Made by a program: the position numbers and the translations under genes. Shown here piece by piece: positions 1 through 64,000 of a stretch of DNA of 64,000 nt; positions within the stretch are counted from its first letter, which is position 1, and each line of letters opens with the position of its first letter. The notes under the pieces were generated by a model. That model did not search any database. It was not told where the DNA came from and worked only from the letters and a program-made list of their open reading frames with translations. The DNA comes from Pyropia yezoensis (lineage: Eukaryota > Rhodophyta > Bangiophyceae > Bangiales > Bangiaceae), in the NCBI GenBank assembly GCA_009829735.1, contig CM020620.1:27436951-27500950 (forward strand), in the 5' to 3' direction.

Positions 1-446
1 CGCCTTGACGTCGATCATCGCCGGCAACACGTCAACCTCTGCCCCCGGCCCGGCGTCCACCCTTTCGTCAGCTGCAGCGGCGGGCGCCGGCGCCGCCACT
101 TCCCGGCGATTGCCGGGGGGCGCGCCGGCCGCCGCCGTCCCGCCAGGGGCAGCCCCCATGGCCATCGTGCCGCCCGCCACGCTGACCATACCCGCTGTCT
201 TGTCCGCCGCCACCAACGCCGTCAAGGTGACGCGCCCAGCCACGCGGCCAGCGCCTGTGCCCGCCCGCCCGCCGACACCCGGTGCCAATCCGGGTCGGGA
301 CGTGCGCCTTGCCCCCGCCGGGCGCGCATACCGGCGACCCCCCCCCCCCCCCCCGCCGCCACCACCACCGCCACCGCCACCACCACCACTTTCGCCGGCG
401 CCGGCACTCCCACCGCCATCGCCGCGGCTACCTCTGCTGCGTCTTC

Positions 447-1934
447 CTATTCTGCCGCCCTCTCGGGCCGTAACCCGCGGTACCAGACGATATGACGGGG
501 AAAGGACGGTGCACCTGTGGCGTCCATCCACGCTGCGTCCAGCTTCTGAAGTCTCCATTCGGAGATGGGCGGTCGATTCGCTTTGGCCCGGAGTAGGCGA
601 CAGTACAGTGCCTCCTCCTCTCTTGGCGATGCCGCCCGGCAGAAAGGAGTGCGTTTGTGCTTCCGCACAAACGCAATCACTTCCGCTACAATCTCACGCT
701 GCCTCTGATGGGCCAACCGCTCCACCCCCGCTGCAAGCGACAGCCGCCAGTCAAAGCCCCATGCAATGAGCTTGGACTTTTCCGCTTCGTCTTGTAGGAG
801 GTGGGACGGGTCCGTGCGCAAGCGATGAACCGCTGCGCCAAAAGAGCCGCCCGGGCCAAACGCCTCGTCGTGGGCTTGGCCGGGTACGATAACGTCGCCG
901 AACTTCAGCAAAAACCGTTCCAGCGCGCCGCACAGGTCTACCCAATGCCCACGTACCGCCGATGATGCCTGCAGCGCAGTCCGCATGCCTGGCCGAGCGG
1001 CGTTCTTTAAGTCAGATAGGGGTGCACGGGCACTGTACAGCACGTCCTCAAGGGCGTCTGCCACCGCACCGAGCTTCGCAATGCCAAGCGCATCCCCGTT
1101 GCAGTCAGAGACGGGCACGCACCGTCACGTGCGCGCCTGTCGCGCTTCCTCCTCCTGCAGAAGCTTGTCAAAGCCAAAGGGGGCCTGACAGCAGCAGTGC
1201 TGATGAAACCTCTGGAAGATGCCGGTGGTCGCTGGCATGCAGCGGACGACTTGTCCGACGTGTACCCCTGCACCAGGCACGCGCACAATGAGGTAAATGC
1301 CGACGTGGTAGCCGACGGCTGCATGTCGATCTCTTGTGCAGGCGGCGTCCGGGTCCTCTCCAGCAGCAGTTGCGAGCGAACGCAGCGCCGCCAGCGCTCC
1401 GGCCGCAATCCTTCTCACCCGGCCGCCAATGTCGCCCAGGATGTCGTGCGCCCAGGCGACCGCAGCCACGACAGGCGGCTCAGCGTGTGGCTCCCCGTGC
1501 CGCAACTGTAAAGGCACCCTAGGGTCGCAATCGGCTGGTGCGTGAGATTGTAGAGATGGGGATGGGGGGCAAGGGTTGAGGCGACGCCGCTTGGACGCCT
1601 CTTCCCCTGACTCGGGAGAGACTGGTGTCGGCTGTCCCGTCTCGTCACATGAGTCGCCCACAATACGGCGCAGCGCCGGCGCAGCCCGGCACTCGTGAGT
1701 CTCGTCGTCGTCGTGCTGGAGCAGAGTCGCTGCCAGCGCCTTCCTCCTCCGCCGCACCCGGCGAGTCTTGCCACTCTCAGCCTGCTCCAACACCAGGGCC
1801 CACAGGTCCCAGACGGCGCATGTGGGCACGCCAGCGTCGACCAGAGCGCAGGCGAGTGCTGCGTCCATCCAGGGCCGGTCCCCATCCCGCTGCAGCACAG
1901 TGGCGAACAGTCGCTCCACCGTGGCGGCCTCCAT
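447..1934 (-). pseudogene. GIY-YIG nuclease-like gene interrupted by an in-frame TGA
   Basis: An ATG at 1934 opens a 269-codon frame that stops at TGA 1125-1127. The same frame then stays open for 225 more codons to 447, so the two halves look like one roughly 494-residue protein with a nonsense codon. Around residue 212 the sequence reads VGIYLIVRVPG, followed by HVGQVV and then R-F-H-Q-H. This matches the order of the GIY...YIG...R...H nuclease signature, with HVG replacing YIG. After the stop, helical charged sequence (RLLRAKANRPPISEWRLQKL) resembles helicase-associated repeats seen beside such nucleases; this second assignment is weak. GIY-YIG proteins cut DNA, often as homing or mobile-element enzymes. 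No intron explains the stop, because the frame is the same on both sides. It could be a sequencing error, a decayed selfish gene, or two separate small ORFs. Confidence 0.4.
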
Positions 1935-2049
1935 GGCGCCACGCCCCGCCGTGCGCCGCCGGCTGCCGCCCGGAGGCTATGCCGGCGGCACACCACCGGA
2001 CGGAAGCTACCCTGAGGTCTCTCCGGCCGCGGCAGGTGGCGGGGTAGGA

Positions 2050-4158
2050 CGGCGTGGAGGGTGGTGGCTTACCGCCAAAGCGCGGCGAGTGGGAATGAGA
2101 GGGTACAACCGCGACGGTGGGGGTAAGAGGGGAGAGGTGGAGACGGAACCGGCGTGGCGGGCGGTGGCGGCGAAGCGCCCGATGTTGCAAGGAGGGGGGA
2201 GGGGAGCGCGCGGTCGGTGGATAGCCGCAGCTGCGGCTGTATACGACCACGGCGGGGTGGAGCTGACACTCGCCGTCCAGCACGTGCCACGCGTTGACAA
2301 TTCCTGCAAAGAATCGGGGGGCCCTGGGCTGCTGGGCGTGAGGCCGGGAGATGGCCCTATAGCGGCGGCTGGGATGCATGCAGTGTCCAATGCATCCGCG
2401 TCGCAGAACCCCTAATGTGTGTGTGTGGATGGCCCTCGCCGACGTCATTGACTGGGAGGGCGACCCGCCGGCAATGACCGCGCCGCCGGCGCCGGCTGCG
2501 GCACCCCCCCACCCGCCATCGACCGCCGCCGCCGCTGATACGGACGGCGGCTCCACCGATGGGGCGGCAGCGGCAGAGGCGAAGGGCGATCACGACGACG
2601 GGGTTGGCCGACAGGGTGGGCGGGGTGAACGACGCGACGCCCCACTCCCTCGCGCGGGGAAGGGGCACTGCGCGGGACCATGGGCAGGGTTTCGCGGTCT
2701 GAACGGCCGCACCTACAGCAGCAGCAGCAGGGTTGTGGGCACATGATGGGTGCGGAGCGCGTTCAGGGCCACAGCCGCAGAGGCCGCCGAGAGGCTTGAA
2801 GGGGGTCCACAATTTCTTGTTTCTTTCAGACTGCTGCCCCTCCCGCGAGCATCACCATATTCAGAAACGAAAAACGCTTGTTTTTTTGCAGCTTCTTTTT
2901 TCAGCAGAAGAGTACAAGGTGTGAGCTACGTCCCTGTGCAGTACATATGTATGCCACTCGGAGGGAGGTATTCAAGCATGAGCATCGACGACCTGGCTCG
3001 GTGGTTGGGCGCACGTTTTGTATTCTCACACAAGGGACCGTTTGTAGTAGCACACCACAAGCTGCGTCGTGAGCTGGGCTCTTCTGTGGTACGTGTCGTG
3101 TAGAGGTCGGTAGTTTTCCACCATGTACGTACGAGCATGGATGCGCACAAACCTCAGCATTTCTCAGCCCTGAGCATGGCTGTGAAAGGGGCCGTACTCT
3201 TTCTCAATCCATGAGCCTGGCATCGGTGGGCCTGACAAGACCAGCCCACGAGGCGTACATTCTTTGCACTGCCCGGCGTGGCACACGGGGGCGGGGCGCG
3301 CACGATTGTTCCCCCCGTCGGTCTCCGCGCGCTGTCCAGCATCCTCCTTGCATCGCATGATCAGTGGTCTTGGGAGGTGACTTTCTGTCGGTGTAGATAG
3401 CCTTATAGACTGGCCACCGCGACCCGCGGAACCAAACGATCGCCAGCGGACACACGAGCCAGCGGCCGCTTGCGCCGCCCGCGGGCGGCGGACCACGCTG
3501 TTACACGGCCACAACTGCTCGCGGGACGAATGAGCTCCCTTCGCCCTACGCGCCGACCGCCGCCGTGCAGCCGGCGGGCGCCAGCATATAGGTACACGTC
3601 CCCGCTTGGGTCCACCACCATGGCGGTGTCCACCGCGGCATAGTGCGTCACTTCCGTACCGCTCCAGGGGACGCTCCCCGTCGGGTGCACTCCTTCCAGT
3701 CACCCTGTTGCTGTTTTCTTTTTGGGTATATAAGGGGCGGGTGATCCCCCACCCCACGCGAACATCCTCCCCCCTGAGGACGGGTGCGTGCAGGAGGGGG
3801 GGGAATAGTTTTCCTCCACTCCGTGTAGCCAGGCCATCCCTGCCCACAGCGCGCCTGCGCGGTACTGGGAGGGAGAGGGAGGAGGGCAGGGAGGCTGCGC
3901 GCTGTCCACGGGTGGGTGTACACTGTATCAGCCTGGTGGACGGGACGAAGCACGCGCAAGAGCGCCGCCGTGTGGCGCGCGTGGGCAGCGGAGCGCATCC
4001 TCGCCTCAACCACCATCTGCTCGCTCACCCATCTTTTCAGTCTCTCTCGTGCTTTGTGCACGCCCCGCCCGTCTCGGCAGACAGGCATCTCCCACCCACC
4101 CCCAATTCTCCACCGCCTCCCTCCCCCTTCCTTCCCGTCCGTCCTGCCCCATACCAAC
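2050..4158. other. intergenic region, no supported gene
   Basis: Open frames here are short and mostly mirror images of one another in GC-rich DNA. I see no conserved domain. A lower-GC patch at about 2810-3150 holds no recognisable gene. A TATA-like site lies near the right end. Confidence 0.5.
3727..3733 (+). promoter_or_regulatory. TATA-box-like site
   Basis: TATATAA followed by GGGGCGGG, a GC-box-like stretch, about 430 nt upstream of the ATG at 4159. A match in such GC-rich DNA is notable, but the distance is long unless there is a long leader or an intron in it. Confidence 0.25.
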
Positions 4159-5114
4159 ATGGTGCAGTGGATGGCGTCTCCCCCGTGGGCGGGCCTGCGC
4201 GGCGGCGGCGCCGCCGCCGTCGGGATTGTCGTCGTGGGTGCGGTCGTGGCCGCCGCGGCCACGGCCGCTCCCGCTGCGCGGCTGGACCGCGTCTGTGGCG
4301 CGGCGCTGCCGGCGACGGCGGCAGCCGCCGCTGCGGTGGGCATCAAGTCTGCGGCGGCGGCGGCGGCGGCGGTCGACACGGCCCGTGGCGGCGGGGTGGT
4401 GCCCGCGGTGGGCCGGCCGCTGGCGGACGGCGTCTCGGTCCTGACCGATGAGGAGTACGGTCTAGCCGACCCGACGGTCTAACCGACCCGACGCAGACCC
4501 GCCTTGGCTGCCCCCCCTCCGTGACCATTGCCGGCCCGCTGGCGGTGGACATTGACACCATCGTCGTGCCCCCCGCCGCCCTGCCTGTCGACGCCGTCGG
4601 GTGCGCCGGCGCGATGGCGGCGTCGGCGCTGGTGGGCTTGACCGGCGCCCGCCTCCTGGGCATCATCCGCGAGGCGGGGGAGGACCTGGCGCGGCTGCTG
4701 CCGCTGCTCGACGAGGACCCCCAGGCGGCCGTCGCCATTGTCTCGACAGCCCCCCTCACCTGCGGGGCGATGGCGGTGGGGGGCGAGGAGCAGCTGTGGG
4801 CCTTTGGGGTGACGGCCGCCGCCGTGCCGGTGCTGCTCGTGTCGGCGGAGGACCCGGCGGCGGCGTGCGCGCTCGCCGACAGCACCGCCACGGTGCCGCT
4901 GCCGCCGCCGCCGTCGATGGGGGGGGGGGTGGCGACACTACTGGGGGGGGGGGGGAGCAGCCTGGCCGCCGCCGCCGCCCGTGCGCGCGCGCGTCGGGGG
5001 GGGCGCCGCCAAAGCGCGCCCCCGGCGGCAGGTGTGAGCAGCGGCGTGCGGCACGCCTGCCCGCAGCGTGGGCGGTGGGGCAGGGGGGAGGCCGCGCGGT
5101 GGGCGACGCGGTGA
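4159..5114 (+). pseudogene. Ala-rich secreted or membrane protein, frame broken by a 17-bp tandem repeat
   Basis: ATG 4159 starts a protein whose residues 10-40 are hydrophobic and Ala/Val-rich (GIVVVGAVVAAAATAAPAA), like a signal peptide or anchor. The frame stops at 4480-4482. A second frame from about 4494 to 5114 continues with similar composition (TIAGPLAVDIDTIVV, GARLLGIIREAGEDLARLL). Between them a 17-nt unit occurs twice in tandem (4460-4476 and 4477-4493, one mismatch). Removing one copy joins the two frames exactly (...EYGLADPT then QTRLGCPPS...). So this is either one gene disrupted by a duplication, an assembly slip, or a gene with a 20-nt GT-AG mini-intron (4477-4496). The conserved-looking part ends near 4910, after which poly-G tracts make the frame unreliable. 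I do not recognise the family. Confidence 0.4.
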
Positions 5115-5213
5115 GTGGCCACTGCCAGGCGGGGTGCAGTACATACATACACAGCCGCAGGCACAAAAAGAGAGCCGGGGGGGGGGGGGGATGCGTCGCT
5201 GGGAGAGGCGCCT

Positions 5214-5247
5214 CTGGCGTGGTCCCGCCATGGCGGGACCACGCCAG
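5214..5247. repeat. perfect 34-bp palindrome
   Basis: The two 17-nt arms, CTGGCGTGGTCCCGCCA and its exact reverse complement, abut with no spacer. The flanking bases do not extend the symmetry. It could form a cruciform or act as a dimeric protein site; function unknown. Confidence 0.8.
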
Positions 5248-5433
5248 CCAGGGAGGTGGGGTGGTGTGCGCCGGGGAAGGGTGGTGCGAGGGGATGCATG
5301 CGCCGGGAGTAGAGGTGGGCGCGCCGACCCCCTCCCAGATGGGCGGGTGGTGGCTCTGACAGCACGCGGGCGGCCCGGGCGGGGCGGCGTCGGCGGCGGC
5401 AACGGCGCCCGCAGCTGCGGCGGGGTGGCCGCG

Positions 5434-5501
5434 TGGCCGCCTGGCGGCGGCCGCCACGGGGCAGAGGTGGCCGCCTGGCGGCGGCCGCGCCGGGGCAGAG
5501 G
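5434..5501. repeat. 34-bp direct tandem repeat, two copies
   Basis: TGGCCGCCTGGCGGCGGCCG starts at 5434 and again at 5468. Each copy is followed by a few differing bases and GGGGCAGAGG. It is one of several short tandem duplications in this GC-rich region. Confidence 0.7.
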
Positions 5502-6858
5502 CGGCACGCCGCGAGACGCCCGCAGGCCCCTGCCAGGGCTGCAGTGCACGGGTCTCCGAGGCCTGGTGGGGGGCGGTGCCCCGTGCCGCCCCCCGCGGGG
5601 GGCCGGCGGCCCTTGTGGGCAGCGCCCGCCGGCCGGGGCGGCAGCCGGCCGGCGCCGTGCCGCCCTCCCCACCGCAGCGCGCGCCGAGGGGTGGCCACCC
5701 CGCGGCGCGCGCCGCAGACAGCAAGGGCAGAACGTGCACCCTCCCGCCAGCCCGCCGCGGGTCACGGCGCGGTAGCGACGGCGGCGACGGCTGCCCCCAA
5801 CACAAACTTGCACCCCTCCCCCCCTTTCGGCCCCCCCGCTGGGCGCCGTAGGGCCATTGGGATGGGCCCACCCCGCCGCAAGGCCCCGCCAAGCGACGGG
5901 CAGGCCGGCGGGGCACACCAGGCCTGGCGCCCGTGGCGGTGCGCTGTTTTCTTTCGTGCGCCTGATGGGCTCTTCTCCCTAGGGCCCATTTCCCCCCCCC
6001 CCCGCCCCCCTGGCTAGCCGCCGGCGCACCCGTACGGTACGGAGGGCTGCGGCCGGGGACCCCCCGCCGCCGCCGCTGCAGCCACCGCCGTGGCGCGCCC
6101 AGCCGGCGGCCGAGTCGTTGGTCCACCACACGGTCACCAAGGGGTGTGGCCAGAGCCGCGTCCGCTACAGCCGAGGGGGGGGGGCGCACGTCGTCGCCGC
6201 TGCCGGCCGCCGTCGGGGACGGGCAGAAAAGGAGCGGCGAGGCTGCCGTCTCCACCCCCCCCCCTACCTCTTCCCTTCCCAGCCCCCCCCCTTCCCCCGG
6301 CGTGGTGACCATGTGTACTGTACCTTGGATGATGGCAAAGGGGGGGCGCGGCGCCGAGGGAGGGCGTCCCCGCCGCCGGCATCACACCACACTGGCATCC
6401 TACGCGGAAGAAGCCGCCCACCCACGACGACCGGGACGGGCGGCGGCGACACGGACGGCAGACCGCAACAGGCGGCAGCCGCGGACGGGGGGGCGCAAAC
6501 GGCGGTGGCGAGTGCGCGCGTTTGACGTGTGCGGGGGGCAGGGGGAGGGTGCGAGGGAGGGGAGAGGGTGCACCAGGGGTGGCATCGTTGGCTCCCTGCT
6601 GCCGGCACAGACGCACCCCCCTGTCGCCCACCCCCCCTCGGCTGGTGTCAGAGCGATGTACCCACGGGGCGGCACCCCGGCGGTCAGCACGGGGCGGCCA
6701 ACCCGTCGGCCCGCCCAGAGGCAGCGACGTTTCACTGGGGGGGAGGGCGGCTGGGCGGGTTCGGCCGGCAAGGTCCTGTGCCGCTGGTGGGGGAAAAAAC
6801 GGGTGCCGCCATTCCCGTCACCCCCCCCCCCCCCCCCCGCCCGCCGCCGTCGGCCACG

Positions 6859-6890
<32 letters not shown>

Positions 6891-7323
6891 CACGCGGCCG
6901 CCGTCGCCGGCGGGTCATCCCCCCCACCTGCCCACCCCCCCCCCCGCCTCGCGGCGGCATCCGCTTGCGCGTCGGCAAAAGCTGCCGCCAAAACCCCCAG
7001 ATGGCGCCCGCCGGCGCGCGGCAGTTGCGGGCTACGAAAGCGCACGACTGGCGCCTGGCTACCTCCCTCCCTACCTTCCTACCTATACCCACGCGAGTGT
7101 GTCGGGACGTGCCCGCGGGGGGGGGGGGGGGGGGAGGGGGGCCCTCCCCCTAGGTAGATAGGGAAGCGGCAGTGATGGAGGGGGGGGGGAGGGGACCCGG
7201 CCGACCGGACCGCCCTGTGGCCGGCGGGTTGGTTGCCCATGGACGGAGTGGCAGCGGGAGGGTGGCGTGCGGCCGCCCACACACCAGCCGCCCCCACCGT
7301 CGGGGCTGTGCGGCCGCGCCTGT

Positions 7324-7326
<3 letters not shown>

Positions 7327-7392
<66 letters not shown>

Positions 7393-7443
7393 ACCCACCC
7401 GCCCCGGGGCCGGCGCGGGGGCCGGGGGGGGGGGGCGGCCGCG

Positions 7444-7485
<42 letters not shown>

Positions 7486-7509
7486 GGGGGGGGGGGGGGG
7501 GGGGGGGGG
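7327..7509. repeat. 66-nt poly-C followed by 40-nt and 24-nt poly-G
   Basis: An unbroken C run (7327-7392) is followed 52 nt later by G runs at 7445-7484 and 7486-7509. The C and G runs can pair with each other, and each can form quadruplex or i-motif structures. Exact lengths are probably unreliable. It lies about 300 bp outside the left end of the hAT element. Confidence 0.75.
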
Positions 7510-7806
7510 ACGGAGGGGGGGGGGGGGGGACAGACGGGGACGCGGACGGACGCCACGACGGTGGCGTGTGCATGTGGCGGGAGGCGTGCACGCCGTTGGA
7601 TGGCACGCCACCGTGATGGACCGTGGCCCTGATCTTGTGTCATGCGGACAGGTGCCGCCCGCAGAGCCACTGTCAGCTGCGAGCGGCGGCGGCAACGGGC
7701 GCGCGCCCAAGAACAACGTCCGCGCCCGCAGGAAGCGGGAGCGGGGGGGGGGGGGGGGGGGGGGGGGGGGGTGGGGGGCGTTGGTTGCGGGCCCACCCCC
7801 GCCTCC

Positions 7807-7814
7807 CCTCCCTA
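7807..7814. repeat. hAT target-site duplication, left copy
   Basis: CCTCCCTA immediately precedes the left inverted repeat. The identical 8 bases follow the right inverted repeat at 32502-32509. Eight base pairs is the usual duplication length for hAT transposons. Confidence 0.9.
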
Positions 7815-7835
7815 TAGGCTTGGGTATCACGCGCC
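7815..7835 (+). repeat. hAT left terminal inverted repeat
   Basis: Begins TAGGCTTGGGTATCACGCG and matches the reverse complement of 32481-32501 over all 21 bases. TAGG/CAGG-type starts are common at hAT ends. Confidence 0.92.
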
Positions 7836-7945
7836 GCACGTGATGTAAGATCACGTATTTTGCGTGATCCCATGCGTGATTTAGCGCGTGATCACACGTC
7901 ACGCCCCGCCAGAAAGGGCGTGATTGGGGGCGTGATTAGGAGTTA
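7836..7945. repeat. hAT left subterminal motif cluster
   Basis: GCGTGAT occurs at about 7862, 7874, 7886, 7918 and 7930, with related CGTGAT/ATCACG sites between. Clustered short motifs inside the ends are the usual transposase-binding sites of hAT elements. A matching cluster lies inside the right end. Confidence 0.75.
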
Positions 7946-8030
7946 AGTATACCATACAAATACTACATCTCACGTGGAAACCGGCTATAATTGCACAGTG
8001 CCTCTGCCCTAATCCCAGTGGTCCTCCCGC

Positions 8031-8990
8031 ATGTCCGCCGTCAAGAAGCAGCGTCCAGCACACCGCGGACGACGCCGCGCGTCCGCTTCGGCGATGCGCA
8101 CCCCGACGCCGGCGCCCATGTCGCCGGCAGCCGCCGCGGCGCCGGCAGCGTCCGCCGTCGCGCCCGCCGGCATGGATGGCAGCGGCGGTGGTGGCGGCGG
8201 CGGTGGTGGCGGCGGCGGCGGTCGAAGCTGCGTCAGCGGCGGCGGCGGCGGCGGCGGTGACCGCGACCGCGGGGGCGGTGGCGGTGGCGGGCTGCCCGCG
8301 GGGCGCGCCAAGTCGCCCCCGGCGAGCAATGGCGCGGCGGGGGTGTGCCCCCCGCTGCTGGCGTCCTCTCCCCCTCCACCAGACCGACCCCCTCCCCCTA
8401 GAATCGCAACGGCGGTGGTGGCGGCAGCAGTGGCCGCAGCAGCGGTGGTGGTGGCGGCGGTGGCGGCAGCGGTCGTGGCGGCGGCGGCGGCAGTGGTGGT
8501 GGTGGCGGCGGCGGCGCTCACCGGCTGTCGCGGTCGGCGTCCCCCCCCCCTCCCCCGCCTTTCCACCTCCTACGCGCGGGCGCTCAACGACCGGCTTGCC
8601 CTCCCCCTCCTCCGCCGCTCCCTCGCCGCCCTCTTTGCCCCCCACGGGCGGGTGCTCTTCATCTTGGCGGGCCACGCGCGCCGCATGCGCGGGTAGGCGT
8701 GGGTGACCGTTGCGGGTAGGCATGGGTGGCCTTTGCGTCCGCGGCCGACGCGGCCGCCGCCGCCGCCGCCGTGCACGGCACCCTCTTTCTTGGCGTGCCT
8801 CTGGGCGTGGCGCCCGCGCACGCGTGGAGCGACGCGGCGGCCAGGGCGGACGGGAGCTACGTCAAGGGTGCCCGCCTGCGGGCGCCGCCGCCGCGGCCAC
8901 CGTTCCAGGGGTGGGGGGGGGCGGACGCGAAGCGCTCGCGCAGGGGGGACGCCCCGGGGGGGGGACGGGTGCACATGGACGTGGACGCTC
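8031..8990 (+). pseudogene. U1A/U2B''-type snRNP RRM gene, disrupted, inside the hAT element
   Basis: The first frame (8031-8693) has a Gly/Ala/Val-rich leader. From about residue 181 it reads YARALNDRLALPLLRRSLAA, then LFAPHGRVLFILAG and RRMRG. These align position by position with the first RRM of the U1A/U2B'' spliceosomal proteins. TAG (8694) falls where that family has the Gln of its RG-Q-AF motif. The rest of the RRM follows in another frame from 8720 (AWVAFASAADAAAAAAAVHG, ending SDAAARADGSYVKG like the family's C-terminal RRM helix). Between the halves a 23-nt unit is imperfectly duplicated (8689-8711 and 8712-8734, 20 of 23 matching), which accounts for the frame change. No second RRM is seen downstream. 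Two lesions, nonsense and duplication, point to a decayed copy. It lies 216 bp inside the left end of the transposon, same strand as the transposase, so it is likely captured host sequence. Confidence 0.72.
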
Positions 8991-11545
8991 CGGGGGGGGG
9001 GGGGGGGCGGCGTCGCTGGCCGCCGCGGCGGCCGCCGCCGCGTCACCCAGTGCGGCAGCCGGCGGTGGCGCACCTCTGGCGGCAGCGGCGGTGGCGGCGG
9101 CGAGCGGCTCCCGCCCCGCCCCCCGCCCAATGGGTGGGGACACTGCTCCTCCCGGCGGCGCGGGCTCTCCACCCCGCTCCGCCAGCGCCCCCCCCACCCC
9201 TGCCTCGGCCGCCGGCGGAGGGGTGGCTGGAGCCAAGGGCAGGGCTCGCCGGCGGCGCCAAAGCGAAGGGCCCCCCCGTGCGTGGTGGCGCTCCCACAGA
9301 AGCCCCACCTTTCAGTACAGTACCCCACCCCAAATCACCCGCCCCGGTCGGAAACCGTGGGGAAAGCCAAGGGCACTGGCAGCGCTGCACCTGTCCCCGC
9401 GTCCCTCTTTGTTCACTCCCCCACCGGCCGGAGCGGCGCCCTTCACAGCACGTGAGGGCGGAGGCGGGGCACGACGCCACCGACCTGCGTCCATGGGCGC
9501 AGGGGAACCCGCAAGCCACTCACAAGCAGCCTCCAGAACAGCGGCCACCGGCGTCCGGTGCCACCGCGCACGCTGCACCGTGGCCCCCCCCCCATGTCCC
9601 CCCTCCACCCGTCCGCCCCGTCCGCTATGCCACCCCCCCGCAGAACGGTCGGCTGCGACGGGTGCCGCCATCGCCGGCCAACGCGCACGGGCTGGGTGCC
9701 CGCCACCATGAGGGGCGGGGACACAGCTGTGCAGTCCGTGGCTGGCGACTGGGGGAGGTAACAGTGTCGGCGGGTGCCACCAAGGCTGTCGCTTGCATCC
9801 CGGGGGTGGACGAGTTGCCCCATTGAGAGCAATAGATAAGCGCAAACCCTGGGGGATTGCCGCAGGGTGATGCGGGGAAACGACTCAGAGCCTTCCTCGC
9901 CCTCGGACGTCCGTCCTCAGAAGGAAAGAACAGTTGCACACAGACCGTGCCGCCTGGGACACGAACTCCTTTCTCTAGCGCACGTGCTCCAGCTGCGGCG
10001 GTGAGCCAGACGCGGGGGCGGCGCTGCGTTGGTTGGCTGGCGAGGCGTTCCCCCGCTCCCCGACCCCGCCTGAGCACCACTACCTGCTCCCCCTCCGCGC
10101 CTGGTACAGCCAGCGGACGCCCGCGCACCTGCCGGCCCACAAGACGATGTCTCCACAATGGATGTCGAAACTGAGGGCAGAAATCCCGGGTGGCGCCACT
10201 CTGTCGCCCCTTTGTCTCGAACTATGAGTAGAACAACACGCCTCGCTATGCGCATCAATCTTCGCGGAGCTATGTGGTTGTGCTTCCCAGGTCCACTCTA
10301 CTCTACTACCGACAGGTGGCCAGCATGCACACCGCCAGTGTGTCCAGAGTTCCCAACTCTGGCCACACGCGACGCCACATTGGAAGACTGCATGAGTGAG
10401 ACGGCGGCTACCCCGACGAGGCGTCACGGCCATCTCGGGCCCCCACACCTGACGGGGTAGGTGGTTCATGGCTCAGGGCGTCTGTATCAGCGGTCTGCCA
10501 CTGGAGGCGCCGTAGCCGCCAACGGAAGGGCTCGGTCGGTCCCAGGGCACGGGCCGTGCTCAATGAACGACCTCATATGATTGGATTGTGTGCGCACCAG
10601 TGCATGTATCTGATAATCTATTGGCCTATAACCCCTCTTACACTGCTGTAAGAGACTGTGAATATAAATTCACGAAAAATAAATGGTGCGAATGGGAATT
10701 GAACTCATATCGGTTCGAACCTGCAACCGTTCATAGCAACGGCCAGGCGCCCTCGTCAGGAGTCGGGCGCGGGCCAGCGTCTATTCCGCGAGTGCAGGTG
10801 CTCGCCAACCCTGCCATGGCCGCACCTGCTGTTTACCAGTGCTGCGAAGTGAGACTATTTATTCAAAAAAATTTTGTCCACCAGAAGTCGTGGTGATACA
10901 TAACACAGAGATCAGCCCACCCCAGCCGCACATCACACGACCTTGCCAGAGGACGGTCGGCACACAGTGTAGGCGCTGAGCCACGGCTCGACTGTGCTGT
11001 ACACCGGGACACGTTACATCAAGCAGAACTGCGTGCTCAACGCAACCATGCTGTCTGGTGTTCCCGCGGAAAGAAAAAAAGCGGGACTCCTTCGCGCGAC
11101 TGCCAAGGACGCGTCACTCTCGGTGGCCGACCGAAGCAACGACACAGCGGGACATACGTGGATGAGAGTGGCCTACGACCCCTGTGACGAGCTGGCCCCA
11201 AAGAATATGCATCCGGCACCAGGTGCCGCCACCAGTGCAATGCAATCCTGTCTGCAAGAGAGTTGCAGCTGGCCCTGCGGATCATCCCGCAAGCGCGCGC
11301 CATGAGTGAGAGACCCTATCCCCCTTTCCCGCTTCGGGTCTGCCAGCCGGGGGCGCGCATGCGCCCGTCACCTCGTGCCTCCACACGACGCTAGGCCCCG
11401 CCGCGCCTAGGCGACCGTGTGCACGGACCACGTGCTGACGGTGGCTTTATGAGCGTGGCTGGACCACATCCCAGGTGACTCCCCCCACACGCGCGCACGA
11501 CCAGGACGCACGTCCACACCCACCTGTTCCCCCGCCCTCTCCCAC
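8991..11545. other. hAT internal region without a clear gene
   Basis: Up to about 9850 the DNA continues GC-rich, with G/C runs and low-complexity frames that may be the tail of the RRM gene. From about 9850 to 11545 composition is nearer average. The short frames there show no conserved domain. A tRNA-like but non-folding patch at 10684-10760 was considered and rejected. Confidence 0.45.
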
Positions 11546-11550
11546 TGCCC
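11546..11550. repeat. retrotransposon target-site duplication, left copy
   Basis: TGCCC directly before the leftmost LTR, repeated directly after the rightmost LTR at 29185-29189. Five base pairs is usual for Ty3/gypsy integrases. Confidence 0.8.
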
Positions 11551-12089
11551 TGTAGCAGTACTCCCAAGCACCAACCCCGAGTCAGGGAAGGAAGAGGAGT
11601 ATTGCCGATATCCCAACTTGGGACACCGGAAGCAAGCACCTCCACACAGCCGAACACGGAACTTGCGTGTGGTGAGCGGGTCCACTCACCAAGGCACGAA
11701 CAAGATGTGTCGGAGCCAGACGGTGTTTTCTTGCTTGGCCAGCCAAGGTGGGCCCTCCCCGCCTTGCTGTCCCTCCTTATCAACCCTCCTCACACGCTCA
11801 CGCAACCCCTCAAAACACTCAGAAAATGAACCCTCAAACAAACCAATCATATCACTCCACATGCAAAGAACTCAAAGCGTAGAAATCCGTCTGGCTCCCG
11901 TGCAAAAATCCCAAGAAACAAATACCAGCAGCATTACCCTGCTCTAGTATGTCGGAAGTCCTAGTCGAATTTCCGTCCAGAAGTCAGAAGTTTCACCATC
12001 GTGGGTCGGGTGAATTTCGACTTCCGGTCAGGTCCACTTGACCCGAATCTTCAAAGTATTGGTACCGAATTCCGGCCCAATCTCCCACA
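11551..12089 (-). repeat. 3' LTR (left outer LTR)
   Basis: 539 bp. Read on the minus strand it begins TGTGGGAGATT and ends GTACTGCTACA, the standard TG...CA borders. It looks identical to 28646-29184. Confidence 0.93.
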
Positions 12090-12101
12090 TTTCCCCCTTC
12101 T
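12090..12101 (-). promoter_or_regulatory. polypurine tract
   Basis: AGAAGGGGGAAA on the minus strand, directly upstream of the 3' LTR. It would prime plus-strand DNA synthesis. The same tract occurs at 19491-19502 in the second copy. Confidence 0.8.
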
Positions 12102-12699
12102 CAAAAGTCCAGCCGTCCCGGTGGACGTCCAATCAGCGGCGAGTCGCAGTGACCGGGAGAGGAGGATGCAATTCCCGAGTTGAGATGCAAAGTACGGTGC
12201 ATCGCTGGCGTCTAGCGTGCACCAGGGTTACGCCGGGGTTGCACTCGCGTCCGGCGGGGCCCTCCGGGAGAGGCAGTCCCTCTCCGTGGGGTGCGCTCTC
12301 TGCCCTGACACTGGGTAGAGGAGCCCCCTCCACGCGAAACAGGTGTGGGGGAAAGTCGTCCCCCACCTGGTCAGGGTGCTCCACGGGTGGACTCACGTGT
12401 GGGTGAGCCCCCCTAATCTGGGTGTCGGCGTACCTCCGCCACACCCCCTGCCCCTCAACTGGAGGAGTAGGGCGTCGACGTTCTCACTCGGAACGTCGAC
12501 CTGCACCTGCCCCTTCAGTTGGGGTACGGTTGCTCTCGGGGGGTCGGGTTGTGTCCCCCCCTTCAGCTCGATCCACACCCAGCTGGCTCTCTGCGGGGTG
12601 TTCCTCACTCCTTCCCCCCTTTCTAGTCAGGGTTGAGGGGTGTGCGCACCCCGAGTTGGGGGTGTTGCACTCGGTCGCCGGCGGTGGGACTCGGCCGCC

Positions 12700-13093
12700 G
12701 GTGCGGGGTCTTCTCTCCCCTTCGTGTGTGCGGGCGGGTGTGTGCCTTCCCGCCGCTGCTCCCTCGCGTCGGCGGGTCTGTCTCTTCCCGCCGTGCGGTT
12801 GGTGTCGTTGGTTGGGGTGGTGTCTTCCCCCTTCCGCCCCTGTGTCGGGCGTCTTCGTTGTCGGTGGGGGCGTGGGTTGTGTTCCCCCCCCTTTGTCCTC
12901 GTTGGCGGGGTTGTGTCTTCCCCGCGCTGCCCCTTGTGTCGGGCTTCTTCGTTGTCGGTGGGGGGTGTGGGTCGTGTCCCCCCCCCTTGCTCTACCTCAC
13001 CGAGTCGGTCAAGGTTGGTTGTCGTCGGAGGGGGCGCGGGTCGTGTCCCCCCCCGTGCTCAACCTCACCGAGTCGGTCAAGGTTGGTCGCGTG
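12700..13093 (+). repeat. degenerate tandem repeats upstream of the antisense ORF
   Basis: The motif TCACCGAGTCGGTCAAGGTT occurs twice, spaced about 70 bp (near 12997 and 13066). TCTTCGTTGTCGGTGGGGG also occurs twice, about 100 bp apart (near 12850 and 12950). GTGTCTTCCC-type pieces recur before that. The block ends at the ATG of the antisense frame, so it may be its leader or promoter region. Confidence 0.6.
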
Positions 13094-15010
13094 ATGGCGG
13101 GTGAGCCGAGTCGGCCTTTGTCCCCGTCTCCGACGTCTCTGTCGGACAAGCGACGGACGGGAGAGGAGGCCCTCGGGACTGAGGAGTCTCTCAGCCGGGG
13201 GTCGGCCATGGAGACGACTCGTCCCGGGCGAGGGTCGGAGGCGGCCGCCTCAGCCGTCCCCGCCCCATCACCTCCTACTGCCCCCTCGCCCGTGGTCCCA
13301 CCGGGGGATGGGTCTTCCAACCCGGTGGCGGAAGGGGATGTGACTCCCATCCCCCGCCTTCCTGAGTCACGGCTGCTACTCCCGCCGCGGCCCCGTCCTC
13401 CTATGGGGCCCCGAGCCTGGGCGCCTCCCAAGTCAGTCGGGGAGCTTCCCGACTGCAAGCTCAAGGATGTCTACTTGATCATCCCCGAGCCACGGCGGAC
13501 CGACGTATGGTACCGCCGGACTCGTCGGTACCCCAACCAGGTGACTCTACCTGATGGGGTGGTCTGCGACCTACCAGCGCTACTCTGCCTGGCGGACGCG
13601 CCTGAAGTCCAGGCGTTGTCAACCTCCCTCGCCTTGGGGTCGGGCGACAAGGAGATCGACGACACCCACGCGGTTGTGTCTACCGAGTGGTGTGCCCTTC
13701 CCCGTCCCTACCTGGGCGGAGAGGACGCCCACGCCCAACACGGCGTGGTGCGAGAGGAGTTCCGACTCCGGGGCTCCTCGGGCTTCCTCATCCACGGGTC
13801 GCGGGTGGAGTTCACCCACGTACCTCTGGAGGAGCGTGAGCACCAGTACCCTTTTCTCCCAGGGTGGTGGGAGACAGTGGAGGTACCTTGTGGGTTTCCG
13901 GCTCGGATCCCCCTCCTCGTTGCCTACTTTGGCTCCGTGCTACGCTCCAGCTCGGAGGGTAACCGGGTCTTCGCCTACCTCGCCACGCACTGGGTGGTCG
14001 TGGTGACTCGGGGCTGGTACTCCGATGTAGTCCATCGGGGTTACCTGTGGCACCTCCCACCGGCTCTGGTGGAGGGTATGGAAACCCTTGGCTTCCACTG
14101 GTTAGCCTTGGGCGCGGGGGACCTGGCTCCGTTCCTCCTTAAGGGTATGGTCACCCTGCACAATCGACTCGATTGGGCGCAGCTGGAACCCTTCCTCCGC
14201 CGCAACAAGCGTCCAGAGCCGGGGTTGGAGAGTGAGCCACCCCGAAAGTTCGTCCATGTCACCCATACTCTGGTGCAGGGACAGCTGTTCTTGCGTGAGG
14301 GGTTGGGGGACTCTTCCCTTCCCTACGCAGAGGGGGTTACTCCCTCTACGTCGCCCCCTGGCTCTGGGTGGGCGACATCATCGGCGACGACTCGTCGTGG
14401 TGCTCATCGAGGAGCCCCTCGAAGCCGCGGGCGAGCTGTGCCGACGACTTCCCCGCGGGTCGCGACTCCGACCTCGGGGGGTGTGGAGCCGACTCAGGCT
14501 CCACCCTTCCAGTTCCTCGAGCCCTTCCCCGACGTGGCGTTGGGTTCGCTACGGGTCCGAACTCCGGTACCCATGCCGATTGCGCGTGGCGTTGGCGAGA
14601 TGCTTCCCAACTTGGGAGCCATCATGTATGACGCCACGGTGGAGGCCTCACTCGTGGCCTCCCTTGACACGTTGGCTTGGGTCACCCGGCGTGTCAGTCA
14701 CTTCCTCGCGTCGGGCGACTCAGCCACGGCGCGACAGTCATTGGCAGCTGAGGTCACTCGCCTCGCGGTTGGACACGAGTTTGTCCAACGGCTGCTGTCG
14801 ACTCAGCAGCAGCTTCCGCGTCACGGAGGGAGTACCTCCGGACATCTATCTTACGACGGGGATGGGTCCGCGAGTCGGCGGGCCCCTCCCAGTGCTTCCA
14901 CTCCGGGGCCCTCCCGAGTGGGTTACGCCCCTCCGCTACCGGCCTACGACCCTGGGGGTTCGTGGTCGGGCGGTCCCTATAGTGGTGGGGGTGGCCATAT
15001 GGAACGCTAG
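13094..15010 (+). CDS. antisense ORF of the chromovirus (copy 1), unknown function
   Basis: A 638-residue frame from ATG 13094, open upstream without ATG to 12422 (862 codons in all). It runs opposite to gag-pol, between the end of pol and the 3' LTR, and overlaps the last 257 nt of the pol frame tail-to-tail. The N-terminal 120 residues are Ser/Pro-rich. A globular-looking middle follows (about 120-420 of the ATG form: DVYLIIPEPRRTDVWYRRTR, PFLPGWWETVEVPCGFPARI, FAYLATHWVVVVTRGW), then a low-complexity C-terminus. No family recognised, no signal peptide or clear membrane segment. Long antisense ORFs in this place are known from Tat-lineage Ty3/gypsy elements of plants, but this element has a chromodomain. 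The second copy (20490-22410) is broken by indels, probably reading errors. That such a long frame stays open supports, but does not prove, a real protein. Confidence 0.55.
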   Translation: MAGEPSRPLSPSPTSLSDKRRTGEEALGTEESLSRGSAMETTRPGRGSEAAASAVPAPSPPTAPSPVVPPGDGSSNPVAEGDVTPIPRLPESRLLLPPRPRPPMGPRAWAPPKSVGELPDCKLKDVYLIIPEPRRTDVWYRRTRRYPNQVTLPDGVVCDLPALLCLADAPEVQALSTSLALGSGDKEIDDTHAVVSTEWCALPRPYLGGEDAHAQHGVVREEFRLRGSSGFLIHGSRVEFTHVPLEEREHQYPFLPGWWETVEVPCGFPARIPLLVAYFGSVLRSSSEGNRVFAYLATHWVVVVTRGWYSDVVHRGYLWHLPPALVEGMETLGFHWLALGAGDLAPFLLKGMVTLHNRLDWAQLEPFLRRNKRPEPGLESEPPRKFVHVTHTLVQGQLFLREGLGDSSLPYAEGVTPSTSPPGSGWATSSATTRRGAHRGAPRSRGRAVPTTSPRVATPTSGGVEPTQAPPFQFLEPFPDVALGSLRVRTPVPMPIARGVGEMLPNLGAIMYDATVEASLVASLDTLAWVTRRVSHFLASGDSATARQSLAAEVTRLAVGHEFVQRLLSTQQQLPRHGGSTSGHLSYDGDGSASRRAPPSASTPGPSRVGYAPPLPAYDPGGSWSGGPYSGGGGHMER

Positions 15011-17150
15011 AGTCAGCGGTCGAACGACTTGTTCTTTCCTTGGTGAGAAGAGTGGTGGGTATTCTTCTCGTTTTGTATTGTGCCATAGTCGGCTTTGTTA
15101 GTAGAGAATCTTTGAAGAACCATGGTATGTGTTTGTACTCATGGTTGGCTTGCCGCTCTGCTCTGACTTGGAGCAGGGACTTCATCCCCGACGTACGAGT
15201 GCTACGTCGGCGTATAGATATGCCCACAGTCTGGCAGTATCTACGGACCTTCTCTACTGGTAGGTCCTCTACAAACTCCCATGTGTCGGAAGTTGGTCCA
15301 TACCCGAACCACCTGACTCGGAGCATGAGTCGCCCCGACTCATCATATCCGTGCCCGACAAACTTGTCGAACACCGCCTCCAATGGCTTATTGGAAGAGG
15401 TCGGCAAGGATGGGACTTTCCATGCTTGCAAAGCCCTTTCCCAAGCGGGATCTCCCTCTGGGGGTTCGGGTGCGCGAGTCGCGTGATTCCCATTTATTGT
15501 CCGGATACCATCATCACTCTCGATGGTTAACCGACGTCCATCCGTTTTAAGGATGTGATATGGTCCCAGAGTCTTGAAGACCAATTTCCCTCCCTTATTG
15601 TCGTGGGAGTTAACATAAATCCAATCTCCAACTCGGAGCGGATCGCGACGATGTCTGACTCGGACATCGAAGTACCTCTTGTAACGGGCTTGGGCCTTCT
15701 CCATAGTAGCCCGGACAAGGGGTATCATCTCCTCCAGTCTCTGGAGTAGGGAGGCTTTCGCCTGACTCGGTGTTTGAGTCGAAGTCTCACCCTCAGTCTG
15801 GGTGAGACGCTCCACAGCTACTGACGGAAGTCGTCGGGGGCAGACGAAGGCAAACGGTGCCTCTCCCGTACTACTGTGTACCTGGGAGTTGTATGCTGTC
15901 ACGAGTAGTGACGCATAACGAGCCCATGTGACTACATGGTCATGGACATAGTGACGCAACTGGCGCACTAGAGTCCTGTTGAATCGTTCCACCTGCCCAT
16001 TAGTCTGGGGATGGTAAGGGGTGGCGAAGTTCGTCTGCACCCCTAACATCTTCATGACTCCCTGATACAGGACGGACGCAAACTGTGGTCCGTTATCCGA
16101 AAGGATAGAGTCGGGGATGCCATAACTGGCAACCCAGACGTCGAGTAACTCACTCAGAACGTCCACGGCTGTGATATCCTTGAGTGGGGATACCCGTGTG
16201 AGCTTAGTGAAGCGATCACACATCACCAGAAGGTACTCATATCCTTCAGGTGTTCGTGGTAGTGGACCGAGTAAGTCCACTGCTATCGCTGCAAACGGCT
16301 CTGTTGCAGGAAAGAGTCTCATGGAAGAAGTCTGCCGGGACTCCATGAGTCTATTCTTTGCGCAAGTCGCGCATGCGGCTACATATCCGTACACATCAGC
16401 CACGAGTGATGGCCAATAGTACTTCTTACGTAGGGTCTGATACATCCTCGTAGACCCTGGGTGTCCACCCAACGGTGAGGAGTGCTCCCGTTGGAGGATA
16501 CTCTTGCGTAACTCCTTGGGGACGACGACTTGCTTGTCCCCCTGGGTATATCCCTTACGGCAGAGTATGCCGTTGTCATTCAGGAAGAACCGAGTCGGTT
16601 GAGCCTGGTCGAGCTCCTTCCTGAGTCGTCGACAAAGTTTGTCGCTCTCCTGTGCCTGGACAAACTCATCCAAAGACACGGGTAATAATTTGGCCATGCC
16701 AGGCATCCTCGGGTCGAGGACAGTTCCGGAGCGAGTGGTCACTGCCACATGAGGGAGTTCCTCAGGGATAGGGGAAGTGTCTTTCCCATCCGTCGGTATG
16801 CGAGACAACGCGTCCGCAACCGCATGCTTCGGGCCTGGCCGATATTCAACATCATAATCGAACTCAGCGAGGCAGAGTCGCCATCGATTGAGTCGGTTAT
16901 TCGTACAGGCTGTAGTGGTGAGTATCCACTTCAAAGCCTTGTGGTCACATCGAATGAGGAACTTCCTTCCTTCGATGTATGGCCGTAGCATGGAGACTGC
17001 CCATACCACGCCAAGACCCTCTACCTCCGTCACAGAATAGTTCTTCTGGGCGGGTGAGAGTCCCTTACTGAAATAGCCAACGGGTAAATACTCCCCCGAA
17101 GGCTGTTGTTGGAGTAAGCAACAACCGAGTTGGTCGTAACTTGCGTCCAC
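14754..17150 (-). CDS. pol: chromovirus pol, C-terminal part (copy 1): RNase H, integrase, chromodomain
   Basis: A 798-codon open frame; its first codon is GTG inside the polyprotein, not a true start. RNase H begins at once (DASYDQLGCCLLQ, then RCDHKALKWIL and AVADALSR). Integrase follows with the zinc-binding H-H-C-C region (GHPGSTRMYQTL, CATCAKNRL) and the catalytic core (VDLLGPLPRT, SDNGPQFASV, PYHPQTNGQVERFNRT), giving the D-D-E triad. A GPY-type segment comes next (VGDWIYVN, TLGPYHILK). Near residues 600-670 a chromodomain reads LRVRWFGYGPTSDTWEFVE. The enzyme copies the element's RNA and inserts the DNA; the chromodomain is expected to guide insertion to marked chromatin. The frame ends in a low-complexity tail overlapping the antisense ORF. 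Upstream it connects through indels to the RT fragments at 17223-18396. Confidence 0.9.
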   Translation of the reverse strand: MDASYDQLGCCLLQQQPSGEYLPVGYFSKGLSPAQKNYSVTEVEGLGVVWAVSMLRPYIEGRKFLIRCDHKALKWILTTTACTNNRLNRWRLCLAEFDYDVEYRPGPKHAVADALSRIPTDGKDTSPIPEELPHVAVTTRSGTVLDPRMPGMAKLLPVSLDEFVQAQESDKLCRRLRKELDQAQPTRFFLNDNGILCRKGYTQGDKQVVVPKELRKSILQREHSSPLGGHPGSTRMYQTLRKKYYWPSLVADVYGYVAACATCAKNRLMESRQTSSMRLFPATEPFAAIAVDLLGPLPRTPEGYEYLLVMCDRFTKLTRVSPLKDITAVDVLSELLDVWVASYGIPDSILSDNGPQFASVLYQGVMKMLGVQTNFATPYHPQTNGQVERFNRTLVRQLRHYVHDHVVTWARYASLLVTAYNSQVHSSTGEAPFAFVCPRRLPSVAVERLTQTEGETSTQTPSQAKASLLQRLEEMIPLVRATMEKAQARYKRYFDVRVRHRRDPLRVGDWIYVNSHDNKGGKLVFKTLGPYHILKTDGRRLTIESDDGIRTINGNHATRAPEPPEGDPAWERALQAWKVPSLPTSSNKPLEAVFDKFVGHGYDESGRLMLRVRWFGYGPTSDTWEFVEDLPVEKVRRYCQTVGISIRRRSTRTSGMKSLLQVRAERQANHEYKHIPWFFKDSLLTKPTMAQYKTRRIPTTLLTKERTSRSTADSSVPYGHPHHYRDRPTTNPQGRRPVAEGRNPLGRAPEWKHWEGPADSRTHPRRKIDVRRYSLRDAEAAAESTAAVGQTRVQPRGE

Positions 17151-17222
17151 ATCAACGATGTAGTGAGCCCCCGGTCTCGGATCGCTAACACCGGTGGGTT
17201 GCAGAGGAGCTCTCGCAACCTA

Positions 17223-18631
17223 TCAAACGCTTCTTGCTCCGGGGGTTTGGGAGCATCCAAGCGCTTTGGGCATCTTGGAACTTACCAAGTGGTTCAACGG
17301 TGCAGACACTTTGGCATAGTTCGCCACAAAGCGTCTGTATACGTTACACATACCCAGGAAGCTCCTGAGTTGTGTCTGCGTCTGGGGGAACTTCGCCCGA
17401 CGGATGGCCATGAGGTTCTTCTCATTGACCAGAATGCGACCTGGCCGGACTATATGGCCGAGGTACTCCACCTCATTACTAAAGAGGTGACACTTCGTAG
17501 GTTTGAGTGTTACTCCTGCTTCACCCAACAGGGTAAACACTCTGTCCAAGTGGGACAAGTGTTCTTCGGCAGTCCCGGAGAACACAATGATATCGTCCAG
17601 ATACACCAGGGCGATCTGCCACTTGACTCCGGCAAGTATCAAGTCGATAGCACGCTGGAAAGTCGCAGGTGGCATTGCAAAGCCCAAAAGGGAGCCGTGT
17701 ACACTGATAAACTCCACAGTGACACGTGAAGGTGGTCAAGTGTCTGTCCTCCTTGCGGATGGGTATCTGCCAGTACCCCGCGTTGCAGTCCAACGTGGAA
17801 AAGTACTGTGCCTCACCGAGTGAGTCAAGGCAATCGTCCATACGGGGTAAGGGGTAACTATCCCTTACCGTCCGCTCGTTTAGCTTACGATAATCGATGC
17901 AGAACCGCATCGTGCCGTCTGACTTGGGCACCAAGACTATGGGACTGGCCCACTCACTTGAGCAAGGCTCAATGACACCCATGTCTTGCATCCGTTGGAC
18001 CTGCTCTCGGGTGAGTTCCCGTGAGTCTGGTCCCATACGGTAGGGACTCAGGCGAACTGGCCTAGCCCCTGGCTTCAACACGATTCTGTGTTCGGTGGCC
18101 TTGATGAGCCCAAGGTCACCATTCCACAACTTGTGATGCTTCTGGATTAACTCATCCAGTCGTCCATGTAAACACTCCGGGATGTTCTCCCGATGTACCG
18201 TCGGCGACTTAGCCGTCGATGAACTCGATTGGTCGGCAGAGCCTGCCATTCCAATATCCTCCCATTGCTGTTGAGTCACAGCAACGACATTCCCCTCAAA
18301 GGTAGAGATCGACGCAATCTTCATGCCTCCGGGAAGTCGTCGAGGTTCCTCCGACGTGTTTGAGGACCTCCACCCACCAGGTTTGGTCATCCCCACAAGT
18401 CATGGGGCCCCAAGCAACTTGCACTTGGTGAGTATAATAGACTCGGTCCACGGGGGAAACAAGTCCATTCCCTCGAAACCGTGTGCGTACTCGCACAAAG
18501 GTCCTTGATCGGGGCGGACTACCGTACCCTTACATACTCGTACATGGGTCGTAGAGCCTCCACCCTTGGGAGAGTTTTCCCCTAGGTTGATGAGTCGTAG
18601 GGGAAACAGTCCTCCCTTTACGCAATATGGG
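17223..18631 (-). pseudogene. chromovirus pol, protease/RT part (copy 1), broken by indels and cut by the gap
   Basis: Overlapping frames at 17521-18396 and 17223-17717 hold reverse transcriptase motifs (WASPIVLVPKSDGTMRF, LPFGLCNA, then YLDDIIVFSG). Small indels relative to the second copy (for example one G missing at CTCGGATCGC, extra bases in the G runs near 17240-17270 and 17670) split them. The sequence stops at the N gap before the protease. The same region is one clean frame at 24586-26526, so the breaks are probably reading errors near a contig end, not decay. Confidence 0.8.
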
Positions 18632-19131
18632 NNNNNNNNNNNNNNNNNNNNNNNNNNNNNNNNNNNNNNNNNNNNNNNNNNNNNNNNNNNNNNNNNNNNN
18701 NNNNNNNNNNNNNNNNNNNNNNNNNNNNNNNNNNNNNNNNNNNNNNNNNNNNNNNNNNNNNNNNNNNNNNNNNNNNNNNNNNNNNNNNNNNNNNNNNNNN
18801 NNNNNNNNNNNNNNNNNNNNNNNNNNNNNNNNNNNNNNNNNNNNNNNNNNNNNNNNNNNNNNNNNNNNNNNNNNNNNNNNNNNNNNNNNNNNNNNNNNNN
18901 NNNNNNNNNNNNNNNNNNNNNNNNNNNNNNNNNNNNNNNNNNNNNNNNNNNNNNNNNNNNNNNNNNNNNNNNNNNNNNNNNNNNNNNNNNNNNNNNNNNN
19001 NNNNNNNNNNNNNNNNNNNNNNNNNNNNNNNNNNNNNNNNNNNNNNNNNNNNNNNNNNNNNNNNNNNNNNNNNNNNNNNNNNNNNNNNNNNNNNNNNNNN
19101 NNNNNNNNNNNNNNNNNNNNNNNNNNNNNNN
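18632..19131. other. assembly gap, 500 N
   Basis: Exactly 500 N, the conventional placeholder for unknown size. The left flank is chromovirus pol; the right flank starts inside an LTR. Confidence 0.99.
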
Positions 19132-19490
19132 TTGCTTGGCCAGCCAAGGTGGGCCCTCCCCGCCTTGCTGTCCCTCCTTATCAACCCTCCTCACACGCTC
19201 ACGCAACCCCTCAAAACACTCAGAAAATGAACCCTCAAACAAACCAATCATATCACTCCACATGCAAAGAACTCAAAGCGTAGAAATCCGTCTGGCTCCC
19301 GTGCAAAAATCCCAAGAAACAAATACCAGCAGCATTACCCTGCTCTAGTATGTCGGAAGTCCTAGTCGAATTTCCGTCCAGAAGTCAGAAGTTTCACCAT
19401 CGTGGGTCGGGTGAATTTCGACTTCCGGTCAGGTCCACTTGACCCGAATCTTCAAAGTATTGGTACCGAATTCCGGCCCAATCTCCCACA
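19132..19490 (-). repeat. partial LTR right of the gap
   Basis: Matches 11732-12089 of the left LTR, ending CTCCCACA, followed by the same polypurine tract. If the tandem copy is an artefact, this is the same locus as the left LTR read a second time. Confidence 0.9.
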
Positions 19491-20489
19491 TTTCCCCCTT
19501 CTCAAAAGTCCAGCCGTCCCGGTGGACGTCCAATCAGCGGCGAGTCGCAGTGACCGGAGAGGAGGATGCAATTCCCGAGTTGAGATGCAAAGTACGGTGC
19601 ATCGCTGGCGTCTAGCGTGCACCAGGGTTACGCCGGGGTTGCACTCGCGTCCGGCGGGGGCCCTCCGGGAGAGGCAGTCCCTCTCCGTGGGGTGCGCTCT
19701 CTGCCCTGACACTGGGTAGAGGAGCCCCCTCCACGCGAAACAGGTGTGGGGAAAGTCGTCCCCCACCTGGTCAGGGTGCTCCACGGGTGGACTCACGTGT
19801 GGGTGAGCCCCCCTAATCTGGGTGTCGGCGTACCTCCGCCACACCCCCTGCCCCTCAACTGGAGGAGTAGGGCGTCGACGTTCTCACTCGGAACGTCGAC
19901 CTGCACCTGCCCCTTCAGTTGGGGTACGGTTGCTCTCGGGGGTCGGGTTGTGTCCCCCCCTTCAGCTCGATCCACCCCAGCTGGCTCTCTGCGGGGTTTC
20001 CTCACTCCTTCCCCCCTTTCTAGTCAGGGTTGAGGGGTGTGCGCACCCCGAGTTGGGGGTGTTGCACTCGGTCGCCGGCGGTGGGACTCGGCCGCCGGTG
20101 CGGGGTCTTCTCTCCCCTTCGTGTGTGCGGGCGGGTGTGTGCCTTCCCGCCGCTGCTCCCTCGCGTCGGCGGGTCTGTCTCTTCCCGCCGTGCGGTTGGT
20201 GTCGTTGGTTGGGGTGGTGTCTTCCCCCTTCCGCCCCTGTGTCGGGCGTCTTCGTTGTCGGTGGGGGCGTGGGTTGTGTTCCCCCCCCTTTGTCCTCGTT
20301 GGCGGGGTTGTGTCTTCCCCGCGCTGCCCCTTGTGTCGGGCTTCTTCGTTGTCGGTGGGGGGTGTGGGTCGTGTCCCCCCCCTTGCTCTACCTCACCGAG
20401 TCGGTCAAGGTTGGTTGTCGTCGGAGGGGGAGCGGGTCGTGTCCCCCCCCGTGCTCAACCTCACCGAGTCGGTCAAGGTTGGTCGCGTG

Positions 20490-22410
20490 ATGGCGGGTGA
20501 GCCGAGTCGGCCTTTGTCCCCGTCTCCGACGTCTCTGTCGGACAAGCGACGGACGGGAGAGGAGGCCCTCGGGACTGAGGAGTCTCTCAGCCGGGGGTCG
20601 GCCATGGAGACGACTCGTCCCGGGCGAGGGTCGGAGGCGGCCGCCTCAGCCGTCCCGCCCCATCACCTCCTACTGCCCCCTCGGCCGTGGTCCCACCGGG
20701 GGATGGGTCTTCCAACCCGGTGGCGGAAGGGGATGTGACTCCCATCCCCCGCCTTCCTGAGTCACGGCTGCTACTCCCGCCGCGGCCCCGTCCTCCTATG
20801 GGGCCCGAGCCTGGGCGCCTCCCAAGTCAGTCGGGGAGCTTCCCGACTGCAAGCTCAAGGATGTCTACTTGATCATCCCCGAGCCACGGCGGACCGACGT
20901 ATGGTACCGCCGGACTCGTCGGTACCCCAACCAGGTGACTCTACCTGATGGGGTGGTCTGCGACCTACCAGCGCTACTCTGCCTGGCGGACGCGCCTGAA
21001 GTCCAGGCGTTGTCAACCTCCCTCGCCTTGGGGTCGGGCGACAAGGAGATCGACGACACCACGCGGTTGTGTCTACCGAGTGGTGTGCCCTTCCCCGTCC
21101 CCTACCTGGGCGGAGAGGACGCCCACGCCCAACACGGCGTGGGTGCGAGAGGAGTTCCGACTCCGGGGCTCCTCGGGCTTCCTCATCCACGGGTCGCGGG
21201 TGGAGTTCACCCACGTACCTCTGGAGGAGCGTGAGCACCAGTACCCTTTTCTCCCAGGGTGGTGGGAGACAGTGGAGGTACCTTGTGGGTTTCCGGCTCG
21301 GATCCCCCTCCTCGTTGCCTACTTTGGCTCCGTGCTACGCTCCAGCTCGGAGGGTAACCGGGTCTTCGCCTACCTCGCCACGCACTGGGTGGTCGTGGTG
21401 ACTCGGGGCTGGTAATCCGATGTAGTCCATCGGGGTTACCTGTGGCACCTCCCACCGGCTCTGGTGGAGGGTATGGAAACCCTTGGCTTCCACTGGTTAG
21501 CCTTGGGCGCGGGGGACCTGGCTCCGTTCCTCCTTAAGGGTATGGTCACCCTGCACAATCGACTCGATTGGGCGCAGCTGGAACCCTTCCTCCGCCGCAA
21601 CAAGCGTCCAGAGCCGGGGTGGAGAGTGAGCCACCCCGAAAGTTCGTCCATGTCACCCATACTCTGGTGCAGGGACAGCTGTTCTTGCGTGAGGGGTTGG
21701 GGGACTCTTCCCTTCCCTACGCAGAGGGGGTTACTCCCTCTACGTCGCCCCCTGGCTCTGGGTGGGCGACATCATCGGCGACGACTCGTCGTGGTGCTCA
21801 TCGAGGAGCCCCTCGAAGCCGCGGGCGAGCTGTGCCGACGACTTCCCCGCGGGTCGCGAACTCCCGACCTCGGGGGGTGTGGAGCCGACTCAGGCTCCAC
21901 CCTTCCAGTTCCTCGAGCCCTTCCCCGACGTGGCGTTGGGTTCGCTACGGGTCCGAACTCCGGTACCCAATGCCGAATTGCGCGTGGCGTTGGCGAGATG
22001 CTTCCCAACTTGGGAGCCATCATGTATGACGCCACGGTGGAGGCCTCACTCGTGGCCTCCCTTGACACGTTGGCTTGGGTCACCCGGCGTGTCAGTCACT
22101 TCCTCGCGTCGGGCGACTCAGCCACGGCGCGACAGTCATTGGCAGCTGAGGTCACTCCGCCTCGCGGTTGGACACGAGTTTGTCCAACGGCTGCTGTCGA
22201 CTCAGCAGCAGCTTCCGCCGTCACGGAGGGAGTACCTCCGGACATCTATCTTACGACGGGGATGGGTCCGCGAGTCGGCGGGCCCCTCCCAGTGCTTCCA
22301 CTCCGGGGCCCTCCCGAGTGGGTTACGCCCCTCCGCTACCGGCCTACGACCCTGGGGGTTCGTGGTCGGGCGGTCCCTATAGTGGTGGGGGTGGCCATAT
22401 GGAACGCTAG
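20490..22410 (+). pseudogene. antisense ORF, second copy, broken by indels
   Basis: Same sequence as 13094-15010 but with many single-base insertions and deletions, mostly in homopolymers (for example near 20660, 20810, 21060, 21140, 21860, 22160). Several short frames replace one long one. A G-to-A change near 21414 also gives a stop. Given the error pattern this is likely an unpolished reading of the same DNA. Confidence 0.75.
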
Positions 22411-24619
22411 AGTCAGCGGTCGAACGACTTGTTCTTTCCTTGGTGAGAAGAGTGGTGGGTATTCTTCTCGTTTTGTATTGTGCCATAGTCGGCTTTGGTT
22501 AGTAGAGAATCTTTGAAGAACCATGGTATGTGTTTGTACTCATGGTTGGCTTGCCGCTCTGCTCTGACTTGGAGCAGGGACTTCATCCCCCGACGTACGA
22601 GTGCTACGTCGGCGTATAGATATGCCCCACAGTCTGGCAGTATCTACGGACCTTCTCTACTGGTAGGTCCTCTACAAACTCCCATGTGTCGGAAGTTGGT
22701 CCATACCCGAACCACCTGACTCGGAGCATGAGTCGCCCCGACTCATCATATCCGTGCCCGACAACTTGTCGAACACCGCCTCCAATGGCTTATTGGAAGA
22801 GGTCGGCAAGGATGGGACTTTCCATGCTTGCAAAGCCCTTTCCCAAGCGGGATCTCCCTCTGGGGGTTCGGGTGCGCGAGTCGCGTGATTCCCATTTATT
22901 GTCCGGATACCATCATCACTCTCGATGGTTAACCGACGTCCATCCGTTTTAAGGATGTGATATGGTCCCAGAGTCTTGAAGACCAATTTCCCTCCCTTAT
23001 TGTCGTGGGAGTTAACATAAATCCAATCTCCAACTCGGAGCGGATCGCGACGATGTCTGACTCGGACATCGAAGTACCTCTTGTAACGGGCTTGGGCCTT
23101 CTCCATAGTAGCCCGGACAAGGGGTATCATCTCCTCCAGTCTCTGGAGTAGGGAGGCTTTCGCCTGACTCGGTGTTTGAGTCGAAGTCTCACCCTCAGTC
23201 TGGGTGAGACGCTCCACAGCTACTGACGGAAGTCGTCGGGGGCAGACGAAGGCAAACGGTGCCTCTCCCGTACTACTGTGTACCTGGAGTTGTATGCTGT
23301 CACGAGTAGTGACGCATAACGAGCCCATGTGACTACATGGTCATGGACATAGTGACGCAACTGGCGCACTAGAGTCCTGTTGAATCGTTCCACCTGCCCA
23401 TTAGTCTGGGGATGGTAAGGGTGGCGAAGTTCGTCTGCACCCCTAACATCTTCATGACTCCCTGATACAGGACGGACGCAAACTGTGGTCCGTTATCCGA
23501 AAGGATAGAGTCGGGGATGCCATAACTGGCAACCCAGACGTCGAGTAACTCACTCAGAAACGTCCACGGCTGTGATATCCTTGAGTGGGGATACCCGTGT
23601 GAGCTTAGTGAAGCGATCACACATCACCAGAAGGTACTCATATCCTTCAGGTGTTCGTGGTAGTGGACCGAGTAAGTCCACTGCTATCGCTGCAAACGGC
23701 TCTGTTGCAGGAAAGAGTCTCATGGAAGAAGTCTGCCGGGACTCCATGAGTCTATTCTTTGCGCAAGTCGCGCATGCGGCTACATATCCGTACACATCAG
23801 CCACGAGTGATGGCCAATAGTACTTCTTACGTAGGGTCTGATACATCCTCGTAGACCCTGGGTGTCCACCCAACGGTGAGGAGTGCTCCCGTTGGAGGAT
23901 ACTCTTGCGTAACTCCTTGGGGACGACGACTTGCTTGTCCCCCTGGGTATATCCCTTACGGCAGAGTATGCCGTTGTCATTCAGGAAGAACCGAGTCGGT
24001 TGAGCCTGGTCGAGCTCCTTCCTGAGTCGTCGACAAAGTTTGTCGCTCTCCTGTGCCTGGACAAACTCATCCAAAGACACGGGTAATAATTTGGCCATGC
24101 CAGGCATCCTCGGGTCGAGGACAGTTCCGGAGCGAGTGGTCACTGCCACATGAGGAGTTCCTCAGGGATAGGGGAAGTGTCTTTCCCATCCGTCGGTATG
24201 CGAGACAACGCGTCCGCAACCGCATGCTTCGGGCCTGGCCGATATTCAACATCATAATCGAACTCAGCGAGGCAGAGTCGCCATCGATTGAGTCGGTTAT
24301 TCGTACAGGCTGTAGTGGTGAGTATCCACTTCAAAGCCTTGTGGTCACATCGAATGAGGAACTTCCTTCCTTCGATGTATGGCCGTAGCATGGAGACTGC
24401 CCATACCACGCCAAGACCCTCTACCTCCGTCACAGAATAGTTCTTCTGGGCGGGTGAGAGTCCCTTACTGAAATAGCCAACGGGTAAATACTCCCCCGAA
24501 GGCTGTTGTTGGAGTAAGCAACAACCGAGTTGGTCGTAACTTGCGTCCACATCAACGATGTAGTGAGCCCCCGGTCTCGGGATCGCTAACACCGGTGGGT
24601 TGCAGAGGAGCTCTCGCAA
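22152..24619 (-). pseudogene. chromovirus pol C-terminal part, second copy, broken by indels
   Basis: Frames at 24140-24619 (RNase H, residues DASYDQLGCC), 23550-24149 (integrase zinc region and first catalytic Asp), 23369-23620 (SDNGPQFASV) and 22672-23328 (GPY segment, start of chromodomain) together match the single 798-codon frame of copy 1. They are separated by 1-nt indels. Confidence 0.8.
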
Positions 24620-26526
24620 CCTATCAAACGCTTCTTGCTCCGGGGTTTGGGAGCATCCAAGCGCTTGGGCATCTTGGAACTTACCAAGTGGTTCAACGGT
24701 GCAGACACTTTGGCATAGTTCGCCACAAAGCGTCTGTATACGTTACACATACCCAGGAAGCTCCTGAGTTGTGTCTGCGTCTGGGGGAACTTCGCCCGAC
24801 GGATGGCCATGAGGTTCTTCTCATTGACCAGAATGCGACCTGGCCGGACTATATGGCCGAGGTACTCCACCTCATTACTAAAGAGGTGACACTTCGTAGG
24901 TTTGAGTGTTACTCCTGCTTCACCCAACAGGGTAAACACTCTGTCCAAGTGGGACAAGTGTTCTTCGGCAGTCCCGGAGAACACAATGATATCGTCCAGA
25001 TACACCAGGGCGATCTGCCACTTGACTCCGGCAAGTATCAAGTCGATAGCACGCTGGAAAGTCGCAGGTGCATTGCAAAGCCCAAAAGGGAGCCGTGTAC
25101 ACTGATAAACTCCACAGTGACACGTGAAGGTGGTCAAGTGTCTGTCCTCCTTGCGGATGGGTATCTGCCAGTACCCCGCGTTGCAGTCCAACGTGGAAAA
25201 GTACTGTGCCTCACCGAGTGAGTCAAGGCAATCGTCCATACGGGGTAAGGGGTAACTATCCCTTACCGTCCGCTCGTTTAGCTTACGATAATCGATGCAG
25301 AACCGCATCGTGCCGTCTGACTTGGGCACCAAGACTATGGGACTGGCCCACTCACTTGAGCAAGGCTCAATGACACCCATGTCTTGCATCCGTTGGACCT
25401 GCTCTCGGGTGAGTTCCCGTGAGTCTGGTCCCATACGGTAGGGACTCAGGCGAACTGGCCTAGCCCCTGGCTTCAACACGATTCTGTGTTCGGTGGCCTT
25501 GATGAGCCCAAGGTCACCATTCCACAACTTGTGATGCTTCTGGATTAACTCATCCAGTCGTCCATGTAAACACTCCGGGATGTTCTCCCGATGTACCGTC
25601 GGCGACTTAGCCGTCGATGAACTCGATTGGTCGGCAGAGCCTGCCATTCCAATATCCTCCCATTGCTGTTGAGTCACAGCAACGACATTCCCCTCAAAGG
25701 TAGAGATCGACGCAATCTTCATGCCTCCGGGAAGTCGTCGAGGTTCCTCCGACGTGTTGAGGACCTCCACCCACCAGGTTTGGTCATCCCCACAAGTCAT
25801 GGGGCCCCAAGCAACTTGCACTTGGTGAGTATAATAGACTCGGTCCACGGGGGAAACAAGTCCATTCCCTCGAAACCGTGTGCGTACTCGCACAAAGGTC
25901 CTTGATCGGGGCGGGACTACCGTACCCTTACATACTCGTACATGGGTCGTAGAGCCTCCACCCTTGGGAGAGTTTTCCCTAGGTTGATGAGTCGTAGGGG
26001 AAACAGTCCTCCCTTTACGCAATATGGGGACAGTCTCTCCATTACGCATTCGGATTATCCCTTCCGGTCCACAGACGGCCGGGACATGGAGGTCCAGATA
26101 GTCAGTTCCCAGGAGTACGGGGACTGACATATTGGAGACTACTCCAAAGTTCACCTGCGTCTGGTAGAACCCAATGCAAACAGTCAATGCAATAGACCCA
26201 ACAATGGGGAGGAGTCCCCCATTGACATCAAACATACGCCACTCGGGTGAGCCGGCGGGGCTCACATCTGTCCCCTCTGGCAATAAGTCTTGCCTAATGA
26301 GAGAGGCAGCAGAGCCTGTGTCGACTATGACACGAGAGGTAAACTCATATCCATCCTGCAGCCAGAGTCGAGCTGCGACCTGGTAGTTACTCCCTACCAG
26401 CACTGACACAATCCGACTCGGGTCGTGCTTCTGAGGAGGGGCCTTGTCCCTAGGTCTCACCCCTCGAGGTCGAGTCAGGACCTTCACTCTCCCATGGGTC
26501 GGTGAGCGTGAAGCAACCCGCTTCAT
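24586..26526 (-). CDS. pol: chromovirus pol, N-terminal part (copy 2): protease and reverse transcriptase
   Basis: ATG 26526 opens a 646-residue frame starting about 40 nt after the gag stop and in a different frame, so pol needs reinitiation, frameshifting or another device. The aspartic protease has VIVDTGSAAS at residues 67-76 (catalytic Asp 69). Reverse transcriptase follows with ASPIVLVPKSDGTMRFCIDY, FSTLDCNAGYWQIPI, LPFGLCNAPATFQ and the catalytic YLDD box, then YLGHIV and FLGMCNVYRRF of the connection. The frame ends at a probable 1-nt reading error near 24600-24640. The continuation (RNase H onwards) lies in the next frame here and is intact in copy 1. Confidence 0.92.
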   Translation of the reverse strand: MKRVASRSPTHGRVKVLTRPRGVRPRDKAPPQKHDPSRIVSVLVGSNYQVAARLWLQDGYEFTSRVIVDTGSAASLIRQDLLPEGTDVSPAGSPEWRMFDVNGGLLPIVGSIALTVCIGFYQTQVNFGVVSNMSVPVLLGTDYLDLHVPAVCGPEGIIRMRNGETVPILRKGRTVSPTTHQPRENSPKGGGSTTHVRVCKGTVVPPRSRTFVRVRTRFRGNGLVSPVDRVYYTHQVQVAWGPMTCGDDQTWWVEVLNTSEEPRRLPGGMKIASISTFEGNVVAVTQQQWEDIGMAGSADQSSSSTAKSPTVHRENIPECLHGRLDELIQKHHKLWNGDLGLIKATEHRIVLKPGARPVRLSPYRMGPDSRELTREQVQRMQDMGVIEPCSSEWASPIVLVPKSDGTMRFCIDYRKLNERTVRDSYPLPRMDDCLDSLGEAQYFSTLDCNAGYWQIPIRKEDRHLTTFTCHCGVYQCTRLPFGLCNAPATFQRAIDLILAGVKWQIALVYLDDIIVFSGTAEEHLSHLDRVFTLLGEAGVTLKPTKCHLFSNEVEYLGHIVRPGRILVNEKNLMAIRRAKFPQTQTQLRSFLGMCNVYRRFVANYAKVSAPLNHLVSSKMPKRLDAPKPRSKKRLIGCESSSATHRC

Positions 26527-26564
26527 TACCGCTGGAGCCTTTGGGTCAGTCTTAGTCCCAGCGG

Positions 26565-28328
26565 CTAGGCGTTTCCCTCATCCGACTCGGATGATGGAGT
26601 ATCCTTGCCACTTGAGCTGGGGGAAGAGGTTTCCCCCTTCTCAAGCGTGGACTCATCCTCTGACTTAGGTTGAGTCATGGCCGTCACACGTGTGGTGTGT
26701 GGCCGGGTATCCGAATCAGTCCTCGGAATACCGAGCTTCCCAATACGAGCCAACAGGGCTCTCAAACGAACGTCCAGAGTGGGGCATTGGGCTGCCCAGT
26801 GTCCCGACTTGGAACACTGCCAACACGGCCGATCACTCATCGACGCCGATGGCCCCGCTTTTCCCTGTGACTTATCAGGGATGGCGGCCACCATACCTTC
26901 CGTCTCTCGAGTTGAGGACGAAGGTACTGCAGGGTACGTCCGCGTGTAGGAAGGCATCCTTGCAGTTCTGCGGAAGCGACTTGCTTCCATTCCCTTAACT
27001 TCTTTCTCTCGTTCCTTCCGCTGCTCAGACACGAGCCAGCGGTACTCATCACCCTTAGTCTGGGCGATGCGTGCCAACTCCGCCAGAGTCATGGTCGGAG
27101 TATTACGCTCTCGCACAGTCGCTCGAGCTGCTCGGTGGACACCCTCCACAAAGCGTCCCTTAATGACTCCTTGGGGATATAGGAATCCACAGAGGACGTT
27201 CAGCTGACGGAGTCGTTCAGCGAACTCCCGTTCCTCTTCACCCTTACTCTGGGTGGCGCGGTTGAACTCTTCAACCTGCACAGCCAAGGAAGCCTCGTCT
27301 GCGTGAAGACGAAGGATCCAATTAACCAACTCCAGGTAGGAGGTCACCTCACCCGGATTCCCACCATGCCGACTTGGCATGACGTTCATCACCTCGGAGC
27401 GGAGTGGCTCCTTGGTGAAGTCCTGAAGCATGAAAAACGCTTCAGCTTCAGAGACATCATTGTCATCGCAGGCTTTTGCGAACTTCCGCAAAAACTGGAA
27501 GACCTTCAGGGGTGGAGTCCCGTCCCATTCTGAACGGACCCCGAAGGATTGCGCAACGTGTTTCTTGCGCCGGCCCAGGGTACGGGCCTGGCTATTTGAG
27601 TAGGTCAACGACTTGTTGACCAACCCATATGTCTCACAGTCGAAGACATCCTTGAACAATGGATTATTCACCACGATCTTTCCTGGGACGACTCTAGTCC
27701 CAAGACGGTCCGTGTGAGTCACACGACCATGTCGAGTAAGATCTTCTTCACCCGACTTGCCACTTGCAGAGGACTCAGACTCCGAGTCCACCTCACGACG
27801 GAGAGTACGTCGAATCTCCCGTCGCTTCTGACGCCTCGAGGCCTGCTCAGGCGGAGGGGTGCTCCCCTTCAACGCCTTCCCCACCTCCTCTCGCACGACT
27901 TGTGCGATGGCAGTCATCACCGAGTTATCCACGATACCGGATGATCCAGGTGGAGCTTGACTCGAGCTCCCACCCGGTCCTTCCGGCACCAGTCGTGGCG
28001 CGGACCCACCAACCCGGGGTACAGAACTCCCTGTCCCGTCACCTCTGCCGGTCGGCGGTCCCATGCCGAAGTGAGTGTCGTCACTCCCCGAAGAGGTTGC
28101 CGGAGCCTGACGCTGGCTCGGCGCTCCCACCGGAGAAGGGCGAACTCCGCCCGTCTCTTCCTGTGACGGCCTGGGAAGGAACCTGGCCGATCGCCGTCGG
28201 GGTCCAACCTCTGGACCCACCACATCCGCACTGCCCGGCCTGGGTGGTACTCCGCCCGTCGGGGGAGGACTACGCTCCCCCTCCCCAGGTACACTCGGCG
28301 CAATGGGGGGGTCTCCCTCACCAGCCAT
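26565..28328 (-). CDS. gag: chromovirus gag (capsid and nucleocapsid)
   Basis: 587 residues from ATG 28328; the frame is open 5 codons further without ATG. The N-terminal 170 residues are Pro/Ser/Gly-rich. The middle (about 230-460) is a helical retrotransposon Gag/capsid region (FLRKFAKACDDNDVSEAEAF, EREFAERLRQL). A CCHC zinc knuckle sits near residue 520 (CWQCSKSGHWAAQC, spacing C-2-C-4-H-4-C), as expected for RNA binding. The C-terminus is acidic and Ser-rich. It forms the particle in which the element's RNA is reverse transcribed. Only one copy exists in the window, because the matching part of copy 1 would fall in the N gap. Confidence 0.92.
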   Translation of the reverse strand: MAGEGDPPIAPSVPGEGERSPPPTGGVPPRPGSADVVGPEVGPRRRSARFLPRPSQEETGGVRPSPVGAPSQRQAPATSSGSDDTHFGMGPPTGRGDGTGSSVPRVGGSAPRLVPEGPGGSSSQAPPGSSGIVDNSVMTAIAQVVREEVGKALKGSTPPPEQASRRQKRREIRRTLRREVDSESESSASGKSGEEDLTRHGRVTHTDRLGTRVVPGKIVVNNPLFKDVFDCETYGLVNKSLTYSNSQARTLGRRKKHVAQSFGVRSEWDGTPPLKVFQFLRKFAKACDDNDVSEAEAFFMLQDFTKEPLRSEVMNVMPSRHGGNPGEVTSYLELVNWILRLHADEASLAVQVEEFNRATQSKGEEEREFAERLRQLNVLCGFLYPQGVIKGRFVEGVHRAARATVRERNTPTMTLAELARIAQTKGDEYRWLVSEQRKEREKEVKGMEASRFRRTARMPSYTRTYPAVPSSSTRETEGMVAAIPDKSQGKAGPSASMSDRPCWQCSKSGHWAAQCPTLDVRLRALLARIGKLGIPRTDSDTRPHTTRVTAMTQPKSEDESTLEKGETSSPSSSGKDTPSSESDEGNA

Positions 28329-28625
28329 CTCCACAAGAGTCACGTGGAGTCAACCAAAACGACCAAACGGTGTCCAGAGTCGGGGATCGTCAGCTAGGGA
28401 GTTCCTAGAGCACGTTCCACCCCTCCACCTGCCTCAAGGAAGGCGGTGAGGTTTCCCGAAACTCCGGGTCTCCCACCAAGACTCACGGTGGCCAACCTCG
28501 TCGCCCAGCGAACGCTCGGAACGTAGGCGAGTCGATCGTGTCACCGGAAGTCTCGGTGCCGAAGGGGGAGAGGGGCCAACTTGGTCCCGTCTCCGGTCAA
28601 GGGAGGTACCAAAGTCGATATCCTC

Positions 28626-28643
28626 TCCCCCGCTGATCCACCA
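28626..28643 (-). promoter_or_regulatory. primer-binding site
   Basis: On the minus strand, TGGTGGATCAGCGGGGGA starts two bases after the 5' LTR. TGG plus following bases would pair with the 3' end of a tRNA ending in ...TCCACCA. It is not the common initiator-Met form; which tRNA is used cannot be told here. Confidence 0.7.
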
Positions 28644-28645
28644 AC

Positions 28646-29184
28646 TGTAGCAGTACTCCCAAGCACCAACCCCGAGTCAGGGAAGGAAGAGGAGTATTGC
28701 CGATATCCCAACTTGGGACACCGGAAGCAAGCACCTCCACACAGCCGAACACGGAACTTGCGTGTGGTGAGCGGGTCCACTCACCAAGGCACGAACAAGA
28801 TGTGTCGGAGCCAGACGGTGTTTTCTTGCTTGGCCAGCCAAGGTGGGCCCTCCCCGCCTTGCTGTCCCTCCTTATCAACCCTCCTCACACGCTCACGCAA
28901 CCCCTCAAAACACTCAGAAAATGAACCCTCAAACAAACCAATCATATCACTCCACATGCAAAGAACTCAAAGCGTAGAAATCCGTCTGGCTCCCGTGCAA
29001 AAATCCCAAGAAACAAATACCAGCAGCATTACCCTGCTCTAGTATGTCGGAAGTCCTAGTCGAATTTCCGTCCAGAAGTCAGAAGTTTCACCATCGTGGG
29101 TCGGGTGAATTTCGACTTCCGGTCAGGTCCACTTGACCCGAATCTTCAAAGTATTGGTACCGAATTCCGGCCCAATCTCCCACA
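28646..29184 (-). repeat. 5' LTR (right outer LTR)
   Basis: 539 bp, identical by eye to 11551-12089, with TG...CA borders. The target duplication TGCCC follows at 29185-29189. It ends about 105 bp before the hAT transposase start, so its promoter or enhancer could influence that gene. Confidence 0.93.
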
Positions 29185-29289
29185 TGCCCCCCCCACCTAC
29201 TCCCACACCCACCTATTCCCCCGCCCCCTCTCACTCCCCCTGCCCCCCACACCCACTCCCACACTCACCCCACACCCCCGCCTCCGTCG

Positions 29290-32200
29290 ATGCTAAACGA
29301 CGAGAACGCCGCCGTGGCGGCGGCATTGGCTGCGGCTCGTGTGGTGACACGCGCGACGGACGAGGACGATTACTACACTTTCGACGGCGGTGCAGACGAC
29401 ACGACAAGGACGGCGGCGGCGATGGCGGCAAGGATGGCGTTGGCGGCAAGGTTGGGCGCGGCACCCACGGCGGCGGCGGCAAGGGCGAGGGAGCCATCCA
29501 CGGCGGCGGCGGCAAGGGCGAGGGAACCATCCACGGCGGCGGCGGCAAGGGCGGGGGAGACAGCTCCGGCGTCAACGGCAGGGGCGGGGGCGCCAACCAC
29601 GGCGGCAACGGCAGGCGAGACGGCGGCTGGTGTGGCAGGCGAGTCGGACCGACCGCAAGCGCCTAACGCGACAGCTGCGGACGGTGTGGCGGGTGCGGCG
29701 GGAGCGGTGGGTGCCGCGGTTGCGGCGGGCGCGCCGGCTGCGGCCGGCGGCGACGAGGCACCAAGGCCCAACTCCCAGTCTACGGACGCCACGACAGCCG
29801 CCAACCCAGCCTCTGGGAGCAAGCGCACAAGGGACAAGGTGCGAAAGGTGTGGGGGTACTTTGAGCAAGGCACCAAGGACTACAGTCCCACATCTAGGAC
29901 TAAGGAGGTGTTTTGCCTCTTCTGCGTGCGCGCCAAGAAGAGCAGGACACCCATCAACGGCAGGGCTGACGTGATGGCCACGCACCTGGCTACCAAGTGC
30001 AACTTTGCGACGCGTCGAGCAAGACTGGACGCGGCCGAGGACGACTCTTCTTCCCCGTCTCGCAAGCAACGTAAGCTCAACGCATCGGCATCAAGCGGCA
30101 GCGGGACAAGCACCGGCGGTCCCATGGATTCCCATCTGACGCGAGCGTGGACCCCCAGCATGACCAGGGAGTTCCAGGACGACCTTCTGGCCGCCCTCCT
30201 CTTCTCATCCATCCCGTTCAATGTGCTGGACGCTCCTGCCTGGCGCCACCTTTTTTCCAAGTGGATGCGCGGACTCAAGGCGCTTCCCGACCGCAAGACC
30301 ATGCGTGGCCCCGTCCTGCGTCGTCTGCTGCAGGCGGTTATCGACGCCTTTATGAAGATCTACTTCAAGGGAGCCTACGTTACCATCTCCTTTGACGGGT
30401 GGAAGAGTCGGGCCGCCCGCAAGCTGCTGGGGCTGGTGTGCACCAACGTGGGCATGACTGACGGGGTGGTGTCATCGGACTTCCGCGGGACGGTCGACAT
30501 CACTGGCGTCCCGGAGACGGCGGAGCTGGTGAAAGGCGCTGTGGAGGAGGAGGTGCAAAAGGCTGGGGCGGCGGGCGAGTTTGCCCTCCCGCAGCCCACC
30601 GGAGAGCGTCTGGCCACGTGCCCGTCGATGGTGGTGGGTCTGGTCAGTGACTCGGCGAGCTCGAATGTCCTGGCCAAGAAGATGCTCGCCTCTGCCAACG
30701 AGTCCCTGATCATCGTCGCCTGCTTCCCGCACCAGCTGAACCTCATGACGGGCGGCATCCTGAACCACGAGTCGTTGGCCCCCATCGTCGCTAAGATGGT
30801 CATGGTCGTCGGCTGGTTCAGGAACTCTACTAAGTTCATGGGCCTGCTTGAGGCCCTGATGGTGAAGCGCCTGGCGTTCGTGACCAAGGGGGAGACACGC
30901 TGGTACTCTCATTACGGCATGGCGCACCGGCTGCTGGAGCTGAAGCCGGCGCTCGACCTGTTCTCCACGAAGTACTGCGACGATGCGGCGCTGCTGGCTA
31001 CCATGAATGGCGGCGCGGTCATTGACGAGCTGCGTAGCCGCCGCTTTTGGTCCATGGTGCGTGTCCTGTGCAAGATGCTGCTGCCGATCGTCAAGGAGAT
31101 TGGGATGGCCGAGCGCCGCAACGCCAACCTGGCGGACGTGGCCTCCTCATTTGGCCGCCTGCACGCCTACTTCCTCAAGCTTCGTTCGGAAACGGCAACG
31201 CTGGCGGCTGATGGGTCTGGCACCTTGGCCCCCCCGTTTGTGCTCGCTGCCGACCCTTCCGTACGCGCCATCATCCACCAGCTCAGCGGCGCGACCCTCA
31301 AGATCTTGCAGTGGCGCTTCACGCGATACTACAACGTCAGTGAGCTGGTGCTCGCGCACGTGCTGGACCCTGAGCGGGCTCTGACAGGCCTGTGTACGCA
31401 GCACGGGTGCTTTGCGGCTGTGGACAACGTGGTCGAGCACTTTGTGCGCTTGGCCGCGCGCTTCGGGACGCTGCAGGGTGAGCAGTCGGCGGCGGTCACG
31501 CGGAGGGCCATTGCGGCCTTGGTGAAGTATCTCGCTGACGGGCCCGACTCCCTCTTGTTGTTCAACCCCAACGGCACTACTGCCCGTATTCCCGCGGTGG
31601 TGATGTGGGCCATGTGCTCCGAGTTCAACGGAACGGCGCTCCAGCAGGTGGCGCAGCGGCTCCTGTCGGTGTGCTGCCACGCGGCGGAGATGGAGCGCGT
31701 ATGGTCGGGGATGGGCCTTGCCAACACGCCGGCGCGCTCCCGGCTCGACGTGGCCCGCCTGACAAGCATGACTCGTGTGATGCTGCACCTGCGCGCGGAG
31801 CACGCCAAGGACAAGAGTGCAAGGGAGGCGTTTACGCCCGGCTGTCTGATGGAGGACGAGGAGGACATCGCCGTCGCTGACACGGACGGCGTACGTTCCA
31901 GCCATGCTCGTTCTCAGGCGCCCCCGGACGGCTCCACGCCTGAGGTGGCTCGCGTGAATGACTTTGACGAGCTGCGGGAGACGGGCCGGTCCCTGCGGGA
32001 AGAGCTGGACGAGGAGTTAGCTCTGTGCAGTCGGACGGGTCATCCTACGCCCGACGAGCTCGACGCCCAAGACGTTGACGGCGGTGGCGCGGAGCGGGAG
32101 TTCTCGGACGAGGTTGCAATGGCAAGGTACAGCGAGCTGCTGCGTCGCTGCGGCTCACAGGGGTCGACCGGTGGACCCGCAGTGCCGTCGCCCAGCGGCA

Positions 32201-32337
32201 GAGGCGTGCCAGGGGCGGCAAATGGCGTTGGAGACGCGCGGACGGCGGCGCCAGTTGTGCTGCTGTGCAAGGTCTTCGACTCCTCGTGGTACCTGCGAGA
32301 CGCGATCAGCAAGTATGGAGTGGAGCTCGAGGCGTGA
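29290..32337 (+). CDS. hAT-family transposase with BED-type zinc finger
   Basis: 1015 residues from ATG 29290, one uninterrupted frame. Residues 30-190 are an Ala/Gly/Thr-rich linker with AREPSTAAA repeats. A BED-like finger lies at about 195-240 (VWGYFEQG, FCLFC, then H and C in MATHLATKC). The RNase-H-fold core follows: FDGW at 368-371 (first Asp 369), GLVSDSASSN (second Asp 454), CFPHQLNL (C478, H481; the hAT CxxH motif), then TRWYS. The last catalytic Glu is likely in AEMERVWS near 800, which also marks the C-terminal dimerisation region. The 200-residue acidic tail is variable. The enzyme would cut the element at its inverted repeats and join it elsewhere, leaving 8-bp duplications. All key residues are present and the flanking ends match, so it may be active. 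The retrotransposon now separates it from the element's left end. Confidence 0.92.
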   Translation: MLNDENAAVAAALAAARVVTRATDEDDYYTFDGGADDTTRTAAAMAARMALAARLGAAPTAAAARAREPSTAAAARAREPSTAAAARAGETAPASTAGAGAPTTAATAGETAAGVAGESDRPQAPNATAADGVAGAAGAVGAAVAAGAPAAAGGDEAPRPNSQSTDATTAANPASGSKRTRDKVRKVWGYFEQGTKDYSPTSRTKEVFCLFCVRAKKSRTPINGRADVMATHLATKCNFATRRARLDAAEDDSSSPSRKQRKLNASASSGSGTSTGGPMDSHLTRAWTPSMTREFQDDLLAALLFSSIPFNVLDAPAWRHLFSKWMRGLKALPDRKTMRGPVLRRLLQAVIDAFMKIYFKGAYVTISFDGWKSRAARKLLGLVCTNVGMTDGVVSSDFRGTVDITGVPETAELVKGAVEEEVQKAGAAGEFALPQPTGERLATCPSMVVGLVSDSASSNVLAKKMLASANESLIIVACFPHQLNLMTGGILNHESLAPIVAKMVMVVGWFRNSTKFMGLLEALMVKRLAFVTKGETRWYSHYGMAHRLLELKPALDLFSTKYCDDAALLATMNGGAVIDELRSRRFWSMVRVLCKMLLPIVKEIGMAERRNANLADVASSFGRLHAYFLKLRSETATLAADGSGTLAPPFVLAADPSVRAIIHQLSGATLKILQWRFTRYYNVSELVLAHVLDPERALTGLCTQHGCFAAVDNVVEHFVRLAARFGTLQGEQSAAVTRRAIAALVKYLADGPDSLLLFNPNGTTARIPAVVMWAMCSEFNGTALQQVAQRLLSVCCHAAEMERVWSGMGLANTPARSRLDVARLTSMTRVMLHLRAEHAKDKSAREAFTPGCLMEDEEDIAVADTDGVRSSHARSQAPPDGSTPEVARVNDFDELRETGRSLREELDEELALCSRTGHPTPDELDAQDVDGGGAEREFSDEVAMARYSELLRRCGSQGSTGGPAVPSPSGRGVPGAANGVGDARTAAPVVLLCKVFDSSWYLRDAISKYGVELEA

Positions 32338-32480
32338 TCCAATGTATAACAGTGGGTGTTTCAATGCATTGAAATTGAAATATAGGTGTGCTACTTTGTG
32401 CGTGACACGCTCTCAAAAGGGCGTGACTACGCCGTGATCGGGCGTGATCGGGCGTGATCGCACGTCACGCGCGGGTTTTG
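32338..32480. repeat. hAT right subterminal region with GCGTGA motifs
   Basis: AT-richer after the stop, then GCGTGAC and GCGTGAT repeats (two adjacent GATCGGGCGT units near 32437-32460). The arrangement mirrors the left end. Confidence 0.75.
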
Positions 32481-32501
32481 GGCGCGTGATACCCAAGCCT
32501 A
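32481..32501 (-). repeat. hAT right terminal inverted repeat
   Basis: Exact reverse complement of 7815-7835, ending CCCAAGCCTA. Followed at once by CCTCCCTA (32502-32509), the second copy of the target duplication. Confidence 0.92.
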
Positions 32502-32509
32502 CCTCCCTA

Positions 32510-34112
32510 GCATACCCCACCGTCACGCGACGCAACGCGACCTATATACAGTACACCCACCTGGTGTGTGGTTCCGGGGTGTGACGGGGGGGAGGGGGGG
32601 GGGGGGTGCGGGGTGGGGGGGGCTCCAGGGGTTTTCCAGCCCTCCAGCCGCCCTTTTCTGCCGCCACACTGGAAAAACAAGGGGGTGCCGGTGGAGGGGG
32701 GGGGGCGGCTCCAACAGTCGTCGAGAAAAGGAGCCCCGCCGGTGGGATAGAAAAAGGGTCATGCCCCCCCCCCACCCACCCGCTTCTTTTGCTCGTGTGG
32801 CAATGGGGGCGGCCCAGCCACCGCGGGGCGGGGTGGTGGCCGCGCGGCACCAGACACGCAGACGCTGTCGCGTGCACCCGATTGGGCAGCGCCTCCAGCA
32901 ACGCGGCGGCCCACCAGCCCCCCCCCCCCCCCCCCCCACCCCGGCACACCGCCCACGCCCCAGCCAGTTTGCCACACTGGGCACCACAAGCGCGGCCACC
33001 CGGCAGGACCACCCCACCCCACCCAACCCCCCCCCCCCTCCCCCCCCCCGGGCCTTTGGGGCGGGCAGCCAACCACCTCTCCCCCTCTGGCTGGCGCGTC
33101 TGCCCGGCCGCAGGGTCTCGTGCGAGTCCCACCCCCCCACCCCCCCCACCCCCTCTCTCTCTCTCTCTCGCTCACTCTCTCTCTCTCTCCTTCTTCCTCT
33201 CTGCAAGGCACACGCACGCTCACAGACGATGAGGGTTGGGGGAAAACGATCGGCCGCGGCGGGCGTTGGGTCGTCGTGAGGGACACAACACACCTCAACG
33301 ACGACGTGAGCGCACGACCCCCCCCCTTCCCCCCCGCCGACGCCACAGCCCCCTTTGTATAGTGAAATAGCGAGTGCACGCGGCCCCTTCTGCCCTCCCT
33401 CTCCCCCCCCCACCGTCTCTCAGCCGCGGGGCGTGGTCTGCCGGGGGGTGAAGTCACGCGTTTGGCCCACGCCGGCACGCGAGCGCGGTGCTGCGCGCGG
33501 GGGGGGGGGGGGGGGGGGGGTTTGGTTTTGGGAGTGCCGGCGGGGGCGGCACACCCGCGCCACCCCCACCAGCCGAGCGCGCGCAGCTGGCGCGGAGCGA
33601 CGAGTGTAGTGGAAATGGGGTTTCCCGTCCGTACGTGGGGCGGTGGCGGAGCGCCCGCGAGGGGCAGCGCCAAAAAAAAAAAAAAGGGATTGGAACATTA
33701 CAGCAGCAGTGGGGAGCCACGCGCGGCCGCGGAGAAGAAAAACGCGCGCGGTCCTCTACAGACGCGCGCGCTGGCGCAAAAGAGGGTGAAGCGGGGTGGC
33801 AGGGGGGATTCCGTCCCCCCACCCCCTTCACCCCCCAGCCGGTAGGTAGGGTATGGGATGATGGATGGGGTCGATGGGTAGGGGGGGGGGGGAGGGGGGG
33901 GTTGGGAAGGAGGGGTGAGGGGGGATCCTGACCTGAACGGGTCTATGTACTGTAGATAGGGCGGGGGGAGGGTGGGAGGGGGGGGTGGTGGTGTGCGCAG
34001 ACTCCCACCCGTTCCCGCGGCGCCTCCCAACGACGTGCGACAAAGGTGCGGCAAGGCGGGCAGCCATGGTGGCCAGATGGCCACCACGGCTAATGGCGCC
34101 GGTGGAGGAGGA

Positions 34113-34151
<39 letters not shown>

Positions 34152-34993
34152 CGGCCGCCGCAGCAGCAAAAGACCAGAGGCACGTCGGCGTTGCCGCCGC
34201 CGACGGCGACGGCGCCCGCCCCCCCCCCCCCCTCTCTCTCCCGACGGCCACACTCGCGCAGCACATGGCGCTGCGAGACGCGGTGCCCGATTGGGCACAC
34301 ACACCCACCCACACCAGCCCCCACACACCCACACCCACCGGGGGGGGGGGGGGCCGCCCATGGGTCCACGACGGCACACCCCCCCCCCCCCCCCTTCCCG
34401 CCCTGCCTCTCTCCCTTCCCCCCCACACCCCCCCCCCCCCACCCTATCTACCCTACCCCCTCCACCACGTCCACCCCCCCCCCCCCCCCCCCCCCACGCT
34501 TCACGCTTCCCCGCCACCATTGTGCCGGCAGCGGCGGGTTCCGTCTACCTGCCTCCACCCACCCCCCGCCCCCCACCCCACCCCCCCCCACCACCCCCAC
34601 CCCCCCCGGCCAACCAACCCTCCCCACCCCACGCCCCGTTTTGGCTATATACGTACCACACCGTCTCGGTCGGCGGTGACCACCCCCCCCCCCACCCACC
34701 CAGCCACGCCCCAACCCCACCGCCGTCAGGCACACACAGGCTGGGGCCACCACCGCCGCCGCCGCCGCCACCACCGCCGCCGCCACGCCAACCCCCTCCT
34801 CCTCCACCCCCCTCCCCGCGCGCGCCACTGTCGCGGGGTGGCAGTCACACCCCCACACCACACACGCCCGCTCCGGTTGCGGGGGGAGGGGGGCGGGGGG
34901 GGGGTGGTGGGAGGTGGGGTGTTGCCCTGTGCAGACGCCCCCGTGTGGCCCCCCCCCCCCCCCCCCCACCCACCGCCACCACTACCACCACCA

Positions 34994-35025
<32 letters not shown>

Positions 35026-35828
35026 ACACCCCACCCCACCCCACCCCACCCCCCACCCCACCCCACCCCGCCCCCTCCACTCGCCGGTCGGCCGCCCCCC
35101 CCCCCCCCTGCGGTGCGCGCCTTCCGCCCGCCCCCCCCCCCTACCCCCCCCCCCCGCCCACCCCCCCCCCCCCGCCCGCCCGCCCCACCCAGCCCCGGTG
35201 TGGCGGCGCTTCCCGCCCCCACCCACCCACCCACACCACCCACCCACCCACCACACCTCCTCCTCCCCCCCCCCCCCCGCGTCCCCCCCCCCACCCCACC
35301 CCCCCCCCCACGCCCGCGCGCGCCGGCGTGGCACCGCCGGGCGGCTGACCCGCGGGCGCCTCGCGCCGCCGCCGCTGCCGCGTCACGGCTCGTCGGCGCC
35401 CGCGGCGGGCCGCCCGCCGCGCCGCGACCGCCCGCCCGCCCGCCCGCCCGCCCGCCCGCCCGCGCACCCACCCGCCCGCGCACCCACCCGCCCGCCCGCC
35501 CGCCCGCCCGCCCGGCCAGCGGCGCGCGCGCGCGCGCGCGCGGGGGCGGCCGGCCGGCCGGTCGGCCGGCCGTGTCGGCCCGCCGGCGGCGGCGGCGGTC
35601 GCGGCGCGGCGGCGCGCGGCGGCCGGTTTGGCGGCCGCCCCCCTCCCCCCCCCCCCCCGCCCGCCACGCTCCCGCCGCCTCACCGCCGCCTCCCTCTCCC
35701 CTCCCCGCCGTGCCGCGGTGCGCCATTGTGTACCGGCTCCCAGTCCCCTTTGCCCACCCTCCCGCTTTCGGAAACTCCGCCCCCCCCCCCCCCCCCCCCC
35801 CCCCTCCCCCCTCGACTATCTCTCTTCA

Positions 35829-35882
<54 letters not shown>

Positions 35883-36876
35883 TCTCTCTCGCCCTACCCC
35901 CCCCCCCCCCCCCCCCCTCCCCTCCTCCTCCTCCTCCTCCTTCCTCCTCCTCTGCTTGTTGCCGGTGGAGGGTGTGGGCGCGACTGGCGCGCGCGCTGCC
36001 TGCTCTCTCCCACCCACGCCGGTGCGTAGCGCCGAGGGAGGGAGGGAGGGAGGGAGGGAGGGAGGAGGAGGGGGTGGGTGGGTGGAGGGGTGGGGGGGGG
36101 GGGGGGGGGGGAAGTGGCAGTGGCGCGTGTGCCACGCCCACCCGCGTGCGCGCGCGGTGGCTGCTGCTGCTACCGCTGCTCCGCCAGCGGCTGCCGCCTC
36201 TGTGCCGCTGCCGCTGCGGCGGCTCCAGTCGGCTGCCGCTCCAGTCGGCTGCCGCCCCGCTGCCACTGCCTGCTGCTGCTGGCCTGCCGCCGCCTGCCGC
36301 TGCTGCCGTGCCGCGTCGCCGTCGGACGCTGCCGCTCCCCCACACCCCCAGAGCTCCACTAGGTACCTCCCCGCGCCCGCCCCCTTTGGGTCGACGGCCC
36401 CGGCTCGTTTGCGCCCGCGCCCGCGCGCGCGCGCGCCACGTGCGGCCGGCCGCGCGCAGGGGCGCGGCCGCGGCCGCGGCCGCGGCCGCTGCGCGCTGCG
36501 TGGGGTGGCCTCTGGCGGGTGGGGGGGGTTGTTTGGGGGGGTTGACGGGAGCGCACCCACCCAGTGGGGGGAGGGAGGGGGTTTGGGCGGCCGGCCGGCG
36601 TGGGCAGGCCAGGGCGGGTGCCCCTCTCTGCCGGCGCCCGCCGCGTGCGCCGCCACGACCGCGTGGCAGAGGCGCGTCGGCGCCCCGACGCGGCCCACCC
36701 CCCGCCGCCACCGCGCCACTGGGCGCTGCCGCAGCTGCCGCCGCCCGCTGCCACCGCCGCTACCCCGCGCCGCGCGTCGCGCCCCCCGTTTTTTGTTTTT
36801 TTTTCGCTCTCTCGCTTTTTTGTTGTCCCCTCTCTTCTGCTGCTGCAGCCGCCACTGCTGCTGCATCGGCTGCCTC

Positions 36877-36918
<42 letters not shown>

Positions 36919-37293
36919 CGCCGCCGCCACCGCAGCGGGCCTCTGTGGCGGTGTGTCTGCCATCGCGACGCGGCAGTCGGGGGCGGGGGTGCTGCGGTTC
37001 GTCACCCGCCGCTGCCGGCCCACCGCCGGGGCCTCCACCGCGGCCCCCACCGCGGCCTCCACCGCTGCCGCTGCCGTGACGTCGACGTTGCCGCCGTTTG
37101 CCGTCCCTGCACGGGAGGTGCGGTGTGGTGGAGGGTGGGGGGTGGTGGGTGGTGGGGGGGGGGAGCGGGAGGGGGGGGGGGGGGGGGAGGGGGGAGGGGG
37201 AGGAGGAGGCAGCACGAGTGAGAGGGGAGACGCGCACCGACGACCGCTGAGCGGGGTGGGCGGGCCACCCGCACCGCCCCGCTGGCGCCCATC
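32510..37293. other. low-complexity, strand-asymmetric non-coding DNA
   Basis: No supported gene. Tracts include CT repeats (33151-33190 and 35834-35872), poly-G of 36 nt (34116-34151), CACC repeats (34975-35075), CCCG repeats (35427-35465 and 35490-35514), CG alternation (35520-35541), GGGA repeats (36031-36064) and GCC repeats (36880-36916). Long frames here are translations of these repeats. The last kilobase may include the leader of the PP6 subunit gene. Confidence 0.6.
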
Positions 37294-37362
37294 ATGGCAG
37301 CGGCGGTGGCCAACCCGGGGGGGGCGGGCGCCGCCCCACCGGCCGCGACCGGCGCCCCCGGG

Positions 37363-37409
<47 letters not shown>

Positions 37410-37770
37410 GTCGCCAGTAGCGGCAGGCGCCGCGACCGCCGCCCCTCCCCAGTCGCCCCGCCCGGTGGCGGGGCCGGCGGCGGGGGGCGGGGTGGCCGCC
37501 GCGGGCGGGCTGTCCGCCCCGCCACCCCACCAGCGGCACTGGCCCGGCTCCCCCGGTGGTGGGGCCGCCGCCGCCGCAGCCGCAGCCGCAGCCGCTGGCG
37601 GCGGCGGCGGCCTCTCCCCCGGCCGCCGGCGGCTGGCGCCTTCCTTGACGGCGGGAACCGGCGGCGGCGGGCGCTTTGCCGGGGGTGGCCACGCGAGCGT
37701 CTTTGGCGACGGCCCGGGCACCCGCTCCGTGCGGGGGCTGTCGCTGCACCCGCCCCACGGGGGGGGGGGT

Positions 37771-37815
<45 letters not shown>

Positions 37816-40800
37816 ATGTTGGGCGCCGCCGCCGTCGGGGGGGGGGGCGACGACAGCAGCTTTCGGCAACTCCCCACCGTGCATCGGGGTGACGTGGTGG
37901 GGCGGCTGGGCGCGGGGGGGGGTACCGCGGCGGCTGTCACGCCCACGAGTGTGGCGGAACATGCTGGGGGTGGAGCGGGGGGGGGCGGCGGCGGCGGCGG
38001 TCGCCGTCGCCTCTTTAGCCGGAAACCCCACGGCGGCCGGCGGCATGCGGCCGACGAGGACGTGCCCCCGCCCGTGGATGAAGGGCGCCGCCGCGCGGCC
38101 GCGGCGCTCGGCTTGGTCAGTGGCGGCGGCGGCGGCCCCGTCGCGTCGGGCGCCTTTGCAGCTCCCGACGCGATAGGCTCCCGCGCGTCGATGAGCGCCG
38201 ACGCGGCCGGCGCCGGCGCCGGCGCCAGCGACGGCGGCGCTGGCTTGACGGGCGCCAAGGAGCGGGATAAGGAGCTCCCGCGGCCGGGCAGTGGGGCGGG
38301 AGGCGGCGGCGGCGGCGGGCTGTGGCGCAAGTTCCGCCGCTCCTTTGTGCCCCGCCGGCGGAGCCGCGCGTCATCGGCGGCGGGCGACTCGGCCGCGTCG
38401 TCGGCGGCAACCGCCGCCGGGGCGGGCGCCATGGGCGCCGACGCCACCGACGCGGGGGGGGTTGGCGGTGGCTATGGCGGCGCCGGCGGCCTCGGCGCCG
38501 CCAATGGCGGCGGCGACGCCTTTGCGCCGCCGGTAGGCTCGCGGGGGGCGTCACGGGCGCTGCCCAAGCGGGTCTTTTCGTCGCCCCCCAGCCTCGGCAA
38601 GCTCCCCCGCGTCGGCCGCCGCGCGGCGTTGCCAGATGAGGCGGACGCGGCAGACGCGGCGGCGGCCGCCGCGGCTGCGAGCGCGTCGGGGGCGGACGGC
38701 AGCTATGGCCGTGGGGGTGCGGGTGGCGGCGTCGGCGGCGGTGGCGCGGCCGCGGCGGCGGCCGCGGCGGCGGCAGCCGCCGACGGCAAGACGCGGCGCC
38801 AAAACCACCTCCACCGCCGCCTCGTGTCGCTGGGCAGCAACCACCGGTCGGAGCGGGCGCTGCACGATAACCCTGCCGGTGGTGGCGGCGGGGGTGGGGC
38901 GGCGGCCGACGGGCGGGGTGGGCGGGGGGCCGGGGGGCGCCGCCACGACCACCACCGCCACAACCACAGGGGGCGGGGGTCGGGGCGGGCGGCGGAGGAG
39001 GTACGGCGGTCCATTGGGGGGGACGCTGCAGGGGGGGTGGGGGGGGCGGCCGCCGGGGATGGCGGCGGCGGGGGGGGGGGTGGGGCGGGTCGCCACCTCC
39101 GCACCTCCCTCGTTTTCGGTGGCGGCCGCACCGTGTCGGGCGGCCGTCGCCGCGGGGGCTCCGCCGCCGCCTCTGCTGCCGTGGACAGCGCCGACGGTGG
39201 GGATGGGGATCTTGGCGGCCAGTCGGTGGGGGGCTCCCTCGCCTACCTGTCGGTGGGTGGCTGGGGCGCGGTGGCGGCCGCCCCCGAGACGACCGCCGCG
39301 GACTTTCGGGAGGTCCTCGACGCGGTCGCGGCGGGCCGGCGGCCGCTGTCGGCGCTCCTCGACGCCATGTACGATCTGTCGGAAAAGCTGCCCGCCGACG
39401 CCAAGGAGGCCCTTCTCGGCCACCTGTGCACGCCGTCGGTGGTGGGGGGCCTCCTCGACCACCTCACTACCGTGGACGTGGTGGCGGCCGCGTCGGGGGA
39501 GCCGCCGCCCAACACCCGACGCCACGGGGGGCGGCCGGGCGTTGCGCCGGGCGGAAGCAACCGCCCGTCGGCGGCGGTGCGGAGCCACCGGTACCCGTAC
39601 GTGGTGACGCAGCTCCTGTCCAACGGGCCGATCCGCCTGCGGCGGTCGCTGTACGAGTGCCCGCCGCTGGTGGACCGCCTCCTCTCTTCGCTCCGCGACT
39701 GTGGGGGTGCTGCGGGCGGCGCCGCCGGTGCCGTCGACGCGGTTGTTGTGCGCTCTGTTACCGAGGTGGTCCTGTCGGTGCTGCGGGACTCGCCCGAGCA
39801 GGCGACCGACGCGGTCCTCCGCTCCCCCGCCGTCCTCCCCGTGCTCCTCTCCCACGTGGCGTATGCGAAGACGCCCGAGGTGATCCTCCACCTGCTGTCG
39901 TCGGTGCGGCTGCAGGCGGAGCTCAAGTTTGGGCCCATCAACAAGCGGATGGTGCCGGCGCTGGCCGCGGCGGGCGTCATGAACGCCCTTGTCCGCTCTT
40001 TTGTCGCTGCCGCGGCGGTGGTGCCTGTCGACGCGGCGTCGTCGGCGACGCTCGAAAACGTGTCGCGGGTGGTCGTTGGCATTGCTCTGCGGGTGCTTGT
40101 CACCCCGCGGATGCGGGTGGTGCGGCCGGGGAGTGGGGTGGGGGCGGCACCGGGGGAGGAGATCACCCCCATGCCGTTGCACCTGCTGGGCGGCCGCCGC
40201 AGTGGCGGCAGCCGTGGCAGTGGCGGCAGTGGCGGCAGCAGCGGCGATGGGGGTGGCGAGCCTGGGGGGACCACCCCAGGGGGGCCCCTGTCGGGTGGCG
40301 CAGCTGCCGCTACCGCCGCCGCCGGTGCCGCCGCCGCCGCCGCCGCTGGCAGCATTGTCACTGGCCGTCGCGGCAGTGGCCACAGCGGCCTGTCGCGGGT
40401 GGGCTCGTCTGCCGCGGCGGCGGCCTCGGCGGTGGTGGCAGCGAAAAAGGAGGATGCTGGTGCGGGCGACACCAGCAGCAACGGCTTTGCAGCAACGTTC
40501 AACGACGCCCTCGACGAGCTCGACGTCTTTCGGCGGCCCGCGCCGCTGCTGGCGCTCCTCGACGCGGGCCTCGACGCGGTGACCGTCGGCGGCGACCGCC
40601 GCGGCTACGCCCTCTCCACCGCCCTCACCGCCGCGCGTTACCTGTTTGTGACGGCCGTGACGGGCCAGGACAGCTCCGTGTCGGGCATCCGGGGCGTGCT
40701 GTCGGGCCTCCGCACGGAAGGCTATGAGGAGGCCCTCCGCTCGCGGGTGCCGGCGCTGACCGCCCTGCTGGCGGCACCCAAGGTGGACGCCCCCGTCGTG

Positions 40801-41921
40801 ACGGCGTGGCAGCACGTGGGCGCCCCGCTGGGGGTGGCCCGCCTCAAAGCGCTCGAGCTGCTGCTAGTGCTCCTCCACTTTGGCGCCCCCGCGTCGGTCG
40901 AGGCGCTGGCCGCCGCGGGCCTAGCACCCGTCCTCCTCCGCCTGTTCACGCGGCTGCCCCTCAATTCGGTGGTGCTTGGCCTGGTCGCGTCGGCGGTGGA
41001 GGTGGCGTTCCGGGTCACCTGCCCCGCGCTGCGCATTGCGCTGCTGGGCGCGGACGTGGACCTGGTGCGCACCCTCCTGGCGCTGTGGCGCGCCGCCGAC
41101 GCGGACGACGCGACGCGGGCGGCCACCCCCGTTGCCTGCCGCGGGCACCTGGCGCGGATGGCCACGGCGGTTGCCTACTACCTCGACGCCTCCCCGCCGT
41201 TTGACGATGCAGAAGCGGCGCGCGCGGCGGTCGGCCCCGCGGGGCTTGCCGACCTGGACGCGTTTGTGCGGGGGCCCCTCGCGGCGCACGCGGCGGCCGA
41301 GGCGGGCTACCTGGGGGGGGAGCCCCCGCCGGAACGGCCGGTCGGCTTTGAGGATGACCCGTACACGCAGTCGGGGGTGGTTTCCCTTGGGGCGATGGGG
41401 GGGGGGGGGGCGGTGGCGGTGGCGGCGGCGGGGGAGGAGGCTTGCCAGCCGCTGCCGACACGGGCGGCGGGCGCGTGGCGGGAATGGCGCCGGGCGGATG
41501 ACGCGGGGGGGGCGGACCCGACCGGCGTTGGCCGCGCGACGCGGGTGACGCCGCGACGCAATGCATGGGGGGGGGGGAGGGTCATTCCAAACGTTGGGAG
41601 GGGTGTACCGTGGACGGAGGGGGGGGCAGGGGCGCTCTGTGGCGCTGCTTTCCGGTCCCCGCGTCGTTGGTCACTGCCGCGCTCCCACGCGCGTGCGCGG
41701 CAGGGCGGCCAGCGCCCGTTGGCGCGGGCGGTGCGGCCGTGGGCGGGCTGGCGCGCGGTCACCGGGTGGGGGCGGCTGGGCGCGCGGGCCGCCAGGTTGC
41801 GGCTGTCGCGCGGGGCCCCGCACACACACACCCTTGGCCGCCTGGCGCCGCGTTTGCTGCTGCTGCTATGTACAGTACAGGCGCCGCTGCGGCCCCGTTC
41901 TTCCCTCACCCTACCGCGGCC

Positions 41922-41957
<36 letters not shown>

Positions 41958-42384
41958 GTCGCCGTCGCCGCTGCGGTGTGTGTGTTGGTGGGGGGGGACG
42001 GCGCGGCCGCCCCGCGGCATGGACGGCCGCGACCGTCTGCCCCATTTGGTGGGGTGGCGGGTGGGACAGACAGCGTCGGCAAGTCCGCCCGTTGGGGGGG
42101 GAGGGGGCAAGGAGAGGTGGTCGGTGGGGCCGTGTCAGCGGCAGTCTGGCCGAGCGAAGCACTGTGCCTCTCGCCCCCATCTTCCCACCCCCTCCCCCTA
42201 CCTCCCTCCCTCATCGTGCGCACGCTCTGGCGCGTGTCGCCTGGTGTCCCCTGGATGGGTCGCGACTGGGGCACGTTTGTGGAAGAGGGCAGAGGGTGAG
42301 AGGGAAGATGGGGGGGGGTGCCGCCAAGTGGGGAATGAGTACCGCTCGCGTAGGGTGGCTTGTGACGGAGGGGTGCGTGTGTAG
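37294..42384 (+). CDS. PP6 phosphatase regulatory subunit (SAPS domain protein)
   Basis: ATG 37294 opens a very long frame. The first 640 residues are low-complexity Ala/Gly with basic patches. From about 650 to 1340 it follows the SAPS family (yeast Sit4-associated proteins, animal PP6R1-3): LSALLDAMYDLSEKLP and LGHLCTPSVVGGLLDHLT, HRYPYVVTQLLSNGPIRLRR, LLSHVAYAKTPEVILHLLSS, then PLGVARLKALELLLVLLHFG, and the family's GHL-R-A block as RGHLARMATAVAYYLD, followed by DLDAFVRGPLAAH. Such proteins are scaffolds that bind the PP6/Sit4 catalytic subunit and direct it in cell cycle and stress signalling. A 120-residue Gly/Ser insertion (about 965-1065) interrupts the domain. After residue 1400 the frame reads low-complexity sequence across G runs; another frame (41565-42299) looks more protein-like there, so the true C-terminus is uncertain. 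Confidence 0.8.
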
Positions 42385-44082
42385 GTGCGGAGGGGGGGGG
42401 GGGGGGGGAAGGGGGGAGGCGAATACGCCGACCTGCTTGACGGCCGCGCAGTGGGTGACGGGCGGCGAGAGCAGGTGGAGGCGGGGGGGGGGTGGATATG
42501 TGGCGGCGGGCCACCACCCGGCGCCACCGGCCATACCGCCCGTCCTCCTCGTTGCGGGGGGGGGGGGGGGTGGGACGTGACGGGTGGGCCCTGGGCGGCC
42601 AGCGGTGCGGCCGGCCTGCGCGCGGGCGGCCCGCCGCGCCCGACGCCGCCGCTGCCGCCGACGCGGCCGCTCCCCGGGCTGGCCCCGGTGGGCGGCGGCC
42701 GACGCCGCCCGCCGTCGCCCTTGCCCCCGCTGCTTCCCCCGCGGGGGCGGCTGCGTCGGCTGCCGCCGTCGGCCGCCGCAGCGGGCGTCCCGGTGGCGGC
42801 GGCTGCGGCCCCACCCGCGGGTGCGTGCGCGCCCAGCCCGGGGGGGGGGGGGGGGGGGACAGCTGGTGGTGGGGGTGGGGTGTTCTTTTTCTCTTTTTGT
42901 TTTTGTGGCCGCTGCTGTTTTTTCCCCTCGCTGTTGCGCTGCCGTCTTGCAAAGTGGCGGCCGTCGTATGGAGCGGGGGCGGGAGGGGTGAGGTGTACAT
43001 ACTGTACTGTACTGTACAGTATACCCCCACGACGGCCCGCCGGCTAGGAGGCACCAGGTGCGTTCGGGCGCGCGCCTCCCCGGTTTTCCACCCCTCTCTT
43101 CCTCCCGCCACCCCGCGGCGGGGGCCGTCTTGGCCCACGCCGCGCCGCCGTCTGCCCCGAGACTGTGATGTGTCCTCCCTCAGCCCCGCTCCTTTTTTTT
43201 TCTCTTTTTTTTTTTTTTTTGACGCCCGTGCCTCCACGCACGCCCTCCCGCCCGCGCCCCCCCGCGCGCCGTCACGGGCAGAGGCCGGAGCGGGCGTGGG
43301 GGGAGGTGCGGGGGGGGGGGGATCCGACGGGTGGTGGGGGCAGTGGCGCCCCCGGCCCCGTGGGCGGGGAGCAACGCTGGTCGTGCAGCGCCGGCGGCAG
43401 CGTCGGGCGGCGGGGTCGTGGGCGGGCGCCCCGGCGGTGGTGGCCGCGGTCCCCTCTTTTCATTCCGCCCCCGCCACCCTGCAGCCGCCGTTGCGCTGTC
43501 TTCTTGTTCCCCCCCCCCCCCCCTCCTTGCGGCTCGCCCCGCGGCCAGCCCCCCTCCCCGACGACGCCTGTGCCAGCGCCAGGGCGGTGGGTCGGGGGGG
43601 AGGGCCACGCTTCCTACGCAGTACCCGTGGCGGTGGGGTCCCGCGGCACGGGGCACGGCCCCCCCAAGCCCACAGCCCAGTGGCGAGACGAGGTGCAGTC
43701 AAAAAGGCGGGTTATGTTTAGGGGAAGTAAAGGGCGGGGGACAGAGAAAGAAAAAGGAACTGGGCGGGTCGGGCTTCCCGCCCCCCCATCTCTACCACCC
43801 CGTCCGCCACGCCGCACGCCATGCCGTGGCGTGCCCAACGTAGGTAGTACGGTGCCGCCGTCTGCTAGCGCCACCGAATGCTTGTCGAGGCGAAAAGAGG
43901 GATAAGGGGCGGGGGGAGTGGCAGGGGGATGTGGGGCGAAGGCGGGGCGGTGAGAAGCGCAGACGCCGTGGGGGACAAGGAGGAGGGGGGGGTGGCGTGA
44001 AGGAAAAAAAGCAACGGGGCTGGAGGGGGGGCGGGCGGTGAGCCTGGGTGGGGTAGCGGGCCACCCCGCCGTGACCCCCCGC
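42385..44082. other. intergenic, GC-rich, no supported gene
   Basis: Overlapping low-complexity frames on both strands, poly-G tracts and a T-rich patch (43192-43220). An Ala-rich frame at 42600-42850 could be a further exon of the upstream gene, but nothing in it is recognisable. Confidence 0.45.
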
Positions 44083-47000
44083 CTACGCCCCCGCTTCGCG
44101 GGTGACGCGGAGGGTGCTGAGCATGGCCCCCCCCCGGGAGGCTGCCACCCGCACAACCACCGCCCCTCCCGCGGGGACGGCCACCCCCCCCTCCGGGGGG
44201 GTGGCCACCGTCACGGGGCCCACCGCGTCGCCCGCGGCGGCCCAGACGTCCAGGCCCGACGCGAGTCGGACGGCGGGCGCGGCGGGCGCCTCGTCGTCGT
44301 CACCCGCACCCGCCCCCGCCCCCGCCCCCGCACCGGCGGCGGCGGCGGCGGCGGTGATGGTCAGCCGCCGCGCGCCCCGGCGGGTGTGGTACAGCTCCAC
44401 CGCCGTGGCGGCCACGGCGTAAACCCCCGCGGCGGGGACGGGCACGGCCAGTATCAGGTCCACCCCGGGGGGGGCGTAGCGGAGGGTGGCCAAGACGGGG
44501 GGGAGGCCCGCCGCCGCCGCCGCGGCGCGGGGGCCCCACGGCCGCGACGGCGGCACGGCGCGCACCGCCGCGTCGGCCGCATAGACGATGGTCCCGTCGG
44601 CGGCGTGGCGGCCGTCGCCCACCGTCGCGGGGCCCCCACAGTTGATGGCGGCCGTCCACGGACGGCGGCGGTCGGCGGCAGCGGCGGCGGCAGCAGCATC
44701 GGCGGCGGCGGCGCCGCCGCCGTCCGTGTCGAGGCTGGCCACCGCCGCCAGCGACGGGCCCGCGGGTGCCGCCGCCGCGGCGGCCGCCGTGACGGGTGCC
44801 GCCGTGCGGGGGCCCACGTGCACCAGCCGGAGGGCAGACAGGAAGGGGCGGTCCACCGTGCCCGTGATGACCACCGTGACGCTGCGGTCGGCGGCGAGCG
44901 GCGGCGCCCCCGCCGGCGGGAGGGTGAGGACGAGGCGGCGGCGGGCGCCGCCGGCGGCGGCGACCACGTCCACCCCCGCCGCGACGGTCACCGCCGCCCC
45001 CCCGTCGACGGCCACCGCCACGTCCATCCGGCGGGCGGCGGGGGCGGCCCAATAGTGTTCCACCCACGTTAGCGCCAGGCGGTAGGCACCGCCGCGCGCC
45101 GCCCCCGCCCCCGCGTGCAGGGGGAGGGTGTAGACGAGCGGGCCCGCGGGGGCGTAGCGGAGGCGGTTGGTGACGGGCGCGCCGGCGGGGGGGGGGCCCC
45201 AGGGGGTGCTCCCCGCCGAGTAGTAGGCGTCGGCCGCCCAGCCGCCCGCGGCGGCGGCGCCCCCACAGTTGATGGCATAGACGGTGGTGGGCGCCGCCGT
45301 CGGGGTGGGGACCGCCGCCGCAGACGGCGTCGGGGTGGGTGCCGCCGGCGGCAGCGACGCTGTCGGTGCCGCCGTTGGCGCCGCCGTCGGCGACGCTGTC
45401 GGTGCCGCCGTCGGCGGCGGCGACGCTGTCGGTGCCACCGTTGGCGCCGCCGTCGGCGACGCTGTCGGTGCCGCCGTCGGCGGCGGCGACGCTGTCGGTG
45501 CCGCCGTTGGCACCGCCGCGTCTGCGTCGGTCCACACCTGGACGGAGGGCACCAGCTCCTTGATCCAGTCTACATAGTGCGACACGCGGGTGTACACTGG
45601 GGGGGGGATGCGAGAAAAAGGAAAACAGGCGCGCGGGGGGCGGAGGGGAGGGGGGGGGGATGCAGTGCATGCAGAAAAGGCCGGCACAGAGGGGAGGGGG
45701 CGGCGTCACGACCGTCAGCAGAGCGCACTGGCAGCACGCGCACACAGTCCCTGGCGGTGTGAGAGCACAACGGCACAGGCCAACAGCGGCGGCACGGTCG
45801 TGCGCACACAAAGCCGCCGTCCCCCCCCCCCCCCCCCCCCCCCTCACCCGCCAACGACGGGCGCAACAGCCACGTTGCGTGCGAGCGTTGGCGCCGCCCA
45901 CCCCCAGAAAGAGAGGTGCCACACCCCCGACGCTCCCCCACCCCCCCCACCCCCCCCGTCCCTCTTCCCTGTCAAAACGTACCACCCGGCAGGCCCCGCC
46001 GCGCGCAGCCCGTGCCAAACGACACAATCCCCACCTGCACCACCCCCCCCCCCCCCGGGGCGGGCACGTACAGCGGCCCGCCGCTGTCCCCCTGGCACGC
46101 GTCACACCCCCCCGCCCCCCCCGCACACAGCTGCGCGGCGTCGACGAGGTCGCCCAGGTGGGCGAGCGCCCGCCCGCACGGCCCCCCCGCCACCACCGCC
46201 ACGTCCACCGACCGGAGGGTGGGGACGGCGGGGGGGGCAAAAAAGTACTCGCGGAGGGAGCCGTACCCGGTCACGGTCGCCGCCGCGCCCACCGCGGGGA
46301 CGGCCGGCCGCCCATTGAGCCGCACCGCCGTCGCCGGGATGGGGCCGCCCGCAGCGGCGGCGGCGGGCGTGGCGGGCGTGGCGGGCGTGCCTGCCGCCGC
46401 CGCCGCTGCCGTTGCCGTCGGGGGGGCTCCAAAGACGTCGGCAGCCGCCACGGCAGCAGCCGCGGCGGGCATGGCGGGCGTGCCTGCCGCCGCCGCCGCT
46501 GCCGTTGCCGTCGGGGGGGCTCCAAAGACGTCGGCAGCCGCCACGGCAGCAGCCGCGGCGTCTGCCGCAGCGTCGCCGTCCCCATTGGCGGCACCTGCCG
46601 TTGCCGGCGCCGGCGCCGCCGTCGGCGGCGCGGCCACCGCCCCCTCTGCTGGGGCGGCCAAAAACAAGACGGCCACGTCCGCCATGAGCGTGTCGTCGTT
46701 AAAGTCGGGGTGCACCACCACCCGCACCACCCGCCGCGGGGGCGCCACCCCCGCCACCCCCCCCCCACCCGCACCACGTCGGGTGGTCCCGCCGCTGCGC
46801 GCACGCAGTGGGCGGCGGTCAGGACGGCCACCCCCCCCCCCCCTGCCCCCTCCCCCTCCCCCTCCCCTTCCCCCTTCCTATCGCCCGCCCGCGTGCCCGC
46901 GGGGGCGCCGCCGCCGTCGTCGCCGACGGCGCCGAGGAGGGTGCCCCCACAAAAGGGCGCGTCGGGGCGGGCGGTGTGGTAGAGGGCGGCGGCGCCGTCG

Positions 47001-47348
47001 GCCAGCGCCGGCGACCGCTCGTCAAGGCCGCCCACAATGCGGGGCCCCCGCCCGAGGGGGGGCGCCTCGTCGGCCGCGGTGGCGCCGCCGCCCTTGCCGC
47101 CGCTGCCGCCGCTGAGGCTGCTGCCGCTGCCGCTGCCGCTGGCGCCGCTGAGGCTGCTGCCGCTGCCGCTGCCGCTGCCGCGCCGCCACTCGCCGCGGCC
47201 ATTGACTTTGGCGACGGCGGCGGGGGGTGGGGCCAAGGCGGCGGCGGCAGCGGCGGCGGCGGCCACCGCCGCCACCCCCCCCGGCAGGCGCGGGCAGGGC
47301 GACGGGATGGCCTCAAAGATGAGCTCCCCGGCCTCGATGCACGCGCGC

Positions 47349-47383
<35 letters not shown>

Positions 47384-48094
47384 TCCCGCCGCACCAGCAG
47401 CCGCGTCCGCGGCGGTGACGAGGAAGCGGTAATCCCCCGACACGTTGAGGAAGAGGTCGTCGCTGGTGTGGGTGACCGCCACGGCGGGGGCGCCATAGCC
47501 GGGGACCCCCGCGGGGGGTGGCCCCGCGTACCCGCCGGCCGCCCACGCGCGGTAGGGGGCCTCGGCGACAATAGCGGCGGTGACGGGGGGGGCGCCGGCG
47601 GGCACGTCCAGCTGGTAGTAGACGTAGCAGGGGCAGGTGGCGGGGCGGGACAGGGCCACGGGGGGGGGGGGGGGGGGGGAGCCGTCGTCGTCGTCGACGT
47701 CGTCGTCGTCGTCGTCGTCGGCGGCGGCGGCGCTGCCGTCGACGGTGTCGTTGCGGGTGCACGTTGGGGGGAGCTCTTCATAGGCGAGCGCCGCGACGGC
47801 GTCTGCAGAGGATGGGAGGGACTCCCGGGTGGTGGTGGCGGGGGGGGGGGGGGAGGGGGGGGGGGCGGCACCAGCAGCGCCGGCGGCGGCATTGGCAGCG
47901 GCGGCGACAACGGCAGCGGCGGAGCGGCCAAAGGCGGGGGGCGGGGGGGGGCGCTCCCCCGCGACGGGAGCATTGGCACCGGCGGCGGCGGCGGCGGCGG
48001 TGGCGGCGGCAAGGCCGACGGCCAGCGCGAGTGCCACTCCCACCGCCATGGCAGCGACGGGGGCAGCGGCGGCGGCGGTGGGTCGCCTGCCCAT
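44083..48094 (-). CDS. secreted trypsin-like serine protease with two malectin domains (paralogue 1)
   Basis: ATG 48094 gives a signal peptide (AVGVALALAVGLAAATAAAA). An N-terminal domain shared with the 56365-59482 paralogue follows (CPCYVYYQLDV, NVSGDYRFLV, GELIFEAIPSPCP). Then comes an S1 protease: activation site RIVGG, catalytic His in LTAAHC, Asp in MADVAVLF, Ser in CDACQGDSGGP. The Asp six residues before Ser predicts cleavage after Lys/Arg. A one-base deficit in the poly-C tract at 46757-46766 shifts the frame between His and Asp, probably a sequencing error. The first exon ends at 45983 (donor GTACGT); a 386-nt intron (45597-45982) leads to the last exon, 44083-45596 (VYTRVSHYVDWI). 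A Pro/Thr/Ala linker and two malectin-like domains follow (YAINCGG and AAINCGG). Malectin domains bind sugars, so it may act on glycoproteins at the cell surface or wall. It has many poly-Ala insertions. Confidence 0.82.
46381..46566 (-). repeat. 93-bp in-frame tandem repeat inside the protease domain
   Basis: The unit starting GCGGGCGTGCCTGCC at 46381 recurs at 46474. It encodes 31 residues twice (each with VAAADVFGAPPTATAAAAAA), between the catalytic Asp and Ser. The paralogue lacks it. Confidence 0.85.
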
Positions 48095-48913
48095 CTCGGG
48101 GGCTGGCGGGTCAGACCCCCCGCCAAAAAAAACAAGGGCGGCCCGTCGAGAGGGAAGAGCGGGGGTGGGGGGGGGGGGAGGGAGAGGGGGGGGGGAAGGT
48201 GGAGGGGACAGAGGCAGGGGAGAGCCGACGGGCACAACCTGCCGCCGGTTGTTGCCAGTGGGGTGAGACGAGGGGAGAGACGCCTCCGCGACGACGCCGC
48301 CGGGGGCGGGGCGTTCAGGACCGCCGCGGGGCGGGGGGGGTGCGTTCCCGATGGCGGTGAGCGGGGGCGGGCGTACCTGGCCGACGGCTGCTGCCCTACC
48401 GGTACGAAGCGAACGGAAGGGGGGGGGAGGAGCGCGGAAGAAGAACCCCCACCGCCGCCGCCGGCTGCTGCCGCCGCCACCGCCGCTGCCCGTCGCTGCC
48501 GCTGCCGCTGGTGCTGCTGCTGCTGCTGCTGCCGGCGCTGCCGCTAGTGCCCCCTTCCCCCCCCCCCCCTCCCCCCCCCCGCCCTGCCCCCCCTCCTCGG
48601 CTGGCGTTCCTCCGCCACAGCAGCCGCTGCCAGCGGCCGCTACCCGGCACGCTGCAGCGGGGCGTGCGTGCATGGCGTTCCCCCCCCCCTCCCCCCCCCC
48701 CCCACCACCTCGGCCCCGCCGTGGGCGGTGGCGGTGTGGGAGGGATTGGGGGGGGCGCCGCCCCCGCCCGCCGAGCGCACCTCCCCCCCTGCCATTGCCC
48801 TCCCGCCCAACCCTGTTCAGGTACACGCACCCGACTGCCACCCCAAGGCGGCCGGCCCCTGGGCGGGGTAGGGCGGTGCGGGACGGGGCCGGGTGGTGGC
48901 GGCGGTGGCGGCA

Positions 48914-48944
<31 letters not shown>

Positions 48945-49106
48945 ACTGTACAGGATACAAGCCACCCCCCCCCCCCCCCCCCCCCGGGAGTGGCCGCGGC
49001 GGCGGCACCCGCAAGCACCGTCCCTGCATCCATGGTCCATCAATGGACTATTGGTGCAGCGACGGCGGGGTTGCGGGTCCATGATGGACGCCGAAAGGGG
49101 GACAGC

Positions 49107-49146
<40 letters not shown>

Positions 49147-51655
49147 GTGCAAAGCGTCCGTGTCACCCGCACCGAGGGGCGGCCGCCGCGGCGTCGACGG
49201 CCACCCCAGCGGGGAAGGGACACACACACGGGTAGAGGCAGGCGACGGCGGCAGCCGCCAGTACAGGCTGGACGGCTGTCCCCAACCATCCACCCCCCTC
49301 CCCCCCCCCCCCTCCCGTACCCGCCCACCCAGCCGAGGTGCGTCCCGTCCCGCCGGCAAGCCGCCCCGTCACCCCCCCCCCCCCACCCATCCCATTGCCA
49401 GCCAGAGCTATAGGGACAGTACGGTACCCCCCCCACCCCCCCACCCACACACGCACGCGCAAAAGCCCCTCCTCCCCCCCCCCCCCCTCACCCACCGCAA
49501 CGTCAACCCACCGCCACCACCACCGGCACCGCACGCGGTACACGGCGCGCGCGCGTACCCGCCGCCCCGCCGCCACCGCCGCCGCAGCCGCCGCCGCCAC
49601 CGCGGCGGGCGCCCCCCCAGCGGCAATGGCGGCAGGCCCCCCCCCCCTCCCCGCGCACCGTGCGACCGCAGCGTACTGTACACGCCAGGGCGGCGGTACG
49701 GCTGGTAAGGCCCGCCGCGCTTTGCCCGCCTGCCACGCTGCGGTGGGACGGACAGACAGAGCGAGCGAGCGAGGGCGGCCGGCGGGGGCAGGGGCTTGGA
49801 GGGGTGGACGTGACGGCGGCGGCGGCGGCAATGGCAGCGGTGGGTGGGGGGGAAGGGGGATGCGCCGCCAAATGGAACCAAGGCGAGGGGGGAAGAGGGC
49901 CGACGGCAGCGCGCCCACGTGGGGTGCGGGGGGGGGGGGGGGTTGGGTGGGTGGGGGTAGGGGGGCCTGAGCAGACAGGGGGGATAGGGATTGACTGCAG
50001 GGGGGGGGGGGGGGGGGAGTGGGAGGGCGGCGGCAGCGTCGGGGGGGGGCGTGGCGGCGGCGTCGCGCCGCCCGGGCGGCGGTGGCGGTGATGTGCACCG
50101 CTGCCGCTGCCGCCGCCGCCGCCCCCACCGGCGGCGGCACCGTCGGGGCTGACAATCGACGCTGCGCCGGCCGCCGCGGAAATCATTTGGGGGGGGGGGG
50201 GGGGGGGGAGGACGTGCGGCGGCAGCGTCTGCCGTCCACCCCCCTCCGCAACGCGCTCCCACGTAACCACCCCCCCACCCCGTCCCCCCCCCCCCACCCC
50301 ACCATTGGATGGCAGTGGCGGTGGTGGTGGTGGTAGTGGTGGTGGTGGTGGAGGTGGAGGTGGGGGTGGTGGGGGTGGGGGCGGGGGTGGCAGCGTAGGA
50401 AACGACCCACCGTCTGGTGCGCGGGATGGCGTTGGTGGGGGGGGGGGGGGGGGCGGCACGGCTTGGCCGGATAGGGATGTCGGCGGTGGGGGTAGGGGTT
50501 GGGGTGGGGGTGGGGGCGGTGATTGGGAGGTGGGAGGTGCAAGTGGCAGAGACTGGAGGTGGTGGTGCTGGTGGTCATGGGGGTGGAGGCGCTGGTGGTG
50601 TTGGGGTGGACGTGGTGCTGGTGGTGCGGGGCGGACAATGGTGACAGCAGCCGTGCGGGGAGGGGCAGCGGCGGCGGCGGGTCGGTCGGGCGCTGCTCCC
50701 CGTCCCCGGCCGCCGCCCCCCGGGGGCCCCCCGCCACCCCCGTGCCCCCTCCGGCTGCTCCCACTCAGCCCCCCCCCATCTCCACCCAGTCCCCGCGACC
50801 CGGCAGGGGGCCGGCCACCACGACCTCCGAGACAAAAAAAATGAGTCAAAAAGAAAAAGGAGAGAGGTGGGGACAAGGATGGACACAAGCGCACACACCG
50901 CCTGGCGGGGGACCCCCCTCCGCCCCCCCCCACAGCCGTTGCTGGCGCACGCAACGGCGGCGTGCCCCCGCGCCCACCACGGCGCCAGGAAGCCACCTCA
51001 CCGCACGGGCCCTGCCTCTGGTCATCGTCCCCTCCACCATCTTTGGATGCGGCCGCCCTCGGCGACGCCGCCGCCGCTGCTGCCGCCGCCGCCGCCGTCT
51101 GCGCCAACCGCCCCGACGGACCGTAGGTACGTACCCCTGCTGCTCTGCTGCTGCCACAACCGGCAGCAGTCCCACGGCGGCGGCGGCAGCCCCAAACGTC
51201 CATGACGGCTCTGCTGCCACGCACAGGGGGCGGGCGGTCCCGCTCCCCTCCCCGGCCCCCCACGAGGGCAGAAGGGGTGCCTGCGCAACTCGTGTGGGGC
51301 GCAGCGGGTCGCTTTGTCGTGCGGAGGGGGGGGAAGGGGGGTAGCGCGGTGGGCGGGAGGAGGAGAGTGGCGGCAGGCACGCGCGGGCGCCGCGGCGGCA
51401 AGTCGGCACTGTGCGCCGACCTTGCCCACCAGGTCGTACGCCCACCACCGCCGCCACCGCCTGTCTACCTGCGGGCGGCGGCGCATACCCGCACGAAGGC
51501 GCGCTGCCCCCCCCCCCCCCAAAAAAAAGAAGAGAAAAAACGCGCGACCGCAGGGATGGATGAATGGTTTCTGCACCCGGTGGTCCCCGCCCCCCCCAGA
51601 TCCCTCTCCCCCGCCCCCCCCCCCCGCCCCCCACCCCTCCCCATCCCCCACCCCC
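48095..51655. other. GC-rich intergenic region, no supported gene
   Basis: Frames on both strands are Pro/Arg/Gly shadows. A 36-nt poly-G lies at 49109-49144 and GGT/GGTGGT arrays at 50310-50600. No domain seen. It holds the upstream region of the protease gene and the downstream region of the transporter gene. Confidence 0.5.
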
Positions 51656-52806
51656 CTACTCGAGCTTCCCAGACGCGGTGAGCACGGAAAAGAGGAGGAA
51701 GAGGACCCCCCCAATGAGCGCCACCGCCCGCTCCGAGATGCTCGCCGCCAGCAGCCGCCCGCCCACCACCGCGATGCTCGTGCAGACGGTGTGGCCGGCA
51801 ATGCCGCCGAGCGTCACCCCGTACACGTTCTTGGCCGCCGCGAGCGCAATCGTCGCAATCTGGGAGCGGTCCCCCCACTCGGCCACAAAGGTCAGGCTAA
51901 AGGCGCGGACAAAGACGGGCGAGACGAGCGCAAACAGCACCGACTGGGCGCGCTTCTTCATCGGCACCCCGCTGCTGCTGCCGCTGAGGCCACCCGCGAC
52001 GCTGCCGCTGCCGCCCCCGCCGCCCGCCTCGCCGTCGGCGCCCGTCAGTTCCTCCTCCACTTCCGCCAGCTCCCCGCTCTCCTGCCCCGGCACGCGCATG
52101 CGCCACCAGTCGCGGAGGAGGACGACGCCAAAGTAGGCAAACAGCACCGCCGCGGCCATGGATGTGTACTTGGCATCAAAGAGGAGGGGGAAGGTCTTGC
52201 CCAGGGCAGCCGACAGGACCGTCATGATGGCGAGGGCGGAGAGGGCGCCGCCGAGCACCGCCCCGCGGCTAAACCGCATGGACAAGAGGGCGGCGATGAA
52301 GAAGGTCTTGTCGCCCGCCTCGGTCACCAGGATCATTAGAAAGGATTGGGCAAAGGCGGTAAAGAAGCCGCTGCCGGTCAGCCGCTCGGCAGCCCAGTCA
52401 GGGAGGGAGGCCAGGACGCTGTTGGCCACGTCCCGCGTGTAGTCAGAGGTGCTCGCCGCCAGGGGGGCGCCCGACACGACCGCCACGGCCGCCGCCGCGG
52501 CGGCCGCGGCGGCCGTCAGGCCCAGCAGCACCACGCCACGGCGGGCGGAGGACATGGCGCCGTCGTTGGCACCGTCGTCGGCGGCACGACCGGCCGCCGT
52601 CGTGGGGGGGGAGGGGGGGGGGGCACCGCCCGCCGCCGTGGCGGCAGCCGAGGTGGCGGCGGCACCGGCGGCGGTACCGTCCGGGAGAACCCCCCCGTCC
52701 ACCCGGCGGGGGGTGGCGGCGGCCTTGCGCTGCCGCAGGCGATCCCCCTCGGCCCCCACCGGCGGTGCTCCCCCCAGCACCCCGCCTCCGCCGCCGTCGC
52801 CACCAC

Positions 52807-52845
<39 letters not shown>

Positions 52846-52858
52846 GCCTGGCACACAT
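51656..52858 (-). CDS. GDT1/UPF0016-family cation (Mn2+/Ca2+) transporter, likely plastid
   Basis: I chose ATG 52858 (400 residues); the frame is open further upstream without a clear ATG, and ATG at about 52557 (MSSARRGVVLL) is an alternative. The N-terminal 150 residues are Gly/Ala/Arg-rich, compatible with a plastid transit peptide. Two homologous halves carry the family signature E-x-G-D-(K/R)-(S/T): VTEAGDKTFFIAALLSMR and VAEWGDRSQIATIALA, each in a hydrophobic helix. About six to seven membrane segments are visible in all, with a hydrophilic acidic loop in the middle (ELAEVEEELTGADGEAGGGG). Relatives include yeast Gdt1, human TMEM165 and plant PAM71/CMT1, which move Mn2+ or Ca2+ across Golgi or chloroplast membranes. 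The plastid location is inferred from the leader alone. Confidence 0.88.
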
Positions 52859-54453
52859 CAGCGGGGCGGGCAAGCGTGTCACCAGGCGGGGTCGCCCGAG
52901 GGAATACCCGCACCACAGTGGCGGCAGGGTGCCAAGGCGACCCTCCCCCCCCGCCCTCCTTGTCCACAAGGACACACACCCCCAGCGCCAGGCGCTCGGC
53001 GGCAGCAGTCGTCGCGGAGAGGCGGTCGTGGCCTAGGCGGGGATACGCCGCGGCTGCAGACGAGGGAAGGGGTGGGGGGGGGGGGGGGCAAAGCGACCAC
53101 AGGGGCGGGTGACGGTGGTGAGTTGCGCGGACGTGGACTGATGCGGGAGGAGCGCGATGGGACGATGGGGTCGGACAGCCGTGGGCAGACCCACGGGTGG
53201 TGCCGCCTGTGGTGGGGGTGGGCCAAGGGGATTGACAGTGGGCGGTGCCGACGGCCGGGGCGTTTTGAGTATTTTATGTGCAACTCTCCGAGCAATGAGC
53301 ATGTACTGCTTTCTGTCGTGTGCTAGAGGTACTACTTCATATATCTAGATTTTCCGCGAGCAGGTAACATTGTCGTGCCGTGTCCGAGTCCTCGCTCCGG
53401 CTGCAGATGCGAGAACGATAGGTGACGGCAGCACCTCCCCACTGTGGACGCCACCAACTCGGCTGGTCAGCATTCCCAGATTGGCCACCAGAGCGGACCA
53501 CACGAGCCGTGCTACGCGCGGCAACGGGGCGTGGCGCTCCACAGCGCCGCGATTGGTCCCCACGCACCAATGCGCAGGCCGGCTGGGCGACGGCCTGGGC
53601 GCACGCCAGGCTGCTCGGTCAACGCGCGCCCCGGTCAGGCCCTGCGCGACGATCAACGTAGCAGCCCCCAACGCAGGGCTCGCGCGCGGCACGCCTCTCA
53701 CCGGTAGGGTGCACTCTTCCCGTACCCGTGCACGCCAGCCGGGGCGCACGACCGCCGCCGCCGCCGCCGCCGCGGTCTGCGCGCGCCGGGGGCGCGCAAG
53801 CAGTGCTGTGAGCTCCCCTGAGCGTTCTCGTCATGCGAGGATGGGGAACGCCGTCGTTTTGGTCGACGTCGGTGGGGGGGCGTCCCCGCCTGGTGGATGG
53901 GTGATGGCCACGGTCCAAAGACACGTGTGGGATTCCCCTCCCGGCCGCCTCGCAACACCTTTACAGAGTGCTTCGGTGTACGTGTGGCGGGGTGCAAAAG
54001 TATGCACACCCATAGCCCGAGTGTCCTGATAGCCTACGTAGGCCTGCTCAGACTCCTTGACGTTGGCACACCCCACTGTGATCGTTTAATGGGGCGGGGG
54101 GAGCCTCACCCGCCGTGCAACTTGGATTGTCAGGGGGCTGTTAACAAGAGCTGCAACGGACAGTGTTGCCCACTGATTTTCTCTTATCTTTTGTGTTGCC
54201 TGAGCGCCGCCCAGCAAACCCGTCGCGGCCTCTCACGCCCGTGGAACGTCCCTTCCCTGTTCTCGCCGCCGTCGTGATTGCTTCAGACCAGCCGCCACCG
54301 ATACTGTACGCCACCGCGGTGATATGCGAGGGAGACTCTTATTGATCGACCCTTCCCCCCCCGCGCTGCTCCCGACGCGACGGCCTGGTGTCGCGTCGTC
54401 GGTCCTCCTCTTTTTTCCCGTTGCAGCCGCGCAGCCCCGCCGGTCAGCCCACC
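52859..54453. other. intergenic, no supported gene
   Basis: One 219-codon frame (53370-54029, plus) begins with TTG, has no ATG near its start and shows no domain, so I do not call it. Composition becomes less extreme from about 53250. Confidence 0.5.
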
Positions 54454-55668
54454 ATGCGTGGGTGGGTGGTGCGGTTGGCGTGCCACGCGGTAGTGGCGGC
54501 GTGCATCACCTTCCTCCTCGTCTTTCATGTGGCCACCAGGGGAGACCTGCCCGGCTCCGCTCCCTCCCCCACGGCGGCGGTCTTGGCGGCTGTTTTGCCG
54601 CGGCGGTGGCTCACCCCCCTGGCCGGCCCGCCGCCACCCGTGCAAGCGTTGGTCCCCGCCGTTGCCGCCCCTGTGGCCCGCATCACCATTGACGCCAAGC
54701 CGGCAAAGTCGCTCCCGGCCCTTCCCCACCCTTTCGTGTACGCCACGTGGACGTTGAAAGTGGTGCAGCCGCCGGGCGGCCACTACTCCACCGTCCTCGA
54801 CCGGGAGGTGCGGAAGCGGGCCAGGGAGTTTTTTGAGGAGAAGGCCCGGCCGCTGCGGGATGTGCAGCTGGTTCGTGTGGTCCGACAGCGGGAGGTGATC
54901 CCGACGCTCCACGCTACCTACTATGCGGCGGTGATGGCCAACTCTGCGCCCGCGCTCAAGGCGTTTGGGGAGTACTGTGGGTGGTCGCGGACGGGCGGCG
55001 GTGGCAGCTCCCCCCCCGCTGTGCCTGCGCCCTCCCCATTGCCGTCGCCGCCTCCGTCGTCGAACCCGGCACAGCCGACGCCAGCCGCTCCATCGCCGCA
55101 GCCGACGCCTGCGGACCCGAAGTTGCTGCCGTCGGGGTCAGAGTTGGGCAATGATCTCCGGCAGGAGGACAACATGGAAAGGGTGAGCGCCACTTTGGTG
55201 GCGCCTGTCAGACTGGACACCCACGCGGGGGAGGAAGGGGCCGTTGTGGACGAGAAAGGGGTGGTGGTCCCCCTAGAGGGCCGCGGGAAGAAGGGCCATG
55301 GGCCTGGGCTGGCCATCTCCCTTGCCGTGGGGCTGTCGGTCACGGCGGCGGTGGTGGTTGCCGGCGTAGCGCTCGTCATCCACCGGCGACGGTCGGACCG
55401 GTACGCGCCGTGGCTTGCCGCCTCGCGCCGCTCCTCTGCCGCAACCGATGCAGACGGAGGGAGGCGGACTAGCACGCTTGGCGACGGCGGCGGACCCGGG
55501 GGGGGTGGCGGCGGATGGCACCGCCCCCGGTGGACGCTGGCGAGCTTCAGCCTATCACCACCGGCGCGGCCACCCCCTGTCGCACAGCAGGCACCTACCA
55601 AAGGAGGTGGCGGGGGGCAAGACCGGCCGAAAGCGTCCTCGGGGGAAAAGCGGGTGAGCTGGAAGTGA
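54454..55668 (+). CDS. membrane protein with N-terminal signal and C-terminal membrane segment, unknown family
   Basis: ATG 54454 in the context CCACCATGCG gives 404 residues; the frame is open upstream without ATG. Residues 5-25 are hydrophobic (LACHAVVAACITFLLVFHVA), a signal peptide or anchor. A folded-looking domain of about 110 residues follows (ATWTLKVVQPPGGHYSTVLD, REVRKRAREFFEEKARP, ending EYCGW), then a Pro/Ser-rich stalk. A membrane helix near residues 285-310 (LAISLAVGLSVTAAVVVAG) is followed by basic HRRRSDR and a Ser/Gly-rich tail. This is the layout of a single-pass surface protein with its N-terminus outside. I do not recognise the ectodomain. It points away from the GDT1 gene and towards the second protease gene; nothing suggests shared regulation. 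Confidence 0.65.
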   Translation: MRGWVVRLACHAVVAACITFLLVFHVATRGDLPGSAPSPTAAVLAAVLPRRWLTPLAGPPPPVQALVPAVAAPVARITIDAKPAKSLPALPHPFVYATWTLKVVQPPGGHYSTVLDREVRKRAREFFEEKARPLRDVQLVRVVRQREVIPTLHATYYAAVMANSAPALKAFGEYCGWSRTGGGGSSPPAVPAPSPLPSPPPSSNPAQPTPAAPSPQPTPADPKLLPSGSELGNDLRQEDNMERVSATLVAPVRLDTHAGEEGAVVDEKGVVVPLEGRGKKGHGPGLAISLAVGLSVTAAVVVAGVALVIHRRRSDRYAPWLAASRRSSAATDADGGRRTSTLGDGGGPGGGGGGWHRPRWTLASFSLSPPARPPPVAQQAPTKGGGGGQDRPKASSGEKRVSWK

Positions 55669-56364
55669 TTCGTGGCGAGCCCTCGCACAGCGCCGACGGA
55701 CGGGGCTTTGGTTACGTACGACGACAGCCACCTTGCCTGGCCTGGCCGCGCGCGAAAAGACCGTCAGTCTTGTTTTCTGATCCCCGACGGCAGGGAGCAT
55801 GAAGCGGGGCCAGGGCAGGTCTCACACGCTGGAAGGATGCCGCCGGCGCGCCCTCTTCCCATGCTCTTCGGCTTTTCTTTGCACTCGCATCGACAAGATT
55901 GCTGGTGTCGCTGCTGCCTTATCCGTCGTCTGGTGTGGCTTAAGCCGTCGTGTGCCCGTCGGTTCAGTAATGCAGGCGAGTTTTCGGGCGTTCCTGCTGC
56001 GAGGCCGACCATCAAGACTCTTGGCCTGGCCGCACGGGTGATGGTGTCGGCTCGTTTTGGCTTGGCCGCCACGGTGGTTACGTACCATTTTCGCCCTGTG
56101 CGCCTGTGGGAGTGGGACTGAGTGTCTGCTCAGAAGTACAAAAAAATGTGCGCTTTGTCGCTATTACAGGATACTCTTCCGTGGTGAGACGAACCCGCTC
56201 GGTCCCTGACGCGCAGCCCCCCGTTTGTACCATTCCCCTCCCCTCCCGCCCTCCGTGACTTCCTTCCATACCCCTGCCATCTTGTCACCCTCACGCTCTC
56301 GATCCGTCCCTCAGCCCCTACTCCTACTCGCATCATGGACGCGACGCCGCCGTTTAAGGCTCAG
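55669..56364. other. region between convergent genes
   Basis: Lies between the 3' ends of two genes. A 149-codon frame at 55672-56121 (plus) has an ATG but no domain or compositional support. Nothing else seen. Confidence 0.5.
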
Positions 56365-59300
56365 CTACTCGGCTGCGATACCTTCACACCACACGCTGCT
56401 GATCATTGGGTCGCCCTTGCTGCTCAGTAGCTTCACAGTTAGCGACTGAGAAGCTGAGAGGGTGTCACCGTCAGCGGGAAAGGTCATGGACACGGGCGTG
56501 CTCCCAGCATTGCCCGCCGCCATGAATGCATCGACCGCCGACGCGACGCGCACCAGGCCGGTGGTCGCGTCAGACGGCCCTTGGACAGCCTCATCCGCGT
56601 CCGACCCGACGTACACATCCATCTGCCGATGCCCAGCCTCCTGAAAGTATAGCTCCGTAAACGTCACAGTCACGCGGTAGCGGCCAGGGAAGGGTACGGG
56701 GATGGTGTAGGCTAGAGGCCTCGCAGCCGCGGTGTACCGTAGGGTCTGAAGCTGATAGGGAAGCGCTACGCGTCGCCCCCAGGTCGCGCTGCCAGAGGAG
56801 TAGCCTGAGTCTGCCTCATAGCGACGGCCGTCGCCCGAGTCCAGGGCCGACACTACAACGCTGCTGCCGCAGTTGATACCCTTTGACCATGTTCTGGCCT
56901 CGATGACGTCCGTCTCGAGCCGCAGACTGGTCAAAAAGGGGCGGTCCTGAAGGCTGTCCAGCACGACCCGCACAGAAGTGTCGGCAGCCAGTGGAGGTGC
57001 GCTCGCTGGAGGGTAATCAAGAGTAAACGGCAGCCCGGAGCCACCAGCAGCCGCAACTACATCCAGATTGTTCATGGCCACGACCGAAACGCCGTCGTCC
57101 ACCGTCACGCTCACTCGCATCCGTCTGCGGCCAGCGGTTCGGAAATACAGTTCTGACCACGTCAAGCGCACACGGTACCGTCCGCCTGTCGACGGCAAGG
57201 GGAGGGTGTACACAAGAGGGCCGGATGCGGACCAGCGGAGGCGGTTGAGCACAGGCTTCGACCCGGGGGCGTTCCCATAAGAGCGACTATTGGGGGAGTA
57301 GTAAGCGTCTGCTGCCCAGTCACCGGTCGCACCACCACCACAATTGATGGCAAACACGGTTTGTAACTCTGTGGGCGGCGCAGCACTCGTCCGTGTGGGC
57401 GACGGCGTCGGTGTCGGCGTCGGAGTGGGTGTCGGGGCCGGCGTCGGAGTCGGCGTCGGCGTTGGCGCTCGAGTCGGCGTTGGCGTTCGAGTCGGCGTTG
57501 GCGTCGGGGAGGGCGTCGGCGTGGGTGAAGGCGCGGGTGTCGGCGTGGGCACCGGGGTAGGCGAAATAGTCCTCGGATAAAACACAGCAGATGGGACCAT
57601 CTGCTCGAGCCAGTCCCTGTACCCCGACAACCGCGTGTACACTGTTCACAAGTCAGCGAAAAGAGCCAGCACCCAGAGAAAGACAACAGAGACAATAGTA
57701 TCCAGCAATGACCGCCAATCGATGCGTTAGAATAGCTATCACATTGGGAATCGCTCTCCGTGTCCCAGTCGCTTGGACAAGGTAACAAGCTACGTGCCAT
57801 ACAGGCATGGCAAGACGGGAAGATACCGCACCGCAGTGTCCGAAGAAAACAAACGATCAGTGCGGCGGCATTCAAGACCAACATACCTCCGGGGAGACCA
57901 GGCCGAGCGCAGCCAATGCCAAACGACACCACACCCGCTTGCACGCGCGTGCCATCCGCTGTCGTGAACACAAGCGGCCCGCCGCTGTCGCCTGTGTGGG
58001 AGGGAGATCACAATTCCGGTGGTGAAAGACAGTGCTGGCGCAACCAGAAAAAAAAGGGAGCACCGTAAAAGCAACAACGCAAGGGTCAGTACCGCCACGA
58101 TTCCGCGAGTGCAATCCAATCCCTCCACGCTTCCCACTAAGCCGCACTTTTCAAGTGCACAACTGGGCAACCAGGATAGGGGGATCTTGGTCATCCCCCT
58201 TACCCCCCGCACACACGCATGCGATGGCAACCCGAGACGTACCTTGGCACGAGTCACAGCCCTGCTCGCCACCCGCGCACAACTGCGTCCGGCCGTCGAC
58301 CGCATTGGGGTGACCAAATGCCAAGTTACAATCGGCCGTCGAGTGGACAGGCAGGTCCACCTTGCGAAGCGTGTGCACCGTCGGGTTGGCAAAAAAGTAC
58401 TCACGGAGGGCACCAAACCCGATGACAGAAACGGCCGACCCCACGATAGGCGCGCCCGATGCGTCCGTATTGAGGAGTGCGCCCGTGCCCGCAAGCGCAG
58501 CCGCCTGGTCAGGCGACGCAGCCAGGAAGAGCAACCCCAGGTCGTTCCGCAGCGCGACGTCATCATAATCCGGGTGGGGCACCACCCGCGCCACTCGAAA
58601 TTGGCGGCCCGACGTGGGCGTCTGGCCGCCGATGGACACAAAGTCGGGCGGGCGCGCGAGGCAGTGGGCAGCAGTGAGGACGGCCAGGCGCGTTCCATCG
58701 ACAATGAGGGAGCCGCCGCAAAAAGGGTCGCGCGTAAAGTCGTGGAACATCGCCACGGTGAGCGCCTGCTCTTGCGACGACGTCACGTCACGGCCACCCA
58801 CGATGCGGTGGCCTCGGTCATCCTGAGTCCCTCCCTTGCCTCCCGCAGACGACAAACGGGGGTCCTCCAACGAAAGCAACGGACAGGGCGTCGGTATGGG
58901 CTCGAAAATCAACTCCCCTTCACCAATACACGTCGCCTGGGCGGCCGTGTCCGAGCGCGACGAGCGTACAACCACCAACCGGTAGTCACCCGTAGCGTTA
59001 AGGAACGTGTCGCGCACCATTGCATCTGCCTGGTTGATGGCAGGAGTTACGCCCCGCCGTGAGTAGGCTGGCAAGTAGTCGGGGACACCCGCGTAGGCAT
59101 CCGCCCGCCATGACTGGTAGGACACCTCCGTCATCATCAGCGAGTCTACTTGTGTGGCGTCCACCTCAAACGCGTAGTAGAGAAGGCATGGGCAGGAAGC
59201 GGGGCGTGAAATAACCTCGACCGACTGGGCGTCGGGCGCGCACGTGCGCGTCCACTTCTCATAGGGCTGGTACGCGTCGCCAGAGCGGCGCCAACCAACC

Positions 59301-59482
59301 GCGGTCGACGACCGCGACAAAATGACCAGGTCCTGCACAGGGGATTGGGGTCTCACGGCCAAAGCCCCCCTGATGATGGTGACATTCCCCACCAGAGGGG
59401 TGGGCACCGCCGAGACAGCAACAGCTGTGGCCGCGGCAGCGGACACCCAGGCCGCACCCGCGACCAACCGGCCGCGCATCAT
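56365..59482 (-). CDS. secreted trypsin-like serine protease with two malectin domains (paralogue 2)
   Basis: Three exons join cleanly into 873 residues: 58243-59482, 57887-57991 and 56365-57641. Introns 57992-58242 (GTACGT...CACAG) and 57642-57886 (GTATGT...AACAG) are both phase 1. ATG 59482 (or 59479) starts a signal peptide ([17 protein letters not shown]). An N-terminal domain follows ([34 protein letters not shown]), then an S1 protease: RIVGG, LTAAHC, catalytic Asp in [14 protein letters not shown] joined across intron 1 to GDSGGPL. The specificity-pocket Asp predicts trypsin-like cleavage. [13 protein letters not shown] closes the protease. A long Thr-Pro repeat linker and two malectin-like domains end the protein (FAINCGG, KGINCGS). 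Likely secreted and glycan-associated. Domain order is the same as at 44083-48094, but base composition is milder and an extra intron splits the Gly codon before the catalytic Asp-Ser. Confidence 0.92.
57380..57570 (-). repeat. Thr-Pro coding hexanucleotide array
   Basis: Repeats of about six bases (GGCGTC/GGTGTC type on plus) encode PTPTPTP, with a few Arg and Ala variants. The stretch is the flexible linker between the protease and the malectin domains. Confidence 0.8.
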
Positions 59483-60956
59483 GCACGCACACTCGGTGCA
59501 CGGTACCAGGCGTGAACGAGAGTGCGGACCACACCACGGGATGTTGCGGCCGCCAGGCTGGCCGCCGCGCAGCAGCAGCACCAAGACCGCCTTCCACCAA
59601 AACGGCCGCGGCCGCCGCTGCTAGAGCCACCACAGCAGCCACCAACGTTGCCGTGACAAATGGTGGTTAAGAAGGAATAGAGTGCGCCAGTCCCCGCCCC
59701 GGCCTCAGGGCCCCCACACCCAAGCTGCACGTTACCGGTCGCCCTCGAACCCTCCTCTCGCTCACGACAGGGGGGTGTCGCCACCTCTGTCCCCCACAGC
59801 ACACGTGAGAGGTGCATTGTCCACCCACGCTCAAAACAGAGGGCCACGGCCCGCCTCCCCCAGCAACCTCCACTACCCCTTCCACTTCGGCGCTGCGTGC
59901 AAATCGTATTCCAAGGCTTCCATGGCCACCCTCTCCCCCCCCTGACCCAACGACACCCTCGTCGCCGTGGGGAGGTCAGACACGCGCCCCACCTCCGAGG
60001 CCGACCGCGTGCAGGGGCGGTGGCGTCGTATTCACCTCCTCCCCGCCCTCTCCCCAATGGGGAACCACCATTCCACGTCAGCGTCGTATCGACCATCGCC
60101 CCAACCCCCCCCCCACCGGAGGCAGCACCCCGCCCCACCAACACAACGCCGCGTTCATGACAGAACAAGCAGGTGGCCACGAAAGTCAGCGCCTAGCACG
60201 GCAAGAGATGGGGCAGGCCATGAGAGAGCCCGATGGCATGACCATAGCACGGGGGGAGAGGTGACGTTGGCCGGCCGCGACGGCTCCAAGACCGTTTCCG
60301 CAATGACCGGAAAAACGCCAGCGGGGACGCCCAGATGGCCGTGCAGGCCCGCTGAGGCATGACGTGGAGCGCGGCCATCCCTAGGACGGCGGCCGCGCTG
60401 AGAGCGCGAGCCGCCGCGGGCTCGAGCCCGGAATTCAGCGGTCGCTACTATGGCGGGCATGCCAGGTCGTGAGGAGTGAAAGTGCGATCGGCACCTCTGT
60501 CACTTGCGCAGTTGAAAGGAGGCGGTCGGCTGTGCACCACAAGCCGCCACGAGATGCTCATGACGACGGCAAAGGTCATGGATCGGGCGGGCTGCCCCGT
60601 ATGGCTGCTGCAGGTGTGACGTGGATGGCCCCCAGTACTGGTGTTCGACTGCAGTCGAAAGGATTGCCTGGAGGCGAGCCTAGCTAGCATGTCTGAAGGT
60701 CGAATTCCCAAGCTTACAGTAGTCGATGCCAATAGAAATACAACAGAAGAGAAACACAAGCAGCGAAACATGGCGACCCCTCCACTCCGCGACGCCCTGC
60801 ACCGCCGAACTGCAAGCGCAGCAGGGACTCACGCCGCGCCCAGCCTCCCTATGCACAGTGTATCCGCGACATGCTGGTGAGGCAGCCGTTCGGAGTACTT
60901 TCGGCAGCAGCAACTTCCGAGATACAACGGCCGTCCTCCTTCGGCCCTGACGCTCT
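59483..60956. other. intergenic, no supported gene
   Basis: Short frames only, without conserved features. Holds the upstream region of the second protease gene and the 3' flank of CSN6. Confidence 0.5.
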
Positions 60957-62840
60957 CTACTCCGCACCCCGCCACCCCCCAGAGCCGTAGTTTGGCGGGA
61001 GCCCCCCCCCTCCCGAACCCCACTCTCCACCCCCCCCTCGGCGGCCTGGACGGTCGTACTGCGCGGGCTTCCCGCCTCCACCCCCCCCTCTTCCCCCCCC
61101 GCCTGTGTACCCGCCCCGAAACGCATCCACCACCTCAGACATGAGGCCAATACCCTTCGTCACCCCCGCCAGGTAAGTGACCACTCGGCCATCGCCCAGC
61201 TCGGCGCCGGCGCCGCCCCTCACACTACCGCCGCCCACTCCCTCGGCGCTGACCAGACGGGCGGCGACCGCGCCAACGCGGCGAAGGAGGTCGCCTTCGG
61301 CACCGCTGCCGTCCACGGCGATGGTACCAGCCTCAACGGCAGCTAGGTAGGCGCCCACCACCCGTACCTTGTCGTCAAGCCGCCCCGCCGCCGTGTGGAG
61401 GGTGGCCAGGTGAGCCGCAACACCCGTAGCTGCTGAGGGGGGCAGCCCTACCCCGCCCTGGCCGCCGATGCCATTACCGCTGGCGGATGCGGCGCCACCC
61501 GACACGCCACCAGAGGCCGTGGCGGCAGCCCCACCGCCACCGCCAGCCGTCACTGGCAAGGCCGCCTGCCGTACATGCTCCACAGCAATACGCTCTGCAT
61601 CGGCTGATATGAATGCGTGAGCGACAGGAAGCAGCACCAACCGCGTCGTTGGGCTCGTCGTCGGTGTCGACGACGGGGGAGGCAGGGGAGGGGGGGGCAT
61701 CGGAGGCCCTGATCCCCCCCCCGCAGCGGCCACCGCCGCAGCCGCCGCCGCTGCGGCCTCGTGCGGGATGAGCGCGGTTTCGAAAAACATGATGACGGGC
61801 ACGCGTCCAGCCTTGGTGGGGATGGGGAAAAGCGACGAGGGCAAGGGCGGCAGAGGGGGACCACCCGCAGCGCGCGGCAGCGCCGCCCGAGGGTTGACGA
61901 CCATGAGTATGGGGGACTCGTGGAGGCGCAGCATCACGTCCTACTCAAAGGAAGAGGCAATAAGGGTGGGAGCCAGCAGATAGACAGGGAAAAAAGCCAA
62001 GTGTTGCAGTGAGGAGGACCAGAAGAAAGGGAGCGTCCATAAACACATAACCCCGTCAATGAGCACACTCACGCTTTGCTCGGCAGCACCTCTCGTCACC
62101 TCGCCGTGCTCCTCCGCTACGTCAGTCTCTACATGGCCTCCTCCATCAAGGCGCGCGACGTCCCCTTCGCCCAGCGTGCAGCGTACACTCACCAACCCCA
62201 GTCAGAACACACAAAAATGCACACAAAACGGGCCACAGCAACCTCAAAGGGGGGCTTCACTCGATGGGTCACGTACAGAATGAATCGCAGCGTCCTCCTC
62301 TCCAATCCAACCGCCGCTGACGTACCACCCCACCACTGAAAGGGCTGGAAACACCTGCTTGTACTGCTCGATGCGGCCAGCAAGAAAGACCGGGTCAAGC
62401 GTCTGACGACCCGCCACGCCCCCTCCCGGGCCACCCGTCTCGGTGATCAGCGGCACCTCAAAAGAGTGACACACCTCCACTACCCGCCCGGGCTGGCGGC
62501 CCAAGAGCACTCCGTACGCGCGGGTGAAATCTGTGCCGCCACCGCCAGCTGCAGCGCCAGCTACGGCGGCTGCCGCGGGACCGCCGTTGCTGCTGCGTCC
62601 TTCGTGAGCGCGGCCAGAGGAACCTCCACCCCCTGTGCTTGTACCACTGCTGCGGCCATCAGCGCCGCCCCCCGCCGCTGCGACGGCTGTGAGGGTTGAC
62701 AAACGGGTGACGTGGTCGCTAATGTTGACCACGACCAGCGGGTGTAGTTGGATGGGCGTATCGTCGGCAACAGGGGCGTTGGAACCAGGAGGCAGGGGAG
62801 GGGGAGCGCTCGCCGCGGCGGCGGGAGCTACACTCGTCAT
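60957..62840 (-). CDS. CSN6: COP9 signalosome subunit 6 (MPN domain)
   Basis: Exon 1 is 62277-62840 (ATG 62840 in GTCGCCATGAC), exon 2 is 60957-61940. The 336-nt intron has GTACGT...GAGTAG ends and phase 0, and 515 residues result. The MPN domain begins QLHPLVVVNISDHVTR and continues YGVLLGRQPGRVVEVCHSFE, IEQYKQVFPALSVVGWY, AIHS joined to DVMLRLHESPILMVVNP. All follow CSN6. The JAMM zinc ligands of active MPN enzymes are absent, as is normal for CSN6. The C-terminal part keeps ERIAVEHVRQ and VVTYLAGVTKGIGLMSEVVD. CSN6 pairs with CSN5, the subunit that removes NEDD8 from cullin ubiquitin ligases. Family members are usually 310-330 residues; the excess here is Gly/Ala/Ser insertions at three or more loops and a Gly-rich tail. 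Confidence 0.92.
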
Positions 62841-63622
62841 GGCGACAGGGAAAGAGCGAACGGAGACGGTTGCAGCGAAGAAGGCGCGCTGCGAAAGCAC
62901 AAGCAGAGGCAGGCGGTTGGGGTGTGGGCAACAGCAAGGTCTTCCTTCCTTTGTGGGTGCGCACCCACTGGAGAGAGTGCCAGTGTCGGACAAGTCTTAG
63001 ATTTTTCGCCCAATTACGAGCGGAACCCATCGTGACTGATCCCGCAGCTTGATCCTGACCTGGCTCCTCGTGAGTCCCCGCCTTCAACAGGAAGCGGTAT
63101 TTAAGTGAACCAGCCAGAGTGAACAGCCAATCTGTGGGCGAGCACGAAGCAGACGAATAGTGGAGGGGTGTGGATGTGGGTGGGGATGGGGGGGTGGGGT
63201 GGGGGTCGGGGGGTGGAGGTAGTGGTGAGGGTGGGGGAGGGTTCATCGATCCGACTTCATTGAAGCCCCCGGGTTCATTGAAGCTGGCTTCGCAATGGAG
63301 CGCGCCACTCGTCCTGTGGACCTGTTGTTCGTCCGCCCAGAGCTGCTACGAGTAATGTTTCCTTCCATCACATCGCCGACCTCGTTGTGATGATGACCAA
63401 CCTCAAGCCTACGTGAGCGTCTCAGGCTGATTCAGGTCTCAACCGCGCGGTGCTGCAGCCTGCCCGCTGACCTGCCGAGAGCTGCCACGACCATCCGAAC
63501 AGGAAGGTACAGATGCGAGATAGGGGCAGATGGGAAAAGAGCAACGCGTTTGTTGAAGAAAGAAAAAGGATGCAAATAGAAACAGTCGAGGCGCACGTCA
63601 CGCCCTGCGCGACCCCTACAGG
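62841..63622. other. intergenic between CSN6 and PGK
   Basis: Upstream of CSN6 there is an AT-rich TTAAATA (minus strand, about 63097-63103), a possible TATA-like site 260 nt from the ATG. A G-rich GGGGTGGG array lies at 63175-63240. No gene seen. Confidence 0.4.
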
Positions 63623-64000
63623 TTACTGGTCGTCAAGGGCGGCAACGCCCGGCAGGACCTTGCCCTCGAGGAGTTCCAAAGACGCACCGCCACCCGTGGA
63701 GATATGGCTCATCTTCTCGGCCAGACCAGCCTTCTCCACCGCCGCCACCGAGTCGCCGCCACCAATGATGGTGGTCGCGCCATTGGCCGTTACCTCCGCC
63801 AGGGTGTTGGCAATGGCGTACGTGCCCGTGGCAAAGGCATCAAACTCAAACACACCAGCCGGGCCGTTCCACAGAACGGTCTTGCAGTCGGCCAGCTCAG
63901 CGTTGATCAGCTCAGTGGACTTGGGACCCTGGTCGAGACCCATGGTGTCATCAGGGATGGCGTCGACAGACACAAGCTGGGTCTTCGCGTCGGGGGCAAA
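63623..64000 (-). CDS. PGK: phosphoglycerate kinase, C-terminal part (cut by window edge)
   Basis: 126 codons visible, open to the right edge, so the start is outside the window. Family landmarks in order: [62 protein letters not shown] and the C-terminal VLPGVAALD. These form the nucleotide-binding C-terminal lobe; GGGDS and STGGGAS are the ATP-binding loops. The enzyme moves phosphate between 1,3-bisphosphoglycerate and ADP in glycolysis or the Calvin cycle. Plastid or cytosolic form cannot be decided without the N-terminus. No low-complexity insertion is seen in this part. Confidence 0.95.

Follow-up and report, generated by a model that had tools for sequence, protein, structure and literature searches.

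Pyropia yezoensis is an edible red seaweed. We analysed a 64,000-base stretch of its genome assembly (C3:27436951-27500950; hereafter the window), in which a hAT-type element spans positions 7815-32501 and holds a captured gene fragment, a retrotransposon with an assembly gap inside it, and a transposase gene (Table 1). The three large contigs of this assembly measure 43,592,136, 34,331,705 and 29,385,039 bases; the genome report describes three scaffolds of 43.6, 34.3 and 29.4 Mbp with 48% repeats, based on PacBio RSII reads from homozygous thalli, with scaffolding by mate pairs, optical maps and Hi-C (PMC7423979). Elsewhere in the window, a trypsin-domain ORF was detected on the minus strand at 58151-59584 (Pfam E 9.3e-20), and a 1696-aa ORF on the plus strand at 37294-42384 matched only SAPS, weakly and under the threshold. 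No hits were obtained with Rfam or ARAGORN in the parts of the window that were scanned.

Table 1. Components of the nested element, with window positions
Feature	Position	Strand	Remark
Left 8-bp target-site duplication	7807..7814	.	CCTCCCTA
Left TIR	7815..7835	+	21 bp
Left subterminal region	7839..7936	.	Repeated CGTGAT motifs
Captured 5′ part of U1A (SNRPA) gene	8089..9149	+	Without second RRM; 72% identical to the intact host copy (DNA)
Lesions in the U1A remnant	8694..8739	+	TAG at 8694-8696; imperfect 23-bp tandem duplication (8694-8716, 8717-8739), frame-shifting
Retrotransposon target duplication, left	11546..11550	.	TGCCC
Ty3/gypsy-type retrotransposon as assembled	11551..29184	-	Three LTR copies and N gap
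LTR 1	11551..12089	-	539 bp; 3′ LTR
ORF with RNase H and integrase	14754..17150	-	Weak chromodomain match
Assembly gap	18632..19131	.	500 N
Partial LTR 2	19132..19490	-	Truncated by the gap; probable artefact of contig overlap
ORF with reverse transcriptase	24586..26526	-
ORF with CCHC zinc knuckle	26565..28343	-	Gag-like
LTR 3	28646..29184	-	539 bp; 5′ LTR, identical to LTR 1
Retrotransposon target duplication, right	29185..29189	.	TGCCC
hAT-type transposase	29290..32337	+	Single open frame, 1015 aa
Right subterminal region	32433..32480	.	Repeated CGTGATC motifs
Right TIR	32481..32501	-	21 bp
Right 8-bp target-site duplication	32502..32509	.	CCTCCCTA

The terminal inverted repeats (TIRs) of the outer element matched at 21 of 21 bases, and the same 8-bp sequence, for which the chance of agreement was calculated as approximately 1 in 65,000, adjoined both of them. 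After a complexity filter, eight exact 21-base inverted word pairs were found in the window; seven belonged to one palindrome at approximately 5214-5247, and the remaining pair was the TIRs. The repeated CGTGAT motifs lie within approximately 120 bp of the left end; on the right, they lie within approximately 70 bp of the end. Similarity between the window flanks and those of other copies ended at the TIR ends, and the right flank of the window was unique in the genome. An initial annotation of this DNA had read the exact inverted repeats and the eight matching bases outside them as one hAT insertion; both were seen, and they support that reading. It had also proposed two genome checks, one for other copies with the same repeats and one for an empty site holding a single CCTCCCTA. 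The former succeeded, since the 21-mer was found at at least 108 places with up to three mismatches (backwards control, 0). The latter did not: searches of the assembly for an empty site gave none.

The hAT ends of the window are thus those of a multicopy family. Sixteen places with such ends were retrieved, among which seven long-form copies were read from end to end (7104, 7098, 7104, 7048, 7104, 7102 and 6508 bp), the length of the family being about 7.05-7.1 kb. These copies differed from the left arm of the window at six to nine positions, and the arms were 99.6-99.9% identical among copies. The flanking 8-mers at 12 other two-ended loci were identical in eight cases, offset by one base in one (L033) and unequal in three (L030, L034 and L046). 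The 6508-bp copy (L035; C2:13549392-13555898) carries an internal left-arm deletion of approximately 594 bp, corresponding to window 10581-11174, with an intact transposase frame.

The fragment near the left end, annotated initially as the remnant of an RRM gene, was present and was identified by sequence comparison as the 5′ part of a U1A gene, of which an intact host copy lies elsewhere, at C1:14.91 Mb. The host copy forms one open frame of 468 aa from its ATG, and its product matched human U1A across both RRMs (3pgw_A, E 3.1e-28), as well as U2B″. In a protein database search, the host U1A gave no match over the whole protein, and its RRM1 region gave one distant relative. In the element, RRM1 was readable as far as the TAG at 8694, which is followed by the frame-shifting duplication and is untouched by any of the variable sites of the left arm. 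A genome search with window 8009-11300 gave at least 43 matches (40 of 1,346 candidates scored). When the host gene and the near-identical copies are set aside, the U1A region is present in diverged form (67-85% identity) at no fewer than 25 loci, eight of which were read. Family ends were present on both sides in five of the eight (L037, L043 with L052, L046, L047 and L048), and on one side, within the piece retrieved, in the other three. The U1A part was joined to the C-terminal part of the transposase in L037 and L043, and these two appear to derive by internal deletion from an element in which U1A and transposase were already present. Because the captured piece is common to diverged elements of the same kind, its capture predates the window copy and is old and subfamily-wide, and the piece has decayed.

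The distribution of changes among codon positions was then compared. Between host and window, RRM1 showed 20, 10 and 28 changes at codon positions 1, 2 and 3, respectively (96 of each; p = 0.005). In comparisons of the host gene with the elements, which are not independent of one another, values below 0.05 were obtained in 4 of 9 cases over all of RRM1 and in 9 of 9 over the N-terminal part. Between the window and eight other elements, the codon-position effect was absent (p 0.10-0.96 for RRM1; 0.18-0.96 for the N-terminal part), with the exception of the first half of RRM1 in L050 (p = 0.031), in which the excess was at position 1. This pattern would be expected if the host gene were constrained and the captured piece were not. 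The fragment was also considered as a working gene; this was rejected in view of the TAG, at which no variable left-arm site lies, the frame-shifting duplication and the lack of a third-position excess between elements.

The full-length transposase of the initial annotation was recovered as the 1015-aa ORF. Its frame was intact in 9 of the 11 arms examined, including that of the window, and the two arms with a broken frame (L042 and L044) adjoin N gaps; the transposase is presumably active. Its Pfam matches were below the cut-offs: DUF659, which we take to be hAT-related, scored 29.4 bits (cut-off 34.7, E 7.4e-07), and the hAT C-terminal dimerisation region, PF05699, scored 17.3 bits on the C-terminal piece (E 0.0042) and 14.3 bits on the whole protein (cut-off 21.4). 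In a genome-wide search with PF05699 (73 matches), the transposase locus of the window was missing. Sequence comparison of the transposase with solved structures gave no match, and a protein database search found no relative beyond an identical protein. The identical 1015-aa protein is represented in the public database by one 3,516-base contig with eight member sequences. A fold predicted from the single sequence (mean pLDDT 37.9, pTM 0.24) was too poor for a fold search and was set aside. Assignment to hAT is the best one for this divergent protein, and is based on the domain matches below cut-off together with the 8-bp duplications.

The inner element is inserted 104 bp upstream of the transposase start codon. 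LTR 1 and LTR 3 were identical across 539 bp, the LTRs begin with TG and end with CA, and a polypurine tract precedes the 3′ LTR. The features of Ty3/gypsy elements were present, namely, the order of reverse transcriptase, RNase H and integrase, LTRs of the same sense and a 5-bp duplication, and a chromodomain match (PF00385) after the integrase scored 17.5 bits (cut-off 25.1, E 0.0039). Plain copies of the hAT element have an empty retrotransposon site with one TGCCC. The LTR family is abundant, with 250 LTR starts at up to two mismatches. Of the initial description of a complete chromovirus with its own TGCCC duplication, the duplication and the nested position at 11551-29184 stood, but completeness is not secure, as there are three LTRs and the middle one is cut by the N gap.

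The sequences before and after this gap overlap for 6,916 columns with 3 substitutions and 34 single-base gaps. Compared with a related copy on C1 (see below), noise was seen towards the end of the first piece, the start of which was clean, and the second piece showed the opposite. In addition, the copy at C1:0.18 Mb has two LTR starts 9,695 bases apart, corresponding to a retrotransposon of 10,234 bp. These results suggest that one retrotransposon of approximately 10.2 kb was assembled twice in the window, the third LTR and approximately 7.4 kb probably being contig overlap. The length of 24.7 kb given initially is, for this reason, not secure. With a single retrotransposon copy, the element would measure 17,287 bp (7,048 + 5 + 10,234), and the window element minus the retrotransposon and one TGCCC is 7,048 bp, the length of copy L032. 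A real three-LTR structure, produced as a tandem retrotransposon by unequal recombination in an element of more than 24 kb, would agree with the assembly as given; we regard it as unlikely, considering how little the overlapping pieces differ, the reciprocal arrangement of their clean and noisy sides, and the spacing of the LTR starts at C1:0.18 Mb.

We next analysed whether the nested arrangement was confined to the window. The left-arm sequence at the insertion site, CCCGCCCTCTCCCACTGCCC, occurs exactly 12 times in the genome. The retrotransposon was absent from nine of these assembled sites, and an LTR was joined at the same base in three. The left flanks at C1:33.88 Mb, C1:33.90 Mb and C2:3.59 Mb agreed, with 0 substitutions and two to six indels in 1.5 kb; since some sites are one locus assembled twice, the nine plain sites stand for approximately seven loci. 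The three left junctions between hAT and LTR were at C1:176,740, C1:18,912,436 and the window, and exactly three right junctions were detected when up to two mismatches were allowed (C1:166,493, C1:17,982,780 and the window). The composite of hAT element and retrotransposon is therefore found on C1 as well, in assembled pieces at 0.16-0.18, 17.98 and 18.91 Mb. The left flanks of the C1 copies at 0.18 and 18.91 Mb, and of a truncated left end at 0.93 Mb, were the same DNA and carried the 8-bp duplication CAGCGGCT; they were 97.8-98.7% identical, with 4-8 substitutions and 12-26 gap positions per 1.5 kb. CAGCGGCT also adjoined the right end at 17.98 Mb. We read the C1 composites as one locus assembled in pieces, although a true local duplication is possible. 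The window locus on C3 carries CCTCCCTA, and its flanks are unlike those of the C1 locus with CAGCGGCT. Judged from the assembled sequence, the same nested junctions are present at two loci with different outer duplications and different flanks.

The two composites were nearly identical. The window and the copy at C1:18.91 Mb had 0 mismatches in 7,701 columns, and the window and the copy at C1:17.98 Mb had 1 mismatch in 7,117 columns, which was in the retrotransposon and not in the arm; between the window and the C1 composites, no substitution was found in either hAT arm. The composites also shared variants that set them apart from the plain copies, differing from 9 of 9 plain copies at sites 8011, 8012 and 9719, and from all eight that were covered at sites 10835 and 10840. 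Among the composites, this covered all four assembled left ends at 8011 and 8012, and both of two at 9719, 10835 and 10840. These private hAT variants, in conjunction with the same junctions and another 8-bp duplication at the second locus, indicate that at least one of the two hAT jumps took place when the element already contained the retrotransposon, and the composite of approximately 17.3 kb probably moved as a unit.

Based on these observations, we propose the following history. A hAT-type element of approximately 7.05 kb, which possessed a transposase gene and carried an old and dead U1A fragment near its left end, would have been entered by one Ty3/gypsy retrotransposon of approximately 10.2 kb at the site 104 bp before the transposase start codon. 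This composite of approximately 17.3 kb would then have been moved whole by hAT transposition, presumably by the hAT transposase, so as to occupy two places with an 8-bp duplication of its own at each. The element ends with their duplications, the junctions and variants common to both composites, and the captured gene with its host copy are observed, and we consider the whole history, from insertion into the hAT element to movement as a unit, to be likely.

The same variants bear on other ways of placing one composite at two loci. The abundance of the LTR family would favour separate insertion events, in which this retrotransposon entered two hAT copies independently at one identical position, but the shared base and orientation, the private hAT variants common to both composites and the empty state of 9 of the 12 left-arm sites make this extremely improbable. 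Ectopic gene conversion, by which the retrotransposon was copied into a hAT copy already present at the second locus, is compatible with the right arm, and the near-identity of the arms between copies would make recombination possible. However, since variants found only in the composites occur as close as 197 bp to the left TIR, conversion would have had to take in almost all of the left arm too, and we consider such an event very unlikely. The right arm contains no composite-only variant; at each of its two informative sites (29198 and 29215), one plain copy has the same base as the composites, and a switch within this arm would therefore be invisible.

A third alternative concerns the assembly itself, in which the composite would exist at C1 alone and a plain hAT element at C3 would have been misjoined, to the left and to the right of the N gap, to contigs from the composite. 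At least one chimeric join is probable within this hAT family, since the left flank of L034 (C2:3590904-3598005) is that of C1:33.88 Mb (0 substitutions and 6 indels in 1.5 kb) and its right flanking 8-mer is that of the neighbouring L042. The flanking 8-mers of L030, moreover, are unequal. Furthermore, the N gap lies inside the retrotransposon of the window, where the noise, consisting of indels only, is typical of contig ends. Such a chimera requires, however, wrong joins at both C3 flanks, and the left switch must lie within 196 bp of the TIR, given the composite-only variants from 8011-8012 onwards. The escape from this constraint, a plain C3 copy of the composite haplotype, was unseen among the nine plain copies, and a chimeric origin of the window composite is accordingly improbable in our estimation. 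Movement of the composite as a unit also bears on the order of events. The initial annotation had proposed gene acquisition, then hAT insertion at this locus, then retrotransposon insertion. The nesting and the greater age of the gene acquisition agree with our results, but the order of the last two steps is not supported, in view of the second composite locus with CAGCGGCT; that order is possible for the window locus.

The components of the composite resemble known systems. The outer element shares with the hAT superfamily its 8-bp target duplications, short TIRs, single transposase gene, DUF659 match and weak match to the dimerisation region, and differs in that the domain matches of its transposase are below the Pfam cut-offs and that the sole relative from the protein search is identical. 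As in Pack-TYPE or Pack-TIR elements, including Pack-hAT, a fragment of a host coding gene is enclosed by hAT TIRs and has increased in copy number along with the element; Pack-TYPE elements are non-autonomous by definition (PMC8903248, PMC8277862). The window element differs in also having a full-length transposase frame beside the captured fragment, which would place it outside that definition. The inner element has the TG...CA LTRs, 5-bp duplication, polypurine tract, CCHC motif, reverse transcriptase, RNase H, integrase and weak C-terminal chromodomain of the Ty3/gypsy chromoviruses; nothing was clearly different, the chromodomain match being under the Pfam cut-off. Elements lying within one another, each with its own duplication, are exemplified by three nested elements in a cadherin allele (PMC6522560), whereas the nested unit of the window is present at two loci with unlike outer duplications, pointing to movement after nesting.

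The nesting of elements, the capture of genes by hAT elements and the chromovirus are each of a known kind, the more interesting fact being the second composite locus. Nested transposons are usually read as fixed layers, while here inner and outer element seem to have moved together. At the level of titles and abstracts, we found no case of a nested retrotransposon carried along with a hAT element, which does not prove that none has been published. If confirmed by reads, the composite would be a clean and very recent case for measuring the size up to which a hAT element remains mobile, and would warn against inferring the order of events from nesting alone. The family also provides a red-algal set of hAT elements: transposase frames are intact, near-identical copies are numerous, and the captured splicing gene is ancient. 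More speculatively, and with a small chance of being correct, the composite could be a working 17-kb mobile unit in which the retrotransposon gains a second, cut-and-paste route and its LTR alters transposase expression in favour of the movement of its own copy.

Several minor observations were made on the family. In the left arm, window 10173-10524 matched C3:947815-948131 at 82%, apart from the other family copies, and is possibly a second captured or inserted piece. At L031, the outermost 20 bases on the left occur as a tandem duplication (positions 357-397), with the 8-bp duplication CTCCAGGT outside the outer copy. A TIR variant, TAGGCTTGGGTATCACGCCCC, in which CCCC replaces CGCC, was present in many ends among the matches listed, and ends of this type may represent a separate subfamily. 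Finally, a second nested hAT relative of approximately 25.2 kb, L043 with L052 (C2:31005103-31030256), contains a U1A fragment and a member of the same LTR family at a different insertion position, and its flanking 8-mers, TCTCCCGG and TCTCCCCG, agree at seven of eight bases.
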